Positions 1 to 64,000 of a stretch of 64,000 nucleotides of DNA are shown here, piece after piece. Every line of letters begins with the position of its first letter. Positions within the stretch are counted from its first letter, which is position 1. The position numbers were made by a program, and so were the translations under genes. The stretch covers positions 124,001 through 188,000 of the forward strand of contig JARWSJ010000004.1 in assembly GCA_029906195.1 (NCBI GenBank), read 5' to 3'. The notes under the pieces were generated by a model. That model was not told where the DNA came from. It did no database searches and saw only the letters and a list, made by a program, of their open reading frames with translations. The stretch is from Chitinophagaceae bacterium 26-R-25 (GTDB lineage: Bacteria; Bacteroidota; Bacteroidia; Chitinophagales; Chitinophagaceae).

Positions 1-1314
1 AATAATCTTCCATTGGGTACCAGGGCCAGCAGAATCGAACGTAATGTTCATTATCTGGCCGACCTGAGATGTTATGATATTGCTAACCACAGTATCGCAA
101 ACTGCGGTGCTTTCGGTTACAGGTATGTCTATCCACTCCGGCGCATAATTTTCATTGGTGTATGCGTAACTCCATTCAATTTGCAATTCGCGTTGAGGGG
201 CTTTGGGGTTTCCAAATGCTGCGCTTTTTGTTGTTACGATAATAGGAACAAACCGCCTGTTGTTGATTTTATAAATTCCTTTACTCAAAAGCAGCTCCCG
301 CAACCTGTCATGATTTTTTTCATTGCTCACATATCCTACCATCCCTTTGTAATTCATTTGCTCAATTATTTGCACGTTTGTTTGCTGCGCTGGAAGGTTA
401 CTTGAGCCATAATAATTGCCTCCTATGAAAGATTCTGACTGATCACGCGCATATTCCGGATCCTTCTCTATTTCACCTAATATTCTAACAGAATCAAATC
501 CGCCAAGGCTGTTGAAGAAATTGAATTGCAATTTTTGATAGTCCTGGTTATAGTCAACATATACTTGGTAGGTGACGCTTTGAGAAACATCATTGACAAA
601 AACGCTTATCTGATAATAACGTACCTGCTTATCACCTGCCAGTTGATCAATGGCCAGCTGTTGCAGTCCTATCGGAATGTGATATATCGAGTATTGAAAG
701 TTCGTTGAATTGATCGGTGCAACCATGATAATGCTCTCATCCGTAGTTACATCAGAATAGAAAACTTTCACTTTTATTGACAGCTGGCTATTTTCCGGTT
801 CAGCATCATAGTGCATATAGGTTACCCAGGCATTTTGCCAGGCGGCAAGTTCAATCGATTGTGGTTGCCAGGTTAACCAATATTTGCCTGCATAGTTATC
901 AAAGAAATTATTCTTTTGCCACTTCTCATACGGAAGTCCTCCTTTCAATATAAAGTACGTAAACCCATCAGTAATCCATGGAGGATTACTATCTGTCAAT
1001 TCCCGGAAAGCAATATAAAAAGATCCTGATTGGCTCGCAGCGAGCGTGATTGAATTATCAATCAAAGGAAGCAAATAGGAGAGTTGACTGTCAAGTAATT
1101 TTTTCAAATCAAGTTGAACATTTCCTACAGCATCTACAGCGCATGGAAACTGAATGACCAATTTATAATCGGAATCATTGATCAGTTTGAAGAATAGTTG
1201 TACTTCAACACTTAATCCCGGAGTTGCAGGATCAATATCTGTGGTTAATTGATACCTGATAGGATTTTTGCTGAAGTTTATAAAATTCGGTCTTTCTGTT
1301 ATGATGATTGCCAT
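1..1314 (-). CDS. Phage structural protein, 3'-truncated by window edge
   Basis: An open frame runs from an ATG at 1314 off the left edge without a stop, giving at least 438 residues beginning MAIIITERPNF. It follows the preceding gene after 10 bases, so it belongs to the portal/connector operon. The composition is beta-rich with many aromatic residues, and there is no signal peptide. I do not recognise a named domain. Its position after connector and tail-terminator-like genes suggests a distal tail or baseplate component, which is inference only. Confidence 0.7.
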   Translation of the reverse strand, partial: MAIIITERPNFINFSKNPIRYQLTTDIDPATPGLSVEVQLFFKLINDSDYKLVIQFPCAVDAVGNVQLDLKKLLDSQLSYLLPLIDNSITLAASQSGSFYIAFRELTDSNPPWITDGFTYFILKGGLPYEKWQKNNFFDNYAGKYWLTWQPQSIELAAWQNAWVTYMHYDAEPENSQLSIKVKVFYSDVTTDESIIMVAPINSTNFQYSIYHIPIGLQQLAIDQLAGDKQVRYYQISVFVNDVSQSVTYQVYVDYNQDYQKLQFNFFNSLGGFDSVRILGEIEKDPEYARDQSESFIGGNYYGSSNLPAQQTNVQIIEQMNYKGMVGYVSNEKNHDRLRELLLSKGIYKINNRRFVPIIVTTKSAAFGNPKAPQRELQIEWSYAYTNENYAPEWIDIPVTESTAVCDTVVSNIITSQVGQIMNITFDSAGPGTQWKII

Positions 1315-1324
1315 TTGTAAATTA

Positions 1325-1819
1325 TTAAGTCAACCAATCTGATTCGTTATATTCATCACGATCTGTACTGAATGATATCGTGTATTCCCACCCGTATGCT
1401 GTTTGATCTTCTGGCCCAATTGGCTGAATCTGCGGATCCAAAAGTTTGTTCATGTAGAAACACCTGTCGCCTTCATCAAAATCTTTCTGAATTCTGGCGT
1501 CCAGTTGAGTGATTATTTTGTGTGCAAGATTTCTCGCATCAGCGATTGCTTTTTGAATGCCATTAGACGTACCAGTGGTTTTGACATTCACCAGTACCTG
1601 GATAAAGCTTGTATAAAGCCATAAACTTTCTTGCTTGCCAACGCCGGCAAACATCACATGCTTTACATATGGGGAGATTGCTTTGTCAGTGCTGCTAATA
1701 GCTTCATCTTCGCCAAAAGCATAAAAAACCTTTTTATCGGATTTGCCTTCTGATAAGAGTTTGTTTTTAGAACAGATCTCCTGAAGATATGCCTCGTGAT
1801 CGCCTATTAAGTTAGCCAT
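1325..1819 (-). CDS. Phage protein, possible tail terminator
   Basis: This 164-residue protein starts MANLIGDHEAYL and overlaps the end of the upstream gene by 8 bases, so the two are translationally coupled. It has no membrane segment or signal peptide. The last part (about residues 130-164) is a beta-rich stretch with many Asp/Glu residues. Size and place after portal and connector-type genes would fit a tail-terminator or neck protein. No diagnostic motif supports that, and function is unknown. Confidence 0.6.
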   Translation of the reverse strand: MANLIGDHEAYLQEICSKNKLLSEGKSDKKVFYAFGEDEAISSTDKAISPYVKHVMFAGVGKQESLWLYTSFIQVLVNVKTTGTSNGIQKAIADARNLAHKIITQLDARIQKDFDEGDRCFYMNKLLDPQIQPIGPEDQTAYGWEYTISFSTDRDEYNESDWLT

Positions 1820-2687
1820 GTGAATGTTTTATTTTATCCATTTCAGCTTCCATCCTGTCAGCCTCCGCAATTACCTCATTAAGTTCCATGAGCAAAGTAT
1901 CTACATGCAAATCCTGCACTTTATCAAAGTCACCAAAGTGGCCTCCCTTCGATATCATGCGCATTACGCTCCAGAGCCCATAAAGAGTAGTGCCTTCTCC
2001 GTCTGACTTTTCAAATACACGCGGATTGTTAGCTATTTTTTTCTCCCTGGCGCCTTGATAGAATAACGCGATCGCCTGCTTGATTTCAGGTGGCCAAGTC
2101 TCAATTTTGGGTAGATAGGTTGCAGTCAGGTTAGGATTAAACGCGATCCTGATATCGCCATCTGGATTACCTTTCCTGTCATAGTTTCTTTTCGATGGAC
2201 GATACAAGGTAGCAACCAGGTAATTCAGGAAGGAGATTTGATTGGTTTCTCTCCATTGCGTAAAATAGAACTCACTACAGAAAAACTCTGCTGCTTTTAC
2301 ATTGGCCAGATCATCATTCGGTCCATGGAATGTTTTTACTACAGGAAGAAGATTAACCGTCAGGTCCGCCGTTTCCATTATAAATGCGGTGCAGCTGTCT
2401 ACCGCATGCATGAATCGTTCTGTACGATCAAGATATTTTTTAAAGGGTCCAGGAATCAATGGAGCATTTATCCATTGGTCAAGGTGCAGGAATCTGAAAT
2501 ATCCTGTCATCTTGAATATTTTAAACCAGGTAAATCCGCTTATTATTTTAAACAACGAAATTCTTCCTTTTGAAACATCCTTGTTGCCGTACAATATTTT
2601 CATAATGGCAATGAGTTGTTTCCCAGACAACTCATTCCAGTGATCAGGGATATCAATCAATTTGCCTTTATATAAAATGACGTTCAT
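1812..2687 (-). CDS. Phage protein of unknown function (291 aa)
   Basis: The 291-residue soluble protein starts MNVILYKGKLIDIPDHW directly beside the stop of the preceding connector gene (2688). It is rich in aromatic and basic residues and ends in a charged, helical tail (about residues 255-285, many Glu/Asp/Lys). I cannot name a family. Tight packing inside the portal/connector operon indicates a virion morphogenesis role. A tail assembly chaperone is conceivable but not shown. Confidence 0.6.
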   Translation of the reverse strand: MNVILYKGKLIDIPDHWNELSGKQLIAIMKILYGNKDVSKGRISLFKIISGFTWFKIFKMTGYFRFLHLDQWINAPLIPGPFKKYLDRTERFMHAVDSCTAFIMETADLTVNLLPVVKTFHGPNDDLANVKAAEFFCSEFYFTQWRETNQISFLNYLVATLYRPSKRNYDRKGNPDGDIRIAFNPNLTATYLPKIETWPPEIKQAIALFYQGAREKKIANNPRVFEKSDGEGTTLYGLWSVMRMISKGGHFGDFDKVQDLHVDTLLMELNEVIAEADRMEAEMDKIKHSHG

Positions 2688-3671
2688 TTAGAATCTGAAT
2701 ATTTTTTTACCAGCGTTAGGATCTGGTTTGGGTTGTGACGGGGGCGATGGTGCCACGTAGAAATCACTCTCGAAAAAGATAGTGAATGCACTCTCCGAAG
2801 CGGTAGCGTTAAGGTAATCGATAGCTGCTGTGAGATAGGTGTTTCCATCTCTGTCGCAAGCCTGCATCAATAGATTCAGTTGGTCACCGTTCGCAGGATC
2901 CTTGCCAGCATCCTTAGAATCCACAGTTCCATTTTTAACTGTAAAACCAGCGTCGCTGATTTCCACGGGTAATTTTTCAACTGCGTGCTTAATGCAAAAA
3001 TGAGCGATGCTTTTTTTCAATTTTTCGATAACGAACTTCTCATCATCTGAAGGCGTGACTAGAGCCTTCAGGCTATCAAAAAAAGCTTTACCAATAGAAG
3101 GGTTGATATAGATCGATTCAACATCACCCATCACGCCGAGTAATGAATTATACGTTTGATAAGGGTGTTGAAGCATGTAATTATCAGAATACTCAATCGG
3201 GTCCTTAAGCAAGTACCTGGTCCGTCTTTTATATCCGCTGCCATCTACCCATACTGGGAATTTATCTTTATTGCTTTCCAGGAATTTCAACATGCTTTCG
3301 ATGCCCTGGTAATACCTGTTGCTCAAATAATCTTTCACGCTTTCAAACTCCCATCGATATGCTGCAGGCATGCTATCTGTTGTTGTGCGTCGTACCCCTG
3401 CTTCCGTAATCTTTCCGTGAATGATTGCCAGCTCATCGTAAAAGGCGATAGCAGCTAATGGTTTTTGTATTTTACTAAGAAGCTTCGTTTGGTCCGGATT
3501 CAATGAATTTCCATCATAGGCAGCTTGAATTTGTTCATACAATTCATTTCCGAGTAGCGGAATGAAATAAGTTTCCTCCGCACTTTCTACATCCGGGATA
3601 GAGGTATTATCATCCAGGTTACTGATCTTCAAAACCGCTTTAATCTCATCAATTGTTTTGATCAATGCCAT
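2688..3671 (-). CDS. Head-tail connector-like protein (DUF6712 type)
   Basis: The 327-residue protein has two similar halves. Residues about 1-120 (an N-terminal helix, then a pattern reading AEETYFIPLLGNELYEQI) are echoed from about residue 180 (VESIYINPSIGKAFFDSL, then a helix ending HFCIKHAVEKLP). This two-lobed helical layout fits what I recall of DUF6712 proteins of Bacteroidota prophages, and resembles a duplicated gp6-type head-tail connector. It lies three bases downstream of the portal-like gene, the usual place for a connector. The C-terminus is Pro-rich. The family name is from memory and moderately certain; the connector role is inference. Confidence 0.6.
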   Translation of the reverse strand: MALIKTIDEIKAVLKISNLDDNTSIPDVESAEETYFIPLLGNELYEQIQAAYDGNSLNPDQTKLLSKIQKPLAAIAFYDELAIIHGKITEAGVRRTTTDSMPAAYRWEFESVKDYLSNRYYQGIESMLKFLESNKDKFPVWVDGSGYKRRTRYLLKDPIEYSDNYMLQHPYQTYNSLLGVMGDVESIYINPSIGKAFFDSLKALVTPSDDEKFVIEKLKKSIAHFCIKHAVEKLPVEISDAGFTVKNGTVDSKDAGKDPANGDQLNLLMQACDRDGNTYLTAAIDYLNATASESAFTIFFESDFYVAPSPPSQPKPDPNAGKKIFRF

Positions 3672-3673
3672 GG

Positions 3674-5053
3674 TTAGTTCGTTTTTGTTTCAGTGCTTTT
3701 GCCTTTATCAAGCGTGGTTAGTACAAGGCCAGGAAATCGCCAAACGATCTTTTCATCCCAACCATTAACTTTTTTAACGATGTTTAGGTATCTGGAAATT
3801 TTTTGACGCTCAAGTTCCTGAATCATTACTTGCACCAGAGCTGCTTCGCGAATATTACTTCCGCTGCCAGCGCCACCGCTATAAGGCCCGCCAGGCATAT
3901 CCGCACCCATCAGCGCAGGGTTCATCATTAATGCAAAAAGGATTTCTGAATTGGCTGCTGCAGAATCAGGCAATAGTTCCCCCTGTTTGGTTGAATCTTC
4001 GATTGGCTTGATTTCAATGAGAGGCGTCGCTGTTTTGGAAATAGGATCCCAATTCCCAGGAACGAAGATGCTCTTATAAGCGTTCTTACCACCGGTAAGA
4101 TATTCGTCAATGCTATCATACACCTCGTTTCTCTTTTGCTCTTTTTCCGCAGCTGTATATTTGTTCCAGTCGGCCTTACCGAATGCTAATTCCCAGTACC
4201 CGTCATAAATCGTTACGACATATTTTAAGCGAATGTTATTGTTAAACATCGCAGCCTTCATTTCCGGAACGCCTTTGGCGATATCAACCCACATTTTTGC
4301 GGAGTACCAAAGTGCCATGCTGTAGTAATGTCTTCCCCATGAAGGTATTCTCCCAGCAAGCGCGAACTCTCTGCCTTTTCGCTCATCGGCATTAAGTTGT
4401 GTCAGGTGCGCTGCAGGGCCAATGCGCGGTAGCATTTCGATCTTTATAATCCGGTCGTCTTGCGGATCATACGCTGCAATATTTTCCCATTCGGCGCAGA
4501 AATAGGCGTTTTTTATCAGGCCTGACTTATCCTGCTTTTCAAGACGCATCTCAGTTACGTCATGGCGCCAGCAAAGTCCGAGCTTTTCTCCATTATTTGA
4601 AAACTTAAATCTTGCAACATCATTGCCCATGCCTATGCTATCCTTGAACCATCCGAGCGAACTATCCATTAGGTCGTTCTCTTCCGCCCAATCCAACACT
4701 TCCGGATCCAGGCAAGGTTCAAGAATTTCACCTTTGTCTGCTTCCCATCCTTTAACGAAAAATGGCTTAGGGCCATATCCTAAACCGAAACGAGCTTTGC
4801 CATCAATGCCGGCATTAAGCACACCACATTCTTCAATGTCGCAGGTCATATGATGTGGTAAAAGATTGTCTTGGCCCCATGGTGCCCACGGCGTGCCGGT
4901 CAAATCATCCTTGGAAAGCTTTTCCGCTTTCGGCGCAGATGTGCTTTCGGTTGGGGAAGCGGCTTTAGCAGATTTATTCGGATATCCGCTCAAATCAAGA
5001 AAAGCTACGCTCTTGCTGTTGCCAAAACCAATACCGTTTTTAACTGTACTCAT
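3674..5053 (-). CDS. Portal-like protein
   Basis: This 459-residue protein is probably the dodecameric portal of the head vertex. The N-terminal 60 residues are a disordered Ser/Lys/Ala-rich arm. A mixed core follows, and near residues 375-440 comes a Gly-rich loop (MGADMPGGPYSGGAGSGS) leading into a long helix and the aromatic segment WDEKIVWRFPG, the pattern of the portal crown and stem region. It overlaps the upstream gene by 4 bases (start 5053, stop 5050) and is followed at once by the connector-like gene. It lies downstream of the tape-measure gene, not next to the protease and capsid genes as is usual. The portal call rests on overall pattern, not on a catalytic motif. Confidence 0.6.
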   Translation of the reverse strand: MSTVKNGIGFGNSKSVAFLDLSGYPNKSAKAASPTESTSAPKAEKLSKDDLTGTPWAPWGQDNLLPHHMTCDIEECGVLNAGIDGKARFGLGYGPKPFFVKGWEADKGEILEPCLDPEVLDWAEENDLMDSSLGWFKDSIGMGNDVARFKFSNNGEKLGLCWRHDVTEMRLEKQDKSGLIKNAYFCAEWENIAAYDPQDDRIIKIEMLPRIGPAAHLTQLNADERKGREFALAGRIPSWGRHYYSMALWYSAKMWVDIAKGVPEMKAAMFNNNIRLKYVVTIYDGYWELAFGKADWNKYTAAEKEQKRNEVYDSIDEYLTGGKNAYKSIFVPGNWDPISKTATPLIEIKPIEDSTKQGELLPDSAAANSEILFALMMNPALMGADMPGGPYSGGAGSGSNIREAALVQVMIQELERQKISRYLNIVKKVNGWDEKIVWRFPGLVLTTLDKGKSTETKTN

Positions 5054-5367
5054 ACCACCCTTTTACCGTTGAATTTGCAAATGAGCCGGATATGTACCGG
5101 CCTTATTTCCATGGTTGCAGGATTGATGATCATCTTCTTTTTGCTGGTTCGTAGCTCCCGATCCTCTTTGTTTTTGTTGATGCTGTTTTTTTTGAGAATC
5201 ACATCGGGAGTACTTTCGAGCAAACATTTCTTCCAACCGTTTCTTTCTTTGACTTGGCCACCGGTACCACGATTGATATCCGCCGTAACGTGAACCATGT
5301 TGAACACGCGACCACTATCTATGTACTCGAGAACTTCTGAAAGAGTGATGTATTCATCGCCGACCAT
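5050..5367 (-). CDS. Small phage protein, first gene of portal operon
   Basis: This 105-residue basic protein starts MVGDEYITLSEVLEYIDS and ends overlapping the portal start by 4 bases. Residues 1-30 read like a short regulatory or substrate-binding helix pair; the middle is Lys/Arg rich. I do not recognise it. It is the first gene of the portal/connector unit and its ATG lies 32 nt after a CTGTCCTTT box, shared with three other phage units. Confidence 0.6.
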   Translation of the reverse strand: MVGDEYITLSEVLEYIDSGRVFNMVHVTADINRGTGGQVKERNGWKKCLLESTPDVILKKNSINKNKEDRELRTSKKKMIINPATMEIRPVHIRLICKFNGKRVV

Positions 5368-5408
5368 GCAGCTAAATTGCTGTAATTAGTAGGGGAGAGA
5401 AAGGACAG
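5368..5408 (-). promoter_or_regulatory. Phage CTGTCCTTT upstream element (copy 1)
   Basis: On the minus strand CTGTCCTTT (5408-5400) lies exactly 32 nt before the ATG at 5367. Between them are a pyrimidine-rich tract, TACTAATT, and a GCAGC/GCTGC hairpin touching the ATG. The stretch is almost identical to that upstream of the gene starting at 23170. Probably a phage late promoter or leader; the role is inferred. Confidence 0.6.
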
Positions 5409-5414
5409 TAATGT

Positions 5415-6215
5415 TTAATGGAATTTGTTATTGGCTTTTAAAACAGAATCTATTTTGTGAACTTCTTCAATATTACAACTCCTGAATTCGTATTCGTTGT
5501 TAAATCCATAATAATGAAAGTAAAACTTATTCTTAAGAAGGGTATCAATGACTTCGTCTTTAAACTCAAAAATGTCAACAGTGTAGAAATTTTTTACACC
5601 GGAAGCAGATAATACAAATGTGTGTTGAAATGAACCTGATCCCTCTGGAGGGATAACGTCTGAAGAATGAAAACTCCCAATATTTGAAGACACATATTCA
5701 AAATTACTCGTCACAGCGTATTCTGTTATTTTGAAGTTGAACGCATTTCTTTTTCCAATATTCTTATAAAACGTTGTTACGATTGGTTTCTTGAATCCTT
5801 TAAAATCATCAAAAGTTCTATCTATTGTTTTTTCTGTCGATATAATATTTCCTTTATCCAGTACGACTTGTAGGTCAAGTAGTTTTTTTTGCAGGACATA
5901 TTGTGACTTGGCGACCTTGCCTTGATAAGTAATAGCATTAAGACTCAAACTGTCTTTTATATCTTGCGACGAATCGGATAATATTTTTTGCTTTTTATCC
6001 TCAGCTCTGTCGGTTTTCGCCTGTTCAATCTGACTATTGACTTGAGCGAATTGCTTATTGAATTGACAAGTAGAAAAGATTAAGGTCCCAACAGTAGCAA
6101 GTGAAGCAAAAATTGTAGCCCACTTTGTACCGATTTCCAGCTTACTGTTATCGTTTGGCGGTTGGTTTTGGGATCGTGGCATTTGAACGTGAATGTTACG
6201 GTTTCTGGTGGCCAT
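5415..6215 (-). CDS. Membrane-anchored protein, possible prophage cargo
   Basis: The 266-residue protein has a hydrophilic N-terminus of about 30 residues, one membrane segment (about residues 31-50, WATIFASLATVGTLIFSTC), a coiled-coil-like charged segment (about 55-85) and a beta-rich C-terminal domain. This resembles a single-pass inner-membrane sensor or exclusion protein rather than a virion part. It has its own spacers on both sides (about 61 and 47 bases) between the tape-measure unit and the portal unit, and its codons look more AT-rich than its neighbours. A moron-type cargo gene is my inference; no family is recognised. Confidence 0.6.
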   Translation of the reverse strand: MATRNRNIHVQMPRSQNQPPNDNSKLEIGTKWATIFASLATVGTLIFSTCQFNKQFAQVNSQIEQAKTDRAEDKKQKILSDSSQDIKDSLSLNAITYQGKVAKSQYVLQKKLLDLQVVLDKGNIISTEKTIDRTFDDFKGFKKPIVTTFYKNIGKRNAFNFKITEYAVTSNFEYVSSNIGSFHSSDVIPPEGSGSFQHTFVLSASGVKNFYTVDIFEFKDEVIDTLLKNKFYFHYYGFNNEYEFRSCNIEEVHKIDSVLKANNKFH

Positions 6216-6276
6216 ATTATGCTATTAAAGCCTGTAATAATTTATAAGTCAAAATAGCAATTATTTTTGATTCTCA

Positions 6277-6597
6277 TTATCGTTTAAGCTGCATCCACTT
6301 TTCAACGACATATTCCACTCCAATTTCCTTCGAGCTTTCTGTTGCTTTATTTATGTAATAATTGAGTAATGAAACGAGATCTCCCTTGGAGTAATTGTCT
6401 GTACTTTGAACAAATACACCAGCCTTTTGCAGCCACTTCAATTTTAATTCCAGGCTCACGAAAATATTATTGCGAAGCTTGTATCGAAAGCTTGCCGCGG
6501 CTCGGTAATCCATGCCAATTCCGCGGCGTTTTCTTCGAGCAGCTTTATCAGTGTTTAAAAGCTTTACAAATTCGGTATTTACTTTTTCAATGTTCAT
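6277..6597 (-). CDS. Small basic phage protein downstream of tape measure
   Basis: This 106-residue, Lys/Arg-rich helical protein starts at 6597 and overlaps the tape-measure stop by 4 bases (ATGA), so it is translationally coupled to it. There is no signal peptide or membrane helix. In many phages the gene after the tape measure encodes a distal tail component, but this one is small and positively charged, and I cannot assign it. Confidence 0.6.
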   Translation of the reverse strand: MNIEKVNTEFVKLLNTDKAARRKRRGIGMDYRAAASFRYKLRNNIFVSLELKLKWLQKAGVFVQSTDNYSKGDLVSLLNYYINKATESSKEIGVEYVVEKWMQLKR

Positions 6598-9500
6598 GAT
6601 ATCATTCCATTATTTCGGATCTCGTTTATTCTGGTTGCCTTGGCCTCATATTGGCCATAAACAACGTTGGCAATAATGGGCTCATTAAGACGATTGTAGA
6701 GCATTAACATCACAGACGTGTTTTGCTCTATCATCTGATTGTTTTGATTACTGGCAGCTGATACCTGGGCATTTTGCGTGCTGGCGGCAAACACCCCACC
6801 TGAAGCATACCATCCAACTTTTTGCATGCTTCCGGTAACCCGAGGAATATTTATTTGCAAAGGGGACGTGCTAAGCCATTTTGGTTGCAACGTTGCGCCG
6901 CTTTCCCAGTTCACGCCGCCATGGTAGGAATTCAACGCACTGGCAATCTGGGAAGGGGTTCCGCTAACACTGTAGCGATTTTTGTCAGCCATCGTATGTT
7001 TGTTTATTATGCCCTCTCCTCCTTCCACATATGCAACCGTCTGATTTGTTTCTGGGTTTTTTACAGGCATTCCTTTGTGTTTACTTTGGTGGCTAGGCCC
7101 TTGTAACAAAGAGCCGGTACCTTTCCCAAAACTTGGCGGGTCCTGATTCTCGATTATTCCTATCTGTGCTGCTGCAAAAACTCCTGCAGCAAGTGCAAAT
7201 GCCAACGCAACAGGATAAGGAACACCAGGCGTTGCAAGTGCATTGACAGCAGCTTGTGCACCTGAAATAATCGCTTGAATCTCGGCTGCCTCCTGGTTCT
7301 TTTCAAACTCCTTACGTTTTATCTCTGCTTGCTTCGTTTTGAAAGCCTGGTCGGCAGCTAATACCTTTTGATCGTATTGCTTTTGACTTATGAGTTTTTG
7401 GTCAAGCTGCTTCTGATAGCTGCTTTTCCTTTGTTCATTGATTGATTGTTCGTTGGATAACTGGTTTTCAAGTTGGGTAATTTGATTTTGAGATATCTGT
7501 GAATAGATATTCGCTACTTGACTTGCATAGTTAATTACAAGTTGAAGTCTTTCTGTCAAATGCTGGCGATCGAGATCCTCTTGCTTTTGATCAAATTCAG
7601 CATTGATTAAATCAATTTCGTTTGAGCCTTTTCTGCTTGCCTCGATAGCAACTTTTCTTTCCTCCTCGAGCAGAGCTTTTTTGGCTTCCAGTTGCTTTTT
7701 GCCACTACTTGTCAATGCCTGCAGCTGCAAGCCATAAATCTTTTCATTGTATGCATCCTGCGCTTTAATCCCATCGATCATTTGCTGATCCTGCGTTTGC
7801 TTCATGATCTTATCAGAAGCTGATTTTAAACGGGTGCCGATGGCATTAAGGGACTCATCAACAGAGTCTAGATCAATGAGGTCTGGTATCTTTATTTTAT
7901 TAAAGCCTTTTTGTAAGAAGTCTGTAGTTGCATTTTCAATTTCCCTTGAACGTAAGTCATTAGCCTGTGATATCAATGGCTTATATCCTTTGGCCTTTTT
8001 AACCAAGTCATCGAACTTGAAATTTATCTCTCCAATCTTCTTCATAAAATTCGTGAGGTCATCGAGTTGAAGTCCACGGTCAATTTTGGTTAATTCGTCT
8101 TGCAGTTCTTTCCTTTCATGTAGTAATTTTTTCAGCTGTTCTTCTGTGAGCTGCTGCTTTTTTATCAATTCCTCCGCCTTTTTCTGTGCATCGTCAAGCT
8201 TTTTCTGTTCATCCGGGTCTACTTCGATAAGAGGAATGCCCTTTAAGGTTTTAATTTTATCCTGAAGAGTTGATATTGTAATTGCAATTTGCGCAGCCTG
8301 ATCACGGATCTTGTTTATTTCTGCATCTGTCGCCTCTCGCGTTAAGGTTTGTCCGCCACCGAATCCAGTAGAACCGCCGCTTTGCATGGTCTCATCAATA
8401 ATAATATTACCTTTTGCGTTTCTTCTGTTCAAAGCTTTTTCTATAGAGTCTTGTAGTTTTATTGCTTCCGATAATTGTGCCTCTCTTTTATCAATCTCCT
8501 TTTGATTATCGAATTCAATTAAACGTCTTTGCCGCTCAATGAAATCATGTATTTTTTGAGAGCTGATTGCAATAGCATTCCCATATTTATCGAACTGAGT
8601 AACAGCGGAGGGAAGTATATTTCCTATCTCGCCAATGATCTTTTTTAGTTCTGTTTGCTCGGTTACAGATCTGTTTGATTTGTTGTTTAACTCTTCATAC
8701 TTTGACAGCAATGGCTCTATTTGTGATTCAAGTTTTTTGAATTCAGATTTTCGATCGTCAAAAGCATCGCTCGAAGATTTTGATGCAGCTGTTAAATCGC
8801 TGAAAGCTTTCGCAACTGCATTTAATCCTTTGGCCAGAGTAGTTCCGGTAAACCATGATGAAATATTTTTCCCGATCTTTTCGAGGTTGGCACCAAACGT
8901 TTCATTCTTTAACCTATAAGCATCAGTTATCTGGCTAGTCTCTTTTAACTGATCCCCTGCAGCTTTAATTTTCCCCCTAAAGAAATCTGCTTTTTGCCCT
9001 AAAACTCCCAATGTTGAGATAACCCTTGCGCCCCCTGCATCTGCATCCTTGAATGCTCCAGCAATTTCGCTGAAGCCATTTTTATTTTTTGTAAGACCTT
9101 CCGCCAACTGGAGCAATGCTTCCGTTGGCGTATTGTTCAAAGTATTATAGAACTCCTTTACCTCTTTTCCAGCAAGCTTTGCATACTTTGGTACGTCCTG
9201 TGCGATCTTCGTTATCAATTGGGATACTGCTGTTGCAGACACTTCCGATGTTTGGCCGAGCTCTTCGAATCCTGCTGCCAAACCAAGCGAGCTTTCAAGC
9301 GTAACATTTGCAGTACTTGCAACACCTGCCAATCGCTTTGTAAAGTCAACCAGGAATCCGCCAGTGGCTACGCCGCTATTTGCAAGTCCAACAATTGCAT
9401 TACCAATTTCAAGCATTCTATCGCCTGTAACCTTTGCGCCTTTATCATATACATTGATGATTTTACCAAGCTCTGTTGTTACCTGATCTGCATTCCCCAA

Positions 9501-10217
9501 CTCATCTCCAAGCGCTGTTGTAAGTTGGTTTGTCGCATCGACAAAACCAAGCAGATCCTGCTTTGCAACACCAAGTTTTCCCCCAATTACAGCGATGCCT
9601 CGAAGCTCACTATTGCTAGTTCTTGTATCGAGTTTTTGAAGTTGATCATTTAAGTTCGCTACTTCATCAGCCGTTAAACCGGTAACACGTTGGAGATCAG
9701 CCAACTCGTCACTCAATTTCGCATTGTTTCCAATTGCATTTTTTACACTATTACCAATTGCTGAAATCCCTTGCTGAATAAAATTTCCCACTGCTACACC
9801 AGCAGCCGTTCCTTTGAAATCATCAAGTAGGCCTCTGAATGATTGCCCTGCGCCATTAATGCTGATTCTCATTCTTTCAAACTCTGCCGATACAGTTTGA
9901 AATCGCTGAAACCTGGCAGCGAATTCTGGAGCGTCCTGAGACATGCCTTCCAATTCAGTACGCAAAGCATCAACTTCTCTTCTCACCATAGAAAAAGATG
10001 GCCGTATCCTTCCCGCAACCACATCATTAAGCTGATCCAATTGCCTTTGTGTATCTCCAAGCTGCGTGATCGCTTTAGCCATATCCTTCCCTGCAGCATT
10101 TCCTTTTTCAATGGATTTTTGCAGGGCCTGAATTTTTGCATTCAATCGATCTGCAGTGCTGGCTGCACGGCTATCATCAATAATAATGTTGAGTTGCCTG
10201 TTTACTACTTGACTCAT
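6594..10217 (-). CDS. Phage tail tape-measure protein
   Basis: This is the longest gene of the prophage, about 1207 residues from the ATG at 10217. That start leaves a 1-base gap after the upstream stop; a start further upstream at 10271 would overlap it by 53 bases. The protein sets tail length and is ejected with DNA. Order: N-terminal coiled coil (to about 130), a TP901-type core (about 135-430), long coiled coils (about 470-1000, Lys/Glu/Gln rich), then a hydrophobic Ala-rich segment (about 995-1045) and a beta-rich C-terminus. At roughly 0.15 nm per residue, the accepted rule for tape measures, the tail would be near 180 nm. Confidence 0.9.
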   Translation of the reverse strand: MSQVVNRQLNIIIDDSRAASTADRLNAKIQALQKSIEKGNAAGKDMAKAITQLGDTQRQLDQLNDVVAGRIRPSFSMVRREVDALRTELEGMSQDAPEFAARFQRFQTVSAEFERMRISINGAGQSFRGLLDDFKGTAAGVAVGNFIQQGISAIGNSVKNAIGNNAKLSDELADLQRVTGLTADEVANLNDQLQKLDTRTSNSELRGIAVIGGKLGVAKQDLLGFVDATNQLTTALGDELGNADQVTTELGKIINVYDKGAKVTGDRMLEIGNAIVGLANSGVATGGFLVDFTKRLAGVASTANVTLESSLGLAAGFEELGQTSEVSATAVSQLITKIAQDVPKYAKLAGKEVKEFYNTLNNTPTEALLQLAEGLTKNKNGFSEIAGAFKDADAGGARVISTLGVLGQKADFFRGKIKAAGDQLKETSQITDAYRLKNETFGANLEKIGKNISSWFTGTTLAKGLNAVAKAFSDLTAASKSSSDAFDDRKSEFKKLESQIEPLLSKYEELNNKSNRSVTEQTELKKIIGEIGNILPSAVTQFDKYGNAIAISSQKIHDFIERQRRLIEFDNQKEIDKREAQLSEAIKLQDSIEKALNRRNAKGNIIIDETMQSGGSTGFGGGQTLTREATDAEINKIRDQAAQIAITISTLQDKIKTLKGIPLIEVDPDEQKKLDDAQKKAEELIKKQQLTEEQLKKLLHERKELQDELTKIDRGLQLDDLTNFMKKIGEINFKFDDLVKKAKGYKPLISQANDLRSREIENATTDFLQKGFNKIKIPDLIDLDSVDESLNAIGTRLKSASDKIMKQTQDQQMIDGIKAQDAYNEKIYGLQLQALTSSGKKQLEAKKALLEEERKVAIEASRKGSNEIDLINAEFDQKQEDLDRQHLTERLQLVINYASQVANIYSQISQNQITQLENQLSNEQSINEQRKSSYQKQLDQKLISQKQYDQKVLAADQAFKTKQAEIKRKEFEKNQEAAEIQAIISGAQAAVNALATPGVPYPVALAFALAAGVFAAAQIGIIENQDPPSFGKGTGSLLQGPSHQSKHKGMPVKNPETNQTVAYVEGGEGIINKHTMADKNRYSVSGTPSQIASALNSYHGGVNWESGATLQPKWLSTSPLQINIPRVTGSMQKVGWYASGGVFAASTQNAQVSAASNQNNQMIEQNTSVMLMLYNRLNEPIIANVVYGQYEAKATRINEIRNNGMIS

Positions 10218-10218
10218 A

Positions 10219-10602
10219 CTATCGAATTGTAAGGCTGTTAAGAATTGCGCTGCCGATATCTTCGGCAACAATGTCTGCGAGTTGTTCTATGCGGTGATCT
10301 ATAACGGGATTGAACCATTCCTTTGGCTGTCTGCCGGTCTGGCCAACTCTTGAAATAGGAGTGCCGCGGCCAACACCTTTATGCACAAAAATCAAATGAC
10401 GAGGGAATTTGAAAGAGATGCGATTTACAATGCCGTTACGCTGGTAGAGCCTATCAGAAAGAGATTGTACTGCCGCCCTGGGGCTTTGACTATTAAAGCG
10501 GTGTTTTATTCCCAGCTTGAGCAACTCTGCAACAAGTAAATCCCGGGTGGTGTCACTCCAGGATTCCATTTTATTATTTGCTGAAGAATAGTCTACTGCC
10601 AT
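10219..10602 (-). CDS. Neck/tail-completion-like protein
   Basis: The 127-residue protein begins MAVDYSSANNKMESW and directly precedes the tape-measure gene. The motif KEWFNPVIDHRIEQLADIVAE near the C-terminus, after a basic RLYQRNGIVNRISF region, resembles the end of small HK97-gp10-type neck or tail completion proteins. It is the first gene of the tape-measure unit and its ATG is 32 nt after a CTGTCCTTT box. Assignment is by position and pattern only. Confidence 0.55.
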   Translation of the reverse strand: MAVDYSSANNKMESWSDTTRDLLVAELLKLGIKHRFNSQSPRAAVQSLSDRLYQRNGIVNRISFKFPRHLIFVHKGVGRGTPISRVGQTGRQPKEWFNPVIDHRIEQLADIVAEDIGSAILNSLTIR

Positions 10603-10643
10603 GCTACAAAATTTGTGTTACATGGCAGTAGAAAAAAGGACAG
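10603..10643 (-). promoter_or_regulatory. Phage CTGTCCTTT upstream element (copy 2)
   Basis: Minus-strand CTGTCCTTT (10643-10635) lies 32 nt before the ATG at 10602. Apart from the box and the T/C-rich tail, this copy differs from the others, but it has a short inverted repeat (TACAAAATTTGTG region) just before the ATG. The conserved box and exact distance suggest a shared control signal. Confidence 0.55.
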
Positions 10644-10649
10644 GAACAG

Positions 10650-10856
10650 TTACTTCAACTTTAACCTGTTATAATTTTCTTTCATTAATTGTTCTGCTAC
10701 ATCAGGCGTAATGGAGCTGAATTTTCCATACCATTTTTTCTGTGGCACACGCGCCTGAAAATCTTTTTTAACCCCAACGGGAATGTACTTTTCAGCAACC
10801 TCTGGATTTGTAAATTCAAATGGAGGACTTACTTCTGATGACAATTGTTTTGCCAT
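10650..10856 (-). CDS. Small phage protein (68 aa)
   Basis: This 68-residue basic protein (MAKQLSSEVSPPFEF...) lies between the tail-tube-like gene and the tape-measure unit, where many siphophages encode tail assembly chaperones or small head-tail proteins. It ends in an amphipathic helix (PDVAEQLMKENYNRLKLK). No family recognised. It has clear spacers on both sides. Confidence 0.55.
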   Translation of the reverse strand: MAKQLSSEVSPPFEFTNPEVAEKYIPVGVKKDFQARVPQKKWYGKFSSITPDVAEQLMKENYNRLKLK

Positions 10857-10938
10857 AGTGATTTACGTTTTATTGTTTACAAAACATGGCGCTTGCGGCG
10901 CCATGTAATTACTACTAACTATCAACACCCATGAAAAA

Positions 10939-11490
10939 TTACGCGTCAGGTAATTTGGTAACAGTGCCGTTGTAAAAGAATTTGTCAGAGCTCTCTACCA
11001 CAAATTCATATTCTTTAAAGCCACCGTTACCTTTGTTTCCACCACGGAAAGCAAAGCTGTTAAGATTTGCAGGCGTACACTTGCCACCTATTTGTATGTA
11101 TTCGTCTTTCCCGCACTCTGGGGAATTGAATAATACAACGAAATCTTCATTCAATGCTTGTAGCACCCATTCCAGGATCTCCGGGCTATCACCCTTCACA
11201 ATGCATTTGTATTTGAATGTAGGTACCTGTCCGCCGGCTTCGCCTTGAGCATCGCCAGTAGGATCAATACTTTTCGCTTTACATTGGAGAGAAAAGAATC
11301 CTCCACCCTCTGGGAATGCATGTGCGGTAGTGATTTTTACACTATCGCCTGGAGCTGCCCATGGTGAAGTTGGCGTAGCTATGGTTTCAAAATCTGCAAC
11401 GCGTGCAAACAAAACCACATCGGAATGCCCTGGCTTTTTATCGGCATCGGCGATCACTTGCGGCGTGATGTTTCCAAAACTGAAAGGCAT
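10939..11490 (-). CDS. Putative major tail tube protein
   Basis: The 183-residue beta-rich protein lies between the capsid genes and the tape-measure unit, the usual place of the tail tube gene. It has alternating short beta strands, an Asp/Gly-rich loop region and no transmembrane segment. A stretch KYKCIVKGDSPEILEW (about 95-110) has the strand pattern of tube folds. There is no catalytic motif. Called from position, size and fold impression. Confidence 0.5.
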   Translation of the reverse strand: MPFSFGNITPQVIADADKKPGHSDVVLFARVADFETIATPTSPWAAPGDSVKITTAHAFPEGGGFFSLQCKAKSIDPTGDAQGEAGGQVPTFKYKCIVKGDSPEILEWVLQALNEDFVVLFNSPECGKDEYIQIGGKCTPANLNSFAFRGGNKGNGGFKEYEFVVESSDKFFYNGTVTKLPDA

Positions 11491-11554
11491 ATTTAAAAAG
11501 TTTAAGAATTAATAATTGATTTGAATAAGTATGCTGTTCTGTGAAATGGATTTA

Positions 11555-11944
11555 CTACTCTGCAGATTTAACGAGCTCGCTTTCGTTAGCAACTAACCAT
11601 TCTTTAATGGTTTTTTTGCCAAGTTTATCGTGTTTTTCATCATCTACGAGGGCTTCCTGTGCAGTTACTGCACCAATACCAGGAACAATCATTTTGGCAG
11701 CAGCAAACTTGTATTTTGCTTTACCCACGCTGAACGTTTCCGTCGGTATTTTGGGCTCATCATCCTTTTTTTCCTCCGGCCCGCTTGCAGCCAAACCAGT
11801 GAGCTGCTTTTTAAGACCCTCATTTTCTTTTTTGAGATCCTCATTTTGTGTCTGCAGATCTCCGATCGTTTTTGCCTGATCTTCTTGTGTCTTTTTAATC
11901 CCATCCAGTTGCGCTTGCAACTCTTTTGAAATTTCCTCTGCCAT
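11555..11944 (-). CDS. Coiled-coil phage protein next to capsid gene
   Basis: The 129-residue protein has a long coiled coil (about residues 6-48, heptads of Gln/Leu/Lys/Glu), a Pro/acidic linker, and a C-terminal folded part (about 63-129, KYKFAAAKMIVPGIGAVTAQEALVDD). It follows the major capsid gene. A scaffold, head decoration or fibre-like role is possible. It shares a coiled-coil-then-domain plan with the gene at 13042-13467. Confidence 0.55.
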   Translation of the reverse strand: MAEEISKELQAQLDGIKKTQEDQAKTIGDLQTQNEDLKKENEGLKKQLTGLAASGPEEKKDDEPKIPTETFSVGKAKYKFAAAKMIVPGIGAVTAQEALVDDEKHDKLGKKTIKEWLVANESELVKSAE

Positions 11945-12025
11945 AAAAAATTATTTTGAAATGGTGGCCGCTTTCGCGGCTCACCGGTTAATCAATATTA
12001 TTTACTCTTTGAGTGACGAATTGCG

Positions 12026-12982
12026 TTAGGCCTGATCGCTTACGAACACAGCGGGAGGATACAAGAAGCCAAGCACTTCCCACCAGTCTGTATAGATATC
12101 AACCAAGCGAGGGCTATGGTTAACAATAAGAGAGTTGTTCATGTTCTGAGCTTTGCGCAAAGGACGGATCCTGTTGCTCGCAAACGTTGCCCATAACTTG
12201 TTGCTGCCACTCATTGATGGCAACGCTTGTACTTTGATGTTCGGAAAATCTGCAAGACGCCACAGGTCGGTATCTTGGCCCCAGTTTGCATTGTACTTTG
12301 CGCGTTTACCTTTTCTGTATTTCAACTCAAGGGCAGGGCTCATGAATATGTAATCAATCTTTGCGCGATATAGATCCGGTATGGAGGCGACGAACGTTTC
12401 GACATACGTGCAGAAATCTTCGTCAGTTGCTGGAATGGCTCCCATCGTGATCGGCGTGATGAGGCCTCCTGTCACATAATTTGCAATTTGCTTTTTGATA
12501 CCGTTCATAGCGGTACCAGCAGCACCTGCAGTACCAGCTGTTGGAGCTGCAAATACACCAGCATAAGCTTCATTCAATTCGTAATCTTCCTGGGCTTTTG
12601 GAATAACGTGCTCTTCAAGCAGCCAACGAACAAACGGCCATTGTGATCGGTCTATGCCATCCCCTTCCAGGAAGCCAAGCCATGAATCCACAATCTCATC
12701 AGGATATTCCTGCTTGTCAATTTTTAAATTGAAAAGATCGATTGGGTTTGCTTTAGCTGTGAAAGTACCGATTGGTGTAAACTGCTTTTGGAATGGTTGC
12801 AATACGCGATCAAGATCTCCGCTGCCCACACGGTACTGCGTATTTTTTGTAGGACGAGCCTGAAAGAAACTGGCTGTTACGCTTGGTTGGTACAGTTTCT
12901 TATACAGGTCCTGCGTTGATTGACCCCCATCGATATAATAACTGCCATACTGCGTGATTATATCCGAAACAACTATAGACAT
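12026..12982 (-). CDS. Putative major capsid protein
   Basis: This 318-residue protein is the best candidate for the capsid subunit. It lies downstream of a protease and a coiled-coil gene and is followed by tail genes. Late in the sequence (about 215-270) the pattern FMSPALELKYRKGKRAKY, FPNIKVQALPSM and NKLWATFASN matches what is commonly seen in HK97-fold capsid proteins of Bacteroidota phages. An Ala/Gly/Thr-rich segment (about 145-165) may be a flexible loop. It starts at MSIVVSDIITQYG after a 59-base spacer. Confident of a virion protein, less so of the exact fold. Confidence 0.65.
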   Translation of the reverse strand: MSIVVSDIITQYGSYYIDGGQSTQDLYKKLYQPSVTASFFQARPTKNTQYRVGSGDLDRVLQPFQKQFTPIGTFTAKANPIDLFNLKIDKQEYPDEIVDSWLGFLEGDGIDRSQWPFVRWLLEEHVIPKAQEDYELNEAYAGVFAAPTAGTAGAAGTAMNGIKKQIANYVTGGLITPITMGAIPATDEDFCTYVETFVASIPDLYRAKIDYIFMSPALELKYRKGKRAKYNANWGQDTDLWRLADFPNIKVQALPSMSGSNKLWATFASNRIRPLRKAQNMNNSLIVNHSPRLVDIYTDWWEVLGFLYPPAVFVSDQA

Positions 12983-13041
12983 CGTGTTTAAATTTTAACG
13001 GTTAAAAAGAATATTGTTTTTAAAAAGCTGTTTGTGGAATA

Positions 13042-13467
13042 CTAATAGCGCCCTACACCCAAATCCTCTGCATATGAATCAAAGGAATCTTTCTTTGTTG
13101 CGTGCGTTTTGTTTTTGTCTTCGCCTACGACAGTTTGCTGACCAGATTTTGTTTTGCCGCCGTATTCTTCAACAAGTTGATTCGCCGTTGCGAGGTCCGC
13201 AGTCAGTGTGTCCACCTGTGTTTGCAGTGTTGAGGCCGCTTGCTCAGCAGTTTCACGAGCAGTATTTGCAGCAGCTAATTGTTGAGTAAGGTTGCCGATC
13301 TGCGTTTGTGCTTCCGAAGCACTGTTTTCTGAATCGGTTATATTCTGCTCTAAAGCATTTACATGCTCTTCAGAAAGTAGGAATCCTGCTTCGTTAACGG
13401 TATCGCCAGCAGCTACCACTGTAAAGGCTTCTGCATTTGCGACTGTTAATACTTTTGGGAAAGCCAT
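13042..13467 (-). CDS. Coiled-coil protein, likely capsid scaffold
   Basis: The 141-residue acidic protein has a coiled coil from about residue 35 to 100 (Ala/Glu/Gln/Thr heptads) and a short C-terminus with charged residues. It stands between the S49 protease and the major capsid gene, where phages carry the scaffold that the protease removes. Its N-terminus (MAFPKVLTVANAEAF...) is a small beta segment that may cap the capsid subunit. Scaffold is inferred from position and coiled coil. Confidence 0.55.
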   Translation of the reverse strand: MAFPKVLTVANAEAFTVVAAGDTVNEAGFLLSEEHVNALEQNITDSENSASEAQTQIGNLTQQLAAANTARETAEQAASTLQTQVDTLTADLATANQLVEEYGGKTKSGQQTVVGEDKNKTHATKKDSFDSYAEDLGVGRY

Positions 13468-13481
13468 ATTAAAATTGAATT

Positions 13482-14354
13482 TTAGTTTATGAGTTGATTC
13501 ATTCTTGCGATCACCTGGTCAAAGCTTTTGATACCATCAATCAGCCCGATTTTTTGAGCATCTTTCGCATAGAACATCTTGCCAGTGCTCCACACATCGC
13601 TCGTCAATTTCCCTGCACGGTTCTTCTTCACGGTGTTAATGAACTGCTGTGCCAATACACTCAGGTCTTCTTTAATTGCAGTGTCATCGCCATTGATCGC
13701 ATCCTTATAATCTTTGTTCTTGTCAGTGGATTGTGGAGCGTATATGTCCATTACCGGTAGCTTAAAATATTCCTGGTAATGAGCATTCCAGTCTGCAATG
13801 GTGGTGTATACTCCTATGCTGCCTACTTGGTCAGTCGGTTGCGTAACATACACCTCTGTTCCGGAGCTTGCGATCCAGTAGCCGGCACTTGCTGCCATGC
13901 CATCGTTGATGAGACTGATAACTGGTTTGCGTTGCTTTACTCTACTGATCGTATCAGAAAGTAAAGCTGTTCCATCCGCTTGTCCGCCAGGAGAATCAAT
14001 GTCGATTATGATACCGGAAACATTGCCCGCATTGCCCAGTTTTGACATGATTGCGGCATACTCCGTCATGCCATAGGAACACATGTCACCATATTTGAGC
14101 ATTGGCCCGGCCATGGTGACAACGGCAATACTATTATCCGGAAGGTTGTTAATGTTGGAGTAAGGCTGAACGCTGTAAGCAGCACCAGCATAAGAGATCA
14201 TCGGTTGTGGTTCCAGATCGGAGTTCTTTTCTTCGCCAAAATCAACAGCTTCTCCTTGCATTAATCGAATTGCCATTGGGACGTTAGCGCCCGCATAGCT
14301 TTTATCGATCAACCATCTCCCACGAAGAATTGCAGAAACCGTTTTGAAACTCAT
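13482..14354 (-). CDS. S49-family capsid maturation protease
   Basis: This 290-residue serine peptidase is of SppA/ClpP fold. The nucleophile is probably Ser156 in DGMAASAGYW, with IDIDSPGGQADG (about 118-129) forming the oxyanion/strand region; a Lys in STDKNKDYKDA (about 210-218) is the likely general base. In phages such proteases cleave the scaffold and capsid precursor during head maturation. It is the first gene of the head unit, after a terminator and with its ATG 32 nt downstream of a CTGTCCTTT box. There is no signal peptide, unlike the host SppA. Confidence 0.85.
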   Translation of the reverse strand: MSFKTVSAILRGRWLIDKSYAGANVPMAIRLMQGEAVDFGEEKNSDLEPQPMISYAGAAYSVQPYSNINNLPDNSIAVVTMAGPMLKYGDMCSYGMTEYAAIMSKLGNAGNVSGIIIDIDSPGGQADGTALLSDTISRVKQRKPVISLINDGMAASAGYWIASSGTEVYVTQPTDQVGSIGVYTTIADWNAHYQEYFKLPVMDIYAPQSTDKNKDYKDAINGDDTAIKEDLSVLAQQFINTVKKNRAGKLTSDVWSTGKMFYAKDAQKIGLIDGIKSFDQVIARMNQLIN

Positions 14355-14395
14355 GACACAAACTTATTATGACACGTAAAGGAGGGAAAGGACAG
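14355..14395 (-). promoter_or_regulatory. Phage CTGTCCTTT upstream element (copy 3)
   Basis: Minus-strand CTGTCCTTT (14395-14387) lies 32 nt before the ATG at 14354. A C/T-rich tract follows, then a direct repeat of GTGTC around an AT core, ending at the ATG. Since a terminator (14410-14435) lies just upstream, this must contain or adjoin the promoter of the head operon. Confidence 0.6.
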
Positions 14396-14409
14396 TGAAG
14401 TGTTTAAAC

Positions 14410-14435
14410 AAAAAGCCCCGCTTTAATTGCGGGGC
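14410..14435 (-). terminator. Rho-independent terminator after cargo gene
   Basis: GCCCCGC (14415-14421), a 7-nt loop and GCGGGGC (14429-14435), followed on the minus strand by a T run. It ends the secreted-protein gene at 14459 and isolates it from the head operon. Confidence 0.85.
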
Positions 14436-14458
14436 ATTGATATCGGTTGTTAATACTT

Positions 14459-15274
14459 TCAATTTGAGGGAGAGAATAATTTGTTATAATCATCCGGATC
14501 TGTAACTAGTATGGTTTTTATTTTCTGTGGATCAGTGACAGAGTAGAGTGAACCATCCATATATTGAATTCGAACTGAGATAAGTTTATATTTCGATACG
14601 ATTTTGGAAGCATACAAAACAGAAAACGAATATTCTCCAAAGTCCATAGGCGCTATTGGCCCGACGCATTGAACTTCTTTAGCACCGGCAACAACGTCAT
14701 TTACTGGATTATAAGGAACGACTTTAACCCACAAGTATTTAATTGTTTTTTTTATGTCTGCATTAAATATGGTAATGCCCAATCCTGCATAATAAGCGCC
14801 ATTTTCTTCTAATCGTGTAATTACAATCTTTTGTGATAATACTTTATTTCGAAACTTAGCAGCTTCTAATTTGTTTTTCAAAACTCGTATGGAATCAGTC
14901 AATTTATTATATTCACCAACTGCTGTTGACAGTTTAACAACATGGTTAATATAACTTGTATCAGTAGTTCGTAAGAACTTTTGATCGTTTGAATCAACCA
15001 TTACGGCTCCATACCTTAGATATCCGATCGAATCTTTATACAGCGCAGTATACCATCCTGTTTTTATAAAATCTCCTGTTTCTTCATATTTCAGCAAAAT
15101 GACTGGTTCGTTACTTGGAATTGATGAATGAAAAATTTCATTCTGATATGATCCATATTGATCTTTTATTCGATATAAATATGCCGGAGGAAGAGGATTC
15201 CCTTTAATAATTTTAACTCCCTGTGAGAACGAAACGAATGGTAATAGTAAAAGAGAGATTAATAATTTTTTCAT
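14459..15274 (-). CDS. Secreted protein, terminator-flanked prophage cargo (moron)
   Basis: Start chosen at the ATG at 15274 because it opens a clear signal peptide (MKKLLISLLLLPFVSFSQG); upstream codons in frame run into a terminator. About 271 residues are exported, with a coiled-coil-like segment about residues 120-150 and a beta-rich C-terminal half. No virion role is likely for a signal-peptide protein. It lies between two minus-strand terminators (15311-15333 and 14410-14435) and is therefore transcribed on its own. Similar stand-alone secreted genes in prophages are often lysogenic conversion genes. Function is unknown. Confidence 0.7.
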   Translation of the reverse strand: MKKLLISLLLLPFVSFSQGVKIIKGNPLPPAYLYRIKDQYGSYQNEIFHSSIPSNEPVILLKYEETGDFIKTGWYTALYKDSIGYLRYGAVMVDSNDQKFLRTTDTSYINHVVKLSTAVGEYNKLTDSIRVLKNKLEAAKFRNKVLSQKIVITRLEENGAYYAGLGITIFNADIKKTIKYLWVKVVPYNPVNDVVAGAKEVQCVGPIAPMDFGEYSFSVLYASKIVSKYKLISVRIQYMDGSLYSVTDPQKIKTILVTDPDDYNKLFSPSN

Positions 15275-15310
15275 TGTTAAGAGTTTGGGGGACTCAATAA
15301 TAACGAAAAA

Positions 15311-15333
15311 AAATAGCCCTGCAAAAGCAGGGC
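15311..15333 (-). terminator. Rho-independent terminator upstream of cargo gene
   Basis: GCCCTGC (15316-15322), AAAA loop, GCAGGGC (15327-15333), then T8 on the minus strand. It ends transcription from the gene at 15452-15772. Confidence 0.8.
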
Positions 15334-15451
15334 CAATTGTCTTAATTCTTATCAATCTCTAAATAACTGAAGCTTTTTAAGATCATCTGCAATGATAGGA
15401 GGAATTCATAATGTTCCATTGCACTGAGCTTTTCTTCATCTCTTTCGGTGG

Positions 15452-15772
15452 TTAACGTTTGCCTAGCATGATATGTGTCCATGAAATTTCCGGATGCTCA
15501 CGAGCATAGATTTCGATTTCAAGTATTCTGATAATGTGGTTGAATACTTCAGGCTCAAATTTTCCTGAAACGTCACGCCATTCAAGCTCTCTGCTCAAGT
15601 TATGCTGCCTGCGAAGTGCCGGCCGGTTATTTGCTAGGATAGCTTCCTTTCTGCCGCCAATCAATCTGAAATGCTCTTCATCTGCAGAAAGCATCGTCTG
15701 CTCCACCCACATGGGATAGTATTTTGCCTTTATTATCACAGTGGTTTTGAATGGGTTCAACCGCAGATCCAT
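15452..15772 (-). CDS. Small phage protein between terminators
   Basis: This 106-residue basic protein (MDLRLNPFKTTVIIKAKYYP...) contains an Arg-rich centre (about 40-70) and an acidic helix toward the end. It sits between terminators at 15821-15840 (upstream) and 15311-15333 (downstream), so it needs its own promoter. It has no signal peptide. The family is unknown; a small regulatory or DNA-linked role is possible because of its charge. Confidence 0.55.
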   Translation of the reverse strand: MDLRLNPFKTTVIIKAKYYPMWVEQTMLSADEEHFRLIGGRKEAILANNRPALRRQHNLSRELEWRDVSGKFEPEVFNHIIRILEIEIYAREHPEISWTHIMLGKR

Positions 15773-15811
15773 GCTTTCCTTTTTGCTAAATTATTTAGTT
15801 TTATTAACAAT

Positions 15812-15840
15812 AAAAAAAAAAGCCAGGTGCATACCTGGCT
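15812..15840 (-). terminator. Rho-independent terminator after lysis-region hydrolase
   Basis: AGCCAGGT (15821-15828), GCAT loop, ACCTGGCT (15833-15840); the T run is read on the minus strand from 15820-15812. It ends the long fibre-lysis operon after the alpha/beta hydrolase gene. Confidence 0.85.
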
Positions 15841-15863
15841 ACAAAGTCAATGAAATAAAATAG

Positions 15864-16727
15864 TTAAATCAGTTCGACGGATCCATCAGAATAAACATTA
15901 ATTACTTTGACGATTGTTTTTTCGGTTACCGGCGGCTGTTCAGCAACCGGAGGAATAACAATCGGTGATGTATCCACACCTGTCCATCCATCAAGCACTG
16001 ATAAATAAATGTTTTTACTTTTCTCCGCAAGCGGACTCCAGGCTATGTCCCAAACGTCATTCCCGTGGGTTCCATTTTGGATTGTATCAAGTGTTGCCAC
16101 GCATCCATTGAGCGTTAATCCCTTCACCATATCAGGTACTGGCCAATATGCGCAGCATCCTTGAGAATCTGCGGTGCCATGGATAAAATGATATATGCCT
16201 CCCTTCGCACGCTGGTAAGTTGCAGCATTTGGAAATGTTGCTGGTATCGATGCAATCCAGACATTTTTAATTTTCAAGCCATTTACAGCTGCTTCAAAAC
16301 TTGTCTGCGAATTATCCCAGGTTCTTATTGTCCACACATCTGCTGCGCCTTGGCTTAGGCCGATTAATCCAACAAATTTGTATTGCCCATTTTCATCTGT
16401 GGTGAGATCCACTTTGTAGTTGGCAACCATATAATTCCAAACCGCATTGAATAAGTTTGGTTTATTGATAGCGCCGGAAGTAGGGCTCTGTACAATAACA
16501 TTGATAACTTTTTCTGCAGCGGTACCGGCAATCTTTCCATTAGCAACTTGTCTGCCAAAGCCAGTATTTAATAGCAAATTCAAATCGGTTCCAACTTCTC
16601 CATTCCCGCAGAAATGGAAAATCAAAGGATACTTTTTCGTTGTATCGTAATTGGCCGGTAAGAGCAAAAGTCCTTGTAAAGTGGCATTGAATTTTACTGG
16701 TTGCAGGCCATAATATTGATTACTCAT
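15864..16727 (-). CDS. Phage-borne alpha/beta hydrolase (esterase-like)
   Basis: About 287 residues from the ATG at 16727 (MSNQYYGLQPVKF); a start further upstream would run into the endolysin gene. The nucleophile elbow GLSQGAA (about 125-131) is classic for alpha/beta hydrolases; HGTADSQG and GTHGNDVWD later supply the likely Asp and His. The beginning resembles the polyhydroxyalkanoate-depolymerase/prolyl-oligopeptidase-type esterase pattern (LLPANYDTTKKYPLIFHFCG). The C-terminus has a Pro/Val/Thr-rich linker and a small beta end. In a phage it would act on host polysaccharide or lipids, or be cargo. Substrate is unknown. Confidence 0.7.
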   Translation of the reverse strand: MSNQYYGLQPVKFNATLQGLLLLPANYDTTKKYPLIFHFCGNGEVGTDLNLLLNTGFGRQVANGKIAGTAAEKVINVIVQSPTSGAINKPNLFNAVWNYMVANYKVDLTTDENGQYKFVGLIGLSQGAADVWTIRTWDNSQTSFEAAVNGLKIKNVWIASIPATFPNAATYQRAKGGIYHFIHGTADSQGCCAYWPVPDMVKGLTLNGCVATLDTIQNGTHGNDVWDIAWSPLAEKSKNIYLSVLDGWTGVDTSPIVIPPVAEQPPVTEKTIVKVINVYSDGSVELI

Positions 16728-16753
16728 TTTAAAAATTTTGTTGTTGAAGATTG

Positions 16754-17275
16754 TTATTGGGTCCACCTTGAAATTGAATAGGTAGCGCGGAACGATCGAT
16801 ACTTTTTATAAACGCCATCTCCCTCTCGGCTGCCGGCCTCATTGGTATTGCCCTCAACAGATTCATAAATGGAGTTATTGATTTTCCGGTGGAAGAAACC
16901 AGTATGCGCAATTCTATTCATCGAAGAGAACCACAAAGTGAAAACATCGCCAGAAACAGGTTCCTGGAGCTGTTTATTTTTAAACCAAACAAGGTTCTTA
17001 GAGTTGTGGGCACTTGCTGCGGCGCCATTGATTTTGTTTGGCACACCGCTCTCCAGCATACACCAATGAACAAAAGCAGCGCACCATGCATAACCTTTTC
17101 TAAGTCCCACGGATCGCAAATACATTTCTACCTCTTTACCATCATTATGGCCGGTGTTTTCACGAACGCCTATCTGGCTTAGGTAGACTTGTGTTAAACG
17201 AGTTTGAGGTATACAAGGATTATTGCAGAGAAGAATAAAAAGAATACTCCAAATGCTATTACGTAACGTTGCCAT
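16754..17275 (-). CDS. Endolysin with signal peptide, CHAP-like amidase/peptidase
   Basis: The 173-residue peptidoglycan hydrolase opens with an export signal (residues 1-25, hydrophobic core ILFILL). The motif GVRENTGHNDGKEVEMYL followed by GYAWCAAFVHWC (catalytic Cys65) and IAHTGFF (His124) is the NlpC/CHAP-like arrangement of Bacteroidota phage endolysins. It cleaves the host wall at lysis, and the signal peptide implies Sec export, with or without the holin. Its first 27 codons lie inside the 3' end of the holin gene in another frame, so start and signal are fixed by the overlap. Confidence 0.8.
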   Translation of the reverse strand: MATLRNSIWSILFILLCNNPCIPQTRLTQVYLSQIGVRENTGHNDGKEVEMYLRSVGLRKGYAWCAAFVHWCMLESGVPNKINGAAASAHNSKNLVWFKNKQLQEPVSGDVFTLWFSSMNRIAHTGFFHRKINNSIYESVEGNTNEAGSREGDGVYKKYRSFRATYSISRWTQ

Positions 17276-17577
17276 ACTGTAATATTTATCCAGTCGTTTT
17301 TTGAATAATTAATACGAATCCCATCTTTCTTTTGGCCGTATAGGTATCGATAAAGACCCTTGAACGTAAAGTACAGTCCCCACACAGCAAAATTGGTGGC
17401 ACCGATCACCACGCCAATGGCGAGGAATAGTGGCTGAATAAAGCCAGGGTCATAAGTGCCAACGCCGTAACCGCCGAGACTGTTAAGAATTAAGCCAAAT
17501 AACCAGAAGATTGAAATGGCCAGAGGGAATGACCAGATGCCATCAAGATGCTGTAGATAGAATTTTATCTTTTTCAT
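17194..17577 (-). CDS. Holin-like membrane protein
   Basis: This 127-residue protein has three hydrophobic segments (about residues 15-35, 47-67 and 104-122) with a basic loop between the second and third. It lies between spanin and endolysin genes, overlaps the spanin stop by 4 bases, and shares its last 82 bases with the endolysin gene. Three transmembrane helices fit a class I holin. Position in the lysis cassette supports the call. Confidence 0.65.
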   Translation of the reverse strand: MKKIKFYLQHLDGIWSFPLAISIFWLFGLILNSLGGYGVGTYDPGFIQPLFLAIGVVIGATNFAVWGLYFTFKGLYRYLYGQKKDGIRINYSKNDWINITVWQRYVIAFGVFFLFFSAIILVYLKLV

Positions 17578-18068
17578 TTTAGAATTTTTGATAAAAGTGT
17601 GAGTAACGGATTCTTAAATAGAAATACTATATAAGCGATTGCAATTATCAGCAGTATCCAACACCAGGTTGGCGTAACCTTTTTAATAATAGGCTTATCA
17701 ACTGTTTTTACTTGCGAATGATAACTCTCTTTTATTCGAATGACTTCTTTCAAGCTATCGATTGTACAAGTCAAAGAATCTTCGTTACACTTAACTGTAA
17801 CTTTCCCATTTTTGATATCAAGCGTCGCAGTTGTTCGTCCTGATTTACTTTTCTCCTCCTTGTGCAGATTCGCATCAGGGCAGGGGATAGTATCATGAAG
17901 CGTGACAGATTCACCAGGGATGGAGACCTTTACTGATTTGTAAATCACAGAGTCTTTAGTTATAACACTATCCTTCGTAATGATCTGTGGAGGAAATAGC
18001 CGATAACATCGCTGTTGAGTTGCACAGGATGTAAATGCAAATACCAGTACTATTAATAAATATTTCAT
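17574..18068 (-). CDS. Candidate unimolecular spanin (lipoprotein plus C-terminal TM)
   Basis: Start taken at 18068 because MKYLLIVLVFAFTSCATQ gives a lipoprotein signal ending at a Cys; this leaves 1 base after the previous gene. The 164-residue product thus has an outer-membrane lipid anchor at one end and one strong membrane segment (about 135-155, TWCWILLIIAIAYIVFLF) at the other. A beta-rich periplasmic stretch lies between (about 40-120). That is the layout of unimolecular spanins such as T1 gp11, which fuse inner and outer membranes at lysis. Placement in the lysis cassette supports this. Confidence 0.6.
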   Translation of the reverse strand: MKYLLIVLVFAFTSCATQQRCYRLFPPQIITKDSVITKDSVIYKSVKVSIPGESVTLHDTIPCPDANLHKEEKSKSGRTTATLDIKNGKVTVKCNEDSLTCTIDSLKEVIRIKESYHSQVKTVDKPIIKKVTPTWCWILLIIAIAYIVFLFKNPLLTLLSKILK

Positions 18069-18069
18069 G

Positions 18070-18402
18070 TTAATGTTTTGAAATAACTTCAAAAAAATAT
18101 CTCACAATCAGCAGCGCAATCGCGCCCCCTACACCCCAAAGTATTTTCACATACAGTTCAGATTTTATTGAAGCCTCTTTTATTTTTTTAATTTCATTCT
18201 CCAATGCGTCCACCTCTTCTTCAATCTGCTTTCGCAGCTCCTCAACCTCATCTTCTAATCCATTAATTCGTCCAACCAGGCCTCCATCGTTAGTTAGATC
18301 GCTCCCGAGAAGAGCGATGTACATTTTATCAACCTTTTGTCCTACTTCATTGAATTTCATTTCGAGGTGTTCAATCTCCATATGTATCTCTTCATTTTCC
18401 AT
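18070..18402 (-). CDS. XhlA-like coiled-coil membrane protein
   Basis: The 110-residue protein has a long acidic coiled coil (about residues 10-85) and one C-terminal membrane helix (about 86-106, ILWGVGGAIALLIVRYFF). This is the form of XhlA/hemolysin-type phage lysis accessory proteins, which partner with holins. It is the first gene of the lysis cassette and precedes the spanin by 1 base. Assignment is from architecture. Confidence 0.6.
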   Translation of the reverse strand: MENEEIHMEIEHLEMKFNEVGQKVDKMYIALLGSDLTNDGGLVGRINGLEDEVEELRKQIEEEVDALENEIKKIKEASIKSELYVKILWGVGGAIALLIVRYFFEVISKH

Positions 18403-18461
18403 ATCCCAAATTTTAAGTTGGTTACGGAGGGTTAATTAATAGGGATAAGATTTTACTTACA

Positions 18462-19622
18462 CTATCGGCTCAAGCCAATGAAAATGCTGTTAAGCATCAT
18501 TCCGTTGTTTGTATTCGCTGTGACGGGGTCCTCTTGCATAAGATCAAGGACTCTCAATTTTATTTTTGTACCTCCTAACGTTGTAGGATGTATTTTATCT
18601 GCAGCTGTTATTTGATCCGGGTTTGTTTCAGGATGATAATATCCTGCTCCATGAAGGAAGTTGATGTCAATAAAAGCAATCGGATAGTCAGGGAACGTAC
18701 TTTGCAAATTTGCTTTTCTCTGGTCACTGCAATCATCCATCACAGCTTGAGTTGTTACATAACCAGGATAATTATATCCTAAGCTTGGCGTATCTACCAG
18801 GTGTGGTAAATCCAACACATATACAGGGATAGTCTTGCAGAACGGGGCTGGTTTTAGCGCTCCATACCAGTCAATAATACCTTGTTTTGCATCTAAGAAT
18901 GTGATAACAACTGTATGTGGTGTATTTGATAATCCTGATATAATTACTGCATCATTAATGATCCCTTCTTTAAAGCCTTCAGAAGAAATACTTCCTACAT
19001 AAGAATTCCCATTAGGAGTATATGTGACTTTGTCCACACCGTCAACGGTAACTTTGAAGCGGCTTAAGTTCATCGTGCTCCCATCTGATCCAAATGTCCC
19101 AATGGCAATTGTTGATCCCGTTAAGTTTGTAATGGTGATTGTTTCATTAACTGCCACGGTTTTGTTGAACATATCAGCACTCGCATCACCTCCATTTCTG
19201 AAGTACCATGCCCTTGATACATAGTTTGCCAATTCTGAAAGCGTCGTGGTTGATGGGACGCTTCCGGAAAACGTCACATTCGCATTAGATACAACAGGAA
19301 ATTTTACTTCCGCCGCAAACTGGGAGGCGCAAAAAGAACGATGCGCAGCTTTGATAAATGCGTATCTCGGTGCTGCTGATGCAGCTAAAACCCTTGTATT
19401 ATTGAACCCGACAAAAGAAGCCAGGCATACATCCTGTGTGGCAGGCATTACTTTGTACAGCTCGGACAGTTGTTTTCGACACCCAGTACCACCAATTGCA
19501 AGCTTGTTAATAGTTACTCCTAAGTCTGTGGCAACTTGTGTAGCCCAGCTGGTTCCATAAGCTTCCGTACTTATACTATCTCCAATTACAACCGTTCCAT
19601 TTTGCCATTTTGTGAATCCCAT
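18462..19622 (-). CDS. SGNH-family hydrolase, tail-associated
   Basis: The 386-residue protein has the GDS nucleophile box at residues 14-16 (VVIGDSIS), an IGGTG block (about 43-47) and the Asp/His pair in ADKIHPTTLGG (D342, H345), which define the SGNH/GDSL esterase fold. A beta-rich insert lies about residues 100-250. It directly follows the tail-fibre gene, where phages place acetyl-esterases that remove acetyl groups from capsular or lipopolysaccharide sugars. It has no signal peptide, which fits a virion enzyme. The substrate is inferred. Confidence 0.75.
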   Translation of the reverse strand: MGFTKWQNGTVVIGDSISTEAYGTSWATQVATDLGVTINKLAIGGTGCRKQLSELYKVMPATQDVCLASFVGFNNTRVLAASAAPRYAFIKAAHRSFCASQFAAEVKFPVVSNANVTFSGSVPSTTTLSELANYVSRAWYFRNGGDASADMFNKTVAVNETITITNLTGSTIAIGTFGSDGSTMNLSRFKVTVDGVDKVTYTPNGNSYVGSISSEGFKEGIINDAVIISGLSNTPHTVVITFLDAKQGIIDWYGALKPAPFCKTIPVYVLDLPHLVDTPSLGYNYPGYVTTQAVMDDCSDQRKANLQSTFPDYPIAFIDINFLHGAGYYHPETNPDQITAADKIHPTTLGGTKIKLRVLDLMQEDPVTANTNNGMMLNSIFIGLSR

Positions 19623-19631
19623 ATTCTTCTT

Positions 19632-22628
19632 TTATGCTGTTACAAGATTGAAGCCTTTAGGATCGTATAGTTTCGCTGTAGCAAAGGTTAATGTATCAAT
19701 ATTAGTATTGATAAATAGATCTGCTGTACTTGAGAACGTAAACGTGTATCTATCTGTCCACGTCGTTCCGTTGCTTGAAGTCTGCAGTTTCAAAGTACTT
19801 CCTGTTCTGCTAATTCTTACATAATCCCCAATAGTCAAAGTATATCCCGATGTTGTCGCTGCACCACCATTATCCATGTAATAAAGGATCCCGTTATAAA
19901 GCATAATAGCTGCTTCATAATTCACTGTTCCTGATCCTGGAGGTGTTTGATATTGTACATTCTCCTTCGTGGTGTTGAATGCTAGTATAACATTCTTTGC
20001 GTCAGTTGCTGTGTATTTTGTTTGGAGATAACCATCGCTACCAGCCGCAAGTTTTTTGGTCGCAAGACCATAACCTTTGTACAGGTTAGTACTGTCTGTA
20101 GAAGTCCACACTGTACCGGTATTGCTTAATCCAACCTGCGGGCTGAATGAAAGATCTTCTAATACTGCTCCAGAGCTTGTTGTTGTCGCATTTGTTGTAG
20201 AATAATTACTATCTGCAAATCCAGAACCTATAGCTCGTATGCGATAGAAATATTGAGTACTTGCTACACGACCTGTATCACCAAATGAAGTTCCGGTACT
20301 GTTATAAATACTTAAAACCACTCCAGTTGTAAACCCAGAATTTGTAGCCCTGTCAACCACATAACTGGTTGCATTTACCACAGAGTTCCAGGTCAGGTTA
20401 ATCTGCGTATCGCTTGCCGCCATCGCTGTAAATGATCCAGGAACCGCCAGCTGTGTTGTGGCTGCTACAAGATTGAATCCTTTCGGATCGTACAATTTAT
20501 TAACACCCGTGTTTGTGTCAATATTCATGTTGATGAACAGCTCTGCCGCACTAGAAAACGTGTATGTGTAACGGTCTGTCCATGTAGTCCCATTACTGGA
20601 TGTTTGTAATTTTAATGTACTTCCTGTGCGATTTATCCTGGCATAATCGCCAACAGTCAAGGTGTAACCAGCAGCCACTGGATTTGCGCCATTATCGATG
20701 TAGTACAAGGCCCCGGAACTGAACATAAAAGCAGCCTCATAATTACCTGGAGGGGTTCCTGGAGGCGTTTGGTATTGTACATTCTCTTGCGAAATATTAA
20801 ACGCCAGGATGATGTTTTTTGCATCAATGGCTGTATACTTCATTTGAATGTAACCATCATTACTTGCGGCCAGCTTCTTGCTACATAAACCGTATCCTTT
20901 ATACAGGCCAGATGCATCTGTAGATGTCCATACAGTTCCTGTGCTTGATAATGCAGACTGTGTACTGAATGAAAGGTCTTCTAAGACTGCACTTGAATTG
21001 GTTGTCGCGTTCGTAGTTGAGTAAATGCTGTCAGTGAACCCTGACGCTGTAGCTCTTATGCGATAGAAGTACTGTGTACTTGCTATACGACTTGTATCAT
21101 TGAAGCTTAATCCGTTTCCACTATAGATTCCAAGTGTAACTCCCGTTGTAAATCCTGCATTTGTGGCACGATCTACAACATAACCTGTTGCATTTGTAAC
21201 AGAGGCCCAGGATAAATTTATTTGGGTGTCGCTAACCGGATTTGCAGCAAAGCTACCAGGAGCGGCAAGTTGTGTTGACGCCGGAGTTGCGGCAGAAACG
21301 ATGGAAGAAACTCCTTCAAGATATCCAGAAGCCAACGCCGTACATCTGTAATATTTAGTTGTTGAGGCAGGTAACCCCGTATCAGGGCATGATGTACTGG
21401 ATGTATTCTGAAGCATTGTTACACCCGTAGTAAATGCTGAGTTGTCTGCTCTTTCAAATTTATATGTTGATGCATTCGGTACTGATGCAACAGACAGATT
21501 GATTTGTGATGAACTAATTGGCGTTGCAGTTAACGATGGTGCAGTTAGGGCCGGAGAATCATTTACTGTACCATAATTTGCAATAGACCAAACGAAGTTT
21601 GTTCCATCGTAAAAGAAACCTAGAATATCAAGCGCACCAGGGTTTGTACTGAACTGCAATCCAGTTGGCTTGAGACCCGGTAAATTGATCACTCTTCCAC
21701 CAATCTCATCCTGGTATAAATAAAGCAGACCTCCCTTATTCGTTACTGGATTAAGGATATCCAAGGTATTATTACCCTCTGCAACCCACACCGCAATATT
21801 GAATGCTGAAAAATCCCAATTGGTTGTTGCTGCATCAGTCAATGTTCCCTGAACATTGGTACTAACCGCCGCATCTTCTGGTTTATAAGAATTTGAACTG
21901 GCATCATAAGTTAATACCTGTCCATTAGTCGGCGCCGTTGATGAGATTGATTTCCCTTTAAGGCTCCCGGCATCAAACTCAGAAGGCTTACCTGAAATAG
22001 AATCCCACGAACCGCTGATATCGGATATTTCCACCCAATTACTATCTGCAGACGCTGGTAACTGAGCGAGCATATAAGTGGGCGTCCCAACCGTTTCAGT
22101 TTCTTTTACTGCGTCACCTGGATTTACGTCTGTGAGCGCTAATCTTTCCGCTTCGTCTGCAACAACGATAATCTTATTAATGGCGATCGTTGGCAGATAG
22201 ACAGGATCTATTTTACTGGATGCCGTTAATCCCACAACGCCGTTAGGTGCATTTCTTTGAGATGTGCTTACCTTATTTGAAAGTGCAGAATCTGTTTGAG
22301 TTTTAGTATAGTAGTTTGAAAGATCTGCAGGAGCAAAAGTTGCTTTCTGAATCCAATAGCCTCCACCAGATGCAGGGTAATTTATGCCTGTGGCTGTGTT
22401 GGCTTTTTGAAAGAAGCCGGTTTCTTTTACCAATATAATTGTTCCATCCGCTCCGCTTTCTGCCTGCAAAGAATCAAGGTCTGCAACAATTTTAATTCCT
22501 CTTGCCTGCAACTCACCAGCAATCAAATCAAGATCTCCCGCAACGTTAGTTCGGCTAACGCTTTGCGGGCTAGTTTGTTTCCTGATATTGTTATCCCACG
22601 TGGTTTTTATTTGTGATATTGTAGGCAT
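19632..22628 (-). CDS. Tail fibre with fibronectin-III and duplicated C-terminal modules
   Basis: The 998-residue fibre has an N-terminal part with a YYTKTQTDSALSNKV fibre repeat (about 106-120), a middle region, then three fibronectin-III-type domains with the shared words TQINL and YxxxxxASTQYFYRIRA. From about residue 455 to 998 two nearly identical units of about 265-270 residues follow, each an FN3 domain plus a beta-sandwich with NVQYQTPPG, TLKLQTSSNGTTWTDRYT and KLYDPKGFNLV, likely glycan-binding heads. It ends 10 bases before the SGNH enzyme gene. Host recognition is the expected role. Confidence 0.8.
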   Translation of the reverse strand: MPTISQIKTTWDNNIRKQTSPQSVSRTNVAGDLDLIAGELQARGIKIVADLDSLQAESGADGTIILVKETGFFQKANTATGINYPASGGGYWIQKATFAPADLSNYYTKTQTDSALSNKVSTSQRNAPNGVVGLTASSKIDPVYLPTIAINKIIVVADEAERLALTDVNPGDAVKETETVGTPTYMLAQLPASADSNWVEISDISGSWDSISGKPSEFDAGSLKGKSISSTAPTNGQVLTYDASSNSYKPEDAAVSTNVQGTLTDAATTNWDFSAFNIAVWVAEGNNTLDILNPVTNKGGLLYLYQDEIGGRVINLPGLKPTGLQFSTNPGALDILGFFYDGTNFVWSIANYGTVNDSPALTAPSLTATPISSSQINLSVASVPNASTYKFERADNSAFTTGVTMLQNTSSTSCPDTGLPASTTKYYRCTALASGYLEGVSSIVSAATPASTQLAAPGSFAANPVSDTQINLSWASVTNATGYVVDRATNAGFTTGVTLGIYSGNGLSFNDTSRIASTQYFYRIRATASGFTDSIYSTTNATTNSSAVLEDLSFSTQSALSSTGTVWTSTDASGLYKGYGLCSKKLAASNDGYIQMKYTAIDAKNIILAFNISQENVQYQTPPGTPPGNYEAAFMFSSGALYYIDNGANPVAAGYTLTVGDYARINRTGSTLKLQTSSNGTTWTDRYTYTFSSAAELFINMNIDTNTGVNKLYDPKGFNLVAATTQLAVPGSFTAMAASDTQINLTWNSVVNATSYVVDRATNSGFTTGVVLSIYNSTGTSFGDTGRVASTQYFYRIRAIGSGFADSNYSTTNATTTSSGAVLEDLSFSPQVGLSNTGTVWTSTDSTNLYKGYGLATKKLAAGSDGYLQTKYTATDAKNVILAFNTTKENVQYQTPPGSGTVNYEAAIMLYNGILYYMDNGGAATTSGYTLTIGDYVRISRTGSTLKLQTSSNGTTWTDRYTFTFSSTADLFINTNIDTLTFATAKLYDPKGFNLVTA
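19635..21270 (-). repeat. Tandem ~815-bp duplication inside tail fibre gene
   Basis: Two adjacent copies (about 20454-21270 and 19635-20450) encode the same FN3 plus beta-sandwich module. The copies differ by scattered substitutions (for example CSKKLAASNDGY against ATKKLAAGSDGY), so they are diverging in-frame duplicates rather than a recent exact copy. Confidence 0.85.
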
Positions 22629-22630
22629 GT

Positions 22631-23170
22631 TTATTCGAATTGGTCTTCAAATTGATCTTCAAATACTCCTATCGGAACACTGTCTACAGGCGGAGCATAA
22701 ATCAATGCCCTGTATTTGCTTGTATTCGTAAATGATATCTCTGAAACTGTTCCTTTACTGCTATCATATTTAAGGCTGAAATATGCTGCTGCATCAGGTT
22801 TCCCGATTAAATAGGTTAACCCTGTTTTCCTTTCTTTCACCAGCACAATCCATCTGTGAAGTGCCATGTTATTGAAAAGAATATGATTGCCTGACCCTTG
22901 ATCATACAGTCTTCCCGACACAACTTGTGTATACAGCAGTCCAGACTTGGTTGCACTTTGCTCTTCTGAGAAAGCCCTGGATCCAGAATTGATCACATAA
23001 CTGTTCCAAGAGAAGCCTGGATACAATTGAATTTCCTCCGTGACTGTTTGATCAGGAGATATCAATGGAAAATTCATCACACCTTCTTCGGGAACGGCCA
23101 GAACTTCACAGAACCCGCCGTTGCCCGCAATCCCTTTTACGGTATTTGAAAGTGCAACGTATTCATTCAT
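22631..23170 (-). CDS. Fibre-associated phage protein
   Basis: About 179 residues from the ATG at 23170 (MNEYVALSNTVKGIAG); this start is chosen because it lies 32 nt after the CTGTCCTTT box, as in three other units. The beta-rich protein ends with a direct repeat (FEDQFEDQFE) and stops 2 bases before the fibre start. It could be a fibre attachment or chaperone protein. No family is recognised. Confidence 0.6.
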   Translation of the reverse strand: MNEYVALSNTVKGIAGNGGFCEVLAVPEEGVMNFPLISPDQTVTEEIQLYPGFSWNSYVINSGSRAFSEEQSATKSGLLYTQVVSGRLYDQGSGNHILFNNMALHRWIVLVKERKTGLTYLIGKPDAAAYFSLKYDSSKGTVSEISFTNTSKYRALIYAPPVDSVPIGVFEDQFEDQFE

Positions 23171-23211
23171 GCAGCTAAATTGCTGCAATTAGTATGGGAT
23201 GGAAAGGACAG
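23171..23211 (-). promoter_or_regulatory. Phage CTGTCCTTT upstream element (copy 4)
   Basis: Minus-strand CTGTCCTTT (23211-23203) lies 32 nt before the ATG at 23170. The following 32 nt are nearly identical to copy 1: C/T tract, TACTAATTG, and a GCAGC/GCTGC hairpin ending at the ATG. It heads the fibre-lysis operon. Confidence 0.6.
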
Positions 23212-23217
23212 TAAATA

Positions 23218-23760
23218 TTAGAATAATGAAGGTTGAACTGCATAAATCCCTTTGGGGACAAAGGAATCGGGGAAGCCTTTAAATTTTAGTGATGTGCGAT
23301 AGTCAGTTTTCTTCAGGCATTCAAAGGTAATATCCTCTTCAATTTCTAAGCCTATGTTTTCAGCAAACAACTCCAATGCTTTTTTGCGGGTAGGTAGGTT
23401 TCGCTTCATCATCTCGAAATTGCAAAAGTTGAACATGTATTCTTCAAACTCCAGTTCAAAATACCGGTTCAGTGCAATGATGTGAGTACGTGAAATATTC
23501 AATCCGTGACGATAGCTGTTGACCTGGCTCTTTGGGATCTTGAACCAAACTAATTCAGAGAAAGATCGGTACCGAATATCTTTTTTAAAATCGGAAGTAT
23601 CTGAAGGAATCGTTTTACTAAGTGCAAGCAAAACAGAGGATCCCAAAAGAGTGTTATAATTTAATTCTACCGGTGATCCGTACTTCGCAACCAGGTATTT
23701 TTTTAAATACGGTTTTGTAGGGATGTTAATCGTGTAATATTTCACAGTTGGATGGATCAT
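23218..23760 (-). CDS. Conserved-type Bacteroidota phage protein, unknown function
   Basis: This 180-residue soluble protein starts MIHPTVKYYTINIPTKPYLKKYL. I have an impression of similar proteins recurring in Bacteroidota prophages and conjugative elements, but no function is known to me. It is rich in aromatic and basic residues (Tyr/Phe/Lys/Arg), which would suit a nucleic-acid-binding or replication-linked role. It ends 48 bases upstream of the fibre-lysis unit, so it is likely the last early gene. Confidence 0.6.
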   Translation of the reverse strand: MIHPTVKYYTINIPTKPYLKKYLVAKYGSPVELNYNTLLGSSVLLALSKTIPSDTSDFKKDIRYRSFSELVWFKIPKSQVNSYRHGLNISRTHIIALNRYFELEFEEYMFNFCNFEMMKRNLPTRKKALELFAENIGLEIEEDITFECLKKTDYRTSLKFKGFPDSFVPKGIYAVQPSLF

Positions 23761-23843
23761 AACGGGGAATTTTTCTAAGTTAAGTAGTTATTCTGCTATG
23801 TACAACAAAATGGACGTAAAAGGATAAATCCGGACAAAAAAAA

Positions 23844-24173
23844 TTAAATTTTTTTATAGAAATATACCGCCATTGCAGTTCCTCCATTCACATCTTGATA
23901 CTGATGAGTAAACCATTTGAAGAAATCAAACGAGCTCATGCCATGAGATTGCCAGGTGAAGGCGTTTGGCATTTTATCAAGATCCAACCGGCATAAATCT
24001 ACCAACTGTGCTAAAACCGGTGGGTGACTATCATCTGTCGTTCTAATTTCGATCTCGGTACTTTCCAGATCAGAAACTTTAAGAGGGCCTGGAGCAAGTC
24101 CGATATGAACAAAAGCCTTACATGCCATTTTATTATTGAAATTGGTCGCCAGTGTTATTGTTTTTCTTTCCAT
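23844..24173 (-). CDS. Small phage protein downstream of TGTTACA block
   Basis: The 109-residue protein (MERKTITLATNFNNKMACKAFVHIGLAP...) is the first gene on the transcribed side of the TGTTACA-rich non-coding block. The motif NAFTWQSHGMSSFDFFKWF (about 75-93) is strongly aromatic. I know the general pattern from Bacteroidota phage genes but have no family name or function. The clean start after a 480-bp non-coding block implies that block contains its promoter. Confidence 0.6.
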   Translation of the reverse strand: MERKTITLATNFNNKMACKAFVHIGLAPGPLKVSDLESTEIEIRTTDDSHPPVLAQLVDLCRLDLDKMPNAFTWQSHGMSSFDFFKWFTHQYQDVNGGTAMAVYFYKKI

Positions 24174-24234
24174 AAGTAGAAGTTGAAGTTGTTTTCTAAA
24201 AAAAATTCAAAAAAATATTCGTGGTAAAATCGAC

Positions 24235-24634
24235 TGTTACAAGCCATTTAGTGTTACAAATTTTATTAACTAAATGATAAACAGATATTTATGTTTTTTT
24301 TTGTTGTAACGGTGTTACATCGGTGTTACAAGAAAAACAGCCTATTTTTTGTAACACCTTGTAACACCAATGTAACACAAGAGGCAGTTTTTACTGTTTT
24401 TTGATTTGGTGTTACATTGGTGTATTCTTTTATGGTATTGATTCTTATTGATTTTAATAGATAGTTTGTAACAGTTGTAACAGTAAAAACAATTGTTTGA
24501 AAAAACGCTTTAAAATCAACCGGAGAAGCCTTAATTCCTGAAAAAATTTTATAAAAAAGACTACTACTCCTTCCCCCGCTAAAACACGATTCTTCGAAAG
24601 CCTTATTGGGAGCCGATGTAACAGTAATGTAACA
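24235..24634. repeat. Twelve TGTTACA heptamers in non-coding phage block
   Basis: Exact TGTTACA occurs at 24235, 24252, 24313, 24324 and 24410, and its complement TGTAACA at 24350, 24360, 24371, 24467, 24476, 24617 and 24628. Neighbouring copies are often 9-11 bp apart, about one helical turn. The region 24174-24650 has no believable gene. This resembles a cooperative binding array: repressor operators, replication iterons, or recombinase/transposase arm sites. Which one is unknown. Confidence 0.75.
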
Positions 24635-24650
24635 GTGCAACATTTCCATT

Positions 24651-25127
24651 TTACGGCTGGTTTGTGGTTGATGGCTCCCATAAAATGACGTCTCCCACCC
24701 ATGGCAGATCATGCGTTTGCTGCCAGAACCTAAGCATTAGTTCGTAGGAGCCCTGGCAATTCTTTAGGGTTGTTCCTTCTGGTCGGAATCCATCCTTCCA
24801 CGCGAATTCGTCACGTTCTTTCGAGCTCAGGATGCTGTGACCGGGTAAGAAAGGGTTGGTTGGGTTACTGATAGCGATTAGTATTTCCTCCGCAGTTAGT
24901 AGTCGGTCATACAGGACAATTCCAGCTCCTGCTACCAAGGCAATACTGCAGGCTTTAGAGCAGATCTCTTCGCGCAGCTTCTTTGCCCATTTGGTACGTA
25001 GGCCAAAGTAAAGAAACAGTTTACTCCCGCTCTTAGCTGGATGGCGCCGGCGGCTTCTTACGGTTTGAGATTTGGATCCGTCTACTACAAAGGGGACGAA
25101 CCTTTGTTGGAATGAATATGCAGGCAT
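24651..25127 (-). CDS. ASCH-like small phage protein
   Basis: This 158-residue protein begins MPAYSFQQRFVPFVVDGSKSQTVR. A beginning of the type Q-RF-P-V-G-K-QT-R is characteristic of ASCH (PUA-related RNA-binding) domains. A weaker GHSI region and a charged end follow. ASCH proteins bind RNA or modified nucleic acids; many phages carry them without a known function. It lies between the 123-residue gene upstream and the TGTTACA block. Confidence 0.55.
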   Translation of the reverse strand: MPAYSFQQRFVPFVVDGSKSQTVRSRRRHPAKSGSKLFLYFGLRTKWAKKLREEICSKACSIALVAGAGIVLYDRLLTAEEILIAISNPTNPFLPGHSILSSKERDEFAWKDGFRPEGTTLKNCQGSYELMLRFWQQTHDLPWVGDVILWEPSTTNQP

Positions 25128-25191
25128 AAGTTTTTTGTTTTGCGATTGGTAGTATTTGTTTCGAGAAAGGATGTTTAAGTCTTAGCTTCTT

Positions 25192-25515
25192 TTAAGTTGT
25201 CTGATAAATAGTTGAGGGCCGAAGGAATGTTGTTATGACTTCAGGCTTGGCATTATCTTCTACCCAGGATTCTACTTCCCCTCCATTTATGGTTTCACAT
25301 TGGATTACGTACATAACCTGACAGCCCATAATTGTCATTTGTCCTATTTGAATAAACCAGTTTGCGTGTGAGCGGTTAGGAATAAAGCCAAGCGCCTTGC
25401 CGGCTTCATGTATCCCTTGCAATGTTCCGTGAACAGCCTTGTACTGCTTCCCATCTGGAGCATAAAACCAGTTTGAAGTGGTTATTAGCACCTTCTTGTT
25501 TAAAAGATCTTGCAT
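25192..25515 (-). CDS. Small phage protein at right end
   Basis: About 107 residues from the ATG at 25515 (MQDLLNKKVLITTSNWFYAPDGKQYKAVHG); an upstream start at 25563 is possible, but AAAAGGG just before the chosen ATG looks like a binding site. The core is beta-rich with a Trp/Tyr-rich strand. Unknown function. It is the last gene before the likely attachment region, so it is an early gene in this orientation. Confidence 0.55.
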   Translation of the reverse strand: MQDLLNKKVLITTSNWFYAPDGKQYKAVHGTLQGIHEAGKALGFIPNRSHANWFIQIGQMTIMGCQVMYVIQCETINGGEVESWVEDNAKPEVITTFLRPSTIYQTT

Positions 25516-25611
25516 CCCTTTTTGTTTGATAGTGATAGACTTACAGAAATAATTTTTAAGCAATTTTTATATCAGAGATAATATGTAGCAGGCTGTAAAT
25601 GTGTTCGATAG

Positions 25612-25659
25612 TGGGGACGCTCTGGGTACAAAAGCTTCGAAGAAATTCGGAGCTTTTTT
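25612..25659 (+). other. Possible prophage attachment site (tRNA-3'-end-like) with terminator
   Basis: GCTCTGGGTAC (about 25618-25628) looks like the acceptor end of a tRNA, but no cloverleaf can be built upstream, so it is not a complete tRNA gene. It is directly followed by a plus-strand terminator: AAAGCTTCGAA (25631-25641), GAAA loop, TTCGGAGCTTT (25646-25656), T run. A duplicated tRNA 3' end plus orphan terminator is what a tRNA-integrating prophage leaves at one end. Inference; the left att is not visible. Confidence 0.4.
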
Positions 25660-25714
25660 CGTTTATAGCATGTTCTTTATTTCATGTTGTCTCCTTTTTG
25701 CTTTGATAAAATCG

Positions 25715-25746
25715 AATAAAAAAACACTGGTTCGTAACCAGTGTTT
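25715..25746 (-). terminator. Terminator of toxin-antitoxin operon
   Basis: AAACACTGGTT (25722-25732), CGT loop, AACCAGTGTTT (25736-25746), then a T-rich run on the minus strand. It lies downstream of yoeB. Confidence 0.8.
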
Positions 25747-25811
25747 CAAAAATATTTAAAGTAAAGTAGGAGCCTTCGATTCCTCATTTAGTGCACCGAC
25801 AACTTTTGCAA

Positions 25812-26066
25812 TTAATAGTGATATCGACATTGCACAATAACAACAGAATCGCTTTCTACTTTATAGACAATCCGATGCTCAAGATTTATTCTGCGCGACC
25901 AAAAGCCTGAAAGATTTTCTCTAAGTGCTTCGGGTTTTCCTGTTCCTTCAAAAGGAGTGCGCATAATTTCTTTAATTAGACTGTTGACCTTTCGGAGCAT
26001 CAGCTTATCTGTTTGTTGCCAATAGAGATAATCTTCCCAGGCATCTTCAAGAAAAATTATTCTCAT
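25812..26066 (-). CDS. yoeB: YoeB-type ribosome-dependent mRNA interferase toxin
   Basis: This 84-residue protein is close to E. coli YoeB: EDAWEDYLYWQQTDK, GTGKPEALRENLSGFWSRRIN and the end VQCRYHY with the terminal His-Tyr are all present. YoeB cleaves mRNA in the ribosomal A site when free of antitoxin; the conserved Glu, Arg and final His form the active site. It overlaps the antitoxin gene by 4 bases (ATGA) and is transcribed from the same promoter. It lies just outside the inferred right end of the prophage and is probably a chromosomal module. Confidence 0.95.
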   Translation of the reverse strand: MRIIFLEDAWEDYLYWQQTDKLMLRKVNSLIKEIMRTPFEGTGKPEALRENLSGFWSRRINLEHRIVYKVESDSVVIVQCRYHY

Positions 26067-26314
26067 TCTTCAATAAGCTTTTGTTCCTTTCCTTTTCCTT
26101 TTTCATATTGATTAATTGCTCTTTGAAGGCGCTCCGCATTCTTTGGAGATCTTAATAAGTAAAAAGTTTCCATTATGCTCTCGTAATCTGCTTCTGAAAG
26201 CACCACTATATTTTCTCCTTTCGTTCGTGTTACATGAAGAGGAGTGTGATTATTGAAGACTTCGTCCAAATAACCCTTTAATTTCTGTCTAAAATCTGAA
26301 TAGGTGACTATCAT
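26063..26314 (-). CDS. yefM: YefM-type antitoxin
   Basis: About 83 residues from the ATG at 26314 (MIVTYSDFRQKLKGYLDEVF); a GTG two codons upstream is also open but less likely. The N-terminal half is the Phd/YefM DNA-binding fold (YSDFRQKLKGYLDEV, then LSEADYESIMET); the charged C-terminus wraps the toxin. It neutralises YoeB and, with it, represses the operon through the palindromes at 26342-26361. The order antitoxin then toxin with 4-base overlap is typical. Confidence 0.9.
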   Translation of the reverse strand: MIVTYSDFRQKLKGYLDEVFNNHTPLHVTRTKGENIVVLSEADYESIMETFYLLRSPKNAERLQRAINQYEKGKGKEQKLIEE

Positions 26315-26341
26315 AAACACAAATGTAAACAGAAAATTGAC

Positions 26342-26361
26342 TTGTACAAAATGTTGTACAA
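26342..26361. promoter_or_regulatory. YefM-YoeB operator: two TTGTACAA palindromes
   Basis: TTGTACAA occurs at 26342-26349 and 26354-26361. The TGTACA cores are 12 bp centre to centre, as in the E. coli yefM-yoeB operator described in the literature. The site lies 28 bases upstream of the antitoxin ATG. Confidence 0.85.
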
Positions 26362-26399
26362 TAGTTTGGAGCTGAATATTGAAGAATTAAAAAGGTAAA

Positions 26400-27035
26400 C
26401 TATTTCAGCACTCCCCAATCCAGCACTCTTCTCGCATATTTTTTATCACGAATGATAAAAGTGTATTCGGTGCCGCGATCGCCCATGCCGAGCATGTAGA
26501 TGTAAATATTTTTTTTGTCCGGTGTTATATAGACTGCGTTGCGTGTTTTCAGGCTGCCATCATTTGAAAACGAAAAGCTGGGGTTGTAAAGATCCTTGTA
26601 CGCAATAGAAGGTATTGTAACTGTATCCTTGTCAATGATCACGCTGATAGAATCGATTGTCGTTTGCGGCGTCACACCATAGCAACCATAAAACGGTTTG
26701 CCATCTATTCTTACCAAATGATCTTCTACTAAATTCAGTTTGTGCTTTGTTGGTACAAATCTTCCCGTTTGAATGTACACAGTAATTCCATCTCCAGAAT
26801 AGGTTACCGAATTAGTATTAACATCTTTCAACGGAAGTTTGGCAAATGGCTTTTTATTGATGCTTTCTTCAATTCCGGCCATTGTAAAAGTTGCCAGGTC
26901 AGTTTTAAGGTCTTTTTCCATCATACGCGACCATTGGTCCTTTTTCTGCCGAAAATCTGGATAGTCCAGATCCTGCCCTTTTACGAAAGTTGTAGTGGCG
27001 AGCAATGCACCGGAGAGTATCAGTATTTTTTTCAT
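26400..27035 (-). CDS. Secreted protein of unknown function
   Basis: Start at the ATG at 27035 (MKKILILSGALLATTTFVKGQ), which opens a signal peptide; upstream codons in frame are spurious. The 211-residue product is beta-rich, with a segment rich in Asp/Lys (about 20-45) and a C-terminal half built of strands ending in YARRVLDWGVLK. There is no recognised domain. The gene is divergent from the VWA lipoprotein gene. Confidence 0.65.
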   Translation of the reverse strand: MKKILILSGALLATTTFVKGQDLDYPDFRQKKDQWSRMMEKDLKTDLATFTMAGIEESINKKPFAKLPLKDVNTNSVTYSGDGITVYIQTGRFVPTKHKLNLVEDHLVRIDGKPFYGCYGVTPQTTIDSISVIIDKDTVTIPSIAYKDLYNPSFSFSNDGSLKTRNAVYITPDKKNIYIYMLGMGDRGTEYTFIIRDKKYARRVLDWGVLK

Positions 27036-27237
27036 GTGGTTCTTCATTTCATAAAAATAATTGAATAATTGATTGACCAAAGAGTTAAATCTGTTACCAA
27101 TGTCCTTAAAAAAATGATATTTACAACACGAAGAAAAGTGAAAGAAAAGCAAAAAGGTTTTCGCTCTTGTGCAAAATAATGTTTTCCGCATCTTCGTTTT
27201 GTTCACACCATTTCCCAAACAACTAAAACCGTTCAAA

Positions 27238-28626
27238 ATGAAATTGACTGGCTTGTGTTTAGCATTTGCTGCAGTCTGTATCGTTTTATCCTGTAGTTTT
27301 TCCAGCGGACAAGGGCAGAATTCGCCTAAACCGCAAAAGGCTGCCATTGACGACTCTTCCAACCTGATTCGCTGGCAAGTAAGGACCTCCGGCGCTTACC
27401 TCCTTTATGATGGCAATGAAGAGCCGTACCTGTACATCAATATTAAAAGCGGTGAAAATAAAAACGATAAGAAAAGAGTTCCTCTGAACATATCACTGGT
27501 GCTGGATCGCAGCGGTTCAATGGCCGGCGATAAGATAGAATACGCAAAGAAAGCGGCAATGTTTGTGGTGGATCAATTAAACAGCAATGATATTTTATCC
27601 ATCGTGAATTATGACGATAAAGTAGAAGTAACCAGTCCTTCCCAGCCTGTAAAAAATAAAGAGATGCTGAAGGCTGCCATAGACCAGATTTGCGACCGTG
27701 GATCGACTAATTTGTCGGGTGGCACCTTGCAAGGGTACTGGCAAGTGGCAAAAACAATGAAAGCAGGATATGTGAACCGTGTGCTGTTGCTAACTGATGG
27801 CCTCGCGAATGTTGGCATTACGGACCCCTCAGAATTAAAGAAACTGGTGGACGGTAAGTATAAGGAAAAGGGTATTGCGCTTTCCACGTTTGGGCTTGGC
27901 GCAGATTATAATGAGGATCTGCTAACCCTGCTGGCAGAAACTGGGCGTGCAAACTACTATTTCATAAAACAAGCCGATCAGATTCCCGGAATTTTTGCTA
28001 ATGAGTTAAAAGGCTTGTTAAGTGTGGTGGCGCAGAATGCGGCGGTTTCTGTTACATTGCCTGAGGGCATGGAGTGTGAGAAAGTGTATGGTTATCCATA
28101 CGAACTGAAGAACAACAAAGTCGAGATCAAATTCAATGATATTTATGCCAACGATGAGAAGGCCGTATTGATCAAACTAAAACCGGTAAATCGCCAGAAG
28201 GCAACTTTCTCTTTTAATTGCAACCTTTCTTACACGGACGTTGAAACGTTCCAGGAAAAGGCCCTTGCAGGAAGTGCAACTATTAATCTCACAAAAGAGA
28301 AAGAAAAAGTAGAAAAGTTTAGAGATCCTGTGGTGCAGGAGATGATTGCGGTGTTTACGTCTGCGGAAAAATTTGACGAAATACTTGCCGACGTTGACCG
28401 CGGCGACTATAAAACCGCAAAAAGGAAAGCGGATAGTACGCTAAAAACGATCAGGATATCTAAAGACAAATACAAGTCTGAAAAGCTTCAAAAGCAGGAG
28501 ATCCAATTGGAGGAATACACTAAAAACCTCGACAGCGTTCAAAACATGAAACTTGAAGATGTGAAGCTGTACCAGAAATCGAACAAGTCTGCGAATTATG
28601 AGGTGAAGAAGATGAAGCAACAATAA
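27238..28626 (+). CDS. VWA-domain lipoprotein
   Basis: Start at the ATG at 27238 because it opens a lipoprotein signal (LCLAFAAVCIVLSC). The 462-residue product carries a von Willebrand factor A domain: the metal-site motif DRSGSMAG at about residues 90-97, and VLLLTDGLANVG (about 180-191) for the third loop. A beta-sandwich follows (about 265-345), then a Lys/Glu-rich helical tail. VWA lipoproteins of this kind act in cell-surface adhesion or assembly; partners are unknown. It ends at the inverted repeat at 28624. Confidence 0.85.
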   Translation: MKLTGLCLAFAAVCIVLSCSFSSGQGQNSPKPQKAAIDDSSNLIRWQVRTSGAYLLYDGNEEPYLYINIKSGENKNDKKRVPLNISLVLDRSGSMAGDKIEYAKKAAMFVVDQLNSNDILSIVNYDDKVEVTSPSQPVKNKEMLKAAIDQICDRGSTNLSGGTLQGYWQVAKTMKAGYVNRVLLLTDGLANVGITDPSELKKLVDGKYKEKGIALSTFGLGADYNEDLLTLLAETGRANYYFIKQADQIPGIFANELKGLLSVVAQNAAVSVTLPEGMECEKVYGYPYELKNNKVEIKFNDIYANDEKAVLIKLKPVNRQKATFSFNCNLSYTDVETFQEKALAGSATINLTKEKEKVEKFRDPVVQEMIAVFTSAEKFDEILADVDRGDYKTAKRKADSTLKTIRISKDKYKSEKLQKQEIQLEEYTKNLDSVQNMKLEDVKLYQKSNKSANYEVKKMKQQ

Positions 28627-28721
28627 CTGAATAACTGAATAACCGAATAACTGAGTGGTTGAATGTTGTAGTGAACTATGAAAATAAACCACTCGGTTAT
28701 TTGGTTATTCAGTTATTCAGC
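28624..28721. repeat. Inverted pair of period-8 tandem repeats
   Basis: The left arm (about 28624-28662) repeats ACTGAATA, and the right arm (about 28686-28721) is its inverse; the right arm includes the end of metX. It closes two convergent genes and can form a long hairpin that would serve as bidirectional terminator. Same word as the element at 53270-53370. Confidence 0.8.
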
Positions 28722-29738
28722 TCCTTGTGCCAGCCATCTCGTCAATGCCTCAGAAATGATCTGAAACTCTACGAGAAAGCCGTCATGGCCGTAAGAGGAA
28801 TCAATTTCTATATATGTGGCGTTGGGTAGATGTTCTGCTATAAACTGCTGTTCTTTTGGCGGGCACAGAATATCGCTCGCGATTGCCATTACCAAAGCTC
28901 TTTGTGGAATGTGCCTTAAGACTGCAGCAAGATTGCCGCCGCGGCCGCGTGAAATGTTGTGCGAGTCCATGCTTTTGGTAAGCGCCCAATAGCTTTGCGC
29001 GGAAAATCTTTTTACCAGTTTATCGCCCTGGTAGTTGATGTATGAAGAGGCTTTAAAATTATCCAGCTTTTCATGATCGTGATCGGCTTGCTGATGCACC
29101 ATCATGTCGTAGTTGCGGTAGGTGAGCATGCCAATGGCTCTGGCAGCTTTCAGACCTTTTTCACCTGCGCCAATGCGTTTTTCTTTCCAGCTTTCATCTG
29201 CTTCAATGGCCAGTCGCTGCGCTGTATGAATGGCAATTCCCCAGGCACTTTCGGCCGGAGAAGTTGTGATAAGGAAAATGTTTTTGATCACCCCAGGCTC
29301 CATCACGCTCCACTCCAGCACCTGGTAGCCGCCCATGCTACCGCCCATCAGCAGGTGCACGGAGGAAATGCCCAAATGCTCCCTTAAAAGAATATGCGCT
29401 TTTACCATATCGCGGATGGTAATCAGCGGAAATTCGGCAAAATAAGACTGGCCGGTCACCGGATTGATGGATTGCGGGCCGGTACTGCCATAACAAGAAC
29501 CCAGGATATTGGCGCAGACGATGAAATATTTATTGGGATCGATGGCTGAATTCTCGCCCACCACCCCCTGCCACCAGTCGGTAGCGTCGCTATTGGCGGT
29601 GAGTGCATGGCAAACCCATACCACGTTACTTTTGCTGGCATTGAGGGTGCCGTAGGTATGGTATCCGATAGTCACTTCCGGCAGGGTATCACCGCTTTCA
29701 AGTTCAAAACTTTTTTTAATATGTAGCGTTTGCAACAT
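28713..29738 (-). CDS. metX: Homoserine O-acetyltransferase
   Basis: This 341-residue alpha/beta-hydrolase-fold enzyme transfers acetyl from acetyl-CoA to homoserine, the activation step of methionine synthesis. The nucleophile is Ser134 in MGGSMGGYQVLEW, the Asp lies in ASDILCPP and the His in SSYGHDGFLVE (about 318). Length and motif order match MetX. It is divergent from the osmC-like gene, followed by the PLP enzyme gene (30373) that would use its product. No attenuator or riboswitch fold is obvious in the 85-bp divergent spacer. Confidence 0.95.
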   Translation of the reverse strand: MLQTLHIKKSFELESGDTLPEVTIGYHTYGTLNASKSNVVWVCHALTANSDATDWWQGVVGENSAIDPNKYFIVCANILGSCYGSTGPQSINPVTGQSYFAEFPLITIRDMVKAHILLREHLGISSVHLLMGGSMGGYQVLEWSVMEPGVIKNIFLITTSPAESAWGIAIHTAQRLAIEADESWKEKRIGAGEKGLKAARAIGMLTYRNYDMMVHQQADHDHEKLDNFKASSYINYQGDKLVKRFSAQSYWALTKSMDSHNISRGRGGNLAAVLRHIPQRALVMAIASDILCPPKEQQFIAEHLPNATYIEIDSSYGHDGFLVEFQIISEALTRWLAQGAE

Positions 29739-29782
29739 CTAAAATCAAAATAATTAGGGTGCAAAGTAACGGCGTGTGATGT

Positions 29783-29790
29783 TACCTTTG
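29783..29790 (+). promoter_or_regulatory. TAnnTTTG promoter box upstream of osmC-like gene
   Basis: TACCTTTG lies 33 bases before the ATG at 29824, matching the Bacteroidota -7 consensus TAnnTTTG. On the opposite strand a weaker TACTTTG (about 29762-29768) could serve metX. Confidence 0.55.
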
Positions 29791-29823
29791 CTAAAATTTT
29801 TTTTCTTTTAAAATTTCTTCGCC

Positions 29824-30252
29824 ATGGTAAATATTGAGATAAACCTTTCTGAGCCCGGATACGGCTTTGAAGCAACAGACAGCATGGGACATGTAGTAAA
29901 AATGGACACAAGTCCCGAAACAGGCGGTAATAACTATGGAGCCAGACCAATGCAGGTGCTTTTAATGGGTCTTGGCGGTTGTAGCGGCATTGATGTGGTA
30001 AGTATTTTAAAGAAACAGCGCCAGGATATTACCCACTTTAAAATGTTTGTGGAAGCGGAAAGAGAAACCGGCAAAGAGCCCGCTCTTTGGAAAAGTGCCA
30101 AAATAGTGTTTGAAATGGGCGATTCTGTAGATGAAGACAAGGCAAAACGCGCCGCCCAGCTGTCTATGGAAAAATATTGCTCTGTAGCGGAAACATTGCG
30201 CAGAGCGGGTTGTGAGATCACGTGGGAAGTGAGAATGGTCGAGATGAGTTAA
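29824..30252 (+). CDS. OsmC-family protein
   Basis: The 142-residue protein has the two conserved cysteines of OsmC-type peroxidases, Cys53 in GGCSGIDV and Cys119 in EKYCSVAETL, in the usual positions. Members detoxify organic hydroperoxides or act in redox homeostasis. It lies between metX and metZ in a methionine-linked neighbourhood, a possible sulfur-redox link, though this is inference. It ends at a heptamer inverted repeat. Confidence 0.85.
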   Translation: MVNIEINLSEPGYGFEATDSMGHVVKMDTSPETGGNNYGARPMQVLLMGLGGCSGIDVVSILKKQRQDITHFKMFVEAERETGKEPALWKSAKIVFEMGDSVDEDKAKRAAQLSMEKYCSVAETLRRAGCEITWEVRMVEMS

Positions 30253-30336
30253 TAATTGAAAATTGAAAGTTGAAAATGGAAAATGAATGTTCTATGCAAA
30301 GTCATTTTCAATTTTCAATTTTCAACTTTCAATTCC
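30252..30336. repeat. Inverted pair of period-7 tandem repeats (ATTGAAA)
   Basis: The left arm (30254-30286) repeats ATTGAAA/GTTGAAA, the right arm (30302-30335) is the reverse complement, separated by about 15 bases. It lies between the osmC-like gene and metZ. Confidence 0.8.
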
Positions 30337-30372
30337 TAACAACTACAAACCAACAACTAAGAACTAAAAAAA

Positions 30373-31542
30373 ATGTCACATCATCCTATAACTAAAGTCA
30401 TCCGTACACAAGTGCCACGCACAGATGAGATGGAGCATTCTTCACCTTTGTTTCTTACCAGTAGTTTTTGCTACGATGATGCGGAAGAAATGCGTGCAAC
30501 ATTTGCGGATGAAAATGATAATAATATTTATACGCGATTCAGCAATCCTAACGTTCAGGAGTTTACTGACAGAATGGTAGCGCTGGAAGGTACGGAAGCT
30601 GGTTTTGCTACTGCCAGTGGCATGAGCGCAATTTTTGCATCGTTCATGACTTTTTTAAAGCAAGGCGATCACATAATTTCCTGCCGTTCCATTTTTGGAA
30701 GCACACATACCGTTATTACAAAGTATTTGTCCAAATACGGCATTGAATACACTTATGTGGATGCAAATGACGTGGCAAGCTGGGATGCGGCGGTAAAGCC
30801 GAACTCAAAAATGATTTTCCTGGAAACGCCTACCAATCCTGCATTGGATGTGATTGACCTTGAAGCAGCCGGGAAATTTGCCAGGAAGCATAATCTTTTG
30901 CTGAACGTAGACAATTGCTTTGCTACGCCAATCGGCCAGCGCCCGATTGATTATGGTGCAGACATTATCGTGCATTCTGCTACCAAGTGGCTCGATGGGC
31001 AAGGACGTGTGCTCGGTGGCGTTGTATTGGGCAGGAAAGAATTGATTCATGAAGTGTACCTGTTTTGCAGAAGTACCGGACCCTCTCTTTCTCCATTCAA
31101 TGCCTGGATATTGAGCCGTAGCCTCGAAACGCTGGAAGTACGCATGGAGCGTCATGCCTCCAACGCACTGAAAATAGCAAAGGCGCTGGAAGGTCATGAA
31201 AAAATAAGTTCCGTTCGCTATCCATTTTTGCAGTCGCATCCTCAGCATGAAATTGCTATGCGACAGATGTCAAATGGTGGTGGAATTGTGTGTTTTGAAT
31301 TAAAAGGTGGCCTGGAAGCTGGTCGTAATTTCCTGGATGCTTTGCAAATGCTGACACTTACTGCGAATCTTGGCGACACAAGAAGCATTGCTTCGCATCC
31401 TGCAAGCACAACACACGCTAAGCTGACCCACGAAGAGCGTGAAAAAGTTGGCATTACCCCGGGGCTCATCCGTATTTCCGTTGGCCTGGAAAACGTCAGC
31501 GATATTTTGAATGATATACTGCAGGCAGTAAATAGGAGCTAG
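30373..31542 (+). CDS. metZ: O-acyl-homoserine sulfhydrylase (PLP-dependent)
   Basis: The 389-residue enzyme of the Cys/Met metabolism PLP family binds PLP at Lys205 in HSATKWLDGQGRVLGG. YTRFSNPNVQEF (about 53-64), GMSAIFASF (about 83-91) and the phosphate-binding context fit the family. Together with metX next to it, the likely reaction is O-acetylhomoserine plus sulfide giving homocysteine (direct sulfhydrylation). Family members annotated as MetZ use O-succinylhomoserine; the choice of substrate cannot be read from sequence alone. It is followed by a G+C-rich terminator inside a heptamer repeat. Confidence 0.85.
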   Translation: MSHHPITKVIRTQVPRTDEMEHSSPLFLTSSFCYDDAEEMRATFADENDNNIYTRFSNPNVQEFTDRMVALEGTEAGFATASGMSAIFASFMTFLKQGDHIISCRSIFGSTHTVITKYLSKYGIEYTYVDANDVASWDAAVKPNSKMIFLETPTNPALDVIDLEAAGKFARKHNLLLNVDNCFATPIGQRPIDYGADIIVHSATKWLDGQGRVLGGVVLGRKELIHEVYLFCRSTGPSLSPFNAWILSRSLETLEVRMERHASNALKIAKALEGHEKISSVRYPFLQSHPQHEIAMRQMSNGGGIVCFELKGGLEAGRNFLDALQMLTLTANLGDTRSIASHPASTTHAKLTHEEREKVGITPGLIRISVGLENVSDILNDILQAVNRS

Positions 31543-31656
31543 GAAAGTCGAAAGTCAAAAGTCAAAATTCAGAAATTCAATACTGCTACTTAAAATAATC
31601 AGGTCCCCGCTCACGGGGACTTTTTTTTGACTTTTGATTTTTGACTTTTGATTTCA
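31543..31656. repeat. Inverted pair of period-7 repeats (AAGTCAA) around a terminator
   Basis: The left arm (about 31543-31579) repeats AAGTCGA/AAGTCAA, the right arm (about 31622-31656) is its inverse. Between them GTCCCCG-CTCA-CGGGGAC (31603-31620) with T8 forms a normal terminator for metZ. The rest of the 363-bp gap to 31905 holds no gene I can support. Confidence 0.8.
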
Positions 31657-31905
31657 TCGTGCCATTTTCTAAAAAATAGTCAGATGCTGATCTGTGTAAT
31701 TCCCCATTTTATCGATACATTGTACTTCGCATACGACCCAGACCTAATTTTATGAAATCTGCTTGTTTTTAAAAGCCAGTCTACCTGTGATAATTGTCCT
31801 TTCCTAAGACTTATCTTATTGCTAAAAAAATGGTTTGTTAACCGGATCTCCGAAAGAAGATCTGTTTGCATTATTGGATAAATTGCTTGAATACCGTACT
31901 TGGTC

Positions 31906-34900
31906 ATGAAGAAAATATATCTCTTTACTCTATTAATATTGAGCTTTTGGAGCACAAAGGCGCAGGACTTTTCAAACAAAGGAAAGGATTTTTGGATCGG
32001 GTATGGCAACCACGTCAAGATGTACGCTACCAATGGTCAGGAGCAGATGGCCCTCTACATCACGTCTGATGTTAACACAACAGGCACCGTTTCTATCAGC
32101 GGAATTTTCAGCCAGAATTTTACCGTCACAGCCAATCAGATAACTGAGATAGCCATTCCACAATCGGCGCGGCTGCTAAAGGATGGACTTTCGGATTATG
32201 GCATCCATGTTACTGCGGCCAAGGCAGTGGTTGTGTATGCGCATATTTACGCCTCGGCCGTATCAGGGGCCACCGTTTGTTTACCGACCAACACGCTTGG
32301 AAAAGAATATTACTCCATTAACTACACGCAAAAAAGCAATGAAGATCCGGCCTATTCATATTTTTTTGTAATTGCTACAGAAGATAATACAACTGTTGAA
32401 ATTACACCCGCACAAGCAACCATAGGTGGTTGGGCCGCAGGTTCTGTAAATACGGTGACATTGAATACAGGACAGGTTTACCAGGTTCTTGCCAACAAGG
32501 ATCTTACCGGTTCCACCATTAGGTCTATTGCGAACGGAACCGGAAACTGTAAACGGATAGCCGTTTTTAGTGGAAGTGGAAAAGTTTATATCAATACTCC
32601 GGAAAATACAGGATGTAATACTGCCGATAATTTGTATCAACAAGTATATCCTACTAATACCTGGGGCAAAAAATATATTACAGTGCCAAGCAGCGGAAGA
32701 CCGCTCAACATATACCGCGTTATTAAATCGAACCCGGCTGCCCAGGTATATCTAAATGGAACGGCAATACCCGCAGGCAGTTTTGTGAACAATTTGTACT
32801 ACGAGTTTTACAATAATACCACAAACGTTATTGAATCTGATATGCCCATCATGGTGGCGCAATATTTCCCAACGCAGGCCTGTAATGCAAATGGAGGAGG
32901 TAATGGAACAATAGGAACCTACAACGATCCAGAAATGATTTTTATAAATCCTGTTGAACAAACCATCAGGCAAGTGACGCTAAACTCTACAAGCCATTAT
33001 CTGATCAAAGAACAATACATCAATATAGCAGTAAAGAATGAAGGGGCGGCCCTGAGCAGTATGCGTTTAGATGGCAGTCCAATAGCCAACTATTTCAGCA
33101 CATTGCCGCAGGATTCAAAATACTCCTATGCGCAGATATCCGTAGGGCAGGGCACACATAACCTGAGCTGCGATTCGGGCTATAACGCCATCGCCTATGG
33201 CATGGGAGATCACGAAACGTATGGCTATTCTGCAGGCACCAATCTCGTTGATCTTTACCAGTACATTATGATTAAGAACTCTTACGCAACGGTTAAATTC
33301 CCCGCTGCCTGTAAAGACGTGCCGTTTCAGTTTTATAATGTTTTTCCGTATCAGCCGTTGAGCTTAAAATATCAGTTCAATGGCTTATTCAATGATACTA
33401 CGATCAACAGCCCTGTGTATGATTCTACATGGACTGTCGGGGCAAAAACGCTTTATCGTTATAAGCTCGACAGATACTACTCCGTGCATACACCGGCCAC
33501 TTATCCAATATCAGTTATCGCAAATAATCCAACGGTAACAAATGGTTGCACCGGCGAGCAGCAGATAGATTATGATTTGGCAGTGTTTGAGAAACCAAAG
33601 GCCGATTTTTCCTATGACTTCTCTGGTTGCTTTAAGGACGTGGTAAACTTCAAGGAGATTACGGACCCCAATAACTCGCGACAGATAATACTGACTCAAT
33701 GGGATATGGGACATGGGAAAATAATTGATACCGCAGGTCCAAAATATACCTTTAAAGCCATCGGGGATTCCGTGGTTAAATACTCTTACATCACCGATGT
33801 AGGGTGTTTGTCAGATACGGCAGTAAGAACGGTTTCAGTAAATCCCTTGCCAGTTGCACAGTTTAGTACGTCGCTACCCCTGTGTGAAACCAAGGCGGTA
33901 ACTTTTATCAATCAATCTTCTGCAGCGAGGGGAAATGTTACAAAATGGCATTGGAACTTTGGAGACAATACAGACAGTTTGTTTGTACAATCGCCCACAC
34001 ATATCTATGCGAAACAAGGAAACTATAACGTCTCATTGCTTGTTGAGTCAGACAGTGGTTGCAGGAGCAGCGTTCTAACGATTCCCGTAACCGTCAACTA
34101 TCAGCCCCTGGCAAACTTTGGCGCGCCAAGATCTTGTCTTAACGATGGCCTTGCAACATTTACCGATTCATCCTCGATAGGAGATAATTCTATTTTAACC
34201 TACAAATGGGATTTGAACTACGGCACATCTCCGGCAGGCACATACCCGACAAATGCAAACCCGCAATGGCACTACACGTCGGTTGGCAATTACCAGGCAA
34301 AACTTACGGTTACTTCGAACAAAGGTTGCACGTCTGACACGATAAAAAGTTTTACCATAAACGGTACCGTGAAGCAGGCCAAATTTGCCATTAACAACAC
34401 GAATTTTTGCAGCAATACGGCGCTCGATATTACCAATACTACTCAGATTACTTTTGGCAACATCGTGAAGCTTGAAATCTGGTGGGATTATAATAATGAT
34501 CCATCCGACAAAACAACAGATGACTATCCGACTAACGGTAAAAAGTATACGCATTTATATAAAAGTTTTACGTCACCCAGTGGCGCAAAATCATTTGCCG
34601 TGCACTATAAAGCCTACTCGGGAGCATCTTGCTTCGATGAATTTGATACAACCATTACATTGAAACAAACCCCTGTATTGGCATTTGATTCACTATCGCC
34701 GATGTGCCAGGAGGCATTGCCAATTGCTTTAACCGCGGCTTCTAACACCGACGGTTTTAGCGGTACAGCGACCTATGTGGGTGCCGGAGTTGTGTCGGGA
34801 AAAACATTTGATCCACGCAGGGCAGGGGTGGGTAAGTTTCCAATTAAATACATCTTTGCCGCCAGCAATGGTTGCAGTGCTGATTCAACACGTTTTATAA

Positions 34901-35412
34901 CAGTTAACCCAACACCGATCGTTAACGTACAACCAAATATTACATCGCTCGAAGGCGGTACTACACTGATGCCGGCGACTGCCTCCGGAAATAATTTATC
35001 GTACAACTGGCTGCCTCCAACTGCGATGGAGGATAGTCATTTACTCACGCCAACAATTTCGCCATCGAATGACATCACGTATACACTCACTGCGACATCT
35101 GCTGACGGCTGCTCAGCCAGCGCGGATGTAAATGTAAAAGTGCTGAAATATGTGAAGGTGCCGAATGCATTTTCTCCAAATGGCGATGGCATTCACGATA
35201 AATGGATCATCACGTCATTGTCCGACTATCCGGGTTGTGAAGTAGAAGTCTTTAACCGTTATGGTCAATTGGTGTATAGATCGGTTGGCTATGGCACCCC
35301 TTGGGATGGAAGCTTTAATGGCACCAAACTGCCTGTGGGAACCTACTACTGGGTAATAAAGCCGCACAATGGAAGGCAGCCGATAAGTGGGTACGTTGCG
35401 ATTATAATGTAA
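31906..35412 (+). CDS. T9SS-secreted PKD and IgGFc-binding-type surface protein
   Basis: About 1168 residues from the ATG at 31906; a TTG two codons earlier is also open. The signal peptide (MKKIYLFTLLILSFWSTKAQ) is followed by an IgGFc-binding-type region (GKDFWIGYGNHVKMYATN onward, about 25-420), beta-sandwich and PKD-like repeats (for example FGDNTDSLFVQSPTHIYAKQG), and a C-terminal type-B T9SS sorting domain (NAFSPNGDGIHDKW, VFNRYGQLVYRS, GTYYWVI, about 1085-1168). Type-B domains direct export through the type IX secretion system and surface attachment in gliding Bacteroidota. The protein probably acts as an adhesin. Confidence 0.9.
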   Translation: MKKIYLFTLLILSFWSTKAQDFSNKGKDFWIGYGNHVKMYATNGQEQMALYITSDVNTTGTVSISGIFSQNFTVTANQITEIAIPQSARLLKDGLSDYGIHVTAAKAVVVYAHIYASAVSGATVCLPTNTLGKEYYSINYTQKSNEDPAYSYFFVIATEDNTTVEITPAQATIGGWAAGSVNTVTLNTGQVYQVLANKDLTGSTIRSIANGTGNCKRIAVFSGSGKVYINTPENTGCNTADNLYQQVYPTNTWGKKYITVPSSGRPLNIYRVIKSNPAAQVYLNGTAIPAGSFVNNLYYEFYNNTTNVIESDMPIMVAQYFPTQACNANGGGNGTIGTYNDPEMIFINPVEQTIRQVTLNSTSHYLIKEQYINIAVKNEGAALSSMRLDGSPIANYFSTLPQDSKYSYAQISVGQGTHNLSCDSGYNAIAYGMGDHETYGYSAGTNLVDLYQYIMIKNSYATVKFPAACKDVPFQFYNVFPYQPLSLKYQFNGLFNDTTINSPVYDSTWTVGAKTLYRYKLDRYYSVHTPATYPISVIANNPTVTNGCTGEQQIDYDLAVFEKPKADFSYDFSGCFKDVVNFKEITDPNNSRQIILTQWDMGHGKIIDTAGPKYTFKAIGDSVVKYSYITDVGCLSDTAVRTVSVNPLPVAQFSTSLPLCETKAVTFINQSSAARGNVTKWHWNFGDNTDSLFVQSPTHIYAKQGNYNVSLLVESDSGCRSSVLTIPVTVNYQPLANFGAPRSCLNDGLATFTDSSSIGDNSILTYKWDLNYGTSPAGTYPTNANPQWHYTSVGNYQAKLTVTSNKGCTSDTIKSFTINGTVKQAKFAINNTNFCSNTALDITNTTQITFGNIVKLEIWWDYNNDPSDKTTDDYPTNGKKYTHLYKSFTSPSGAKSFAVHYKAYSGASCFDEFDTTITLKQTPVLAFDSLSPMCQEALPIALTAASNTDGFSGTATYVGAGVVSGKTFDPRRAGVGKFPIKYIFAASNGCSADSTRFITVNPTPIVNVQPNITSLEGGTTLMPATASGNNLSYNWLPPTAMEDSHLLTPTISPSNDITYTLTATSADGCSASADVNVKVLKYVKVPNAFSPNGDGIHDKWIITSLSDYPGCEVEVFNRYGQLVYRSVGYGTPWDGSFNGTKLPVGTYYWVIKPHNGRQPISGYVAIIM

Positions 35413-35579
35413 TTGAAAATTGAAAGTTGAAAATTGAAAATGCCATCTAAATTGAAAGTTGAAAATTGAAAATTGAAAATGAAGCTCGGCAAAACCCCTT
35501 TGAATATTATCAAGCCTAAAATAAATGAGGGCTCTTCCTGAGAATGCATTTTCAATTTTCAACTTTCAATTTTCAATTC
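35411..35579. repeat. Inverted array of period-7 repeats (ATTGAAA)
   Basis: Two left arms (35411-35442 and 35450-35481) repeat ATTGAAA with GTTGAAA variants; the right arm (about 35548-35579) is their inverse and reaches the stop of the next gene. It lies between two convergent genes. Confidence 0.8.
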
Positions 35580-36982
35580 TACCCAAGCCCTACTTCATAG
35601 TGCATTTCCGGAATCTCTACATCCGAAAACCCTTTCTTAATTAGTCTTTGTTTGAAATGCAACTGCACGTCATATTCGCCGTGAACGATGAATAATTTTT
35701 TTACCTGTTTGGCATCCTGGCAAGCAAGGAATTGAGAAAGATCTTCATAATCGCCGTGGGCACTCATGCTTCTTACAGATGCAATCTCCGCATGCACTTC
35801 ATGTTCTACGCCATAAATGGAAACTTCCTTTTTACCCGCAAGTAAACGACCTCCGAGTGAATTAGGTTCGCAATAACCTGTCATTAAAATCGTGTTGCGG
35901 CTGTTCTCGATATTGTTGCTGATGTGGTGCTTCACCCTTCCTGCATCTGCCATGCCGCTTGCTGAAATGATTACGCAAGGATTCTTGTGGAAGTTAAGCT
36001 GCTTTGATTCTTCCACTGATTTGATATATTTCAATCCTTTAAAACCAAACGGATCGTTGTCTCTCTTCAACAGCTCTTGTATTGTTTTATTGAAATAACG
36101 AGAATAGTGTTTTACCACTTCCGTCGCCTCAATACTTAGCGGGCTATCGACGAAATAATCAAGATCAGGAAGACGTCTTTCTATTTCAAGTTGATTAAGG
36201 TAATATAGAATTTCCTGTGTGCGACCAACACTGAATGCCGGCATGATCAGCTTGCCCTTCTTTTGAATACATGTTCTTTCGATCCAGTGTAACAATTGAT
36301 CGGGTGTAGTAATTTCCATATCGTGCAAACTATTGCCGTAAGTGGATTCTATGATGATGTAATCCGCTTGTGGAAATTCTTCCGGTGAACGTAAGATCGC
36401 ATCACGATATCTTCCTACATCACCACTGAAAGAAAGACGGCTGCTTTTGCCATTCTCCTGTATGCGCAAATGCACGGCTGCACTGCCTATGATGTGACCC
36501 GCGTCTGTATACATTACTTCAACATCCTCATCGATCCGGAACCACTGATCATAATCCACTTCATTAAAATAAGGGAAACTGTTCTTCGCGTCTTCGATTG
36601 TATAGAGCGGCTGTAAATAAGGTGCACCCTGAGATGCACGCACTTTGTTTACATACTTTACATCGTCTTCCTGGATTTCTCCCGAATCAAGCAACAGTAC
36701 CTGCGACAATTCTTTGGTGGCCGGTGTGCAGAAAATTTTTCCGCGAAAACCATCTTTCACAAGTTTTGGAATCAAACCACTGTGGTCGATGTGTGCATGA
36801 GAAAGGATCAAATAATTTACCTCCGCAGGATCAAAACCCCATGTGCGGTTGAGCGCATCTGTCTTATCGCCCATACCCTGAAACATACCGCAATCCAGCA
36901 AGTATTTTTTTCCATTCTTAAGTGTCAATAAATGTTTAGAACCTGTAACTGTTCTGGCCGCGCCGTGGAATGCTATTTTCAT
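35579..36982 (-). CDS. Beta-CASP metallo-beta-lactamase-fold RNA-processing hydrolase
   Basis: This 467-residue enzyme has the zinc motif HAHIDH (H62, H64, D66, H67 in LSHAHIDHSG), the later conserved GHIIGSAAVHL and the beta-CASP inner domain; a C-terminal RMMBL-type region (MSAHGDYEDLSQFLA) completes it. Proteins of this type (Ysh1/RNase J-like) process RNA. Length and motif order fit. The specific role (mRNA or tRNA turnover) is inferred. Confidence 0.85.
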   Translation of the reverse strand: MKIAFHGAARTVTGSKHLLTLKNGKKYLLDCGMFQGMGDKTDALNRTWGFDPAEVNYLILSHAHIDHSGLIPKLVKDGFRGKIFCTPATKELSQVLLLDSGEIQEDDVKYVNKVRASQGAPYLQPLYTIEDAKNSFPYFNEVDYDQWFRIDEDVEVMYTDAGHIIGSAAVHLRIQENGKSSRLSFSGDVGRYRDAILRSPEEFPQADYIIIESTYGNSLHDMEITTPDQLLHWIERTCIQKKGKLIMPAFSVGRTQEILYYLNQLEIERRLPDLDYFVDSPLSIEATEVVKHYSRYFNKTIQELLKRDNDPFGFKGLKYIKSVEESKQLNFHKNPCVIISASGMADAGRVKHHISNNIENSRNTILMTGYCEPNSLGGRLLAGKKEVSIYGVEHEVHAEIASVRSMSAHGDYEDLSQFLACQDAKQVKKLFIVHGEYDVQLHFKQRLIKKGFSDVEIPEMHYEVGLG

Positions 36983-36996
36983 AAAAGCAAATTTTT

Positions 36997-37112
36997 AATA
37001 AAAAGTAAGAAGTAAAAAGTAAAAAAAGCGTTAACACTAAATCGTTCTGAATAAAATTAGAGAGTCCCGATGGTCAACCATTTTTGCCTTTTTAATTTTG
37101 CCTTTTTACTTT
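36997..37112. repeat. Period-7 repeat region (AAAAGTA) between genes
   Basis: The left arm (36999-37030) repeats AAAAGTA/AGAAGTA; the right side (about 37079-37111, overlapping the end of the next gene) is a looser inverse with CTTTTTA and GCCTTTTT words. It is less regular than the other elements. Confidence 0.5.
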
Positions 37113-37580
37113 AAACCCCCATGTAATATAAAACTCTGCAACCACTTCTCCGGCTTCATTTACGCCCGTTGACTTCACCCGTAATGTTTCTCCTTCACCG
37201 GATTGTTTTGCTTTTGCAATTGTGTTTTTAATCGCCTCTCCATCGTTACAGGTGAACGTTGTAACGCCTGTTGCTTTTTTTGTAAAGTTCGCTTCCAAGT
37301 TTCTTACCAGCATGGACACAGCAGGATCGGATTGATAACAATGCGCCATTGCCAAAACGCCCGTACTCAGTTCCCCTGCCATACCGAGACAGGCGAAATA
37401 GGTGGAGCGGAATGGATTTTTTGAAAACCATTTGAAAGGAACCGTAACGGTACAGGAGGCTTCGTCAGCATGCTTTACACGAACACCGCTGAAATAAGCT
37501 GCCGGTAAATTCGACAAAAGAAAAAGCTTGTACTTAAACGAATTGTTTACGAGTTGTAGAAATTTATTTTCATTTGGCAT
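37092..37580 (-). CDS. DUF4442 / hotdog-type thioesterase-like protein
   Basis: About 162 residues from the ATG at 37580; an upstream TTG is a weaker option. The pattern GVRVKHADEASCTVTVPFKWFSKNPFRSTYFACLGMAGELSTG matches DUF4442, a hotdog fold related to acyl-CoA thioesterases. The catalytic site cannot be fixed from sequence. It stands alone between two genes on the same strand. The substrate is unknown. Confidence 0.75.
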   Translation of the reverse strand: MPNENKFLQLVNNSFKYKLFLLSNLPAAYFSGVRVKHADEASCTVTVPFKWFSKNPFRSTYFACLGMAGELSTGVLAMAHCYQSDPAVSMLVRNLEANFTKKATGVTTFTCNDGEAIKNTIAKAKQSGEGETLRVKSTGVNEAGEVVAEFYITWGFKVKRQN

Positions 37581-37642
37581 AGGCAAGTTGTGAGTTATCA
37601 GTTCAAGATTATAACGCTGACTTTTTATTTTTTCCTTTTGAC

Positions 37643-38137
37643 TTAGTACTTGTATTGATTAGGGTCGAGCGCTTTTACGTTCCAGTTTTTGAGGAATTCC
37701 ATCACTTTTGTTTTGTTGTAAGAATGCCCCTGTTCAAGATACTCAGAATTTTGTGTATTCAATCGTTCTCCATTTTCATCCAGAATCACAAACACAGGGA
37801 AACCGAATCATTGCGGATATCCCAGCTTTTCCAGCATTTGAGCATTTTTGTTTTCCTTGCTGTAGTTCAAATGATACACAACATAGTCTGCCTTAATAAG
37901 CGAGTCTATTTGTGCATCTGTCGTAGTAAACTTGTAAAATCTTGCGCACCAAACGCACCAGTTGCCGCCTATCTGTACCAATACATGTTTCTTTTCTTCT
38001 TTGGCCTGTTTGACGGCTTTGTTTAATGAAAGCACCGCATTTTCCGATGGCTTGTAAATATTGAAAGTAGAGTCTTGGGCAGATGCGAGTACAGTGATTA
38101 ATAAGCAAATGACTAGAATAGTTACAATCTGTTTCAT
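37643..38137 (-). pseudogene. Thioredoxin-family gene with in-frame TGA
   Basis: The signal peptide (MKQIVTILVICLLITVLASAQ) and the thioredoxin active site WCVWC (about residues 60-64, in GGNWCVWCARFYKF) are intact. After GYPQ a TGA interrupts the frame (37808-37810), and the same frame then continues for 54 codons with FGFPVFVILDENG and a normal end ...DPNQYKY before the stop at 37643. The downstream part has the cis-Pro context of a thioredoxin, so it belongs to the gene. A C-to-T change (CGA to TGA) would explain the stop. The truncated product lacks the last third of the fold; readthrough or a sequencing error are alternatives. Confidence 0.75.
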
Positions 38138-38164
38138 CTCCTAAGTTAAAACAAGAAAGAAGAT

Positions 38165-38287
38165 GGAACGCAGATTTTCAAGATTTTCATGATTTTGATG
38201 ATTTGAAATTAAAGGAAGCAAGTGTCAGCTAGCCTCAAATTTCAAAATCATAACAAATCATGACAATCATGAAAATCTGTGTTCGTT
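38165..38287. repeat. Inverted pair of period-9 repeats (GATTTTCAT)
   Basis: The left arm (38166-38210) repeats GATTTTCAA/GATTTTCAT/GATTTTGAT; the right arm (38235-38287) is its inverse. It lies between the protease gene and the broken thioredoxin gene. Confidence 0.75.
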
Positions 38288-38290
38288 CTG

Positions 38291-39922
38291 TTATTGCTTG
38301 TCAATCTCCACCACGCAAGCAACTACCTGGTTGTCTGTAGCAGGCACCGAGAATGCAATATTGCCCTTTGAAGATGACTGAAACCTTATATTTTGCACCA
38401 ATGCAGAGCCCAATGCTTTTGATAGTCTTGCACCATAATCCTGAGAAGGATTTTGGGCAATGCTGGCGTTCAGCTGGTTCCAGTTTAATTCTTTTTTACT
38501 TACCACAACGGCCATTATATCTTTCGTGCCAATGCTGTCCGGCTGCATGCTTTTATCCTTTGGAAACAAGCGGTATCCGGCAATGCCGCAGAACGGTGAG
38601 TATTTTGTTTTGGTAGGATCATCTTTCCTTGGATATGGAAACAATGTATAAGAAGTGCCATCTGTTTCTTTGCCAAAAACATACACGTAACATTCAGTGC
38701 TGTTTTTAACTTCCATTTTAAAACGCGTTCCTGCTCTTTTTAACGGAGAAACGGTTTCAAATGTATTGCCGCCGTTTAGTTTTAAAGGAATATAACCGCG
38801 GGCAATCGTGCGTTTCTGGTTATTGTCGTACTGAACTTCAACAAGACCAACTTCGCAGGTGAGCGGTTCGTTTGCGGCAGCGCCAACTTTTTGCATTGGC
38901 TCAAGGCCGTATGCTTCGCGAACAAAATATTTGAAATCGCCATAACGCACCCATGCAAAACCATTACTTCCCCACTCAGGTCCCCAGCTGTTCATGATCA
39001 GAAATGAACCGCCATATTTTTTATCATCATAGCCCACCACACACTGTGCGTGGCCGCCAAATCCGTTCATCTGCTGGTCACCCGGCGCCGGTGTCCAAAG
39101 GTCCTTTCCTTTCATGTCCTGCATATAACTTTCACCCACCATCATTCCGATAACAACAGGCGCGCCCTGGGATAAATTTTCTTTCACGGCACGGAGGTCA
39201 ATCACATCGTTTCTATCGCCCAGAGAAAGCCTGTTAAAGCCCCTCATTTTAAATTGAGACGCGTCCTGCATCTGCTGTTGAGATGGCTGTCTGCTGCAGT
39301 TTTGGTCGGTGTAAGGAAATTGATCGTAAGGTACGGCGCCCCTTTGCGTCATGAACTCCATCGCACGGATGATATACGAACCTTCACAATTATCAAGACC
39401 AATTTGATTGTATAAAAACGCCGGACTGAATTTTACCGCGTCACCAGACTGGCCTGTTCTGCCAGATTCAAGAATGCTTCTGGCTGCATAAGCGCTACTC
39501 CACGCTACGCAACTTCCCTGCTTTCCCTGGTCGCCAACTGCAGGCGCAAATTTTTGAAGATTGGAACTTTCCGGCAAAGGATTTTTGCTATCATCATCAT
39601 CCAACGATTCGTAGATGTTGGCCTTTTCAAACTGCTTGGGATCAAGAAACCCACCGGTAGCAAGACTGGCAATCTGATTTGTAATCGCTCCGCCTCCCAT
39701 GCCGCAACCGCTTCCACGGCCCAAAAGAAAATAGCCACCTATCAGAATGAGTATCAAAAGAAAAATTCTTTTGCCCTTGAACAAACTTAGCAATAAAGGT
39801 AGCAATGCCAGCAAGCCACCACCGCCTCCTCCAAAGCCACCGCCGCCGCCGCGGCCGCCACCACCACTGTTGTCGTCATTGAATTGCTCTTCCGGCTGAT
39901 CGTCTGTCATTCGAATTGGCAT
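38291..39922 (-). CDS. Membrane-anchored papain-family (C1) peptidase with DUF4384-like end
   Basis: The 543-residue protein has a Gly-rich N-terminus (about 19-36), one or two hydrophobic segments (about 37-48 and 52-68), then a C1 cysteine peptidase. Cys138 in QGSCVAWSSAY, His291 in GFGGHAQCVVGYDD and Asn311 in MNSWGPEWG form the papain triad. The rest (about 355-480) resembles DUF4384, found with surface peptidases. It probably sits at the cell envelope. Disulfide-prone cysteines in the catalytic domain fit export. Confidence 0.85.
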   Translation of the reverse strand: MPIRMTDDQPEEQFNDDNSGGGGRGGGGGFGGGGGGLLALLPLLLSLFKGKRIFLLILILIGGYFLLGRGSGCGMGGGAITNQIASLATGGFLDPKQFEKANIYESLDDDDSKNPLPESSNLQKFAPAVGDQGKQGSCVAWSSAYAARSILESGRTGQSGDAVKFSPAFLYNQIGLDNCEGSYIIRAMEFMTQRGAVPYDQFPYTDQNCSRQPSQQQMQDASQFKMRGFNRLSLGDRNDVIDLRAVKENLSQGAPVVIGMMVGESYMQDMKGKDLWTPAPGDQQMNGFGGHAQCVVGYDDKKYGGSFLIMNSWGPEWGSNGFAWVRYGDFKYFVREAYGLEPMQKVGAAANEPLTCEVGLVEVQYDNNQKRTIARGYIPLKLNGGNTFETVSPLKRAGTRFKMEVKNSTECYVYVFGKETDGTSYTLFPYPRKDDPTKTKYSPFCGIAGYRLFPKDKSMQPDSIGTKDIMAVVVSKKELNWNQLNASIAQNPSQDYGARLSKALGSALVQNIRFQSSSKGNIAFSVPATDNQVVACVVEIDKQ

Positions 39923-40062
39923 AACTGTATTCTTTTTGGTAAATAATAAGCGTGAAGAAAGTTAAAGTTTTTCTTTTAAACATTTCAATACGGTCAAGAG
40001 TTTTAAATAGCCGAAATATATGTTTATCTTAAGAATGCGAACCGGGAGTTAGAAAGCACTGT

Positions 40063-40207
40063 GAACAATTAATAATTAACAATTAATAATTAATAGTGCT
40101 GCAGTCCTTGTAGGTTGCAGCTTTCTGTTTTTGACGCTGCCAAACAAAGACAGAGCAAGGTTTCAGGCAGGTGAGTTATTAATTCTTAATTATTAATTAT
40201 TAATTCG
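40063..40207. repeat. Inverted pair of period-7 repeats (AATTAAT)
   Basis: The left arm (40066-40095) repeats AATTAAT/AATTAAC, the right arm (40174-40206) is the inverse, with a G/C-mixed centre. It fills most of the 351-bp gap between the peptidase and the histone-like gene; nothing else supportable lies there. Confidence 0.8.
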
Positions 40208-40273
40208 CTAGGCGGAAATATCATTTCACTCCTGGTTCACGTTAAACCTTTTAGTAACTAAAAAACCTGTTCT

Positions 40274-40879
40274 ATGGCTTCAGCAAAAAAGAAAGCCGCT
40301 CCAAAGAAGAGCGCTGCTAAAAAAGTAATTGCCAAAAAAACTCCTGCTAAAAAGATTGCTCCCGCCAAAAAAGCTGCTAAGAAGGCGGCACCGAAGAAAA
40401 CTCCCGCAAAAGGTATTATTGACAAAATTTTAAAGAAGAGACACACAATTTACATCGAGAGCGCTGCATTTTTCCCGCTTAACAGTGCCACCGGATATGT
40501 AGATCATTTTCAAGACGGAAGGTGCGCTGCTGCGGCAGGAGGAGATCTTAGTGTTGCATTGCCAATACCGGTAGGGGCGATATTAAAATCTATTTCTATT
40601 CACTACATGAATACCACTACAAATACTGTGATTGCATTCTTTTTGCGCAAGCATGCTAACAGGCATTCACCTTCAGGCGAAATTGAAATGTCGTTCATTA
40701 ACTTGCCTCCGGGCACATTGCCACCGGATAATTATCTCACAGTAACAGATACGACATTCCCGGACGCTGGCGTTATTCAGGATAAATTCCTGCATTATAT
40801 AAGCATTCCCGGAACAGGAGATTTTCCGGGTGGTTCGAAACTTACCGTGCGAGGTGTAAGCCTTGTGTATGATTTCTAA
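40274..40879 (+). CDS. Histone-H1-like lysine tail fused to a beta domain
   Basis: The 201-residue protein starts with a tail of about 47 residues made only of Lys, Ala, Pro, Ser, Thr, Val, Ile and Met, like the C-terminal tail of histone H1 or the DNA-binding tails of bacterial Hc1-type proteins. A basic linker (about 48-58) leads into a beta-rich globular domain (about 60-201) with an unremarkable composition. Bacterial H1-like tails bind DNA without sequence preference. The globular domain is not recognised. No signal peptide, so it is cytoplasmic or nucleoid. Confidence 0.75.
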   Translation: MASAKKKAAPKKSAAKKVIAKKTPAKKIAPAKKAAKKAAPKKTPAKGIIDKILKKRHTIYIESAAFFPLNSATGYVDHFQDGRCAAAAGGDLSVALPIPVGAILKSISIHYMNTTTNTVIAFFLRKHANRHSPSGEIEMSFINLPPGTLPPDNYLTVTDTTFPDAGVIQDKFLHYISIPGTGDFPGGSKLTVRGVSLVYDF

Positions 40880-40887
40880 ATAAAAAA

Positions 40888-40917
40888 ACGTCCCGGTCAT
40901 TTGGTGACCGGGAACGT
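40888..40917 (+). terminator. Bidirectional terminator after histone-like gene
   Basis: CCCGGTCA (40892-40899), 5-nt loop, TGACCGGG (40905-40912) with flanking A and T runs. It lies between convergent genes. Confidence 0.8.
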
Positions 40918-40947
40918 TCTAAATCAAACCTTAAAAACAATTCCTTT

Positions 40948-41346
40948 TTATTTTTTAATAACGCATTCAGCGATATTTACTTCTTCCATTAAGTCATTAT
41001 AACCCACCAGCAAACCCTGAACTTTTATATCGTCCCCGGCTTTAATGCCACTTATTTTGCTGATGTCTGTTGAATCAATATTGCATGCAATATTGTTCAG
41101 TGAAACTGTGATGCCATCTACGTTTGTAACCTTTCCCTGTATCAGTACAGCCTGATTGATATACTTTTTCAAAGCCACTGCAGTATCGGTTTTGAATTCG
41201 CCAGAAAGTGTAGTTGATGTAACCTCGTATTTAGCTTTTTCTGCACCAACATTTCTGTGTGGTTTAAAGAAAACATACCATGTGGCCCAGCTGGCAACTG
41301 CAATTCCCATTGCCAAAACAAGTAATACAAATTTTTTCTTATTCAT
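40948..41346 (-). CDS. OB-fold (tRNA_anti-like) membrane-anchored protein
   Basis: The 132-residue protein has one N-terminal membrane segment (about 6-25) and a periplasmic OB-fold domain: KKYINQAVLIQGKVTNVDGITVSLNNIACNIDS and KAGDDIKVQGLLVGY. Small OB-fold proteins of this kind occur widely in Bacteroidota; function is unknown. Confidence 0.7.
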   Translation of the reverse strand: MNKKKFVLLVLAMGIAVASWATWYVFFKPHRNVGAEKAKYEVTSTTLSGEFKTDTAVALKKYINQAVLIQGKVTNVDGITVSLNNIACNIDSTDISKISGIKAGDDIKVQGLLVGYNDLMEEVNIAECVIKK

Positions 41347-41612
41347 AACGGTTCGATGTTTTTTCGTTACTTAATTCTTACTCAAAAGTATACCCCACAT
41401 TTCTTAAATTTTATAATAGACCTCATTCTAAAAGATAACAATTGTCAACGTTTTGGGCTTCGTTTATACGTCTACAATCATTTTTTTGGAAAATGGTTGT
41501 CATGAAAAACCGTTCTTCATCGTCATAGTTTTGTCATCACAAGGTCACGCTATTATTGCTTGCTTCTTGAAATAACCATTATCGCTTTCATACATCTCAA
41601 TTTTTAAGTACA

Positions 41613-42743
41613 ATGAAACGACATCTAATTACAATCAAAACACTAGCCTTTATGCTGTGCGCCGTGCTTATATCAATAGTAGTGGTGCAGTGCAAAAAGG
41701 AAGGCAAAAATGCCTCTTCGATCTCCAGGGGTTTGGCTTCCTCTGACATTGACTCAACAATTTTTTCGCCATTTTATGACACAACGGTTTTGAGCATTTC
41801 AACTGCTAAGTCAATTAATGACAGCATTATCACAACCGGTATACAATCGATCATAAAAGCCAATTGTGCTAATTGCCACAATAACAACATCAAACCAAAC
41901 CTGGTTACGTTCAATGACATCAAGAGTTTGGTAGTTCCCGGCAATCCGGAAGCGAGCAAACTTTGGCAGGTGCTTACCACCAACGATCTGAACAAAGCAA
42001 TGCCGCCTATTACAACAGAAAAAACCGTTTCTACAGAGGACAAAATTTCGATCTACAACTGGATTAAAAATGGCGCTAACGAAACACCTGTGCTAGCTGA
42101 TTACAGGCCAACTGCTGTAAGATTGATCACTGGTGGATGTACCGCTGTGTGTCATAACGACAATGTTTGTGTTGGTAACTGGGCACGGAAGGGCAATGCT
42201 GCCGATTTTGGAAGACCTCTTACCACGCTGGATACAATTAGTGCACCAGTGCATGGAGCAATGCCACCTAACCCACCCGGCTGTCTTGCTATTAATGATA
42301 CATTAAATAAACGTATTTGGAAAACATATCAGGATAGTGTGGTAAGGTATTTTACAAATGTGAGTAGTACAGACACGGTAAGAAAATCACCAAGCAGTCC
42401 TCTTGACCCTTTAAATACTTACAATAATCTCTTGTTTAATATTTGCTATCCAAATGCATTGAGATCAGTCACTGTCACTAACAAGGTTACAAAGGATCTT
42501 TTTGCTTCGGCAACATCTGGAAACAACAATTTGCTGGCAAAAGTTGATGCAACCATATCTTTTAAAGGTTTTGCGAAATCTGGCAATATGGCTTCAGGAG
42601 ACGGACATTTGAAAAGCTCCGAAGTAGCAATAATTAAAGGTTGGTATTTCCTGGATCCGAATATTCCTGATGTATGGAAATATGGTAACGGTACCACACC
42701 TGCTTTTAAAGATGCTCAAGGAAACCCTATCCTTAAAAAATAA
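41613..42743 (+). CDS. c-type cytochrome lipoprotein (CXXCH plus CX3CH)
   Basis: The 376-residue protein has a lipoprotein signal (SIVVVQC, Cys27) and a heme motif CANCH (residues 85-89) in the context IIKANCANCHNNN. A second motif is C-T-A-V-C-H (176-181), spaced as CX3CH. The region between includes NKAMPP, a Met that may be a heme ligand. It leads a four-gene cluster (second cytochrome, YceI, beta-barrel protein). The periplasm-facing electron-transfer role is inferred. Confidence 0.8.
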   Translation: MKRHLITIKTLAFMLCAVLISIVVVQCKKEGKNASSISRGLASSDIDSTIFSPFYDTTVLSISTAKSINDSIITTGIQSIIKANCANCHNNNIKPNLVTFNDIKSLVVPGNPEASKLWQVLTTNDLNKAMPPITTEKTVSTEDKISIYNWIKNGANETPVLADYRPTAVRLITGGCTAVCHNDNVCVGNWARKGNAADFGRPLTTLDTISAPVHGAMPPNPPGCLAINDTLNKRIWKTYQDSVVRYFTNVSSTDTVRKSPSSPLDPLNTYNNLLFNICYPNALRSVTVTNKVTKDLFASATSGNNNLLAKVDATISFKGFAKSGNMASGDGHLKSSEVAIIKGWYFLDPNIPDVWKYGNGTTPAFKDAQGNPILKK

Positions 42744-42769
42744 GTTTAACAATACTTCAATTTTAAACA

Positions 42770-43417
42770 ATGAAAAAATTAATGCTAGCAATGGTGGTAC
42801 TATGTGGAGTAGCCTTATATGCACCATCCTGCTATAATAATAAAGCAGATATAGTATTGCCGGATTCAACCATTTCTTTTACCAAATCGGTTGTGCCCAT
42901 TTATGTGTCTGGAGGATGTGGTTGCCATAATACAGTTAAGGCTACCAACACCTTGGGAAGTGATAATGCTGTAAGATTTTCGAACGGTGGCTATAATGGA
43001 AAAGACACTATTCTGTATGATGCGATACTGGGGAAAACCTCTTTGATAGAAACATGGATAAACGGCGGCTCACACCCGGGCGGTGGCTCTGTACACCTGA
43101 CACCACAGGAAGTAAGCGTTCTCAGAAGCTGGATAAATCAAGGCTCTCCCGATGACAGAGAGGCTGGTGGTACTCCAACTAATGTGACTTATTCCAATAC
43201 TATCCAGGCAATGGTGGGCAGCACATGTGCCGGTGGTTCTTGTCACGGTGGTCTTGGTCCTACATTAACATTTGCAAAACTTGTTGGAGATAAAGACAAA
43301 CTAACAACTATGGTAAGCTCAAAAGGTGCTTCGGGACACCCTGGCGGGAAATTAACTTTCGGAAGTTCAACATGGGCCGCTATCAATGCATGGTTGTCTG
43401 CCGGCACGCCTCAATAA
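42770..43417 (+). CDS. Cytochrome-like lipoprotein with CXCH and CX4CH motifs
   Basis: The 215-residue lipoprotein (Cys21 after VALYAPS) has two heme-like motifs with unusual spacing, C-G-C-H at 50-53 and C-A-G-G-S-C-H at 153-159, in contexts where relatives have CXXCH. CX4CH is known from some multiheme cytochromes; CXCH is rare. It follows the first cytochrome by 26 bases, so the two are probably partners. Whether both motifs bind heme cannot be told from sequence. Confidence 0.7.
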   Translation: MKKLMLAMVVLCGVALYAPSCYNNKADIVLPDSTISFTKSVVPIYVSGGCGCHNTVKATNTLGSDNAVRFSNGGYNGKDTILYDAILGKTSLIETWINGGSHPGGGSVHLTPQEVSVLRSWINQGSPDDREAGGTPTNVTYSNTIQAMVGSTCAGGSCHGGLGPTLTFAKLVGDKDKLTTMVSSKGASGHPGGKLTFGSSTWAAINAWLSAGTPQ

Positions 43418-43460
43418 TTAATCAGATTGTAAACAGTTATAAACTTTTAAAAGCAGAATT

Positions 43461-44018
43461 ATGAAACACATTCTTTTATTGACATTGTCAATCGTTTTAG
43501 GTGTAAGTGTATTGAACGCTCAAACATACAAAACAAGAGATGGGTACCTGACATTCAATCCAAATAAAGACCAAAGTCACAAGGACTATGCAGCAGCTTC
43601 CAAAGAAGCAACAGCTGTCCTTAAGGTTGAAACTTCTGAAGTGGCACTGCTTGTTCCAATGAAAACTTTTCACTTCAATAATGCATTGCTGGAAGAACAC
43701 TTTAACGAAAACTATCTGCACACAGATAAAATTCCGAATGCTTCTTACAAAGGCAAGTTGATTGGGTTTACAAAAGACATGCTGGCTAAAGATGGCACGT
43801 ATAATTTTTCATCAGAAGGTCAGATAACATTACACGGCGTTACAAAAGATTTTAAATCTCCTGTAAAACTGGAAGTGAAAAACAAAGTAGCAACATTCTA
43901 TTGCGACTTTCCTATCGAGGCTGACAAATTCAACATCGACATTCCCGCTGTAGTAAAACCAAAATTGGCAGATCAAACTCCAATCAGCGCTACCATTAAG
44001 TTTCAACTAAACCAATAG
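43461..44018 (+). CDS. YceI-family protein
   Basis: The 185-residue secreted protein has a signal peptide (LLLTLSIVLGVSVLNAQ) followed by the YceI lipocalin-like barrel pattern: a long N-terminal strand pair, HFNNALLEEHFNENYLH, and the final IPAVVKPKLADQTPISATIKFQL. YceI proteins bind isoprenoids or fatty amides in the periplasm and often lie beside cytochromes in Bacteroidota. It is in the cytochrome cluster. Confidence 0.85.
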   Translation: MKHILLLTLSIVLGVSVLNAQTYKTRDGYLTFNPNKDQSHKDYAAASKEATAVLKVETSEVALLVPMKTFHFNNALLEEHFNENYLHTDKIPNASYKGKLIGFTKDMLAKDGTYNFSSEGQITLHGVTKDFKSPVKLEVKNKVATFYCDFPIEADKFNIDIPAVVKPKLADQTPISATIKFQLNQ

Positions 44019-44046
44019 GTTTAAAATATTTATCAAGATGAAATGA

Positions 44047-44072
44047 GCCCCGCTTGCCGGATGGCGCGGGGC
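44047..44072 (+). other. GC-rich hairpin between cluster genes
   Basis: GCCCCGC (44047-44053) and GCGGGGC (44066-44072) flank a 12-nt loop, without a T run. It lies between the YceI-like and DUF5777 genes and may set mRNA stability rather than end transcription. Confidence 0.6.
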
Positions 44073-44107
44073 GAATCCCATCTGGCCAAAATAAAAAGAA
44101 TACGCAG

Positions 44108-45079
44108 ATGAAAAGAATAACATTATTTACAGTACTATGCCTACTGCTTGGCCAGTTCAAAGCAATGGCACAGGATGACCTGTTAGGCGATTTAGTGAAA
44201 GAGGATAGTGCGAAACCTAAACAGAACATAACAACCGGCACCTTTAAATCAACCCGTGTAATCAACATGCAAAGTGTTGAGATAACCGGTAAAGGCAACC
44301 TGCAGTTCATGATCTCCCACCACTTCGGCAATGTCTGGGAAAATGGTAAAGGTTGGTCCAATCTTGCCGAGTTTGCAGGCTTGAACGGTGGGGTTGCAAA
44401 TACGCTTTTGTCTCTCGACTATTCACCTACAACATGGGGTAACGTAGGTATTGCTCTTACCGGAAAAGCACAGTATGAATTGTGGGGAAAAGTGAAACTG
44501 TTAAGACAACAAACCGGTGAACGCAATATTCCCGTTACACTCGATTGGTTTTCTACCATGCACATTGATTGTTCTGAAGGCCCAAGCCCGGAAGACTTTG
44601 TGTGGAACAGAATGTCGTATCTGCATCAATTGTTGATCGCACGTAAGTTCAGCGACAAACTTTCATTGCAGTTAACACCTTCTTATGTTCACTACAACTA
44701 TACTCCATACTATGACTACAAAACATCAGGTGGGCATCAGGCAAACAATGTGTTCTCTGTGGGCATAGGCGGACGTTATAAATTCTCTTCAAAGAAAGCT
44801 TTGACATTTGAATATTCGCGTCAGCTGAACGGTTATAAAGATTTGTATTCTGCAGAAACAGGTGGCATGGTTAACTATAACCCTGACTTAATTTCACTGG
44901 GTTATGACTGGGATACCGGCGGACACATTTTCCAATTCTATGTAAGCAGCACAACAGCAGCGAGCAACATCACTCAGCTGTCAAGAAATACAAGTGATTT
45001 CAAACAAGGTAATTTCTCACTAGGCTTCACTATCAACAGAAGTTTTGGCATTAAAAAAGTGGTAAAAACCGCTCCATAG
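44108..45079 (+). CDS. DUF5777-type outer-membrane beta-barrel protein
   Basis: Start at the ATG at 44108 (MKRITLFTVLCLLLGQFKAMAQ), a signal peptide; in-frame codons upstream are spurious. The 323-residue product is a predicted beta barrel with many alternating aromatic strands and the pattern MISHHFGNVWENGKGW, matching DUF5777, which is found with YceI and cytochromes in Bacteroidota. It is last in the cluster and followed by a hairpin at 45103-45132. Role in electron-transfer complex or export is unknown. Confidence 0.75.
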   Translation: MKRITLFTVLCLLLGQFKAMAQDDLLGDLVKEDSAKPKQNITTGTFKSTRVINMQSVEITGKGNLQFMISHHFGNVWENGKGWSNLAEFAGLNGGVANTLLSLDYSPTTWGNVGIALTGKAQYELWGKVKLLRQQTGERNIPVTLDWFSTMHIDCSEGPSPEDFVWNRMSYLHQLLIARKFSDKLSLQLTPSYVHYNYTPYYDYKTSGGHQANNVFSVGIGGRYKFSSKKALTFEYSRQLNGYKDLYSAETGGMVNYNPDLISLGYDWDTGGHIFQFYVSSTTAASNITQLSRNTSDFKQGNFSLGFTINRSFGIKKVVKTAP

Positions 45080-45102
45080 TATATTGACATATGAAAAACA
45101 AC

Positions 45103-45132
45103 AAGGCCATGAGCGTTTTGCTTCATGGCCTT
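45103..45132 (+). terminator. Hairpin after DUF5777 gene
   Basis: AAGGCCATGA (45103-45112) and TCATGGCCTT (45123-45132). It is followed by only a short T-rich run, so termination may be weak. Confidence 0.6.
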
Positions 45133-45164
45133 TGATGTTATTTAGATTCGTTCGTATTTCCTTG

Positions 45165-45192
45165 TGTACGATGTACGAAGTACGGTGTACGA
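45165..45192. repeat. Four tandem copies of a 7-bp word (TGTACGA)
   Basis: TGTACGA, TGTACGA, AGTACGG, TGTACGA in a row at 45165-45192. Same 7-bp period as the inverted heptamer elements, but with no inverted partner nearby. Confidence 0.7.
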
Positions 45193-45308
45193 GATGCTTT
45201 ATCGGAAACGCATCTCTAATTGAATTCAATTTGGAGCTTAAGATAAACGCGTGAACTCACTTTGAAAATCAGTGCAAATCAGTCCAATCTGCGTCATCGG
45301 CGTGCTCT

Positions 45309-46520
45309 CTACAAAACCTCGATCTGATTTTTCATCAGGTCCTCAAACACATCTCTCTTGCGGATCAAAATTGCTTCACCATCTTTTACCAATACTTCTG
45401 CAGGTTTCAATCTTGAGTTAAAGTTGCTGCTCATTTCAAATCCATAAGCTCCCGCGTTATAAAACACCAGGAAATCTCCTTCGCGAACTTCATTCAAAGC
45501 TCTGTCCCATGCGAAAGTATCTGTTTCACAAATATTTCCTACGACTGTGTAAATTCTTTCGTGACCGTTTGGATTGGTGATATTTTCAATGCGGTGATAA
45601 GCATCGTAGAACATCGGACGGATCAGGTGATTGAATCCGCTGTTAACGCCTACAAATACCGTCGCTGTGGTTTGTTTGATAACGTTTGCTTTCACAACAA
45701 AATATCCGCTCTCGCTTACCAAAAATTTACCCGGCTCAAACCAAACCTGGATTTTTTTACCTGTTTCATTTTCGTAGCTGTGAAATGCTTCCGCTACTTT
45801 TTGACCAAGCAAATTGATGTCAGTTTGAACATCTCCTTCCTGGTAAGGCACTTTAAAACCACTTCCCAGATCGATGAACTCCAATTCCGGGAAATGTGTT
45901 GCCAGTTCAAACATGATCTCAAGACCCTGAAGAAAAACATTCACGTCTTTGATATCACTTCCCGTGTGCATGTGAATGCCTCTTACGTGCAGCTTGGTGC
46001 TTTTCACAACACGCTCGATATGGCGCATCTGGTGAATAGAAATGCCAAATTTGCTATCGATGTGGCCTGTTGAAATTTTATAGTTTCCACCGCCCATAAT
46101 GTGCGGGTTAAAGCGAATACAGATAGGATAGGAGTTACCAAAACGAGTTCCGAATTTTTCCAGGATGGAAATGTTGTCAATGTTCAGGTGAACACCCAAT
46201 TCTTTTCCTTCCACCACTTCTTCAAAGTCAACGCAGTTTGGAGTGAAAAGAATTCTGTCCGGCGTAAAACCAGCTTTTAGACCAAGCTTTACTTCGTTAA
46301 TGCTCACGCAATCCAAAGAAGCACCAATGCTTTCTACATACTTCAGTACGTTGATGTTAGACAATGCCTTACATGCATAAAAGAAACGCGCATTAACATC
46401 CTTAAACGCACTGTTTAGTTTGTTGTATTGTTCCTTTATTTTTTCTGCATGATACACATAAAGAGGCGTTCCAAACTGGTTGGCTAACTGTACTAAATAC
46501 TCTTTGGATAAACTGGACAT
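45309..46520 (-). CDS. lysA: Diaminopimelate decarboxylase
   Basis: This 403-residue PLP enzyme decarboxylates meso-diaminopimelate to lysine, the last step of lysine synthesis. PLP Lys51 lies in FYACKALSN; HMHTGSDI, DLGSGFKVPY and EPGKFLV are the further signature blocks of the alanine racemase/ornithine decarboxylase-like fold. The C-terminal beta domain includes CETDTFAWD, the Cys that contacts substrate from the partner subunit. Length matches the family. Confidence 0.95.
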   Translation of the reverse strand: MSSLSKEYLVQLANQFGTPLYVYHAEKIKEQYNKLNSAFKDVNARFFYACKALSNINVLKYVESIGASLDCVSINEVKLGLKAGFTPDRILFTPNCVDFEEVVEGKELGVHLNIDNISILEKFGTRFGNSYPICIRFNPHIMGGGNYKISTGHIDSKFGISIHQMRHIERVVKSTKLHVRGIHMHTGSDIKDVNVFLQGLEIMFELATHFPELEFIDLGSGFKVPYQEGDVQTDINLLGQKVAEAFHSYENETGKKIQVWFEPGKFLVSESGYFVVKANVIKQTTATVFVGVNSGFNHLIRPMFYDAYHRIENITNPNGHERIYTVVGNICETDTFAWDRALNEVREGDFLVFYNAGAYGFEMSSNFNSRLKPAEVLVKDGEAILIRKRDVFEDLMKNQIEVL

Positions 46521-46614
46521 AATTGTTTTATTAAACCTATTAACTGAATAGAATTTGCGAATTTAAGAGATTTTAAGGCAAAGATGTAATGTGTGCCGGA
46601 AGCTGGCGCCGTTT

Positions 46615-47379
46615 TCAGGAGAATTTAGGCGATTCCACCTGCTGGAAATAACCTTCCGGATATTGCACATTTACCAGGAACAAGGCTTGTGGAGGCACAG
46701 AGAAATCTGCCTGAGTGCAGTCTTTGGCCTCGATGATCTTTCGAAAATCATCGATGGAATACTTGCCGCGACCCACCCGCAACATGGTTCCGGTTAGGGC
46801 CCGCACCATTCCGCGAAGAAAACGGTTTCCTTGTACATGATAAACAAGACAGCCATTTTCCTCGATCCATTCGCTCACGGAAATGTTGCAATTGAAAGTT
46901 TTAACCTGCGTATTTCGTTTGGAAAAAGACGTATAATCGGTGTATTCTTTTAAAACATGGGCCGCAAGTTTTAATTGGTCTACATCAAGCGTGTAGGGAA
47001 AATAGTAAGCCCTGTCGTGCAGAAAGGGATTTTTTTCACCGTAAATAAAATACTTATACTCGCGGCTCAGTGCATCAAACCTGCTGTGGGCGCCTTGTGG
47101 CATTGCGTAAATGTTTTTCACAACGAGGTCTGCCGGTAAAATGGCATTCATTTTATAAACCGCACGTGGATTGACCTCGTCTTCATAATCGAAATGGAAA
47201 AAATTCTGCAACGCGTGCACCCCCGCATCGGTGCGGGAAGAGCCAGTTAGCTCAACAGGTTTTCTATGAATGATGCCAAAAGCCTTCTCCACCTCCGCCT
47301 GAACAGAATGTGCATTCTCCTGAATCTGAAAACCGCTGTAAGCGGCACCGTTATATGCTACTTCTATGAAATACCTCAT
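46615..47379 (-). CDS. truA: tRNA pseudouridine synthase A
   Basis: The 254-residue enzyme modifies uridines 38-40 of the tRNA anticodon arm. The catalytic Asp is Asp51 in GSSRTDAGVHA; the following NFFHFDYE, SREYKYFIYG and FLRGMVRALTG belong to the TruA fold. It lies between lysA and the ElyC-like gene. Confidence 0.9.
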   Translation of the reverse strand: MRYFIEVAYNGAAYSGFQIQENAHSVQAEVEKAFGIIHRKPVELTGSSRTDAGVHALQNFFHFDYEDEVNPRAVYKMNAILPADLVVKNIYAMPQGAHSRFDALSREYKYFIYGEKNPFLHDRAYYFPYTLDVDQLKLAAHVLKEYTDYTSFSKRNTQVKTFNCNISVSEWIEENGCLVYHVQGNRFLRGMVRALTGTMLRVGRGKYSIDDFRKIIEAKDCTQADFSVPPQALFLVNVQYPEGYFQQVESPKFS

Positions 47380-47385
47380 TCTAAT

Positions 47386-47477
47386 TTAATTGAAAGTGGA
47401 AAATTGAAAGTTGAAAATGAAGAGTGCATTTGGCGTTTTCTCTCATCATTTTCAATTTTCAACTTTCAATTTTCCAT
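47386..47477. repeat. Inverted pair of period-7 repeats (ATTGAAA)
   Basis: The left arm (about 47386-47420) repeats GAAAATT/GAAAGTT, the right arm (47446-47477) is the inverse. It lies between truA and the next gene upstream on the minus strand. Confidence 0.8.
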
Positions 47478-48112
47478 TACTCTATTCTTATTTTCTCCCC
47501 GAGATACCTCGGTTTTGTTCCAATCAAATAATCGATATAAGCCTTGCATCTTGCCAGCTTTTCACGCTGCTTCGTTTTAAAACCGGCATATTTTACAACA
47601 TCTTTCGCATTGTAACCAATCGCATCGATCCCTTCTTTTTGGGCAATAAAAATCGCTCTTTCATTGTGAAACTGCTGTGAAATAACAGTTACGGACTGCT
47701 GACCGAAAATTTCTTTTAAACGCACCACCGAGTCAAAAGTTCTAAAACCGGCATAATCAAGAATGATAACCGAAGAATCAATGCCTCTGCGAATAAGGTC
47801 ATTCCTCATATCTTCAGGTTCGTTGTATTCCTTTCGGCCGTTATCTCCACTTATAACAAGATATTTTATTTTTCCCGCTTTCAGCAAATCGGCAGCGGCA
47901 TCTATTCTATATTGATAGTATAAATTAGGATAGCCATTGCTTAGCAGCTTAGAACAACCCAATAACAATCCCACTTTATTGTAGGGAATAGATGCTGTAT
48001 CATTATACAACTTGTTACTCGCCGCACTTTTAATACTGGCATTCGCAATAAATACAAAAGCTACAGCAATGGCAATTGCAATTGAAGCAGCCCAAAATAT
48101 TCTTTTTATCAT
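47477..48112 (-). CDS. ElyC/SanA/YdcF-family membrane protein (DUF218)
   Basis: The 211-residue protein starts with a membrane segment (about 5-25). The DUF218 motifs are GLLLGCSKLLSNG (about 48-60), YLVISGDNGRKEYNEPEDMRN (about 84-104) and SVTVISQQFHNERAIFIAQ (about 138-156). SanA-type proteins influence envelope integrity and vancomycin sensitivity; ElyC acts in envelope glycan assembly. Which applies here is unknown. Confidence 0.8.
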   Translation of the reverse strand: MIKRIFWAASIAIAIAVAFVFIANASIKSAASNKLYNDTASIPYNKVGLLLGCSKLLSNGYPNLYYQYRIDAAADLLKAGKIKYLVISGDNGRKEYNEPEDMRNDLIRRGIDSSVIILDYAGFRTFDSVVRLKEIFGQQSVTVISQQFHNERAIFIAQKEGIDAIGYNAKDVVKYAGFKTKQREKLARCKAYIDYLIGTKPRYLGEKIRIE

Positions 48113-48180
48113 GGAAAACGGTTTCAGGATAGTTGTTCGTTGTTAGCCTTTATGATCGAAATTGATCACTAAAAACACTT

Positions 48181-48212
48181 CATTTTCAATTTTCAACTTT
48201 CAATTTTCAATT
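48181..48212. repeat. Single arm of period-7 repeat (TTTTCAA)
   Basis: This stretch repeats TTTTCAA/CTTTCAA words. No clear inverse lies nearby, so it is a one-armed version of the element. Confidence 0.65.
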
Positions 48213-48217
48213 GTCCA

Positions 48218-49621
48218 CTACCTTTTAATCATCGCTTTAAATCTGTCACGATAGTAATCAGATTTTAGCAAATCTTCAAGTGTGGGATAGTTATAGGTAT
48301 CCAAAGTAAATGGATAGGCTGTTTCAAAAAGCTGATACTTACTCTCTTCCTCGACAAATAGCTCGCTAATGGCTTTAAGCTGCTTTACAGTAAAGCATTT
48401 CGACTTCAATAGTTTCTTGGTCGTTGCTATTTTTTCGTCAAGATCGTTTAAGGATAACAGTTTCACGCGAAGTTTATCAATGTCGGCGTCAGTCGCGGTG
48501 TTCCTGCAATCGGAGTTGTTGATCTGTGCATGATGCACAACAGGCTTTGTTGCAGCGGTTGTATCCGTTATTTCCTGTTTATGCATGGTATCCGCCTTCG
48601 GTGTTTCCGCTGGAGTTACAGCCACTGCTGCAACTGCGCCGCCACCCGCAGCCGGCGCCTGAACGGTAGTCTCTTTTGTCAAAAGCGTTGCAATTCTGAT
48701 GGTGTCCACTCCCGAGCTGGTGCTATCAATAAAAACTTCCTCTAAAGCGATTTCGCTGGAGGAAACACTTATTTTCTTAACGTTCGAAACCACCGGCTTC
48801 GCTGGAACTACTGCGACTGCAGAATCCATTTTAGCTGGAATTTTTGCAACTGCTGAGTCTGATGTAACTTTTTTCTCAGCCGCCAATGTATCAGTCTTTG
48901 AGGCAGTTGTTGCAGCTGCAACCACTGCAGCTTTAGCCGCCGTGTCGGCAACATGTTTGCCTGCATCCGTTGTTGTATTGTTTGATGCGGCTGCGGCGGC
49001 TGTAACCGCGGCAACCGGTGCCAATATTGGCGTTTCGGTGCCCGGAGCCGGACTCGTTGAATTGGCGACGGTCGGCGCTGCGTGCTGTTCCTTAGAAATA
49101 TGTGCTGTATCCGCTTGCGTTGCAGCCGGCTGCTGAGCGGCTACCGTGGTTTGCGCAACTGCGGTTTGCGGCGTAACACTTTCATACAAGATGCTGGTGT
49201 CGTTCACCACATTGGATAAAAGGACGGAAAAATTATCTGTCTTTTTCGTTCCGGAAATCATAGAATTGCCACGCTCACTGTTACGGTTCATCGTTGCTTC
49301 CGAGGTTTGATAGTTTACAAGGCCCCATCCTTTATCGGCAAAATTTTTCAATTGATAACCCGCATCTTTATTGTAAACATTTACGATGAAATTTTGCTCA
49401 GGAAAAACGTTCCTGGGAAAGCCTATTACAAACTGATAAGCCTGTCCCTGTAAACCGGATAAAATGAGATATCCGTGATCGCTGGAACTGTAGGTTTTTC
49501 CATCCATCAAAAGATAAAATGGCTGACTGTTGTCTGTCTGTAGGTAGATAAAATAGTCTTTCTGAGAAAATGCGCTAAAGCCCGTCAAAAGGAACAATAG
49601 TATTGCTAAACCTGCTTTCAT
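48218..49621 (-). CDS. DUF4476 secreted protein with Ala/Thr-rich linker
   Basis: This 467-residue protein has a signal peptide (MKAGLAILLFLLTGFSAFSQ), a beta-rich head (about 21-150), a long linker dominated by Ala, Thr, Val and Lys (about 155-340), and the DUF4476 module (about 370-467; DKLRVKLLSLNDLDEKIATTKKLL then FVEEESKYQLFETAYPFTLD). The linker shows repeated AA-rich words and is probably disordered. DUF4476 is mainly known from Bacteroidota, without an assigned function. Confidence 0.8.
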   Translation of the reverse strand: MKAGLAILLFLLTGFSAFSQKDYFIYLQTDNSQPFYLLMDGKTYSSSDHGYLILSGLQGQAYQFVIGFPRNVFPEQNFIVNVYNKDAGYQLKNFADKGWGLVNYQTSEATMNRNSERGNSMISGTKKTDNFSVLLSNVVNDTSILYESVTPQTAVAQTTVAAQQPAATQADTAHISKEQHAAPTVANSTSPAPGTETPILAPVAAVTAAAAASNNTTTDAGKHVADTAAKAAVVAAATTASKTDTLAAEKKVTSDSAVAKIPAKMDSAVAVVPAKPVVSNVKKISVSSSEIALEEVFIDSTSSGVDTIRIATLLTKETTVQAPAAGGGAVAAVAVTPAETPKADTMHKQEITDTTAATKPVVHHAQINNSDCRNTATDADIDKLRVKLLSLNDLDEKIATTKKLLKSKCFTVKQLKAISELFVEEESKYQLFETAYPFTLDTYNYPTLEDLLKSDYYRDRFKAMIKR

Positions 49622-49857
49622 CCGTATATTTTACATTTTGTTTTGGCCAGATGCCCGCCTGAATGAGCTCTGTCGGGCAGGGAATTCGCACGGAATAATT
49701 ACGTTTTTGTTTGGCGAAATTATTGCCATGCTCATTACATAATATCCAATGTTCCAGCAAAACTACTTGAAAATGCAGTTTAGCTTGCCATTTACCATTT
49801 TTTTTAGAAAGAGAATGGATCGAAACTATATCTTTAAGCCCTATTTAATAAATCAGT

Positions 49858-52350
49858 ATGAAGAGAAAGCTTTTCCTATTTACTGCTTGCGGTCTACTAA
49901 TGCTTGCACAGGCAAACGCGCAATCAGAAGCTACAACCCAGCCCTTAATGTATCAGGCAACTGCCACAAAAGTTAACGATCTTGTACATACAAAATTGGA
50001 AGTCTCGTTCGACTATGATAAATCCTATATGTATGGTAAAGCATGGGTCACGCTACAACCACATTTTTATGAAACTGATACCTTGGCGCTTGATGCCAAA
50101 GGCATGGACATTAAAAAAGTTGCCATTGTAAAAGGCGGAGCAACAACTCCGTTGAAATACGAATACGATGGATGGATGCTGAATATCAAACTTGACAAAA
50201 AATACAAAGGCGGCGAAAAATACACCGTTTATATTGATTACACTGCAAAGCCTAATGAACTTAAAGTAAAAGGCAGTGCAGCCATTACAGATGCCAAAGG
50301 CTTGTATTTTATCAATCCAAAAGGTGAAGAAAAAGATAAACCAACGCAAATCTGGACGCAAGGCGAAACCGAAGCCAACTCTGTTTGGTGCCCTACGATC
50401 GATAAACCAAACCAAAAAACAACAGATGAAATTTCAATGACCGTTCCGGCGAAATACGTTACGCTTTCAAACGGTTTGTTGATCAGCCAAAAGAAAAATG
50501 CAGACGGCACAAGAACAGACTATTGGAAAATGGACCTGCCACATGCTCCTTACCTGATGTTTATGGGCGTAGGCGACTATGCTGTAGTAAAAGATAAATA
50601 CGGCAATAAAGAAGTAAGCTACTACGTAGAAAAAGAGTATGAACCCGTAGCACGCAGAATTTTCGGTTATACACCGGAAATGATGGCCTTCTACAAACGC
50701 ATCACCGGCATTGATTACGCATGGCAAAAATATTCTCAGATTGTTGGCCGTGACTACGTAAGCGGCGCGATGGAAAACACTACCGCTACCTTGCACCAGG
50801 AAAGTGCACAGCAAGATGCACGTGAGCTGGTTGATGGCAATGGCTGGGAAAGCACCATTGCTCACGAGTTGTTCCACCACTGGTTCGGCGACCTTGTTAC
50901 AGCCGAAAGCTGGAGCAACCTGACAGTAAACGAATCTTTCGCAAACTATAGCGAAACCTTATGGGATGAATACAAACATGGTAAAGATGCCGGCGACGCG
51001 CAAAACTATACTGACATGCGCGGCTACCTGCAAAGCAATAGCGAAAAGAAAGACCTCGTACGTTTCTACTATGCGGACAAAGAAGACATGTTTGATGCAG
51101 TAAGCTATAACAAAGGCGGTCGTATCCTGCATATGCTTCGCAACTATGTTGGAGACAGCGCATTCTTTAAATCACTGAACAACTATCTTACTACGAACAA
51201 ATTCAAAGCTGCAGAAGCGCAAAATCTTCGTTTGGCTTTTGAAGAAGTTACAGGTAAAGACCTGAACTGGTATTTCAATCAGTGGTATTACGGTGCGGGC
51301 CATCCGAAACTGAACATCAGCTATGCATATGATGATGCTGCAAAACAAGTTACAGTAACTGTAAAACAAACGCAGGATGGAGACAAAACTTTCCGCTTAC
51401 CATTTGCAATAGATGTGTACAATGGTTCTGCAAAAATTCGCTACAATGTTGAAATGACTGATCGCGAGCAGAAATTTACTTTCCCTTACGGAAAATCAAA
51501 ACCAGAGTTAGTAAACGTTGACGGAGATAAAATTTTGCTTTGTGAAAAAACAGATGATAAATCTCTGGCAAACTTCATCCACCAGTACAAGTTCGCCGGC
51601 AACTATCTCGACAGGAGAGAAGCAATTGACGCTTGCGTAAAAAATGCTGACAATGCAGATGCCCAGGCATTGTTGAAATTGGCAGTGAATGACAGATATT
51701 TTGGCTTGCGCAACTACGCTTTGTCGAAATTGAAAATGGATAACACAGCTATTAAAGAAGGCTTTGAATCCACAATTGCAAACATTGCAAAAACTGATAA
51801 AAACTCAACCGTTCGTGCACAAGCGATCAGTTTGTTGGCAGCTTATAACAAACCTGAATACAAAACACTGTTCGAAAAATCTGTCACCGATTCTTCTTAC
51901 AGCGTAGCAGGTGAAGCGCTGGAAGCATTAGGTAAAATAGATCCTGCAGCAGCTCTGGCAAAAGCACAACAATTGAAAGCGCAACCCGCTAAAGGCAAGT
52001 TGATGGAATCAATCAGTGGCGTGTTGATTGAGTCTGGTTCAGAAGCCGATTTCGATTACGTAGCCGGCAACTTTGATAAGATGCCGCTGTCACAAGCAAA
52101 AATGGAAATGTTGCAACCTCTGGCTGATTACATCGCAAAAGTGAACAACACAACATTAGTAAAAAAAGGTGTCGACATGATCGTTGAATTCCGCGAAAGT
52201 ATTCCTGCTGCTTATAAATCTCAGCTTAGCCCGTACATAAACAACATGGTGTTAATGGGAATTGCCGGCAAGAAAAAAGCTCAACTGGCTGGAGCAAACG
52301 CAACAGCTGCACAAGAGCAAATTGATTATATCAAATCAAAGGCGAAATAA
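49858..52350 (+). CDS. M1-family metalloaminopeptidase
   Basis: This 830-residue peptidase has a signal peptide (MKRKLFLFTACGLLMLAQANAQ), the exopeptidase motif GAMEN at 303-307 and the zinc motif HELFHH starting at His336, with the distal Glu in NLTVNESFANY. The first part is the M1 beta saddle; the C-terminal half contains HEAT-type helical repeats (about 590-790). It removes N-terminal residues from periplasmic peptides. Length is normal for the secreted Bacteroidota type. Confidence 0.9.
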   Translation: MKRKLFLFTACGLLMLAQANAQSEATTQPLMYQATATKVNDLVHTKLEVSFDYDKSYMYGKAWVTLQPHFYETDTLALDAKGMDIKKVAIVKGGATTPLKYEYDGWMLNIKLDKKYKGGEKYTVYIDYTAKPNELKVKGSAAITDAKGLYFINPKGEEKDKPTQIWTQGETEANSVWCPTIDKPNQKTTDEISMTVPAKYVTLSNGLLISQKKNADGTRTDYWKMDLPHAPYLMFMGVGDYAVVKDKYGNKEVSYYVEKEYEPVARRIFGYTPEMMAFYKRITGIDYAWQKYSQIVGRDYVSGAMENTTATLHQESAQQDARELVDGNGWESTIAHELFHHWFGDLVTAESWSNLTVNESFANYSETLWDEYKHGKDAGDAQNYTDMRGYLQSNSEKKDLVRFYYADKEDMFDAVSYNKGGRILHMLRNYVGDSAFFKSLNNYLTTNKFKAAEAQNLRLAFEEVTGKDLNWYFNQWYYGAGHPKLNISYAYDDAAKQVTVTVKQTQDGDKTFRLPFAIDVYNGSAKIRYNVEMTDREQKFTFPYGKSKPELVNVDGDKILLCEKTDDKSLANFIHQYKFAGNYLDRREAIDACVKNADNADAQALLKLAVNDRYFGLRNYALSKLKMDNTAIKEGFESTIANIAKTDKNSTVRAQAISLLAAYNKPEYKTLFEKSVTDSSYSVAGEALEALGKIDPAAALAKAQQLKAQPAKGKLMESISGVLIESGSEADFDYVAGNFDKMPLSQAKMEMLQPLADYIAKVNNTTLVKKGVDMIVEFRESIPAAYKSQLSPYINNMVLMGIAGKKKAQLAGANATAAQEQIDYIKSKAK

Positions 52351-52375
52351 TTTTTTTCGATAGAATAAATTTGAC

Positions 52376-52405
52376 AGCTCCCCGAGAAATCCGGGAGCTT
52401 TTTTT
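52376..52405 (+). terminator. Rho-independent terminator of peptidase gene
   Basis: AGCTCCC (52376-52382), loop, GGGAGCT (52393-52399), T7. Confidence 0.85.
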
Positions 52406-52421
52406 ATGCCAAGGACAGAGA

Positions 52422-52515
52422 GAAGTTGCTAGTTGCTAGTTGTTAATTGTTAGCCTAAAATAGCGACTATTCAAAAACGAAGCCTAACAACGAACAACTA
52501 ACAACCAACAACTTG
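52422..52515. repeat. Inverted pair of period-7 repeats (AGTTGCT / TAACAAC)
   Basis: The left arm (about 52422-52453) repeats AGTTGCT, AGTTGTT, AATTGTT; the right arm (about 52481-52514) repeats TAACAAC, GAACAAC, CAACAAC. Both arms keep period 7, and they are inverse to each other. Confidence 0.75.
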
Positions 52516-52550
52516 TTTCTCTTAATTTTGCCATACAAAAACGAAATACC

Positions 52551-53267
52551 ATGGAATCGATCAAAGGGAAAATCGCTCTCATAACAGGTGCAGGAAAGGG
52601 AATTGGGAAAGCTATTGCCGTAGCATTAGCAAAGGAAGGTGTAAATGTTGGGCTCGTTGCACGCAGCGCTGCTGATCTTGAAAAGCTGGCAACAGAAATA
52701 AGATCATTTGGCGTAAAAGCAGCAATAGCAACAGCGGATGTTGCAGACATAAATGCAGTTAACAACGCAGTAGAAAGTGTTGTGAATGAGTTGGGCAATG
52801 TTGATATCCTCATAAACAACGCCGGAGTTGGAGCATTTGGCAGTTTCATGGATCTGCAGCCGGAAGAGTGGGAGAGAATTATAAAAGTAAACCTGCTTGG
52901 CGTATATTATGTAACACGTGCTGTATTGCCATCAATGATTGAAAGAAAAACCGGAGATATTATCAATATCGCATCCACGGCGGGATTGCGCGGAGCGGCC
53001 GTAACAAGCGCTTACAGTGCTTCAAAATTCGGTTTGATCGGCATGTCAGAATCACTGATGTACGAAGTAAGAAAACACAACATTCGCGTAACAACACTTA
53101 CGCCAAGCACTGTTGCAACAGACATGGCCGTTAATTTAAAACTTACAGACGGTAATCCTGAAAAAGTAATGCAGCCGGAAGATATAGCGGAATTGATAAT
53201 TGCTCAGCTAAAACTGAACAAACGCATCTTCATCAAAGACGCAAGCATGTGGTCAACGAATCCATAA
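52551..53267 (+). CDS. SDR-family 3-oxoacyl-ACP reductase-like
   Basis: The 238-residue short-chain dehydrogenase has the cofactor motif TGAGKGIG (about 12-19), NNAG (about 89-92) and the catalytic Ser142, Tyr155 and Lys159 ([13 protein letters not shown]). This resembles FabG, which reduces 3-ketoacyl-ACP in fatty-acid synthesis, but many SDRs look alike, so the exact substrate is uncertain. A TAnnTTTG box (TAATTTTG, 52523-52530) lies just upstream. Confidence 0.8.
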
Positions 53268-53269
53268 AG

Positions 53270-53370
53270 GCCGAATAACTGAATGACTGAATAACTGAGT
53301 GATTATTTTCGATTTTGCACTACAACAATCGACCACTCAGTTATTCAGTCATTCAGTTATTCAGTTATTA
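53270..53370. repeat. Inverted pair of period-8 repeats (ACTGAATA)
   Basis: The left arm (53270-53303) repeats ACTGAATA, the right arm (53331-53370) is its inverse and reaches the end of the next gene. Same word as at 28624-28721, 25 kb away. Confidence 0.8.
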
Positions 53371-53679
53371 AATGGCGTCATACACCACTACCTTTTGCCA
53401 CAACTGCGAGTTGTCCTCCACAAACTTTAAGTGAATAGGATCAACCTGGTAACTGTCCTGATCTGCTGCATTATCAAAAATGATCATCCAGGAAAGAGAA
53501 TAAGTATTATCGATCACTCCGCGGTTGGTTGCCGCAGGTTTGCCAATATGAAAAGATTTTATGGTCGAAATTTCTGTTAGAGATTGCAAGCCTTTTTCCA
53601 ATTGAGCCAAATCGCCTTGATCAGTAGGATTTTTCAACCAGAAAAATACGTGATGGATAAATACTTGTTTTAATTCCAT
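53368..53679 (-). CDS. Dabb (stress-responsive A/B barrel) domain protein
   Basis: This 103-residue protein has the pattern IHHVFFWLKNPTDQGDLAQLEKGLQSL, an early strand pair with His then a helix, typical of dimeric alpha/beta-barrel Dabb proteins. Function in bacteria is mostly unknown. The stop lies inside the right arm of the inverted repeat. Confidence 0.8.
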   Translation of the reverse strand: MELKQVFIHHVFFWLKNPTDQGDLAQLEKGLQSLTEISTIKSFHIGKPAATNRGVIDNTYSLSWMIIFDNAADQDSYQVDPIHLKFVEDNSQLWQKVVVYDAI

Positions 53680-53696
53680 GGTTATTGATTTATAAA

Positions 53697-54023
53697 CTAT
53701 TGTTTTTCTATACTGTAAATTTTGATAACAGGGATCGAGTACACCATCATACCTGTTTGATATTTTTCTCCTGTATATTCAAAAGTAACTTTCACTGATT
53801 GTCTTATAGTTTGCGTTTGCATAAACGCTTCCGGTAAATTATTCGGATGAACTGCACTGCTGTCCTGCAATTTTATGTACCAGCCCGATCCGTCCGCAGC
53901 AGGCTCGCCGCCCCAAATTACACTAGCCACAGTAGTAACTTTTTTGTTGTCGGCGCTGTCTTTTTTGCAAGCAGCAAGAATCAATACAAAACATGGAATG
54001 ATTAGTAATAGCGTCTTTTTCAT
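53697..54023 (-). CDS. Small lipoprotein
   Basis: The 108-residue protein has a lipoprotein signal (MKKTLLLIIPCFVLILAAC, Cys19) followed by Lys/Asp and a beta-rich domain. Unrecognised. It lies between the Dabb gene and the TPM genes on the same strand and may share their transcript. Confidence 0.7.
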   Translation of the reverse strand: MKKTLLLIIPCFVLILAACKKDSADNKKVTTVASVIWGGEPAADGSGWYIKLQDSSAVHPNNLPEAFMQTQTIRQSVKVTFEYTGEKYQTGMMVYSIPVIKIYSIEKQ

Positions 54024-54070
54024 TTTTCGGGTGTTTCGCTGCTGACATCAAAACAGCGGCCTTCGTTGCA

Positions 54071-54865
54071 CTACCAGCTACCACTGGCGCCGCCGCCTCC
54101 ACCACTACCGCCCCCGAAGCCACCAAAACCTCCGCCACCTCCGCCGCCGGACCAACCGCCGCCGCCGCCACCACCAGACCATCCACCGCCACCTGTTGGA
54201 AACCAAATAGGCGGACCCCAACCGCGATAACCCCGTCTGCTCATCATGCCACCGCCACCGCCGCCACCTCTGCTGGAGAAAATGACAATGATCACAATGA
54301 TGATGACAATGATAGACAGAATGCTGCTACCGTTACCACGTCCCTGGCGTTGCCCCCTTTGATCATAATCTTCAGGAGCCTTGTATTCGCCCGCCGCCGC
54401 CTTGAAAATAGCATCCGTCGCCTCATCAAATCCCCGGTAATAATTTCCCGCCCGGAAATTTGGAACAATTTCATTCTCTATAATCCTCTTTGCAATCGCA
54501 TCAGGAACCGCACCCTCAAGCCCGTAGCCAACCTCAATTCTTAACTTGTGGTCCTCCATCGAAGCAAGCAAAACAATACCGTTGTTTGTTTTTTTGTTGC
54601 CCACCCCCCAGTCTCTCAAAATTTTTAGAGCAACGTCCTGAACATCATAATCCCCAATCGACTTCAGCGTTATAACCACAAGTTGATTGGAAGTGCTGTC
54701 GTCATAAGCAACAAGCTTGCTTTCAAGCGCCGCCTTTTGATCCGGGGTCAGAACATTCGCAAAATCATTAACCAGGCGAGGTGGAGTTGGTCTCGCAGGA
54801 ATATTTTGCGCAAGGCAAAATGTGCCGGTTAATAAAAACAATAAATAAAAAAGTAAATTTTTCAT
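54071..54865 (-). CDS. TPM-domain membrane protein (YgcG type)
   Basis: The 264-residue protein has a signal peptide (MKNLLFYLLFLLTGTFCLAQ), a TPM domain (about 30-160; RLVNDFANVLTPDQKAALES, GIVLLASMEDHKLRIEVGYGLEG), a membrane segment (about 182-197) and a Gly-rich C-terminal tail. Its neighbours, another TPM gene and lemA, are the usual partners. TPM proteins are linked to photosystem-II repair in plants and membrane stress in bacteria. Confidence 0.85.
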   Translation of the reverse strand: MKNLLFYLLFLLTGTFCLAQNIPARPTPPRLVNDFANVLTPDQKAALESKLVAYDDSTSNQLVVITLKSIGDYDVQDVALKILRDWGVGNKKTNNGIVLLASMEDHKLRIEVGYGLEGAVPDAIAKRIIENEIVPNFRAGNYYRGFDEATDAIFKAAAGEYKAPEDYDQRGQRQGRGNGSSILSIIVIIIVIIVIFSSRGGGGGGGMMSRRGYRGWGPPIWFPTGGGGWSGGGGGGGWSGGGGGGGFGGFGGGSGGGGGASGSW

Positions 54866-54878
54866 GCGTAAAATTCAA

Positions 54879-54899
54879 AGCAGGCCTTTCGACCTGCTT
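54879..54899 (-). terminator. Hairpin between TPM genes
   Basis: AAGCAGG (54879-54885) and CCTGCTT (54893-54899) form a stem between the two TPM genes. The T run is short, so partial readthrough is likely. Confidence 0.5.
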
Positions 54900-54906
54900 A
54901 TGATAA

Positions 54907-55365
54907 TTATTTCCCGAAAATTATATCGTCGGGCAATTCATTTTTATCTGTTTCATTATCGTATGGGAAATGATAATGCAATGCTTCCCCTACATCACTG
55001 ATTGCTTTGCAGAGACCCGTGGCATAATGTTCCTCCTTAAAATGCGCCAACATATGCTCAACTTCTTTTTCCCAAAACGCATCACCCGTTTTTTGGTGAA
55101 TACCATGATCGCCAAATATCGCGACTTGTCGGTCCTTTACAGCCAGGTAAATAAGAACGGCATTGTGATTGTCGGTCCTTTCCATTTTCAGCACATCAAA
55201 AATTTCTGCAGCCCTGTCAATAGCCGACACATATCTGCATTTACTTTCAATGTACACACGGATTTCCCCACTCGTTCTTCTTTCTGCCTGTTTTATTGCA
55301 GCGATAACATCTGCCGACTCGTGGCTATCAAGAAAAGTTTTTTTGGAAGAAGAAAAAAATGGCAT
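54907..55365 (-). CDS. TPM-domain protein without signal peptide
   Basis: This 152-residue protein carries a TPM fold (SGEIRVYIESKCR, NAVLIYLAVKDRQVAIFGDHGIH) but no signal sequence, so it is cytosolic or peripheral. It lies 42 bases upstream of the secreted TPM gene and 20 bases after lemA. The pair LemA plus two TPM proteins is common in Bacteroidota. Confidence 0.85.
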   Translation of the reverse strand: MPFFSSSKKTFLDSHESADVIAAIKQAERRTSGEIRVYIESKCRYVSAIDRAAEIFDVLKMERTDNHNAVLIYLAVKDRQVAIFGDHGIHQKTGDAFWEKEVEHMLAHFKEEHYATGLCKAISDVGEALHYHFPYDNETDKNELPDDIIFGK

Positions 55366-55384
55366 CAGAAATAAAATTTAATAA

Positions 55385-55987
55385 TTAAAATTTCACCTCT
55401 GGAGCCTTGTCAGATCCAGCTTGTGCTTCAAAATATCCCTTCGATTTAAATCCGAACCATCCGGCATAGAAGTTATTCGGGAATGTGCGGATGGAAGAAT
55501 TATATTCCTGAACGGCATCATTAAAATCTTTACGGGCTACGGTTATCCTGTTTTCAGTCCCTTCAAGCTGGGCCTGAAGATCAAGGAAGTTCTGATTCGC
55601 CTTTAAAGTAGGGTATGCCTCAACACTTACCAGCAAACGGCTAAGTGCACCGGAAAGCTCGCCCTGCGCCTGTTGGAATTGTGCGATTTTTTCAGGAGAA
55701 AGATCATTTGCATTTATCTGAACAGAAGTAGCTTTTGCTCTGGCTTCAATAACTTTTGTAAGCGTTTCCTGCTCAAAATTTGCCGCGCCTTTTACAGTAT
55801 TTACAAGATTAGGAACAAGATCGGAACGACGTTGATATTGGTTTTGAACATTCCCCCATTTGCCTTTCACATTTTCTTCCTGGGAAACAGCTTTGCGTTG
55901 AAAATTAACGGCCCCGCATCCGCCGCATCCAACAAGAAGTACAATAAGTCCAATGATAACAACAAGAATAAGTTTATTAGTGCTCAT
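55385..55987 (-). CDS. lemA: LemA-family protein
   Basis: The 200-residue protein has an N-terminal membrane segment (about 6-26), a Gly/Cys stretch (GCGGCG) and the LemA helical bundle (WGNVQNQYQRRSDLVPNLVNTVKG, RAKATSVQ, LLVSVEAYPTLKANQNFLDLQAQLEGTENRI). It is co-transcribed with the TPM genes. Function is unknown, though it is often tied to membrane stress. Confidence 0.9.
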   Translation of the reverse strand: MSTNKLILVVIIGLIVLLVGCGGCGAVNFQRKAVSQEENVKGKWGNVQNQYQRRSDLVPNLVNTVKGAANFEQETLTKVIEARAKATSVQINANDLSPEKIAQFQQAQGELSGALSRLLVSVEAYPTLKANQNFLDLQAQLEGTENRITVARKDFNDAVQEYNSSIRTFPNNFYAGWFGFKSKGYFEAQAGSDKAPEVKF

Positions 55988-56040
55988 GGTTGTTTAAAGT
56001 TTATGATTAAAGATACAATCTAAGATGGTTATTTGTTTAA

Positions 56041-56160
56041 AATGCTTCACGCTTAATGCGAAACGCTCAACGCCCAACGCTTAAAGCAGAATGCTTATGC
56101 TCAGCCACACGCATGTTGCGCCTAAAGCGCGTTAAGCGTTAGGCTTTAAGCCTTAAGCCC
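56041..56160. repeat. Inverted pair of period-7 repeats (ACGCTCA), G+C-richer
   Basis: The left arm (56041-56090) repeats ACGCTCA/ACGCCCA/ACGCTTA, the right arm (about 56110-56160) is an irregular inverse, reaching the end of the riboflavin gene. Unlike others, the words contain many G and C. Confidence 0.7.
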
Positions 56161-56748
56161 TCTCCCTAAATCCAACGACCTCGCAATATATTTTCCCACA
56201 ACATCAAATTCCAGATTCACAGTATCGCCTGTTCGCATATTCCTCACATTAGTATGATTAAATGTGTATGGAATAATTGCAACGGAAAAAGTAATTTCTG
56301 TTACATTAAAAATAGTAAGGCTGATCCCGTTCATAGAAATCGAGCCCTTTTCAATCATTAGATGAGCAAACGCTTTTGGATAGGAAAAAGTGAGTTGCCA
56401 ACTACCATCCATTTCCTTTATTTCCTGTAAAATGCCAGTTGTGTCTACATGCCCCTGAACAAAATGACCATCCAGGCGACCGTTCATTTGCAAACATCTT
56501 TCTATGTTAACTATTGTGCCCGCTTCCCATTTACTAAGATTGGATTTTTCCAATGTTTCTAAAATCGCAGTTACCCGGTGGCGATCTTCCGCAATTGCCT
56601 CAACAGTAAGACAAACACCATCATGCGACACACTTTGATCCACTTTAAATTGATCAGAAATGGTGCTTTGCAACCAGAAACTTTTGTTCGTACCTGAAGT
56701 AATAACTTCCAGTACCTTTGCTGATGATTCTATGATTCCTGTAAACAT
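56146..56748 (-). CDS. ribE: Riboflavin synthase alpha subunit
   Basis: This 200-residue enzyme converts two lumazine molecules to riboflavin. Two lumazine-binding halves begin MFTGIIESSAKVLE and, about residue 97, GHVDTTGILQEIK; the second N-terminal block SVSHDGVCLTVE and GSISMNGISLTI match the family. Length is normal. No FMN riboswitch fold was seen upstream. Confidence 0.95.
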   Translation of the reverse strand: MFTGIIESSAKVLEVITSGTNKSFWLQSTISDQFKVDQSVSHDGVCLTVEAIAEDRHRVTAILETLEKSNLSKWEAGTIVNIERCLQMNGRLDGHFVQGHVDTTGILQEIKEMDGSWQLTFSYPKAFAHLMIEKGSISMNGISLTIFNVTEITFSVAIIPYTFNHTNVRNMRTGDTVNLEFDVVGKYIARSLDLGRGLKA

Positions 56749-56755
56749 GTCTGCA

Positions 56756-56792
56756 AATTAGGAATTAGAAATTATGAATTGGGAATTAGAGG
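56756..56792. repeat. Period-7 repeat (GGAATTA) upstream of ribE
   Basis: GGAATTA, GAAATTA, TGAATTG, GGAATTA in a row; a partial inverse (CAAATTTCGAATTCC) lies near 56865-56881. Looser than the other elements. Confidence 0.6.
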
Positions 56793-56905
56793 GGCGTTTT
56801 ATTTATTAATGGTTAATAATCAGGATGTAAGTGAAGTTTAACATTAAAAATGAAATATCAAATCTCAAATTTCGAATTCCTCTTGTTTTTTTATTTGAAA
56901 CTATT

Positions 56906-56938
56906 TACCTTTGCACTCCAAAATCGCCTAAAGGAGGT
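56906..56938 (+). promoter_or_regulatory. rpsU promoter box and strong Shine-Dalgarno
   Basis: TACCTTTG (56906-56913) matches the TAnnTTTG -7 consensus. AAAGGAGGT (56930-56938) is a near-perfect Shine-Dalgarno site, 11 nt before the ATG at 56950. Bacteroidota mostly lack such sites; rpsU is a known exception linked to bS21 sequestering the anti-Shine-Dalgarno. Confidence 0.8.
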
Positions 56939-56949
56939 ATATATAAAAT

Positions 56950-57144
56950 ATGTTAATCATAGACTCAAAAGATTGCGAAAACATCGACAAAGCGCTTAAA
57001 AAGTACAAGAAGAAGTTCGAGAAAGCAAAAACATTGCTTCAGTTGAGAGAGCGTCAGACTTTTACTAAGCCTTCTGTAAAACGCCGTACACAAGTACTAA
57101 AGGCAATTTACAAGCAACAAGTAGCAACAGGTAAATTCGATTAA
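56950..57144 (+). CDS. rpsU: Ribosomal protein bS21
   Basis: The 64-residue protein (MLIIDSKDCENIDKALKKYK...) is the small-subunit protein bS21: the KFEKAKTLLQLRERQTFTKPSVKRR core is typical. In Bacteroidota bS21 with bS18 and bS6 hides the anti-Shine-Dalgarno of 16S rRNA; the strong site in front of this gene suggests autogenous control. It precedes xerC/D and hpf. Confidence 0.95.
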   Translation: MLIIDSKDCENIDKALKKYKKKFEKAKTLLQLRERQTFTKPSVKRRTQVLKAIYKQQVATGKFD

Positions 57145-57207
57145 GTTATTTAAGCTTTTTCATAGTGGGATAGCTGCAAAGCCTTAGCTTTGTGGCTATC
57201 TTAGTTT

Positions 57208-58107
57208 ATGGAAACAGCACCATCCATTCTTTCTCCATTCCTTGATTATCTGCAGTTTGAGAAACGCTATTCTCAACACACCGTCCGCGCTTATCAGGAC
57301 GACCTGAAACAATTTTTCGATTATTTAACCAGCAATTTCGGGCAAACGTCTATCCAGGAGATTAATTCCTCCATGGTAAGAACCTGGATGGCATCATTGA
57401 AAGATGGAAAACTTACTTCCAAAACAATCAACCGGAAAGCATCTTCGCTAAAATCATTCTTTAAATACCAGCTAAAACTCGGCATTATCGAGTCAACACC
57501 GATGACCAACGTTTCTGCACCGAAAATTGGCAAAAGACTGCCTTCGTTTGTTATGGAAGACGACATGAACGTATTGCTAAAGGAAATTGCTTTCCCTGAC
57601 GACTGGGACGGCAAAACGACCCAACTACTCATTGAAGTTTTTTACGCAACAGGCATTCGTTTAAGTGAGCTGATAAACCTGAAAGAACAGAGCGTTAACC
57701 GTAGCTCAACTTCAATTAAGGTTTTAGGAAAAGGAAATAAAGAACGCATCATTCCGGTAAATAAACAATTGATAGAGAACCTTGTAGCGTATCAAAAAGA
57801 CAAGCGGAAGCTCTTCGCGGACTTTGACAGCGAATATCTTTTTGTAACCCCCAAAGGCAAAAAACTTTACGCCAAGTACGTGTATCTCAGGGTAAAATCG
57901 TACCTCTCGGAGGTAACCACGCTGCAGAAGAAAAGCCCTCACATTTTGCGCCACACTTTCGCCACACACCTTACCAATCATGGCGCAGATCTCAATGCAA
58001 TAAAAGAGCTCCTCGGGCACAGTAGTTTAGCGTCCACACAGGTTTACACCCATAATTCCATCGAAAAATTAAAGGAAGCGTACAAAAAGGCGCACCCTAA
58101 GGCATGA
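57208..58107 (+). CDS. xerC: Tyrosine recombinase XerC/XerD
   Basis: This 299-residue recombinase has the active-site residues Arg151 (TGIRLSEL), Lys173 region (LGKGNKER), His245-xx-Arg248 (HILRHTFATH), His271 (LGHSSLASTQ) and Tyr280 (QVYTH). It resolves chromosome dimers at dif. Size and motifs fit XerC/D; which of the two is uncertain. It lies between rpsU and hpf, away from the prophage, so it is a housekeeping gene rather than the phage integrase. Confidence 0.85.
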   Translation: METAPSILSPFLDYLQFEKRYSQHTVRAYQDDLKQFFDYLTSNFGQTSIQEINSSMVRTWMASLKDGKLTSKTINRKASSLKSFFKYQLKLGIIESTPMTNVSAPKIGKRLPSFVMEDDMNVLLKEIAFPDDWDGKTTQLLIEVFYATGIRLSELINLKEQSVNRSSTSIKVLGKGNKERIIPVNKQLIENLVAYQKDKRKLFADFDSEYLFVTPKGKKLYAKYVYLRVKSYLSEVTTLQKKSPHILRHTFATHLTNHGADLNAIKELLGHSSLASTQVYTHNSIEKLKEAYKKAHPKA

Positions 58108-58283
58108 AAATTAGACGTTGTTAAAAAGTTGGCAATCCTGAGAAAAATCAGAAGTCATTATTTGGAAAGGATAGGAGGTTGGTTTATCTTCATAGTCCCT
58201 CTAACATTATTATTTTATTAAATAATGAGTGTGAAAATGTTAGTTCTTTAATTTATTGTTTCACGTTTAAAATTGCGATTGTT

Positions 58284-58586
58284 ATGGACGTTAAAATTCA
58301 GACTGTGCACTTCGACGCAGATTCTAAATTGATTGATTTCGTAAATTCTAAAATTCAAAAACTTCCTACCTTTCATGACAGGATTATTAAGGTTGATGTG
58401 TTTTTAAAACTTGACAATGTAATTCATACAATTAAAGACAAAGTCGCAGAGATCAGGGTTCATGTTCCCAAACACAACTTTTTTGTAAAAGCCAGTTCAA
58501 AATCATTTGAAGAATCTTTTGACTGCGCACTTGATTCACTCGTAAATCAGATGAAAAGAAAAAAAGAAAAACGCTTAGCAGCATAA
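58284..58586 (+). CDS. hpf: Ribosome hibernation promoting factor
   Basis: Start at the ATG at 58284 (MDVKIQTVHFDADSKLIDFV), which begins the conserved fold; in-frame codons upstream are not supported. The 100-residue short HPF/RaiA-type protein has the beta-alpha-beta core (VDVFLKLDN, KVAEIRVHVPKHNFFVKA, EESFDCALDSLVNQMKRKKEKRL). It binds the 30S decoding centre during stationary phase. It is followed by a strong terminator. Confidence 0.9.
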   Translation: MDVKIQTVHFDADSKLIDFVNSKIQKLPTFHDRIIKVDVFLKLDNVIHTIKDKVAEIRVHVPKHNFFVKASSKSFEESFDCALDSLVNQMKRKKEKRLAA

Positions 58587-58596
58587 AAAATACTTC

Positions 58597-58625
58597 AGAC
58601 CTCCTTTTAGGAGGTCTTTTTTTTT
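58597..58625 (+). terminator. Rho-independent terminator of hpf
   Basis: AGACCTCCT (58597-58605), 3-nt loop, AGGAGGTCT (58609-58617), T9. Confidence 0.9.
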
Positions 58626-58841
58626 AATATGACTTCGTCACAACGTGGAATTTTATCAAGTGAGCACTACTTTCTCGAAAAATATTTTCGTCGCATCTTT
58701 AATTCATTGCACATGCTTACTTTTGCAGTGTTTTCAATGGTTTCAGCGAATTTGAAATGATTTTTTAAATCAAAAAAGCAGCTTTAAAAATTGCAAATCA
58801 GAAGCAATAATTAAAAAAGCTAAAAAAAAGTTGAATCAAAA

Positions 58842-58872
58842 TTTGGGTATTATTCGAATTCTCTTACCTTTG
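58842..58872 (+). promoter_or_regulatory. tRNA-tuf operon promoter
   Basis: TTTG (58842-58845) and TACCTTTG (58865-58872) are separated by 19 bp, the Bacteroidota -33/-7 arrangement. It lies about 125 bases before the first tRNA of the operon. The rest of the gap 58626-58996 is AT-rich, with no gene I can support. Confidence 0.75.
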
Positions 58873-58996
58873 CCTTCCCAAAAAACACAGGGCGTTGCGA
58901 AACGAAAAAAGCTCTTAGATAATATTGATTTTCAAACTATAGCAAGGAGTTGCCATCTCCAAAAAGGTGGTAAAAATCCAGTCAAAAATATAGTAA

Positions 58997-59069
58997 GCCG
59001 GAGTAGCTCAGTTGGTAGAGCAACTGATTTGTAATCAGTAGGTCGCGGGTTCGAGTCCCATCTTCGGCT
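58997..59069 (+). tRNA. tRNA-Thr(TGT)
   Basis: 73 nt; acceptor GCCGGAG/CTTCGGC with discriminator T; anticodon stem ACTGA/TCAGT with loop TTTGTAA, anticodon TGT. First tRNA of the tuf operon, the same order as E. coli thrU-tyrU-glyT-thrT-tufB. Confidence 0.95.
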
Positions 59070-59070
59070 C

Positions 59071-59169
59071 TTAATTTAGTTTGAAAGATTGAAAATGTAA
59101 GGTTGAAAACAAAAGGCATCATGTTCTTTTAATTTTCATATTGTCACATTTTCAAATTTTCAAATTAAA
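59071..59169. repeat. Inverted repeat between tRNA-Thr and tRNA-Tyr
   Basis: TTGAAA words in the left arm (about 59073-59110) and their inverse in the right arm (about 59128-59169). It separates two tRNAs. Confidence 0.7.
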
Positions 59170-59172
59170 GTC

Positions 59173-59255
59173 GGGCAGGTTCCAGAGCGGCCAAATGGGG
59201 CGGACTGTAAATCCGCTGTCTTTCGACTTCAGAGGTTCGAATCCTCTCCTGCCCA
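59173..59255 (+). tRNA. tRNA-Tyr(GTA)
   Basis: 83 nt; acceptor GGGCAGG/CCTGCCC with discriminator A; anticodon GTA in loop CTGTAAA; long variable arm as expected for tRNA-Tyr. Confidence 0.95.
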
Positions 59256-59259
59256 CCGA

Positions 59260-59350
59260 CAAATTTGAAATTAGAGAGTTTGAAAATTTGAAAATGAAGT
59301 TTAAATGCTAGTTTGATTTTCAAATTTTCAAATTTTTATATTTTCAAATT
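59260..59350. repeat. Inverted repeat (TTTGAAAA) between tRNA-Tyr and tRNA-Gly
   Basis: TTTGAAAA occurs in tandem in the left arm (59260-59296); the right arm (59314-59350) is the inverse. Period 8. Confidence 0.8.
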
Positions 59351-59357
59351 GTTACGT

Positions 59358-59430
59358 GCGGAAGTAGCTCAATTGGTAGAGCGATAGCCTTCCAAGCTAT
59401 AGGTTGCGGGTTCGATCCTCGTCTTCCGCT
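59358..59430 (+). tRNA. tRNA-Gly(TCC)
   Basis: 73 nt; acceptor GCGGAAG/CTTCCGC; anticodon loop CTTCCAA, anticodon TCC. Confidence 0.95.
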
Positions 59431-59435
59431 CTTTG

Positions 59436-59512
59436 TTTTCAGTTAGCAGTCGGCAGTCGTTTAATATTCAATTGTTAGGTGCTGCAAAGCTGAAAAAAAA
59501 CTGCCAACTGAG
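59436..59512. repeat. Period-7 inverted repeat (AGTCGGC) between tRNA-Gly and tRNA-Thr
   Basis: The left arm (59436-59461) repeats AGTTAGC, AGTCGGC, AGTCGTT; the right arm (about 59490-59512) carries AACTGCC, AACTGAG. Period 7. Confidence 0.65.
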
Positions 59513-59517
59513 TATAT

Positions 59518-59589
<72 letters not shown>

Positions 59590-59598
59590 CATCATAAA

Positions 59599-59667
59599 GC
59601 CGTAGCTCAGAAATGAGCATCCCGATTTTGATCGGGAAGGTCGAGAAACTAATTCTCTTCAACGGCT
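59599..59667 (+). ncRNA. tRNA-Thr-derived degenerate copy 1
   Basis: GCCG (59599-59602) and CGGC (59663-59666) pair as shortened acceptor; GCTC/GAGC keeps the D stem; CCCGAT/ATCGGG forms a new anticodon-like stem with loop TTTG; GAGAA/TTCTC keeps a T stem. Anticodon and standard loops are lost, so it cannot decode, but the folding plan is kept. The function, if any, is unknown. Confidence 0.65.
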
Positions 59668-59676
59668 CACTATAAA

Positions 59677-59744
59677 GCCGGGCTCAGAAATGAGCATCCC
59701 GATCTTGGATCGGGAAAGTTGAGAAAAAATTCTCTTCAACGGCC
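59677..59744 (+). ncRNA. tRNA-Thr-derived degenerate copy 2
   Basis: GCCG (59677-59680) and CGGC (59740-59743) at the ends; D-arm GCTC/GAGC; CCCGATC/GATCGGG with loop TTG, one base pair longer than in copy 1; GAGAA/TTCTC. It is closely related to copy 1, with added pairs. Confidence 0.6.
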
Positions 59745-59754
59745 CAAGCGAAAA

Positions 59755-59796
59755 GCCGTGAATCAATCTCACTTAAAAATGGGATTTATCAACGGC
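59755..59796 (+). ncRNA. tRNA-Thr-derived degenerate copy 3 (shortest)
   Basis: GCCG (59755-59758) and CGGC (59793-59796) still pair, but the inside (42 nt in total) has lost the D and anticodon stems. The most decayed of the three; 120 bases then separate it from tuf. Confidence 0.5.
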
Positions 59797-59916
59797 TAGC
59801 CATTTTTTCAGAAACTGAGGTTTAGGTAAATGGTGATTAAGCAGATGTTTCCTGTTGTTAAAAACAGTATTCATATTTAGAAAACAAATTTAAAACCGCA
59901 ACTAAAAACTATAACG

Positions 59917-61104
59917 ATGTCAAAAGAGACCTTTAAGAGGGATAAACCCCACGTTAACGTTGGTACTATTGGTCACGTTGACCACGGTAAAACAACTTTG
60001 ACTGCAGCTATCACCGATGTTCTGAGCAAGAAAGGTTTGGCGCAGAAGAAAAATTATGATGAAATTGATGGTGCACCTGAAGAAAAAGAAAGAGGTATCA
60101 CTATCAATACAGCTCACGTAGAATATCAAACCGCTAGTCGTCACTATGCTCACGTTGACTGTCCAGGTCACGCTGACTATGTGAAAAACATGATTACTGG
60201 TGCTGCACAGATGGATGGTGCTATTCTTGTGGTTGCTGCTACAGACGGTCCTATGCCTCAAACTCGTGAGCACATCCTGCTTGCTCGTCAGGTAGGTGTA
60301 CCTCGTATGGTGGTATTCATGAATAAAGTTGACCTTGTTGACGATCCTGAATTATTGGAACTTGTGGAAATGGAAATTCGTGAGTTGTTGACTGAAAAAG
60401 GTTTTGACGGCGATAACACTCCTATCATTAAAGGTTCTGCAACTGGCGCTTTGGCTGGTGAAGCACAATGGGTTGAGAAAATCAACGAATTGATGGAAGC
60501 TGTTGATACTTACATTCCTCTTCCTCCACGTCCGGTTGATCAAGCATTCTTGATGAGCGTTGAGGACGTATTCTCTATCACTGGTCGTGGTACTGTTGCT
60601 ACTGGCCGTATCGAGAGAGGTCGTATTAAAGTGGGTGAAGGCGTTGAAATCGTAGGTTTGATCGAAAAACCACTTACTTCTACCGTTACAGGTGTTGAGA
60701 TGTTCAAAAAATTATTGGACGAAGGTGAAGCTGGTGATAACGCAGGTCTATTATTGCGTGGTATTGAGAAAAAAGATATCCGTCGTGGTATGGTAATTTG
60801 CAAACCAGGTTCTATCACTCCGCACACTGAATTCAAAGGTGAAGTTTACGTATTGAGCAAAGAAGAAGGTGGACGTCACACTCCATTCTTTAACAAATAC
60901 CGTCCTCAGTTCTACTTCCGTACTACAGACGTAACTGGTGAAGTTACTCTTCCAGAAGGAACTGAAATGGTTATGCCAGGCGATAACACTTCATTGAAAG
61001 TTACTTTGATTCAACCTATTGCGATGGAAAAAGGTCTTAAATTCGCTATCCGCGAAGGTGGACGTACAGTAGGTGCTGGTCAGGTTACTGAAATCGTGAA
61101 ATAA
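59917..61104 (+). CDS. tuf: Elongation factor Tu
   Basis: The 395-residue GTPase brings aminoacyl-tRNA to the ribosome. G1 is GHVDHGKT (19-26), DCPGH and NKVD follow, and domains 2 and 3 are complete to the end [15 protein letters not shown]. It is transcribed with four tRNAs and the tRNA-derived leader, and followed by tRNA-Trp and secE-nusG. Confidence 0.98.
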
Positions 61105-61193
61105 TATAGCTAAGCCATTAGCTTTAAGCCTATCTTTAGCAAGTTTCTTAAATTTGCTGATTAAAAAAGGTCTTTTTGCTAATGGCTTTTTAC

Positions 61194-61264
61194 ACGGGCA
61201 TGGTGCAACGGTAGCATACGGGTCTCCAAAACCTTTGATCTGGGTTCGAATCCTAGTGCCCGTG
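61194..61264 (+). tRNA. tRNA-Trp(CCA)
   Basis: 71 nt; acceptor ACGGGCA/TGCCCGT with discriminator G; anticodon CCA in loop CTCCAAA. It lies between tuf and secE. Confidence 0.95.
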
Positions 61265-61270
61265 CTGATT

Positions 61271-61424
61271 AATTTGTAAGTTTGAAAATGTGTAAATTTG
61301 AAAATGAAATAAGTTTCAGATTTTCACATTTTTTGCGCTTTTAGAATAGCTGAAAATTGGAGCGATCTGAAAAGCAAGAAGGCAGCATTTTTCAAATTTT
61401 CGAATTTTCAAATTTTCAAATTCA
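61271..61424. repeat. Inverted array of TTTGAAAA words between tRNA-Trp and secE
   Basis: The left arm (61274-61312) repeats TTTGAAAA; two right arms (about 61316-61334 and 61386-61424) are inverse TTTTCAAA runs. Confidence 0.75.
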
Positions 61425-61436
61425 TAATTATTCTCT

Positions 61437-61634
61437 ATGAATAAAATCGGAACGTACTTTAGCGAGTCATACAAAGAGTTAGTTGAGAAAGTGAGCTGGC
61501 CTACATGGAACGAATTGCAACAATCAACTGTAATCGTGTTGGTTGCTACACTTTTGATTACCGTTGTAGTTGGTGTAATGGATTTTGCATCACACACTCT
61601 TTTAAATTTCCTATACTCTTTCTTTAAACACTAA
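61437..61634 (+). CDS. secE: Preprotein translocase subunit SecE
   Basis: This 65-residue single-span protein has the conserved amphipathic KELVEKVSWPTWNELQQST followed by a transmembrane helix (about 33-55). It stabilises the SecY channel. It starts right after the inverted repeat and lies 3 bases before nusG, as usual. Confidence 0.95.
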   Translation: MNKIGTYFSESYKELVEKVSWPTWNELQQSTVIVLVATLLITVVVGVMDFASHTLLNFLYSFFKH

Positions 61635-61637
61635 ATA

Positions 61638-62201
61638 ATGGAAGCAGCAAATCAAATAGAGACCAAGTGGTATGTGCTGCGTGTTGTAAGCGGCAAAGAG
61701 CGTAAGGTAAAAGAATACCTCGATAAAGAAATTTCACGTAGCGGTTGGGTAGAAGTGGTTAAGCAAGTTTTTTTACCTGTCGAAAAAGTGTATAAAGTTC
61801 AGAATGGTAAAAAAGTAATGCGTGAACGTAACTACTATCCTGGTTATGTTATGATTGAAATTACTGATGGTAAATTGTCTGATGATTTACGCGATCTTAT
61901 AAAAAATACAACCAACGTTATTCACTTTCTTGGTAAAGAAGATCCTATCGCTTTACGTAAAGCAGAAGTAAATAAGATGTTGGGTAAAATGGATGAAATG
62001 CAGGAAGCTGGTGGCGTTACCATGAGCGAACCATTCATCGTTGGTGAAACAATAAAAATTATTGAAGGACCTTTCAATGATTTCAACGGTATCATCGAGG
62101 AAGTTAACGACGAAAAGAAGAAGTTGAAAGTTACCGTGAAAATCTTTGGTCGTTCGACTCCTGTTGAATTAAACTATATGCAAGTTGAAAAGCTAGGATA
62201 G
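61638..62201 (+). CDS. nusG: Transcription antitermination factor NusG
   Basis: The 187-residue protein has the N-terminal NGN domain (KWYVLRVVSGKERKVKEYL, FLPVEKVYKVQNGKKVMRERNYYPGYVMIEI) and the C-terminal KOW domain (GETIKIIEGPFNDFNGIIEEV). It acts in elongation and termination. It is followed by a terminator and an unrelated gene instead of rplK. Confidence 0.97.
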   Translation: MEAANQIETKWYVLRVVSGKERKVKEYLDKEISRSGWVEVVKQVFLPVEKVYKVQNGKKVMRERNYYPGYVMIEITDGKLSDDLRDLIKNTTNVIHFLGKEDPIALRKAEVNKMLGKMDEMQEAGGVTMSEPFIVGETIKIIEGPFNDFNGIIEEVNDEKKKLKVTVKIFGRSTPVELNYMQVEKLG

Positions 62202-62224
62202 TCTTAGTTTTCAAAATATTGTGA

Positions 62225-62250
62225 AAACCGCTCAATTTGAGCGGTTTTTT
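62225..62250 (+). terminator. Rho-independent terminator after nusG
   Basis: ACCGCTCAA and TTTGAGCGGT pair as a stem, followed by T7. It ends the tRNA-tuf-secE-nusG unit. Confidence 0.85.
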
Positions 62251-62341
62251 TATGTCTATTATTTTTTTGAAAAATCATTCTATATCTTGTTGTCAAAATA
62301 CCCTTTTCCTGTAATTTGTACCTTAATCTAATTACCAAAAC

Positions 62342-63556
62342 ATGCAACAAGCATTGAGAAGACTAATATATTTCGAGAATCCCACCCGGTATCAGTGGTT
62401 CATCTACTTTGGGTTCTTCGCTTTGTTGCACATCCCCGCTGTTTTACATCACGAAGGGGTAAATGCTTACTTGCTATATGCAAATTCTTTATTAAAAGGT
62501 CACATTTCACTTCAGGCAGATAACTACGATTATCTGGATATGATATTTTATAACGGAAAACATTACTTGCCCTATCCTCCGTTTCCTTCACTTGTGCTTT
62601 TACCCTTTGCTGCCATATTGGGCCCTAATGTAAATACCATACTTATTGCGCTTATTTGTAGTTGCGCGAATCTGTATTTGCTTTACAAAGTGTTTCTAAA
62701 GCTTGAGATTAGCAAGCCCATCAAATCATTGTTAATTCCTGCATTTTTTTTCGGCACCGGATATTGGTATGTGTTAGTAACGAGTCATCACGTTTATCAG
62801 TTTGCCCATATAATAGCTACCTCATTAATTCTCCTTAGCATCAATGAAATATTGGGTAAGCAGAGGTGGTGGCTTGTTGGAATATTTATAGGCTGCAGTT
62901 TTCTTACGCGTCAGTTTACATTATTCTACGGAGTGTTCGCCTTAGGCTACCTCTACTATATCAGCAAGGATAAGTTAGACAGTGCCTTTTATAAAAAAGT
63001 TATCAGTCTGTGTGTGTCTATAGGTGTGTTTGTGGGATTATATCTTGTTTATAACTATGTCAGGTTTGGACAGCCATTAAATGCCGGCTACAATTACATT
63101 GAGTACGCGGGAATATTAAAGGACCGCGTTGCGACGTATGGAGTATTCAGCCTAAGATACTTTTGGTTTAATTTCTATAGTTTGTTCCTCAAAGGTTTTA
63201 CGATTATTATTGACGGCCCCGACAGGTTAAAAATTGTGGATATAGATCTATGGGGTACATCGCTAACTGCTGCCAGCCCTTTTCTAATTGCAAGTGTAAA
63301 AGCAAACTGGCCAAAGAAATTATTATGGTTTAGCTGGATTACCATTCTAATAATGTTAACCGGCATTTTGTTCTATCACAATAACGGTTTCTCACAAGTG
63401 AACTGCATGCGATTCACTTTGGATTTTCTGCCATTACTGTTTATTCTTACCGCCCTGGGCGCAAATAGCATTCCCAGATGGCTACTTAGAATCATGGTGA
63501 TATATGCCTGTGTTCTTAATGTTGCTGCCTTCGTTATTCACTACATGGCGCAGTAA
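62342..63556 (+). CDS. Polytopic membrane protein, GT-C glycosyltransferase-like
   Basis: This 404-residue integral membrane protein has about ten hydrophobic segments and short loops. A soluble loop with His-His-Glu (HHEGVNAYLLYANSLLKG, about 36-53) follows the first segment, in the position of the catalytic acidic loop of GT-C transferases; YLPYPPFPSLVLLPFA (about 76-91) leads the third. I cannot fix the family beyond that. A TAnTTTG-like box (TAATTTG, 62312-62318) lies upstream. The role may be in surface glycan synthesis. Confidence 0.65.
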   Translation: MQQALRRLIYFENPTRYQWFIYFGFFALLHIPAVLHHEGVNAYLLYANSLLKGHISLQADNYDYLDMIFYNGKHYLPYPPFPSLVLLPFAAILGPNVNTILIALICSCANLYLLYKVFLKLEISKPIKSLLIPAFFFGTGYWYVLVTSHHVYQFAHIIATSLILLSINEILGKQRWWLVGIFIGCSFLTRQFTLFYGVFALGYLYYISKDKLDSAFYKKVISLCVSIGVFVGLYLVYNYVRFGQPLNAGYNYIEYAGILKDRVATYGVFSLRYFWFNFYSLFLKGFTIIIDGPDRLKIVDIDLWGTSLTAASPFLIASVKANWPKKLLWFSWITILIMLTGILFYHNNGFSQVNCMRFTLDFLPLLFILTALGANSIPRWLLRIMVIYACVLNVAAFVIHYMAQ

Positions 63557-63884
63557 GAAACTACAAAATATTACAATTGTTAAATTTCCTTTAATTCAAA
63601 CCTCACCTTTCTTGTTGAGCAACGTTTTGTGTTGCCGTTATGTCAAAGCTGAAAAGTTGCGAACACCAGCTATTACGTTTAAGAAGGAAATGCCATAGCA
63701 GCGGGCCCTACGCTGAATACTACAGAACCGTCAACAAGGCTTCTCATAAGCAACTTCGTGTTTCAGATTATGTGTGATTGAATTACAGAAATGATCTGCA
63801 GAAAAATATGATCTGCGGAAGTGTCATTTTCATGCATTGACTTTTCCTCGCAGTGATATTTATACTTCAAACAAAACACCATTT

Positions 63885-64000
63885 ATGAAACGCTTAATGA
63901 TCCTCGTTTTGGCAGGCTTTGCAATTGCCGGAACAGCCTGCATGCCGGATAACGATGCGCCCACAGAAGGGCAGGCTTATGTGCCGGTTTACTACGCTAA
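63885..64000 (+). CDS. Lipoprotein gene, 3'-truncated by window edge
   Basis: ATG at 63885 opens MKRLMILVLAGFAIAGTACMPDND, a lipoprotein signal with the Cys at residue 19, then Gly/Pro/Tyr-rich sequence to the window end without a stop. At least 38 residues. The gap 63557-63884 before it is AT-rich with no gene I can support. Family not recognised. Confidence 0.65.
   Translation, partial: MKRLMILVLAGFAIAGTACMPDNDAPTEGQAYVPVYYA

What the first reader, a model, noticed from the sequence alone, without database searches (positions are those of the whole stretch)
28624..61424. Locus-specific tandem repeats of period 7 (8-9) in inverted pairs fill many host spacers
About eighteen host intergenic regions (28624, 30252, 31543, 35411, 36997, 38165, 40063, 45165, 47386, 48181, 52422, 53270, 56041, 56756, 59071, 59260, 59436, 61271) carry short words repeated head to tail with a 7-bp period (some 8 or 9), usually as a left arm and its inverse 15-80 bp further on. 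The word differs between loci (ATTGAAA, AAGTCAA, AATTAAT, AGTTGCT/TAACAAC, ACGCTCA, AGTCGGC, TGTACGA), so this is a conserved architecture without conserved sequence. I saw none in the 25 kb prophage. Arms often run up to or just into the adjacent stop codon. This is not a normal terminator family and resembles no insertion element I know; cyanobacterial heptamer repeats (STRR) are the nearest known thing, but they are not inverted pairs. A slippage/hairpin-templated process or a structural RNA/DNA role is speculative.
Basis: partly seen in the sequence, partly recalled or inferred. Interest (0 to 1): 0.78.

Follow-up and report, generated by a model that had tools for sequence, protein, structure and literature searches.

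The report
Inward-facing seven-base repeats framing bacterial spacers
Nearly half of the sizeable gaps between genes sampled in this bacterium carry short stuttering DNA words that almost always face inward, are swapped and sometimes flipped between close relatives, and do not behave like ordinary stop signals for transcription, so an unexplained process seems to keep rewriting the edges of genes.

Summary
The window lies in a Pinibacter genome (Bacteroidota). Arrays of period 7, 8 and 9 number 14, 5 and 1 in the window against 0 in 20 shuffles, none in the prophage stretch. Of the 18 listed sites, 14 have an inverted partner better than 50 shuffles. A 400-kb hold-out gave 77/28/4 against 0.

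"No conserved sequence" is wrong: the words fall into recurring families (14 in my list, 13 found at five or more places). Neighbouring arms of one family face inward 190 times, outward once. Spacers with just two arms of different families also face inward (13 of 14), and those 13 cannot pair. So order follows the spacer edge, not base pairing.

Arms abut stop codons and turn over between species: word swaps, nesting, loop inversion, loop replacement. Tests for RNA-hairpin or terminator function are mostly negative.

Best reading: dispersed, recombining DNA repeats that work like REP doublets but are not filed as REPINs. Closest known: single-word GGGAATC heptamer pairs of Xanthomonas. Multi-word, edge-oriented turnover is new within what I searched. 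The engine is unknown.

The parts
28620..28728 (.). GAATAACT (period 8) hairpin between convergent genes; outer repeat supplies the stop codon of the upstream gene; in P. aurantiacus its centre is replaced by an ACGCTTA hairpin
30248..30340 (.). ATTGAAA (period 7) hairpin, followed by a single AGTTGTT-type arm to about 30367; both other species have AATTAAT arms here
31543..31655 (.). AAAGTCA (period 7) arms enclosing an ordinary G+C-rich terminator at 31603-31628
35411..35578 (.). Two left ATTGAAA arms and one right arm between convergent genes; GTTGAGA arms in the other species
36993..37115 (.). AAAGTAA/AAAGGCA (period 7) arms; weak fold (z -0.8)
38161..38289 (.). GGAACGCAGATTTTCATGATT (period 9) hairpin
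40067..40205 (.). AATTAAT (period 7) arms in a divergent spacer; missing in P. soli
45165..45195 (.). Single GTACGAT array without partner; 4 units here, 2 in P. aurantiacus, none in P. soli (units read by eye)
47387..47479 (.). ATTGAAA hairpin
48181..48215 (-). ATTGAAA right arm (inward strand is minus) without its own partner; a degenerate AGTTGTT arm lies at the other edge of the spacer
52417..52520 (.). AGTTGCT/AGTTGTT hairpin just after an ordinary terminator
53273..53374 (.). GAATAACT hairpin; its loop is inverted in P. aurantiacus
56044..56158 (.). ACGCTTA hairpin
56756..56789 (+). Single AATTAGG array
59075..59169 (.). AATTTGAA-like (period 8) arms between tRNA-Thr and tRNA-Tyr; present in all three Pinibacter genomes, spacer only 14 bp in genome G010
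59262..59350 (.). AATTTGAA (period 8) hairpin between tRNA-Tyr and tRNA-Gly
61268..61425 (.). AATTTGAA (period 8) arms between tRNA-Trp and the next gene

Best explanation
The structures belong to a set of dispersed short repeat families (14 in my list). An arm is about 25-45 bp, that is about 4 to 5 imperfect copies of a 7-, 8- or 9-bp unit. Arms lie at the edges of intergenic spacers, often one at each edge, with the same strand reading from the flanking gene into the spacer. Shown by sequence comparison: arms of a family share one consensus; words differ at the same place between species; units are gained in 7- or 8-bp steps; hairpins sit inside hairpins; loops are inverted, deleted or replaced while arms stay. 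Inferred: arms spread by copying between loci in single-stranded or broken DNA (template switching or a transposition-like step), and paired arms then promote loop inversion and loss. Arms survive only where the gene still ends properly: the outermost unit often supplies the gene's stop codon, and units of 7 or 8 bp place further stops in other frames. They are not mainly kept as transcription terminators or RNA hairpins. They work like REP doublets (dispersed, non-coding, hairpin-forming, within-genome spread) but are not filed as such. The enzyme or repair pathway behind the copying is not identified.
For: Recurring families with a consensus: ATTGAAA arm n=55, GAATAACT n=47 in 660 kb; 295 of 666 own spacers of 40-800 bp carry at least one arm (19 false labels in 423 shuffled spacers). 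Neighbouring same-family arms: inward 190, direct 29, outward 1. Loops are locus-specific: with arms masked, 4 of 137 loops match another place, at least two of them through an unrelated GGGCGAAT palindrome. Turnover: of 52 three-way orthologous spacers with an arm in any species, 27 keep the same families and 25 differ (one of the 25, 273919, is a gene-start miscall, two are partly cut by gene calls, two differ only between close words). G0-G1 orthologous hairpins: 22 same family, 8 different (5 of the 8 between close words); loops of 18 same-family pairs: 11 direct, 3 inverted (one weakly), 4 unrelated. Identity G0-G1: arms 0.83, loops 0.66, four-fold sites 0.74, outer flanks 0.90. Stops: 88 of 178 array edges facing a 3' gene end lie at -10..+9 from the stop against 23 of 148 facing a start; hold-out 49 of 93 against 10 of 69. 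Arms with stops in all three inward frames 65% against 29% shuffled (units within an arm are not independent). C-terminal length differs between orthologs in 14 of 92 genes with an array at the stop and 12 of 204 without (p = 0.013). RNA signature weak or missing: codirectional spacers, sense wobble 150, antisense 122 (p = 0.10). Ordinary terminators coexist: 22 of 141 codirectional spacers with arrays, 38 of 232 without. Divergent spacers carry arrays too: 27 of 79, against 42 of 96 convergent and 96 of 380 codirectional.
Against: No clean insertion with a target duplication was found in the 15 alignments looked at, so mobility is inferred, not seen. Unique loops do not fit simple exchange of loop cassettes. 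Convergent spacers with arrays have somewhat fewer ordinary terminators (15 of 57 against 24 of 52, p = 0.045), a hint of a terminating effect there. Arms are more conserved than four-fold sites, which could mean function, though they are less conserved than array-less spacers (0.93). Arms of one locus mirror each other in the GAATAACT family, as expected of a paired unit. No candidate enzyme follows the arrays: Y1 transposase is in 69 of 99 relatives regardless, and reverse transcriptase is missing from two array-rich species.
Confidence: 0.5

Rival explanations
1. Bidirectional transcription terminators or insulators: the arms form a hairpin in the transcript of either strand, with a purine-rich 5' arm and a U-rich 3' arm.
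For: Left arms purine-rich in 93% of 101 own cases; 10 of 12 folded window stretches have DNA hairpin z-scores of -2 or lower, one of the other two held only one arm; slight lack of ordinary terminators in convergent spacers with arrays.
Against: Arms are common in divergent spacers (27 of 79); no significant sense-strand wobble preference; ordinary terminators coexist at the same rate in codirectional spacers; 13 of 14 own two-arm spacers of mixed families face inward and those 13 do not pair.
Confidence: 0.15
2. Orientation and survival are set by selection on the sense strand: behind a stop codon a purine-rich strand full of stops is tolerated, before a start codon a pyrimidine-rich one; slippage and copying supply the repeats at random.
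For: It predicts inward arms in every gene arrangement without pairing, as seen, and the stop-codon abutment.
Against: Single arms in divergent spacers show no clear bias in the own genome (5 away, 7 toward), though 7 of 7 point away in G001 and G002 together. The GTACGAT and GCAAAGGC words hold no stop codon, and the GGAACGCAGATTTTCATG family is pyrimidine-rich inward yet keeps the inward order. It does not explain why both edges usually carry the same word.
Confidence: 0.2
3. REPIN-like mobile doublets moved by a Y1 (REP-associated) transposase.
For: Inverted doublets, many copies, variable loop; Y1 genes exist in the genus.
Against: Y1 genes do not follow array density and the best own match holds stop codons; loop length varies widely (10-90% range 17-107 bp); none of the seven arm profiles made shows a GTAG or CGTC tag at its end; mixed-family pairs are ordered too.
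Confidence: 0.1
4. Neutral slippage: independent birth of tandem repeats at each place.
For: The 45165 array goes from 0 to 2 to 4 units across three species; unit-number differences in orthologous arms.
Against: The same 33-bp arm recurs genome-wide; swapped loci acquire a word that is already a family; orientation is strict.
Confidence: 0.05

Closest known systems
GGGAATC heptamer repeats of Xanthomonas and GGGGA(C/T)T repeats of Nostoc (Rehm et al. 2015, PMC4692102; passages, sections 10 and 16 read)
   Same: Mostly four heptamer units, 89-93% intergenic in the two Xanthomonas genomes, 70 and 75 inverted convergent pairs, average 28 nt from the 5' neighbouring ORF, none on the two Xac plasmids, variable between close species.
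   Different: One G-rich word and a G-quadruplex theme there; here many words with units of 7, 8 or 9, word swaps, nesting, loop inversion, and inward order even between unlike arms. They report few between divergent genes (8 and 7%); here 27 of 79 divergent spacers carry arrays.
TAACTGA direct repeats of Beggiatoaceae, Cyanobacteria and five Bacteroidetes (PMC4679880; passages and section 12 read)
   Same: Intergenic heptamer arrays in several phyla, some in Bacteroidetes.
   Different: Direct sets, in the main genome mostly just before start codons, with one inverted case in 170; one word.
REPINs (Bertels and Rainey 2011, PMC3116915; passages read)
   Same: Inverted doublets with a less conserved spacer, hairpin-forming, dispersed in extragenic space.
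   Different: REPINs have a characteristic length and RAYT genes near them; arms here are tandem units, and many families share one spacer grammar.
Cyanobacterial STRR heptamers (recalled; seen only as mentions in papers)
   Same: Several heptamer families in spacers.
   Different: Inverted pairing is not part of the definition as I recall it.

Membership tests
Xanthomonas/Nostoc-type intergenic heptamer repeats | short tandem 7-nt arrays, intergenic | tested here: met
   period 7 dominates; 232 of 273 intergenic
Xanthomonas/Nostoc-type intergenic heptamer repeats | convergent inverted pairs | tested here: met
   190 inward, 29 direct, 1 outward
Xanthomonas/Nostoc-type intergenic heptamer repeats | G-rich, G4-forming single word | tested here: not met
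   14 words in the list, the common ones A+T-rich
REPIN | inverted doublet with less conserved spacer | tested here: met
REPIN | characteristic element length | tested here: not met
   loop 10-90% range 17-107 bp
REPIN | linked Y1 transposase (RAYT) | tested here: inconclusive
   Y1 matches in 69 of 99 genomes, not following density; adjacency to arrays not examined
Intrinsic terminator | restricted to 3' ends of genes | tested here: not met
   27 of 79 divergent spacers carry arrays
Intrinsic terminator | stem kept at the RNA level (sense G-U tolerated) | tested here: inconclusive
   150 against 122, p = 0.10; a plus-strand bias of similar kind appears in stretches of positive GC skew (186 to 103) and not in negative ones (38 to 43)
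MITE | conserved interior | tested here: not met
   133 of 137 masked loops match no other place in the sequence held
MITE | target-site duplication | tested here: inconclusive
   none seen by eye in 15 alignments, few of which show a clean insertion
STRR | heptamer arrays as defined in cyanobacteria | not tested
   definition recalled, no STRR sequence compared

The most novel reading that the evidence does not exclude
The arms are scars of a healing process at broken chromosome ends: each 3' end is extended by repeats copied from a short template, as telomerase heals ends. This would give the same strand at both edges, usually the same word at both, sometimes different words, hardly ever outward pairs, unrelated sequence between them, and repeated rounds nested inside. 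Bacterial spacers would then be framed by telomere-like additions with several templates.
Probability: 0.1. Interest if true: 0.95.

Novelty: new variant of a known kind. Interest (0 to 1): 0.74.

Why it matters
Short heptamer repeats have been noted in distant bacteria without an accepted origin or role (PMC4692102 and PMC4679880, in the parts I read). Here is a genome where they occur in 295 of 666 sampled spacers, in many words with one strict orientation grammar, and where three related species show the outcome of word swaps, unit gains, nesting and loop flips. That makes the question of how such repeats arise and spread testable in a genus with named strains. It also suggests that gene ends and C-termini are being rewritten by repeats that bring their own stop codons.

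Tried and rejected
Reverse transcriptase as engine: RVT_1 has no match in the two array-rich relatives G001 and G002. Loss of SbcCD as sole cause: no SbcD match in the three Pinibacter genomes and in G079 one far below the cut-off, but only 17 of 99 relatives pass it, so its lack is at most permissive. Y1 transposase. Strand bias of exact arms: the listing is truncated, so I drew nothing from it; its counts are overlapping registers, not copies. Loops as shared cassettes: a first search (45 rows looked at) was dominated by nested arms; with arms masked 4 of 137 loops match elsewhere in the 660 kb own and 400 kb of two relatives. Collections: the GAATAACT hairpin of 53270 against plasmids, 2 records, and the ATTGAAA hairpin of 30252 against phages, 3 records, all short partial matches. 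The GAATAACT hairpin pattern was found in 1 of 395 genomes of the phylum, the own one; the sample did not hold G001, G002 or G079. Density elsewhere: 27 arrays (shuffle 1) in 20 stretches of 19 further genomes of the order; nine stretches have none, and one of G092, chosen for its matches, is as dense as the own genome (7 in 16 kb); G079 is dense, but most of its nine stretches were also chosen for matches. Named relatives other than Pinibacter have few. Papers: nine searches listed no description of multi-word inverted arrays in Bacteroidota; the library lacks most subscription journals.

Limits: my gene caller is crude; family labels need a score of 15 and miss decayed arms. Families and their inward strand were defined mostly from the first 660 kb, so the hold-out tests array counts, purine polarity, arm pairing and stop distance, not the word list. 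'Shared' genes mean an ortholog in the 200 kb held of each relative, not in its whole genome.
Full report
What was checked. The window is G000:C4:124001-188000 of a 6.51-Mb genome. The own genome is thus a Pinibacter, species not named by the tools. Tandem Repeats Finder and a lag test confirm the arrays. Fourteen of the 18 listed sites have an inverted partner above 50 shuffles. Two 400-kb samples give 69/28/4 and 77/28/4 arrays at periods 7/8/9 against 0 in shuffles. In the window none lies before 27000, where three of seven tested proteins match phage families. In a 260-kb region around the window, spacers of at least 80 bp carry arrays in 68 of 117 cases when both neighbours have an ortholog in the stretches held of the relatives, 5 of 16 with one such neighbour, and 0 of 13 with none; seven of those 13 are in the prophage stretch.

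Anatomy. In 1.06 Mb of own sequence (660 kb plus the 400-kb hold-out), 295 of 666 spacers of 40-800 bp hold an arm of one of 14 listed families; 13 families occur five or more times and GCAAAGGC once at this threshold. Unit length goes with the family: 7 for ATTGAAA, GTTGAGA, AATTAGG, AATTAAT, AAAGTCA, AGTTGTT, ACGCTTA, GTACGAT and AGTAGCC types; 8 for GAATAACT, AATTTGAA and GCAAAGGC; 9 for CATGATTTT and ATTACACGG types. The ATTGAAA arm has a 33-bp consensus, n=55, with a sharp inner and a fuzzy outer end; the GGAACGCAG family shows the reverse. Of 269 own arrays in 660 kb, 195 have an inverted partner within 220 bp and 0 do after shuffling; in G079 29 of 99 do. Median stem 34 bp and median loop 47 bp over own, G001, G002 and G079 hairpins. 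Loops hold local sequence, sometimes an ordinary terminator, sometimes another hairpin. With family arms masked, 133 of 137 loops match no other place in the sequence held.

Orientation grammar. I defined the inward strand of each family from same-family pairs. Adjacent same-family arms are inward 190 times, direct 29, outward 1. The test that matters is spacers with just two arms, of unlike families: 13 of 14 are inward in the own genome, 3 of 3 in G001, 5 of 5 in G002 (some are orthologous places and not independent; pairs of close words were left out beforehand). None of the 13 own inward pairs is complementary above its 30 shuffles; the one direct case pairs well and is probably a mislabelled GAATAACT hairpin. 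Three of the 13 may keep a decayed partner (scores 10-13). So the inverted order is set by position in the spacer, and hairpin formation follows when the words agree. Spacers with a single arm are oriented away from the nearer gene in 52 of 74 own cases; in divergent spacers 5 of 12 in the own genome, but 7 of 7 in G001 and G002 together.

Gene ends. Arms end on stop codons: 88 of 178 array edges facing a 3' gene end lie within -10..+9 bp, and 15 reach further in, against 23 of 148 at starts; hold-out 49 of 93 against 10 of 69. In many of the 40 cases printed the stop is the first unit's own TAA, TAG or TGA. Inward stops exceed dinucleotide shuffles (1132 against 889) and 65% of arms have stops in all three frames against 29%, with the warning that units in one arm are not independent. 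Orthologous proteins differ in length at the C-terminus more often when an array sits at the stop (14 of 92 against 12 of 204, p = 0.013); divergent tails of 3 or more residues differ less clearly (17 of 92 against 22 of 204, p = 0.09).

Turnover between species. Four-fold site identity is 0.74 (G0-G1), 0.66 (G0-G2) and 0.68 (G1-G2). Among 98 three-way orthologous spacers, 46 have no arm in any, 27 have the same families in all, 25 differ (own differs 9, G001 6, G002 6, all differ 4). Of the 25, 273919 is a gene-start miscall, 87611 and 213454 are partly cut by gene calls, and 84576 and 89882 differ only between close words. Examples: the window locus 30252 has ATTGAAA arms here and AATTAAT arms in both relatives; 28624 has an ACGCTTA hairpin in the remnants of a GAATAACT hairpin in G001; 53270 keeps its arms and flips its loop in G001. 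At 45165 the array is absent in G002, two units in G001, four here. For same-family orthologous hairpins the loops are direct 11, inverted 3 (one weakly), unrelated 4 for G0-G1; direct 9, unrelated 8, ambiguous 1 for G0-G2; direct 9, unrelated 5 for G1-G2. Loops diverge more than four-fold sites (0.66) while arms diverge less (0.83); outer flanks (0.90) and array-less spacers (0.93) are better conserved than either (G0-G1).

What it is not. Not terminators as a rule: divergent spacers carry them (27 of 79), ordinary terminators coexist at the same rate in codirectional spacers, and no significant sense-strand wobble preference appears. Wobble-type mismatches favour the plus strand in stretches of positive GC skew (186 to 103) and not elsewhere (36 to 40, 38 to 43). 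A slight lack of ordinary terminators in convergent spacers with arrays (p = 0.045) is a hint the other way. Not explained by a reverse transcriptase, by a Y1 transposase that follows density, or by loss of SbcCD alone. Not held by pairing in general: within-locus mirroring beyond family identity is clear only for GAATAACT (p = 0.004 in the hold-out), weak for AATTAGG, and pooled over all families p = 0.02, hold-out alone 0.48.

Comparison with the literature. The nearest precedent is Rehm et al. 2015 (PMC4692102, sections read): mostly four-unit GGGAATC heptamers, intergenic, close to the 5' neighbouring ORF, with 70 and 75 inverted pairs. It takes away the claim that inverted heptamer pairs are unheard of. 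What is added here is many words with their own unit lengths in one genome, the inward rule without pairing, word exchange at matching places, nesting and loop inversion. MacGregor (PMC4679880) reports mostly direct TAACTGA sets. REPINs (PMC3116915 passages) share the doublet form but have a characteristic length and nearby RAYT genes.

Verdict. Real, strong and replicated in held-out sequence. I hold dispersed, DNA-level, recombining repeats as most likely (0.5), with selection on the sense strand as the main rival for the orientation rule (0.2). The end-healing reading is the boldest that the data do not exclude (0.1).

Noticed in passing
window 59573-59743: Two to three tandem partial copies (about 78 bp) of the 3' half of tRNA-Thr(GGT); the copy number looks smaller in P. 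aurantiacus.
   Followed up: partly
L032, L040, L042 and spacers at G000:C4 255045, 260559 and 281228: Other palindromic repeats without tandem units share the loops and spacers: GTAGAGACG..., GTAGGGGCGAAT... and CCTGCCCGAC...GGCGGG types; the last sits cleanly inside an AATTTGAA arm in G001 and G002 with no target duplication visible by eye.
   Followed up: no
G079:C1 (L112-L120): A second array-rich genus of the family with a wider vocabulary: AGCTGAT, AATGTGC, GGTATCA, AGTCAAT, GTAAGAC, AAAGCTT; 83/24/4 arrays of period 7/8/9 in 180 kb, most stretches chosen for matches.
   Followed up: partly
own and relatives' hairpin stems: Wobble-type arm mismatches favour the plus strand where GC skew is positive (186 to 103), as if arms recorded replication-strand mutation bias; no reversal where skew is negative.
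   Followed up: partly
G002 spacer orthologous to G000:C4 246540: The loop is lost and the two arms are fused into a short palindrome, a likely hairpin deletion event.
   Followed up: no
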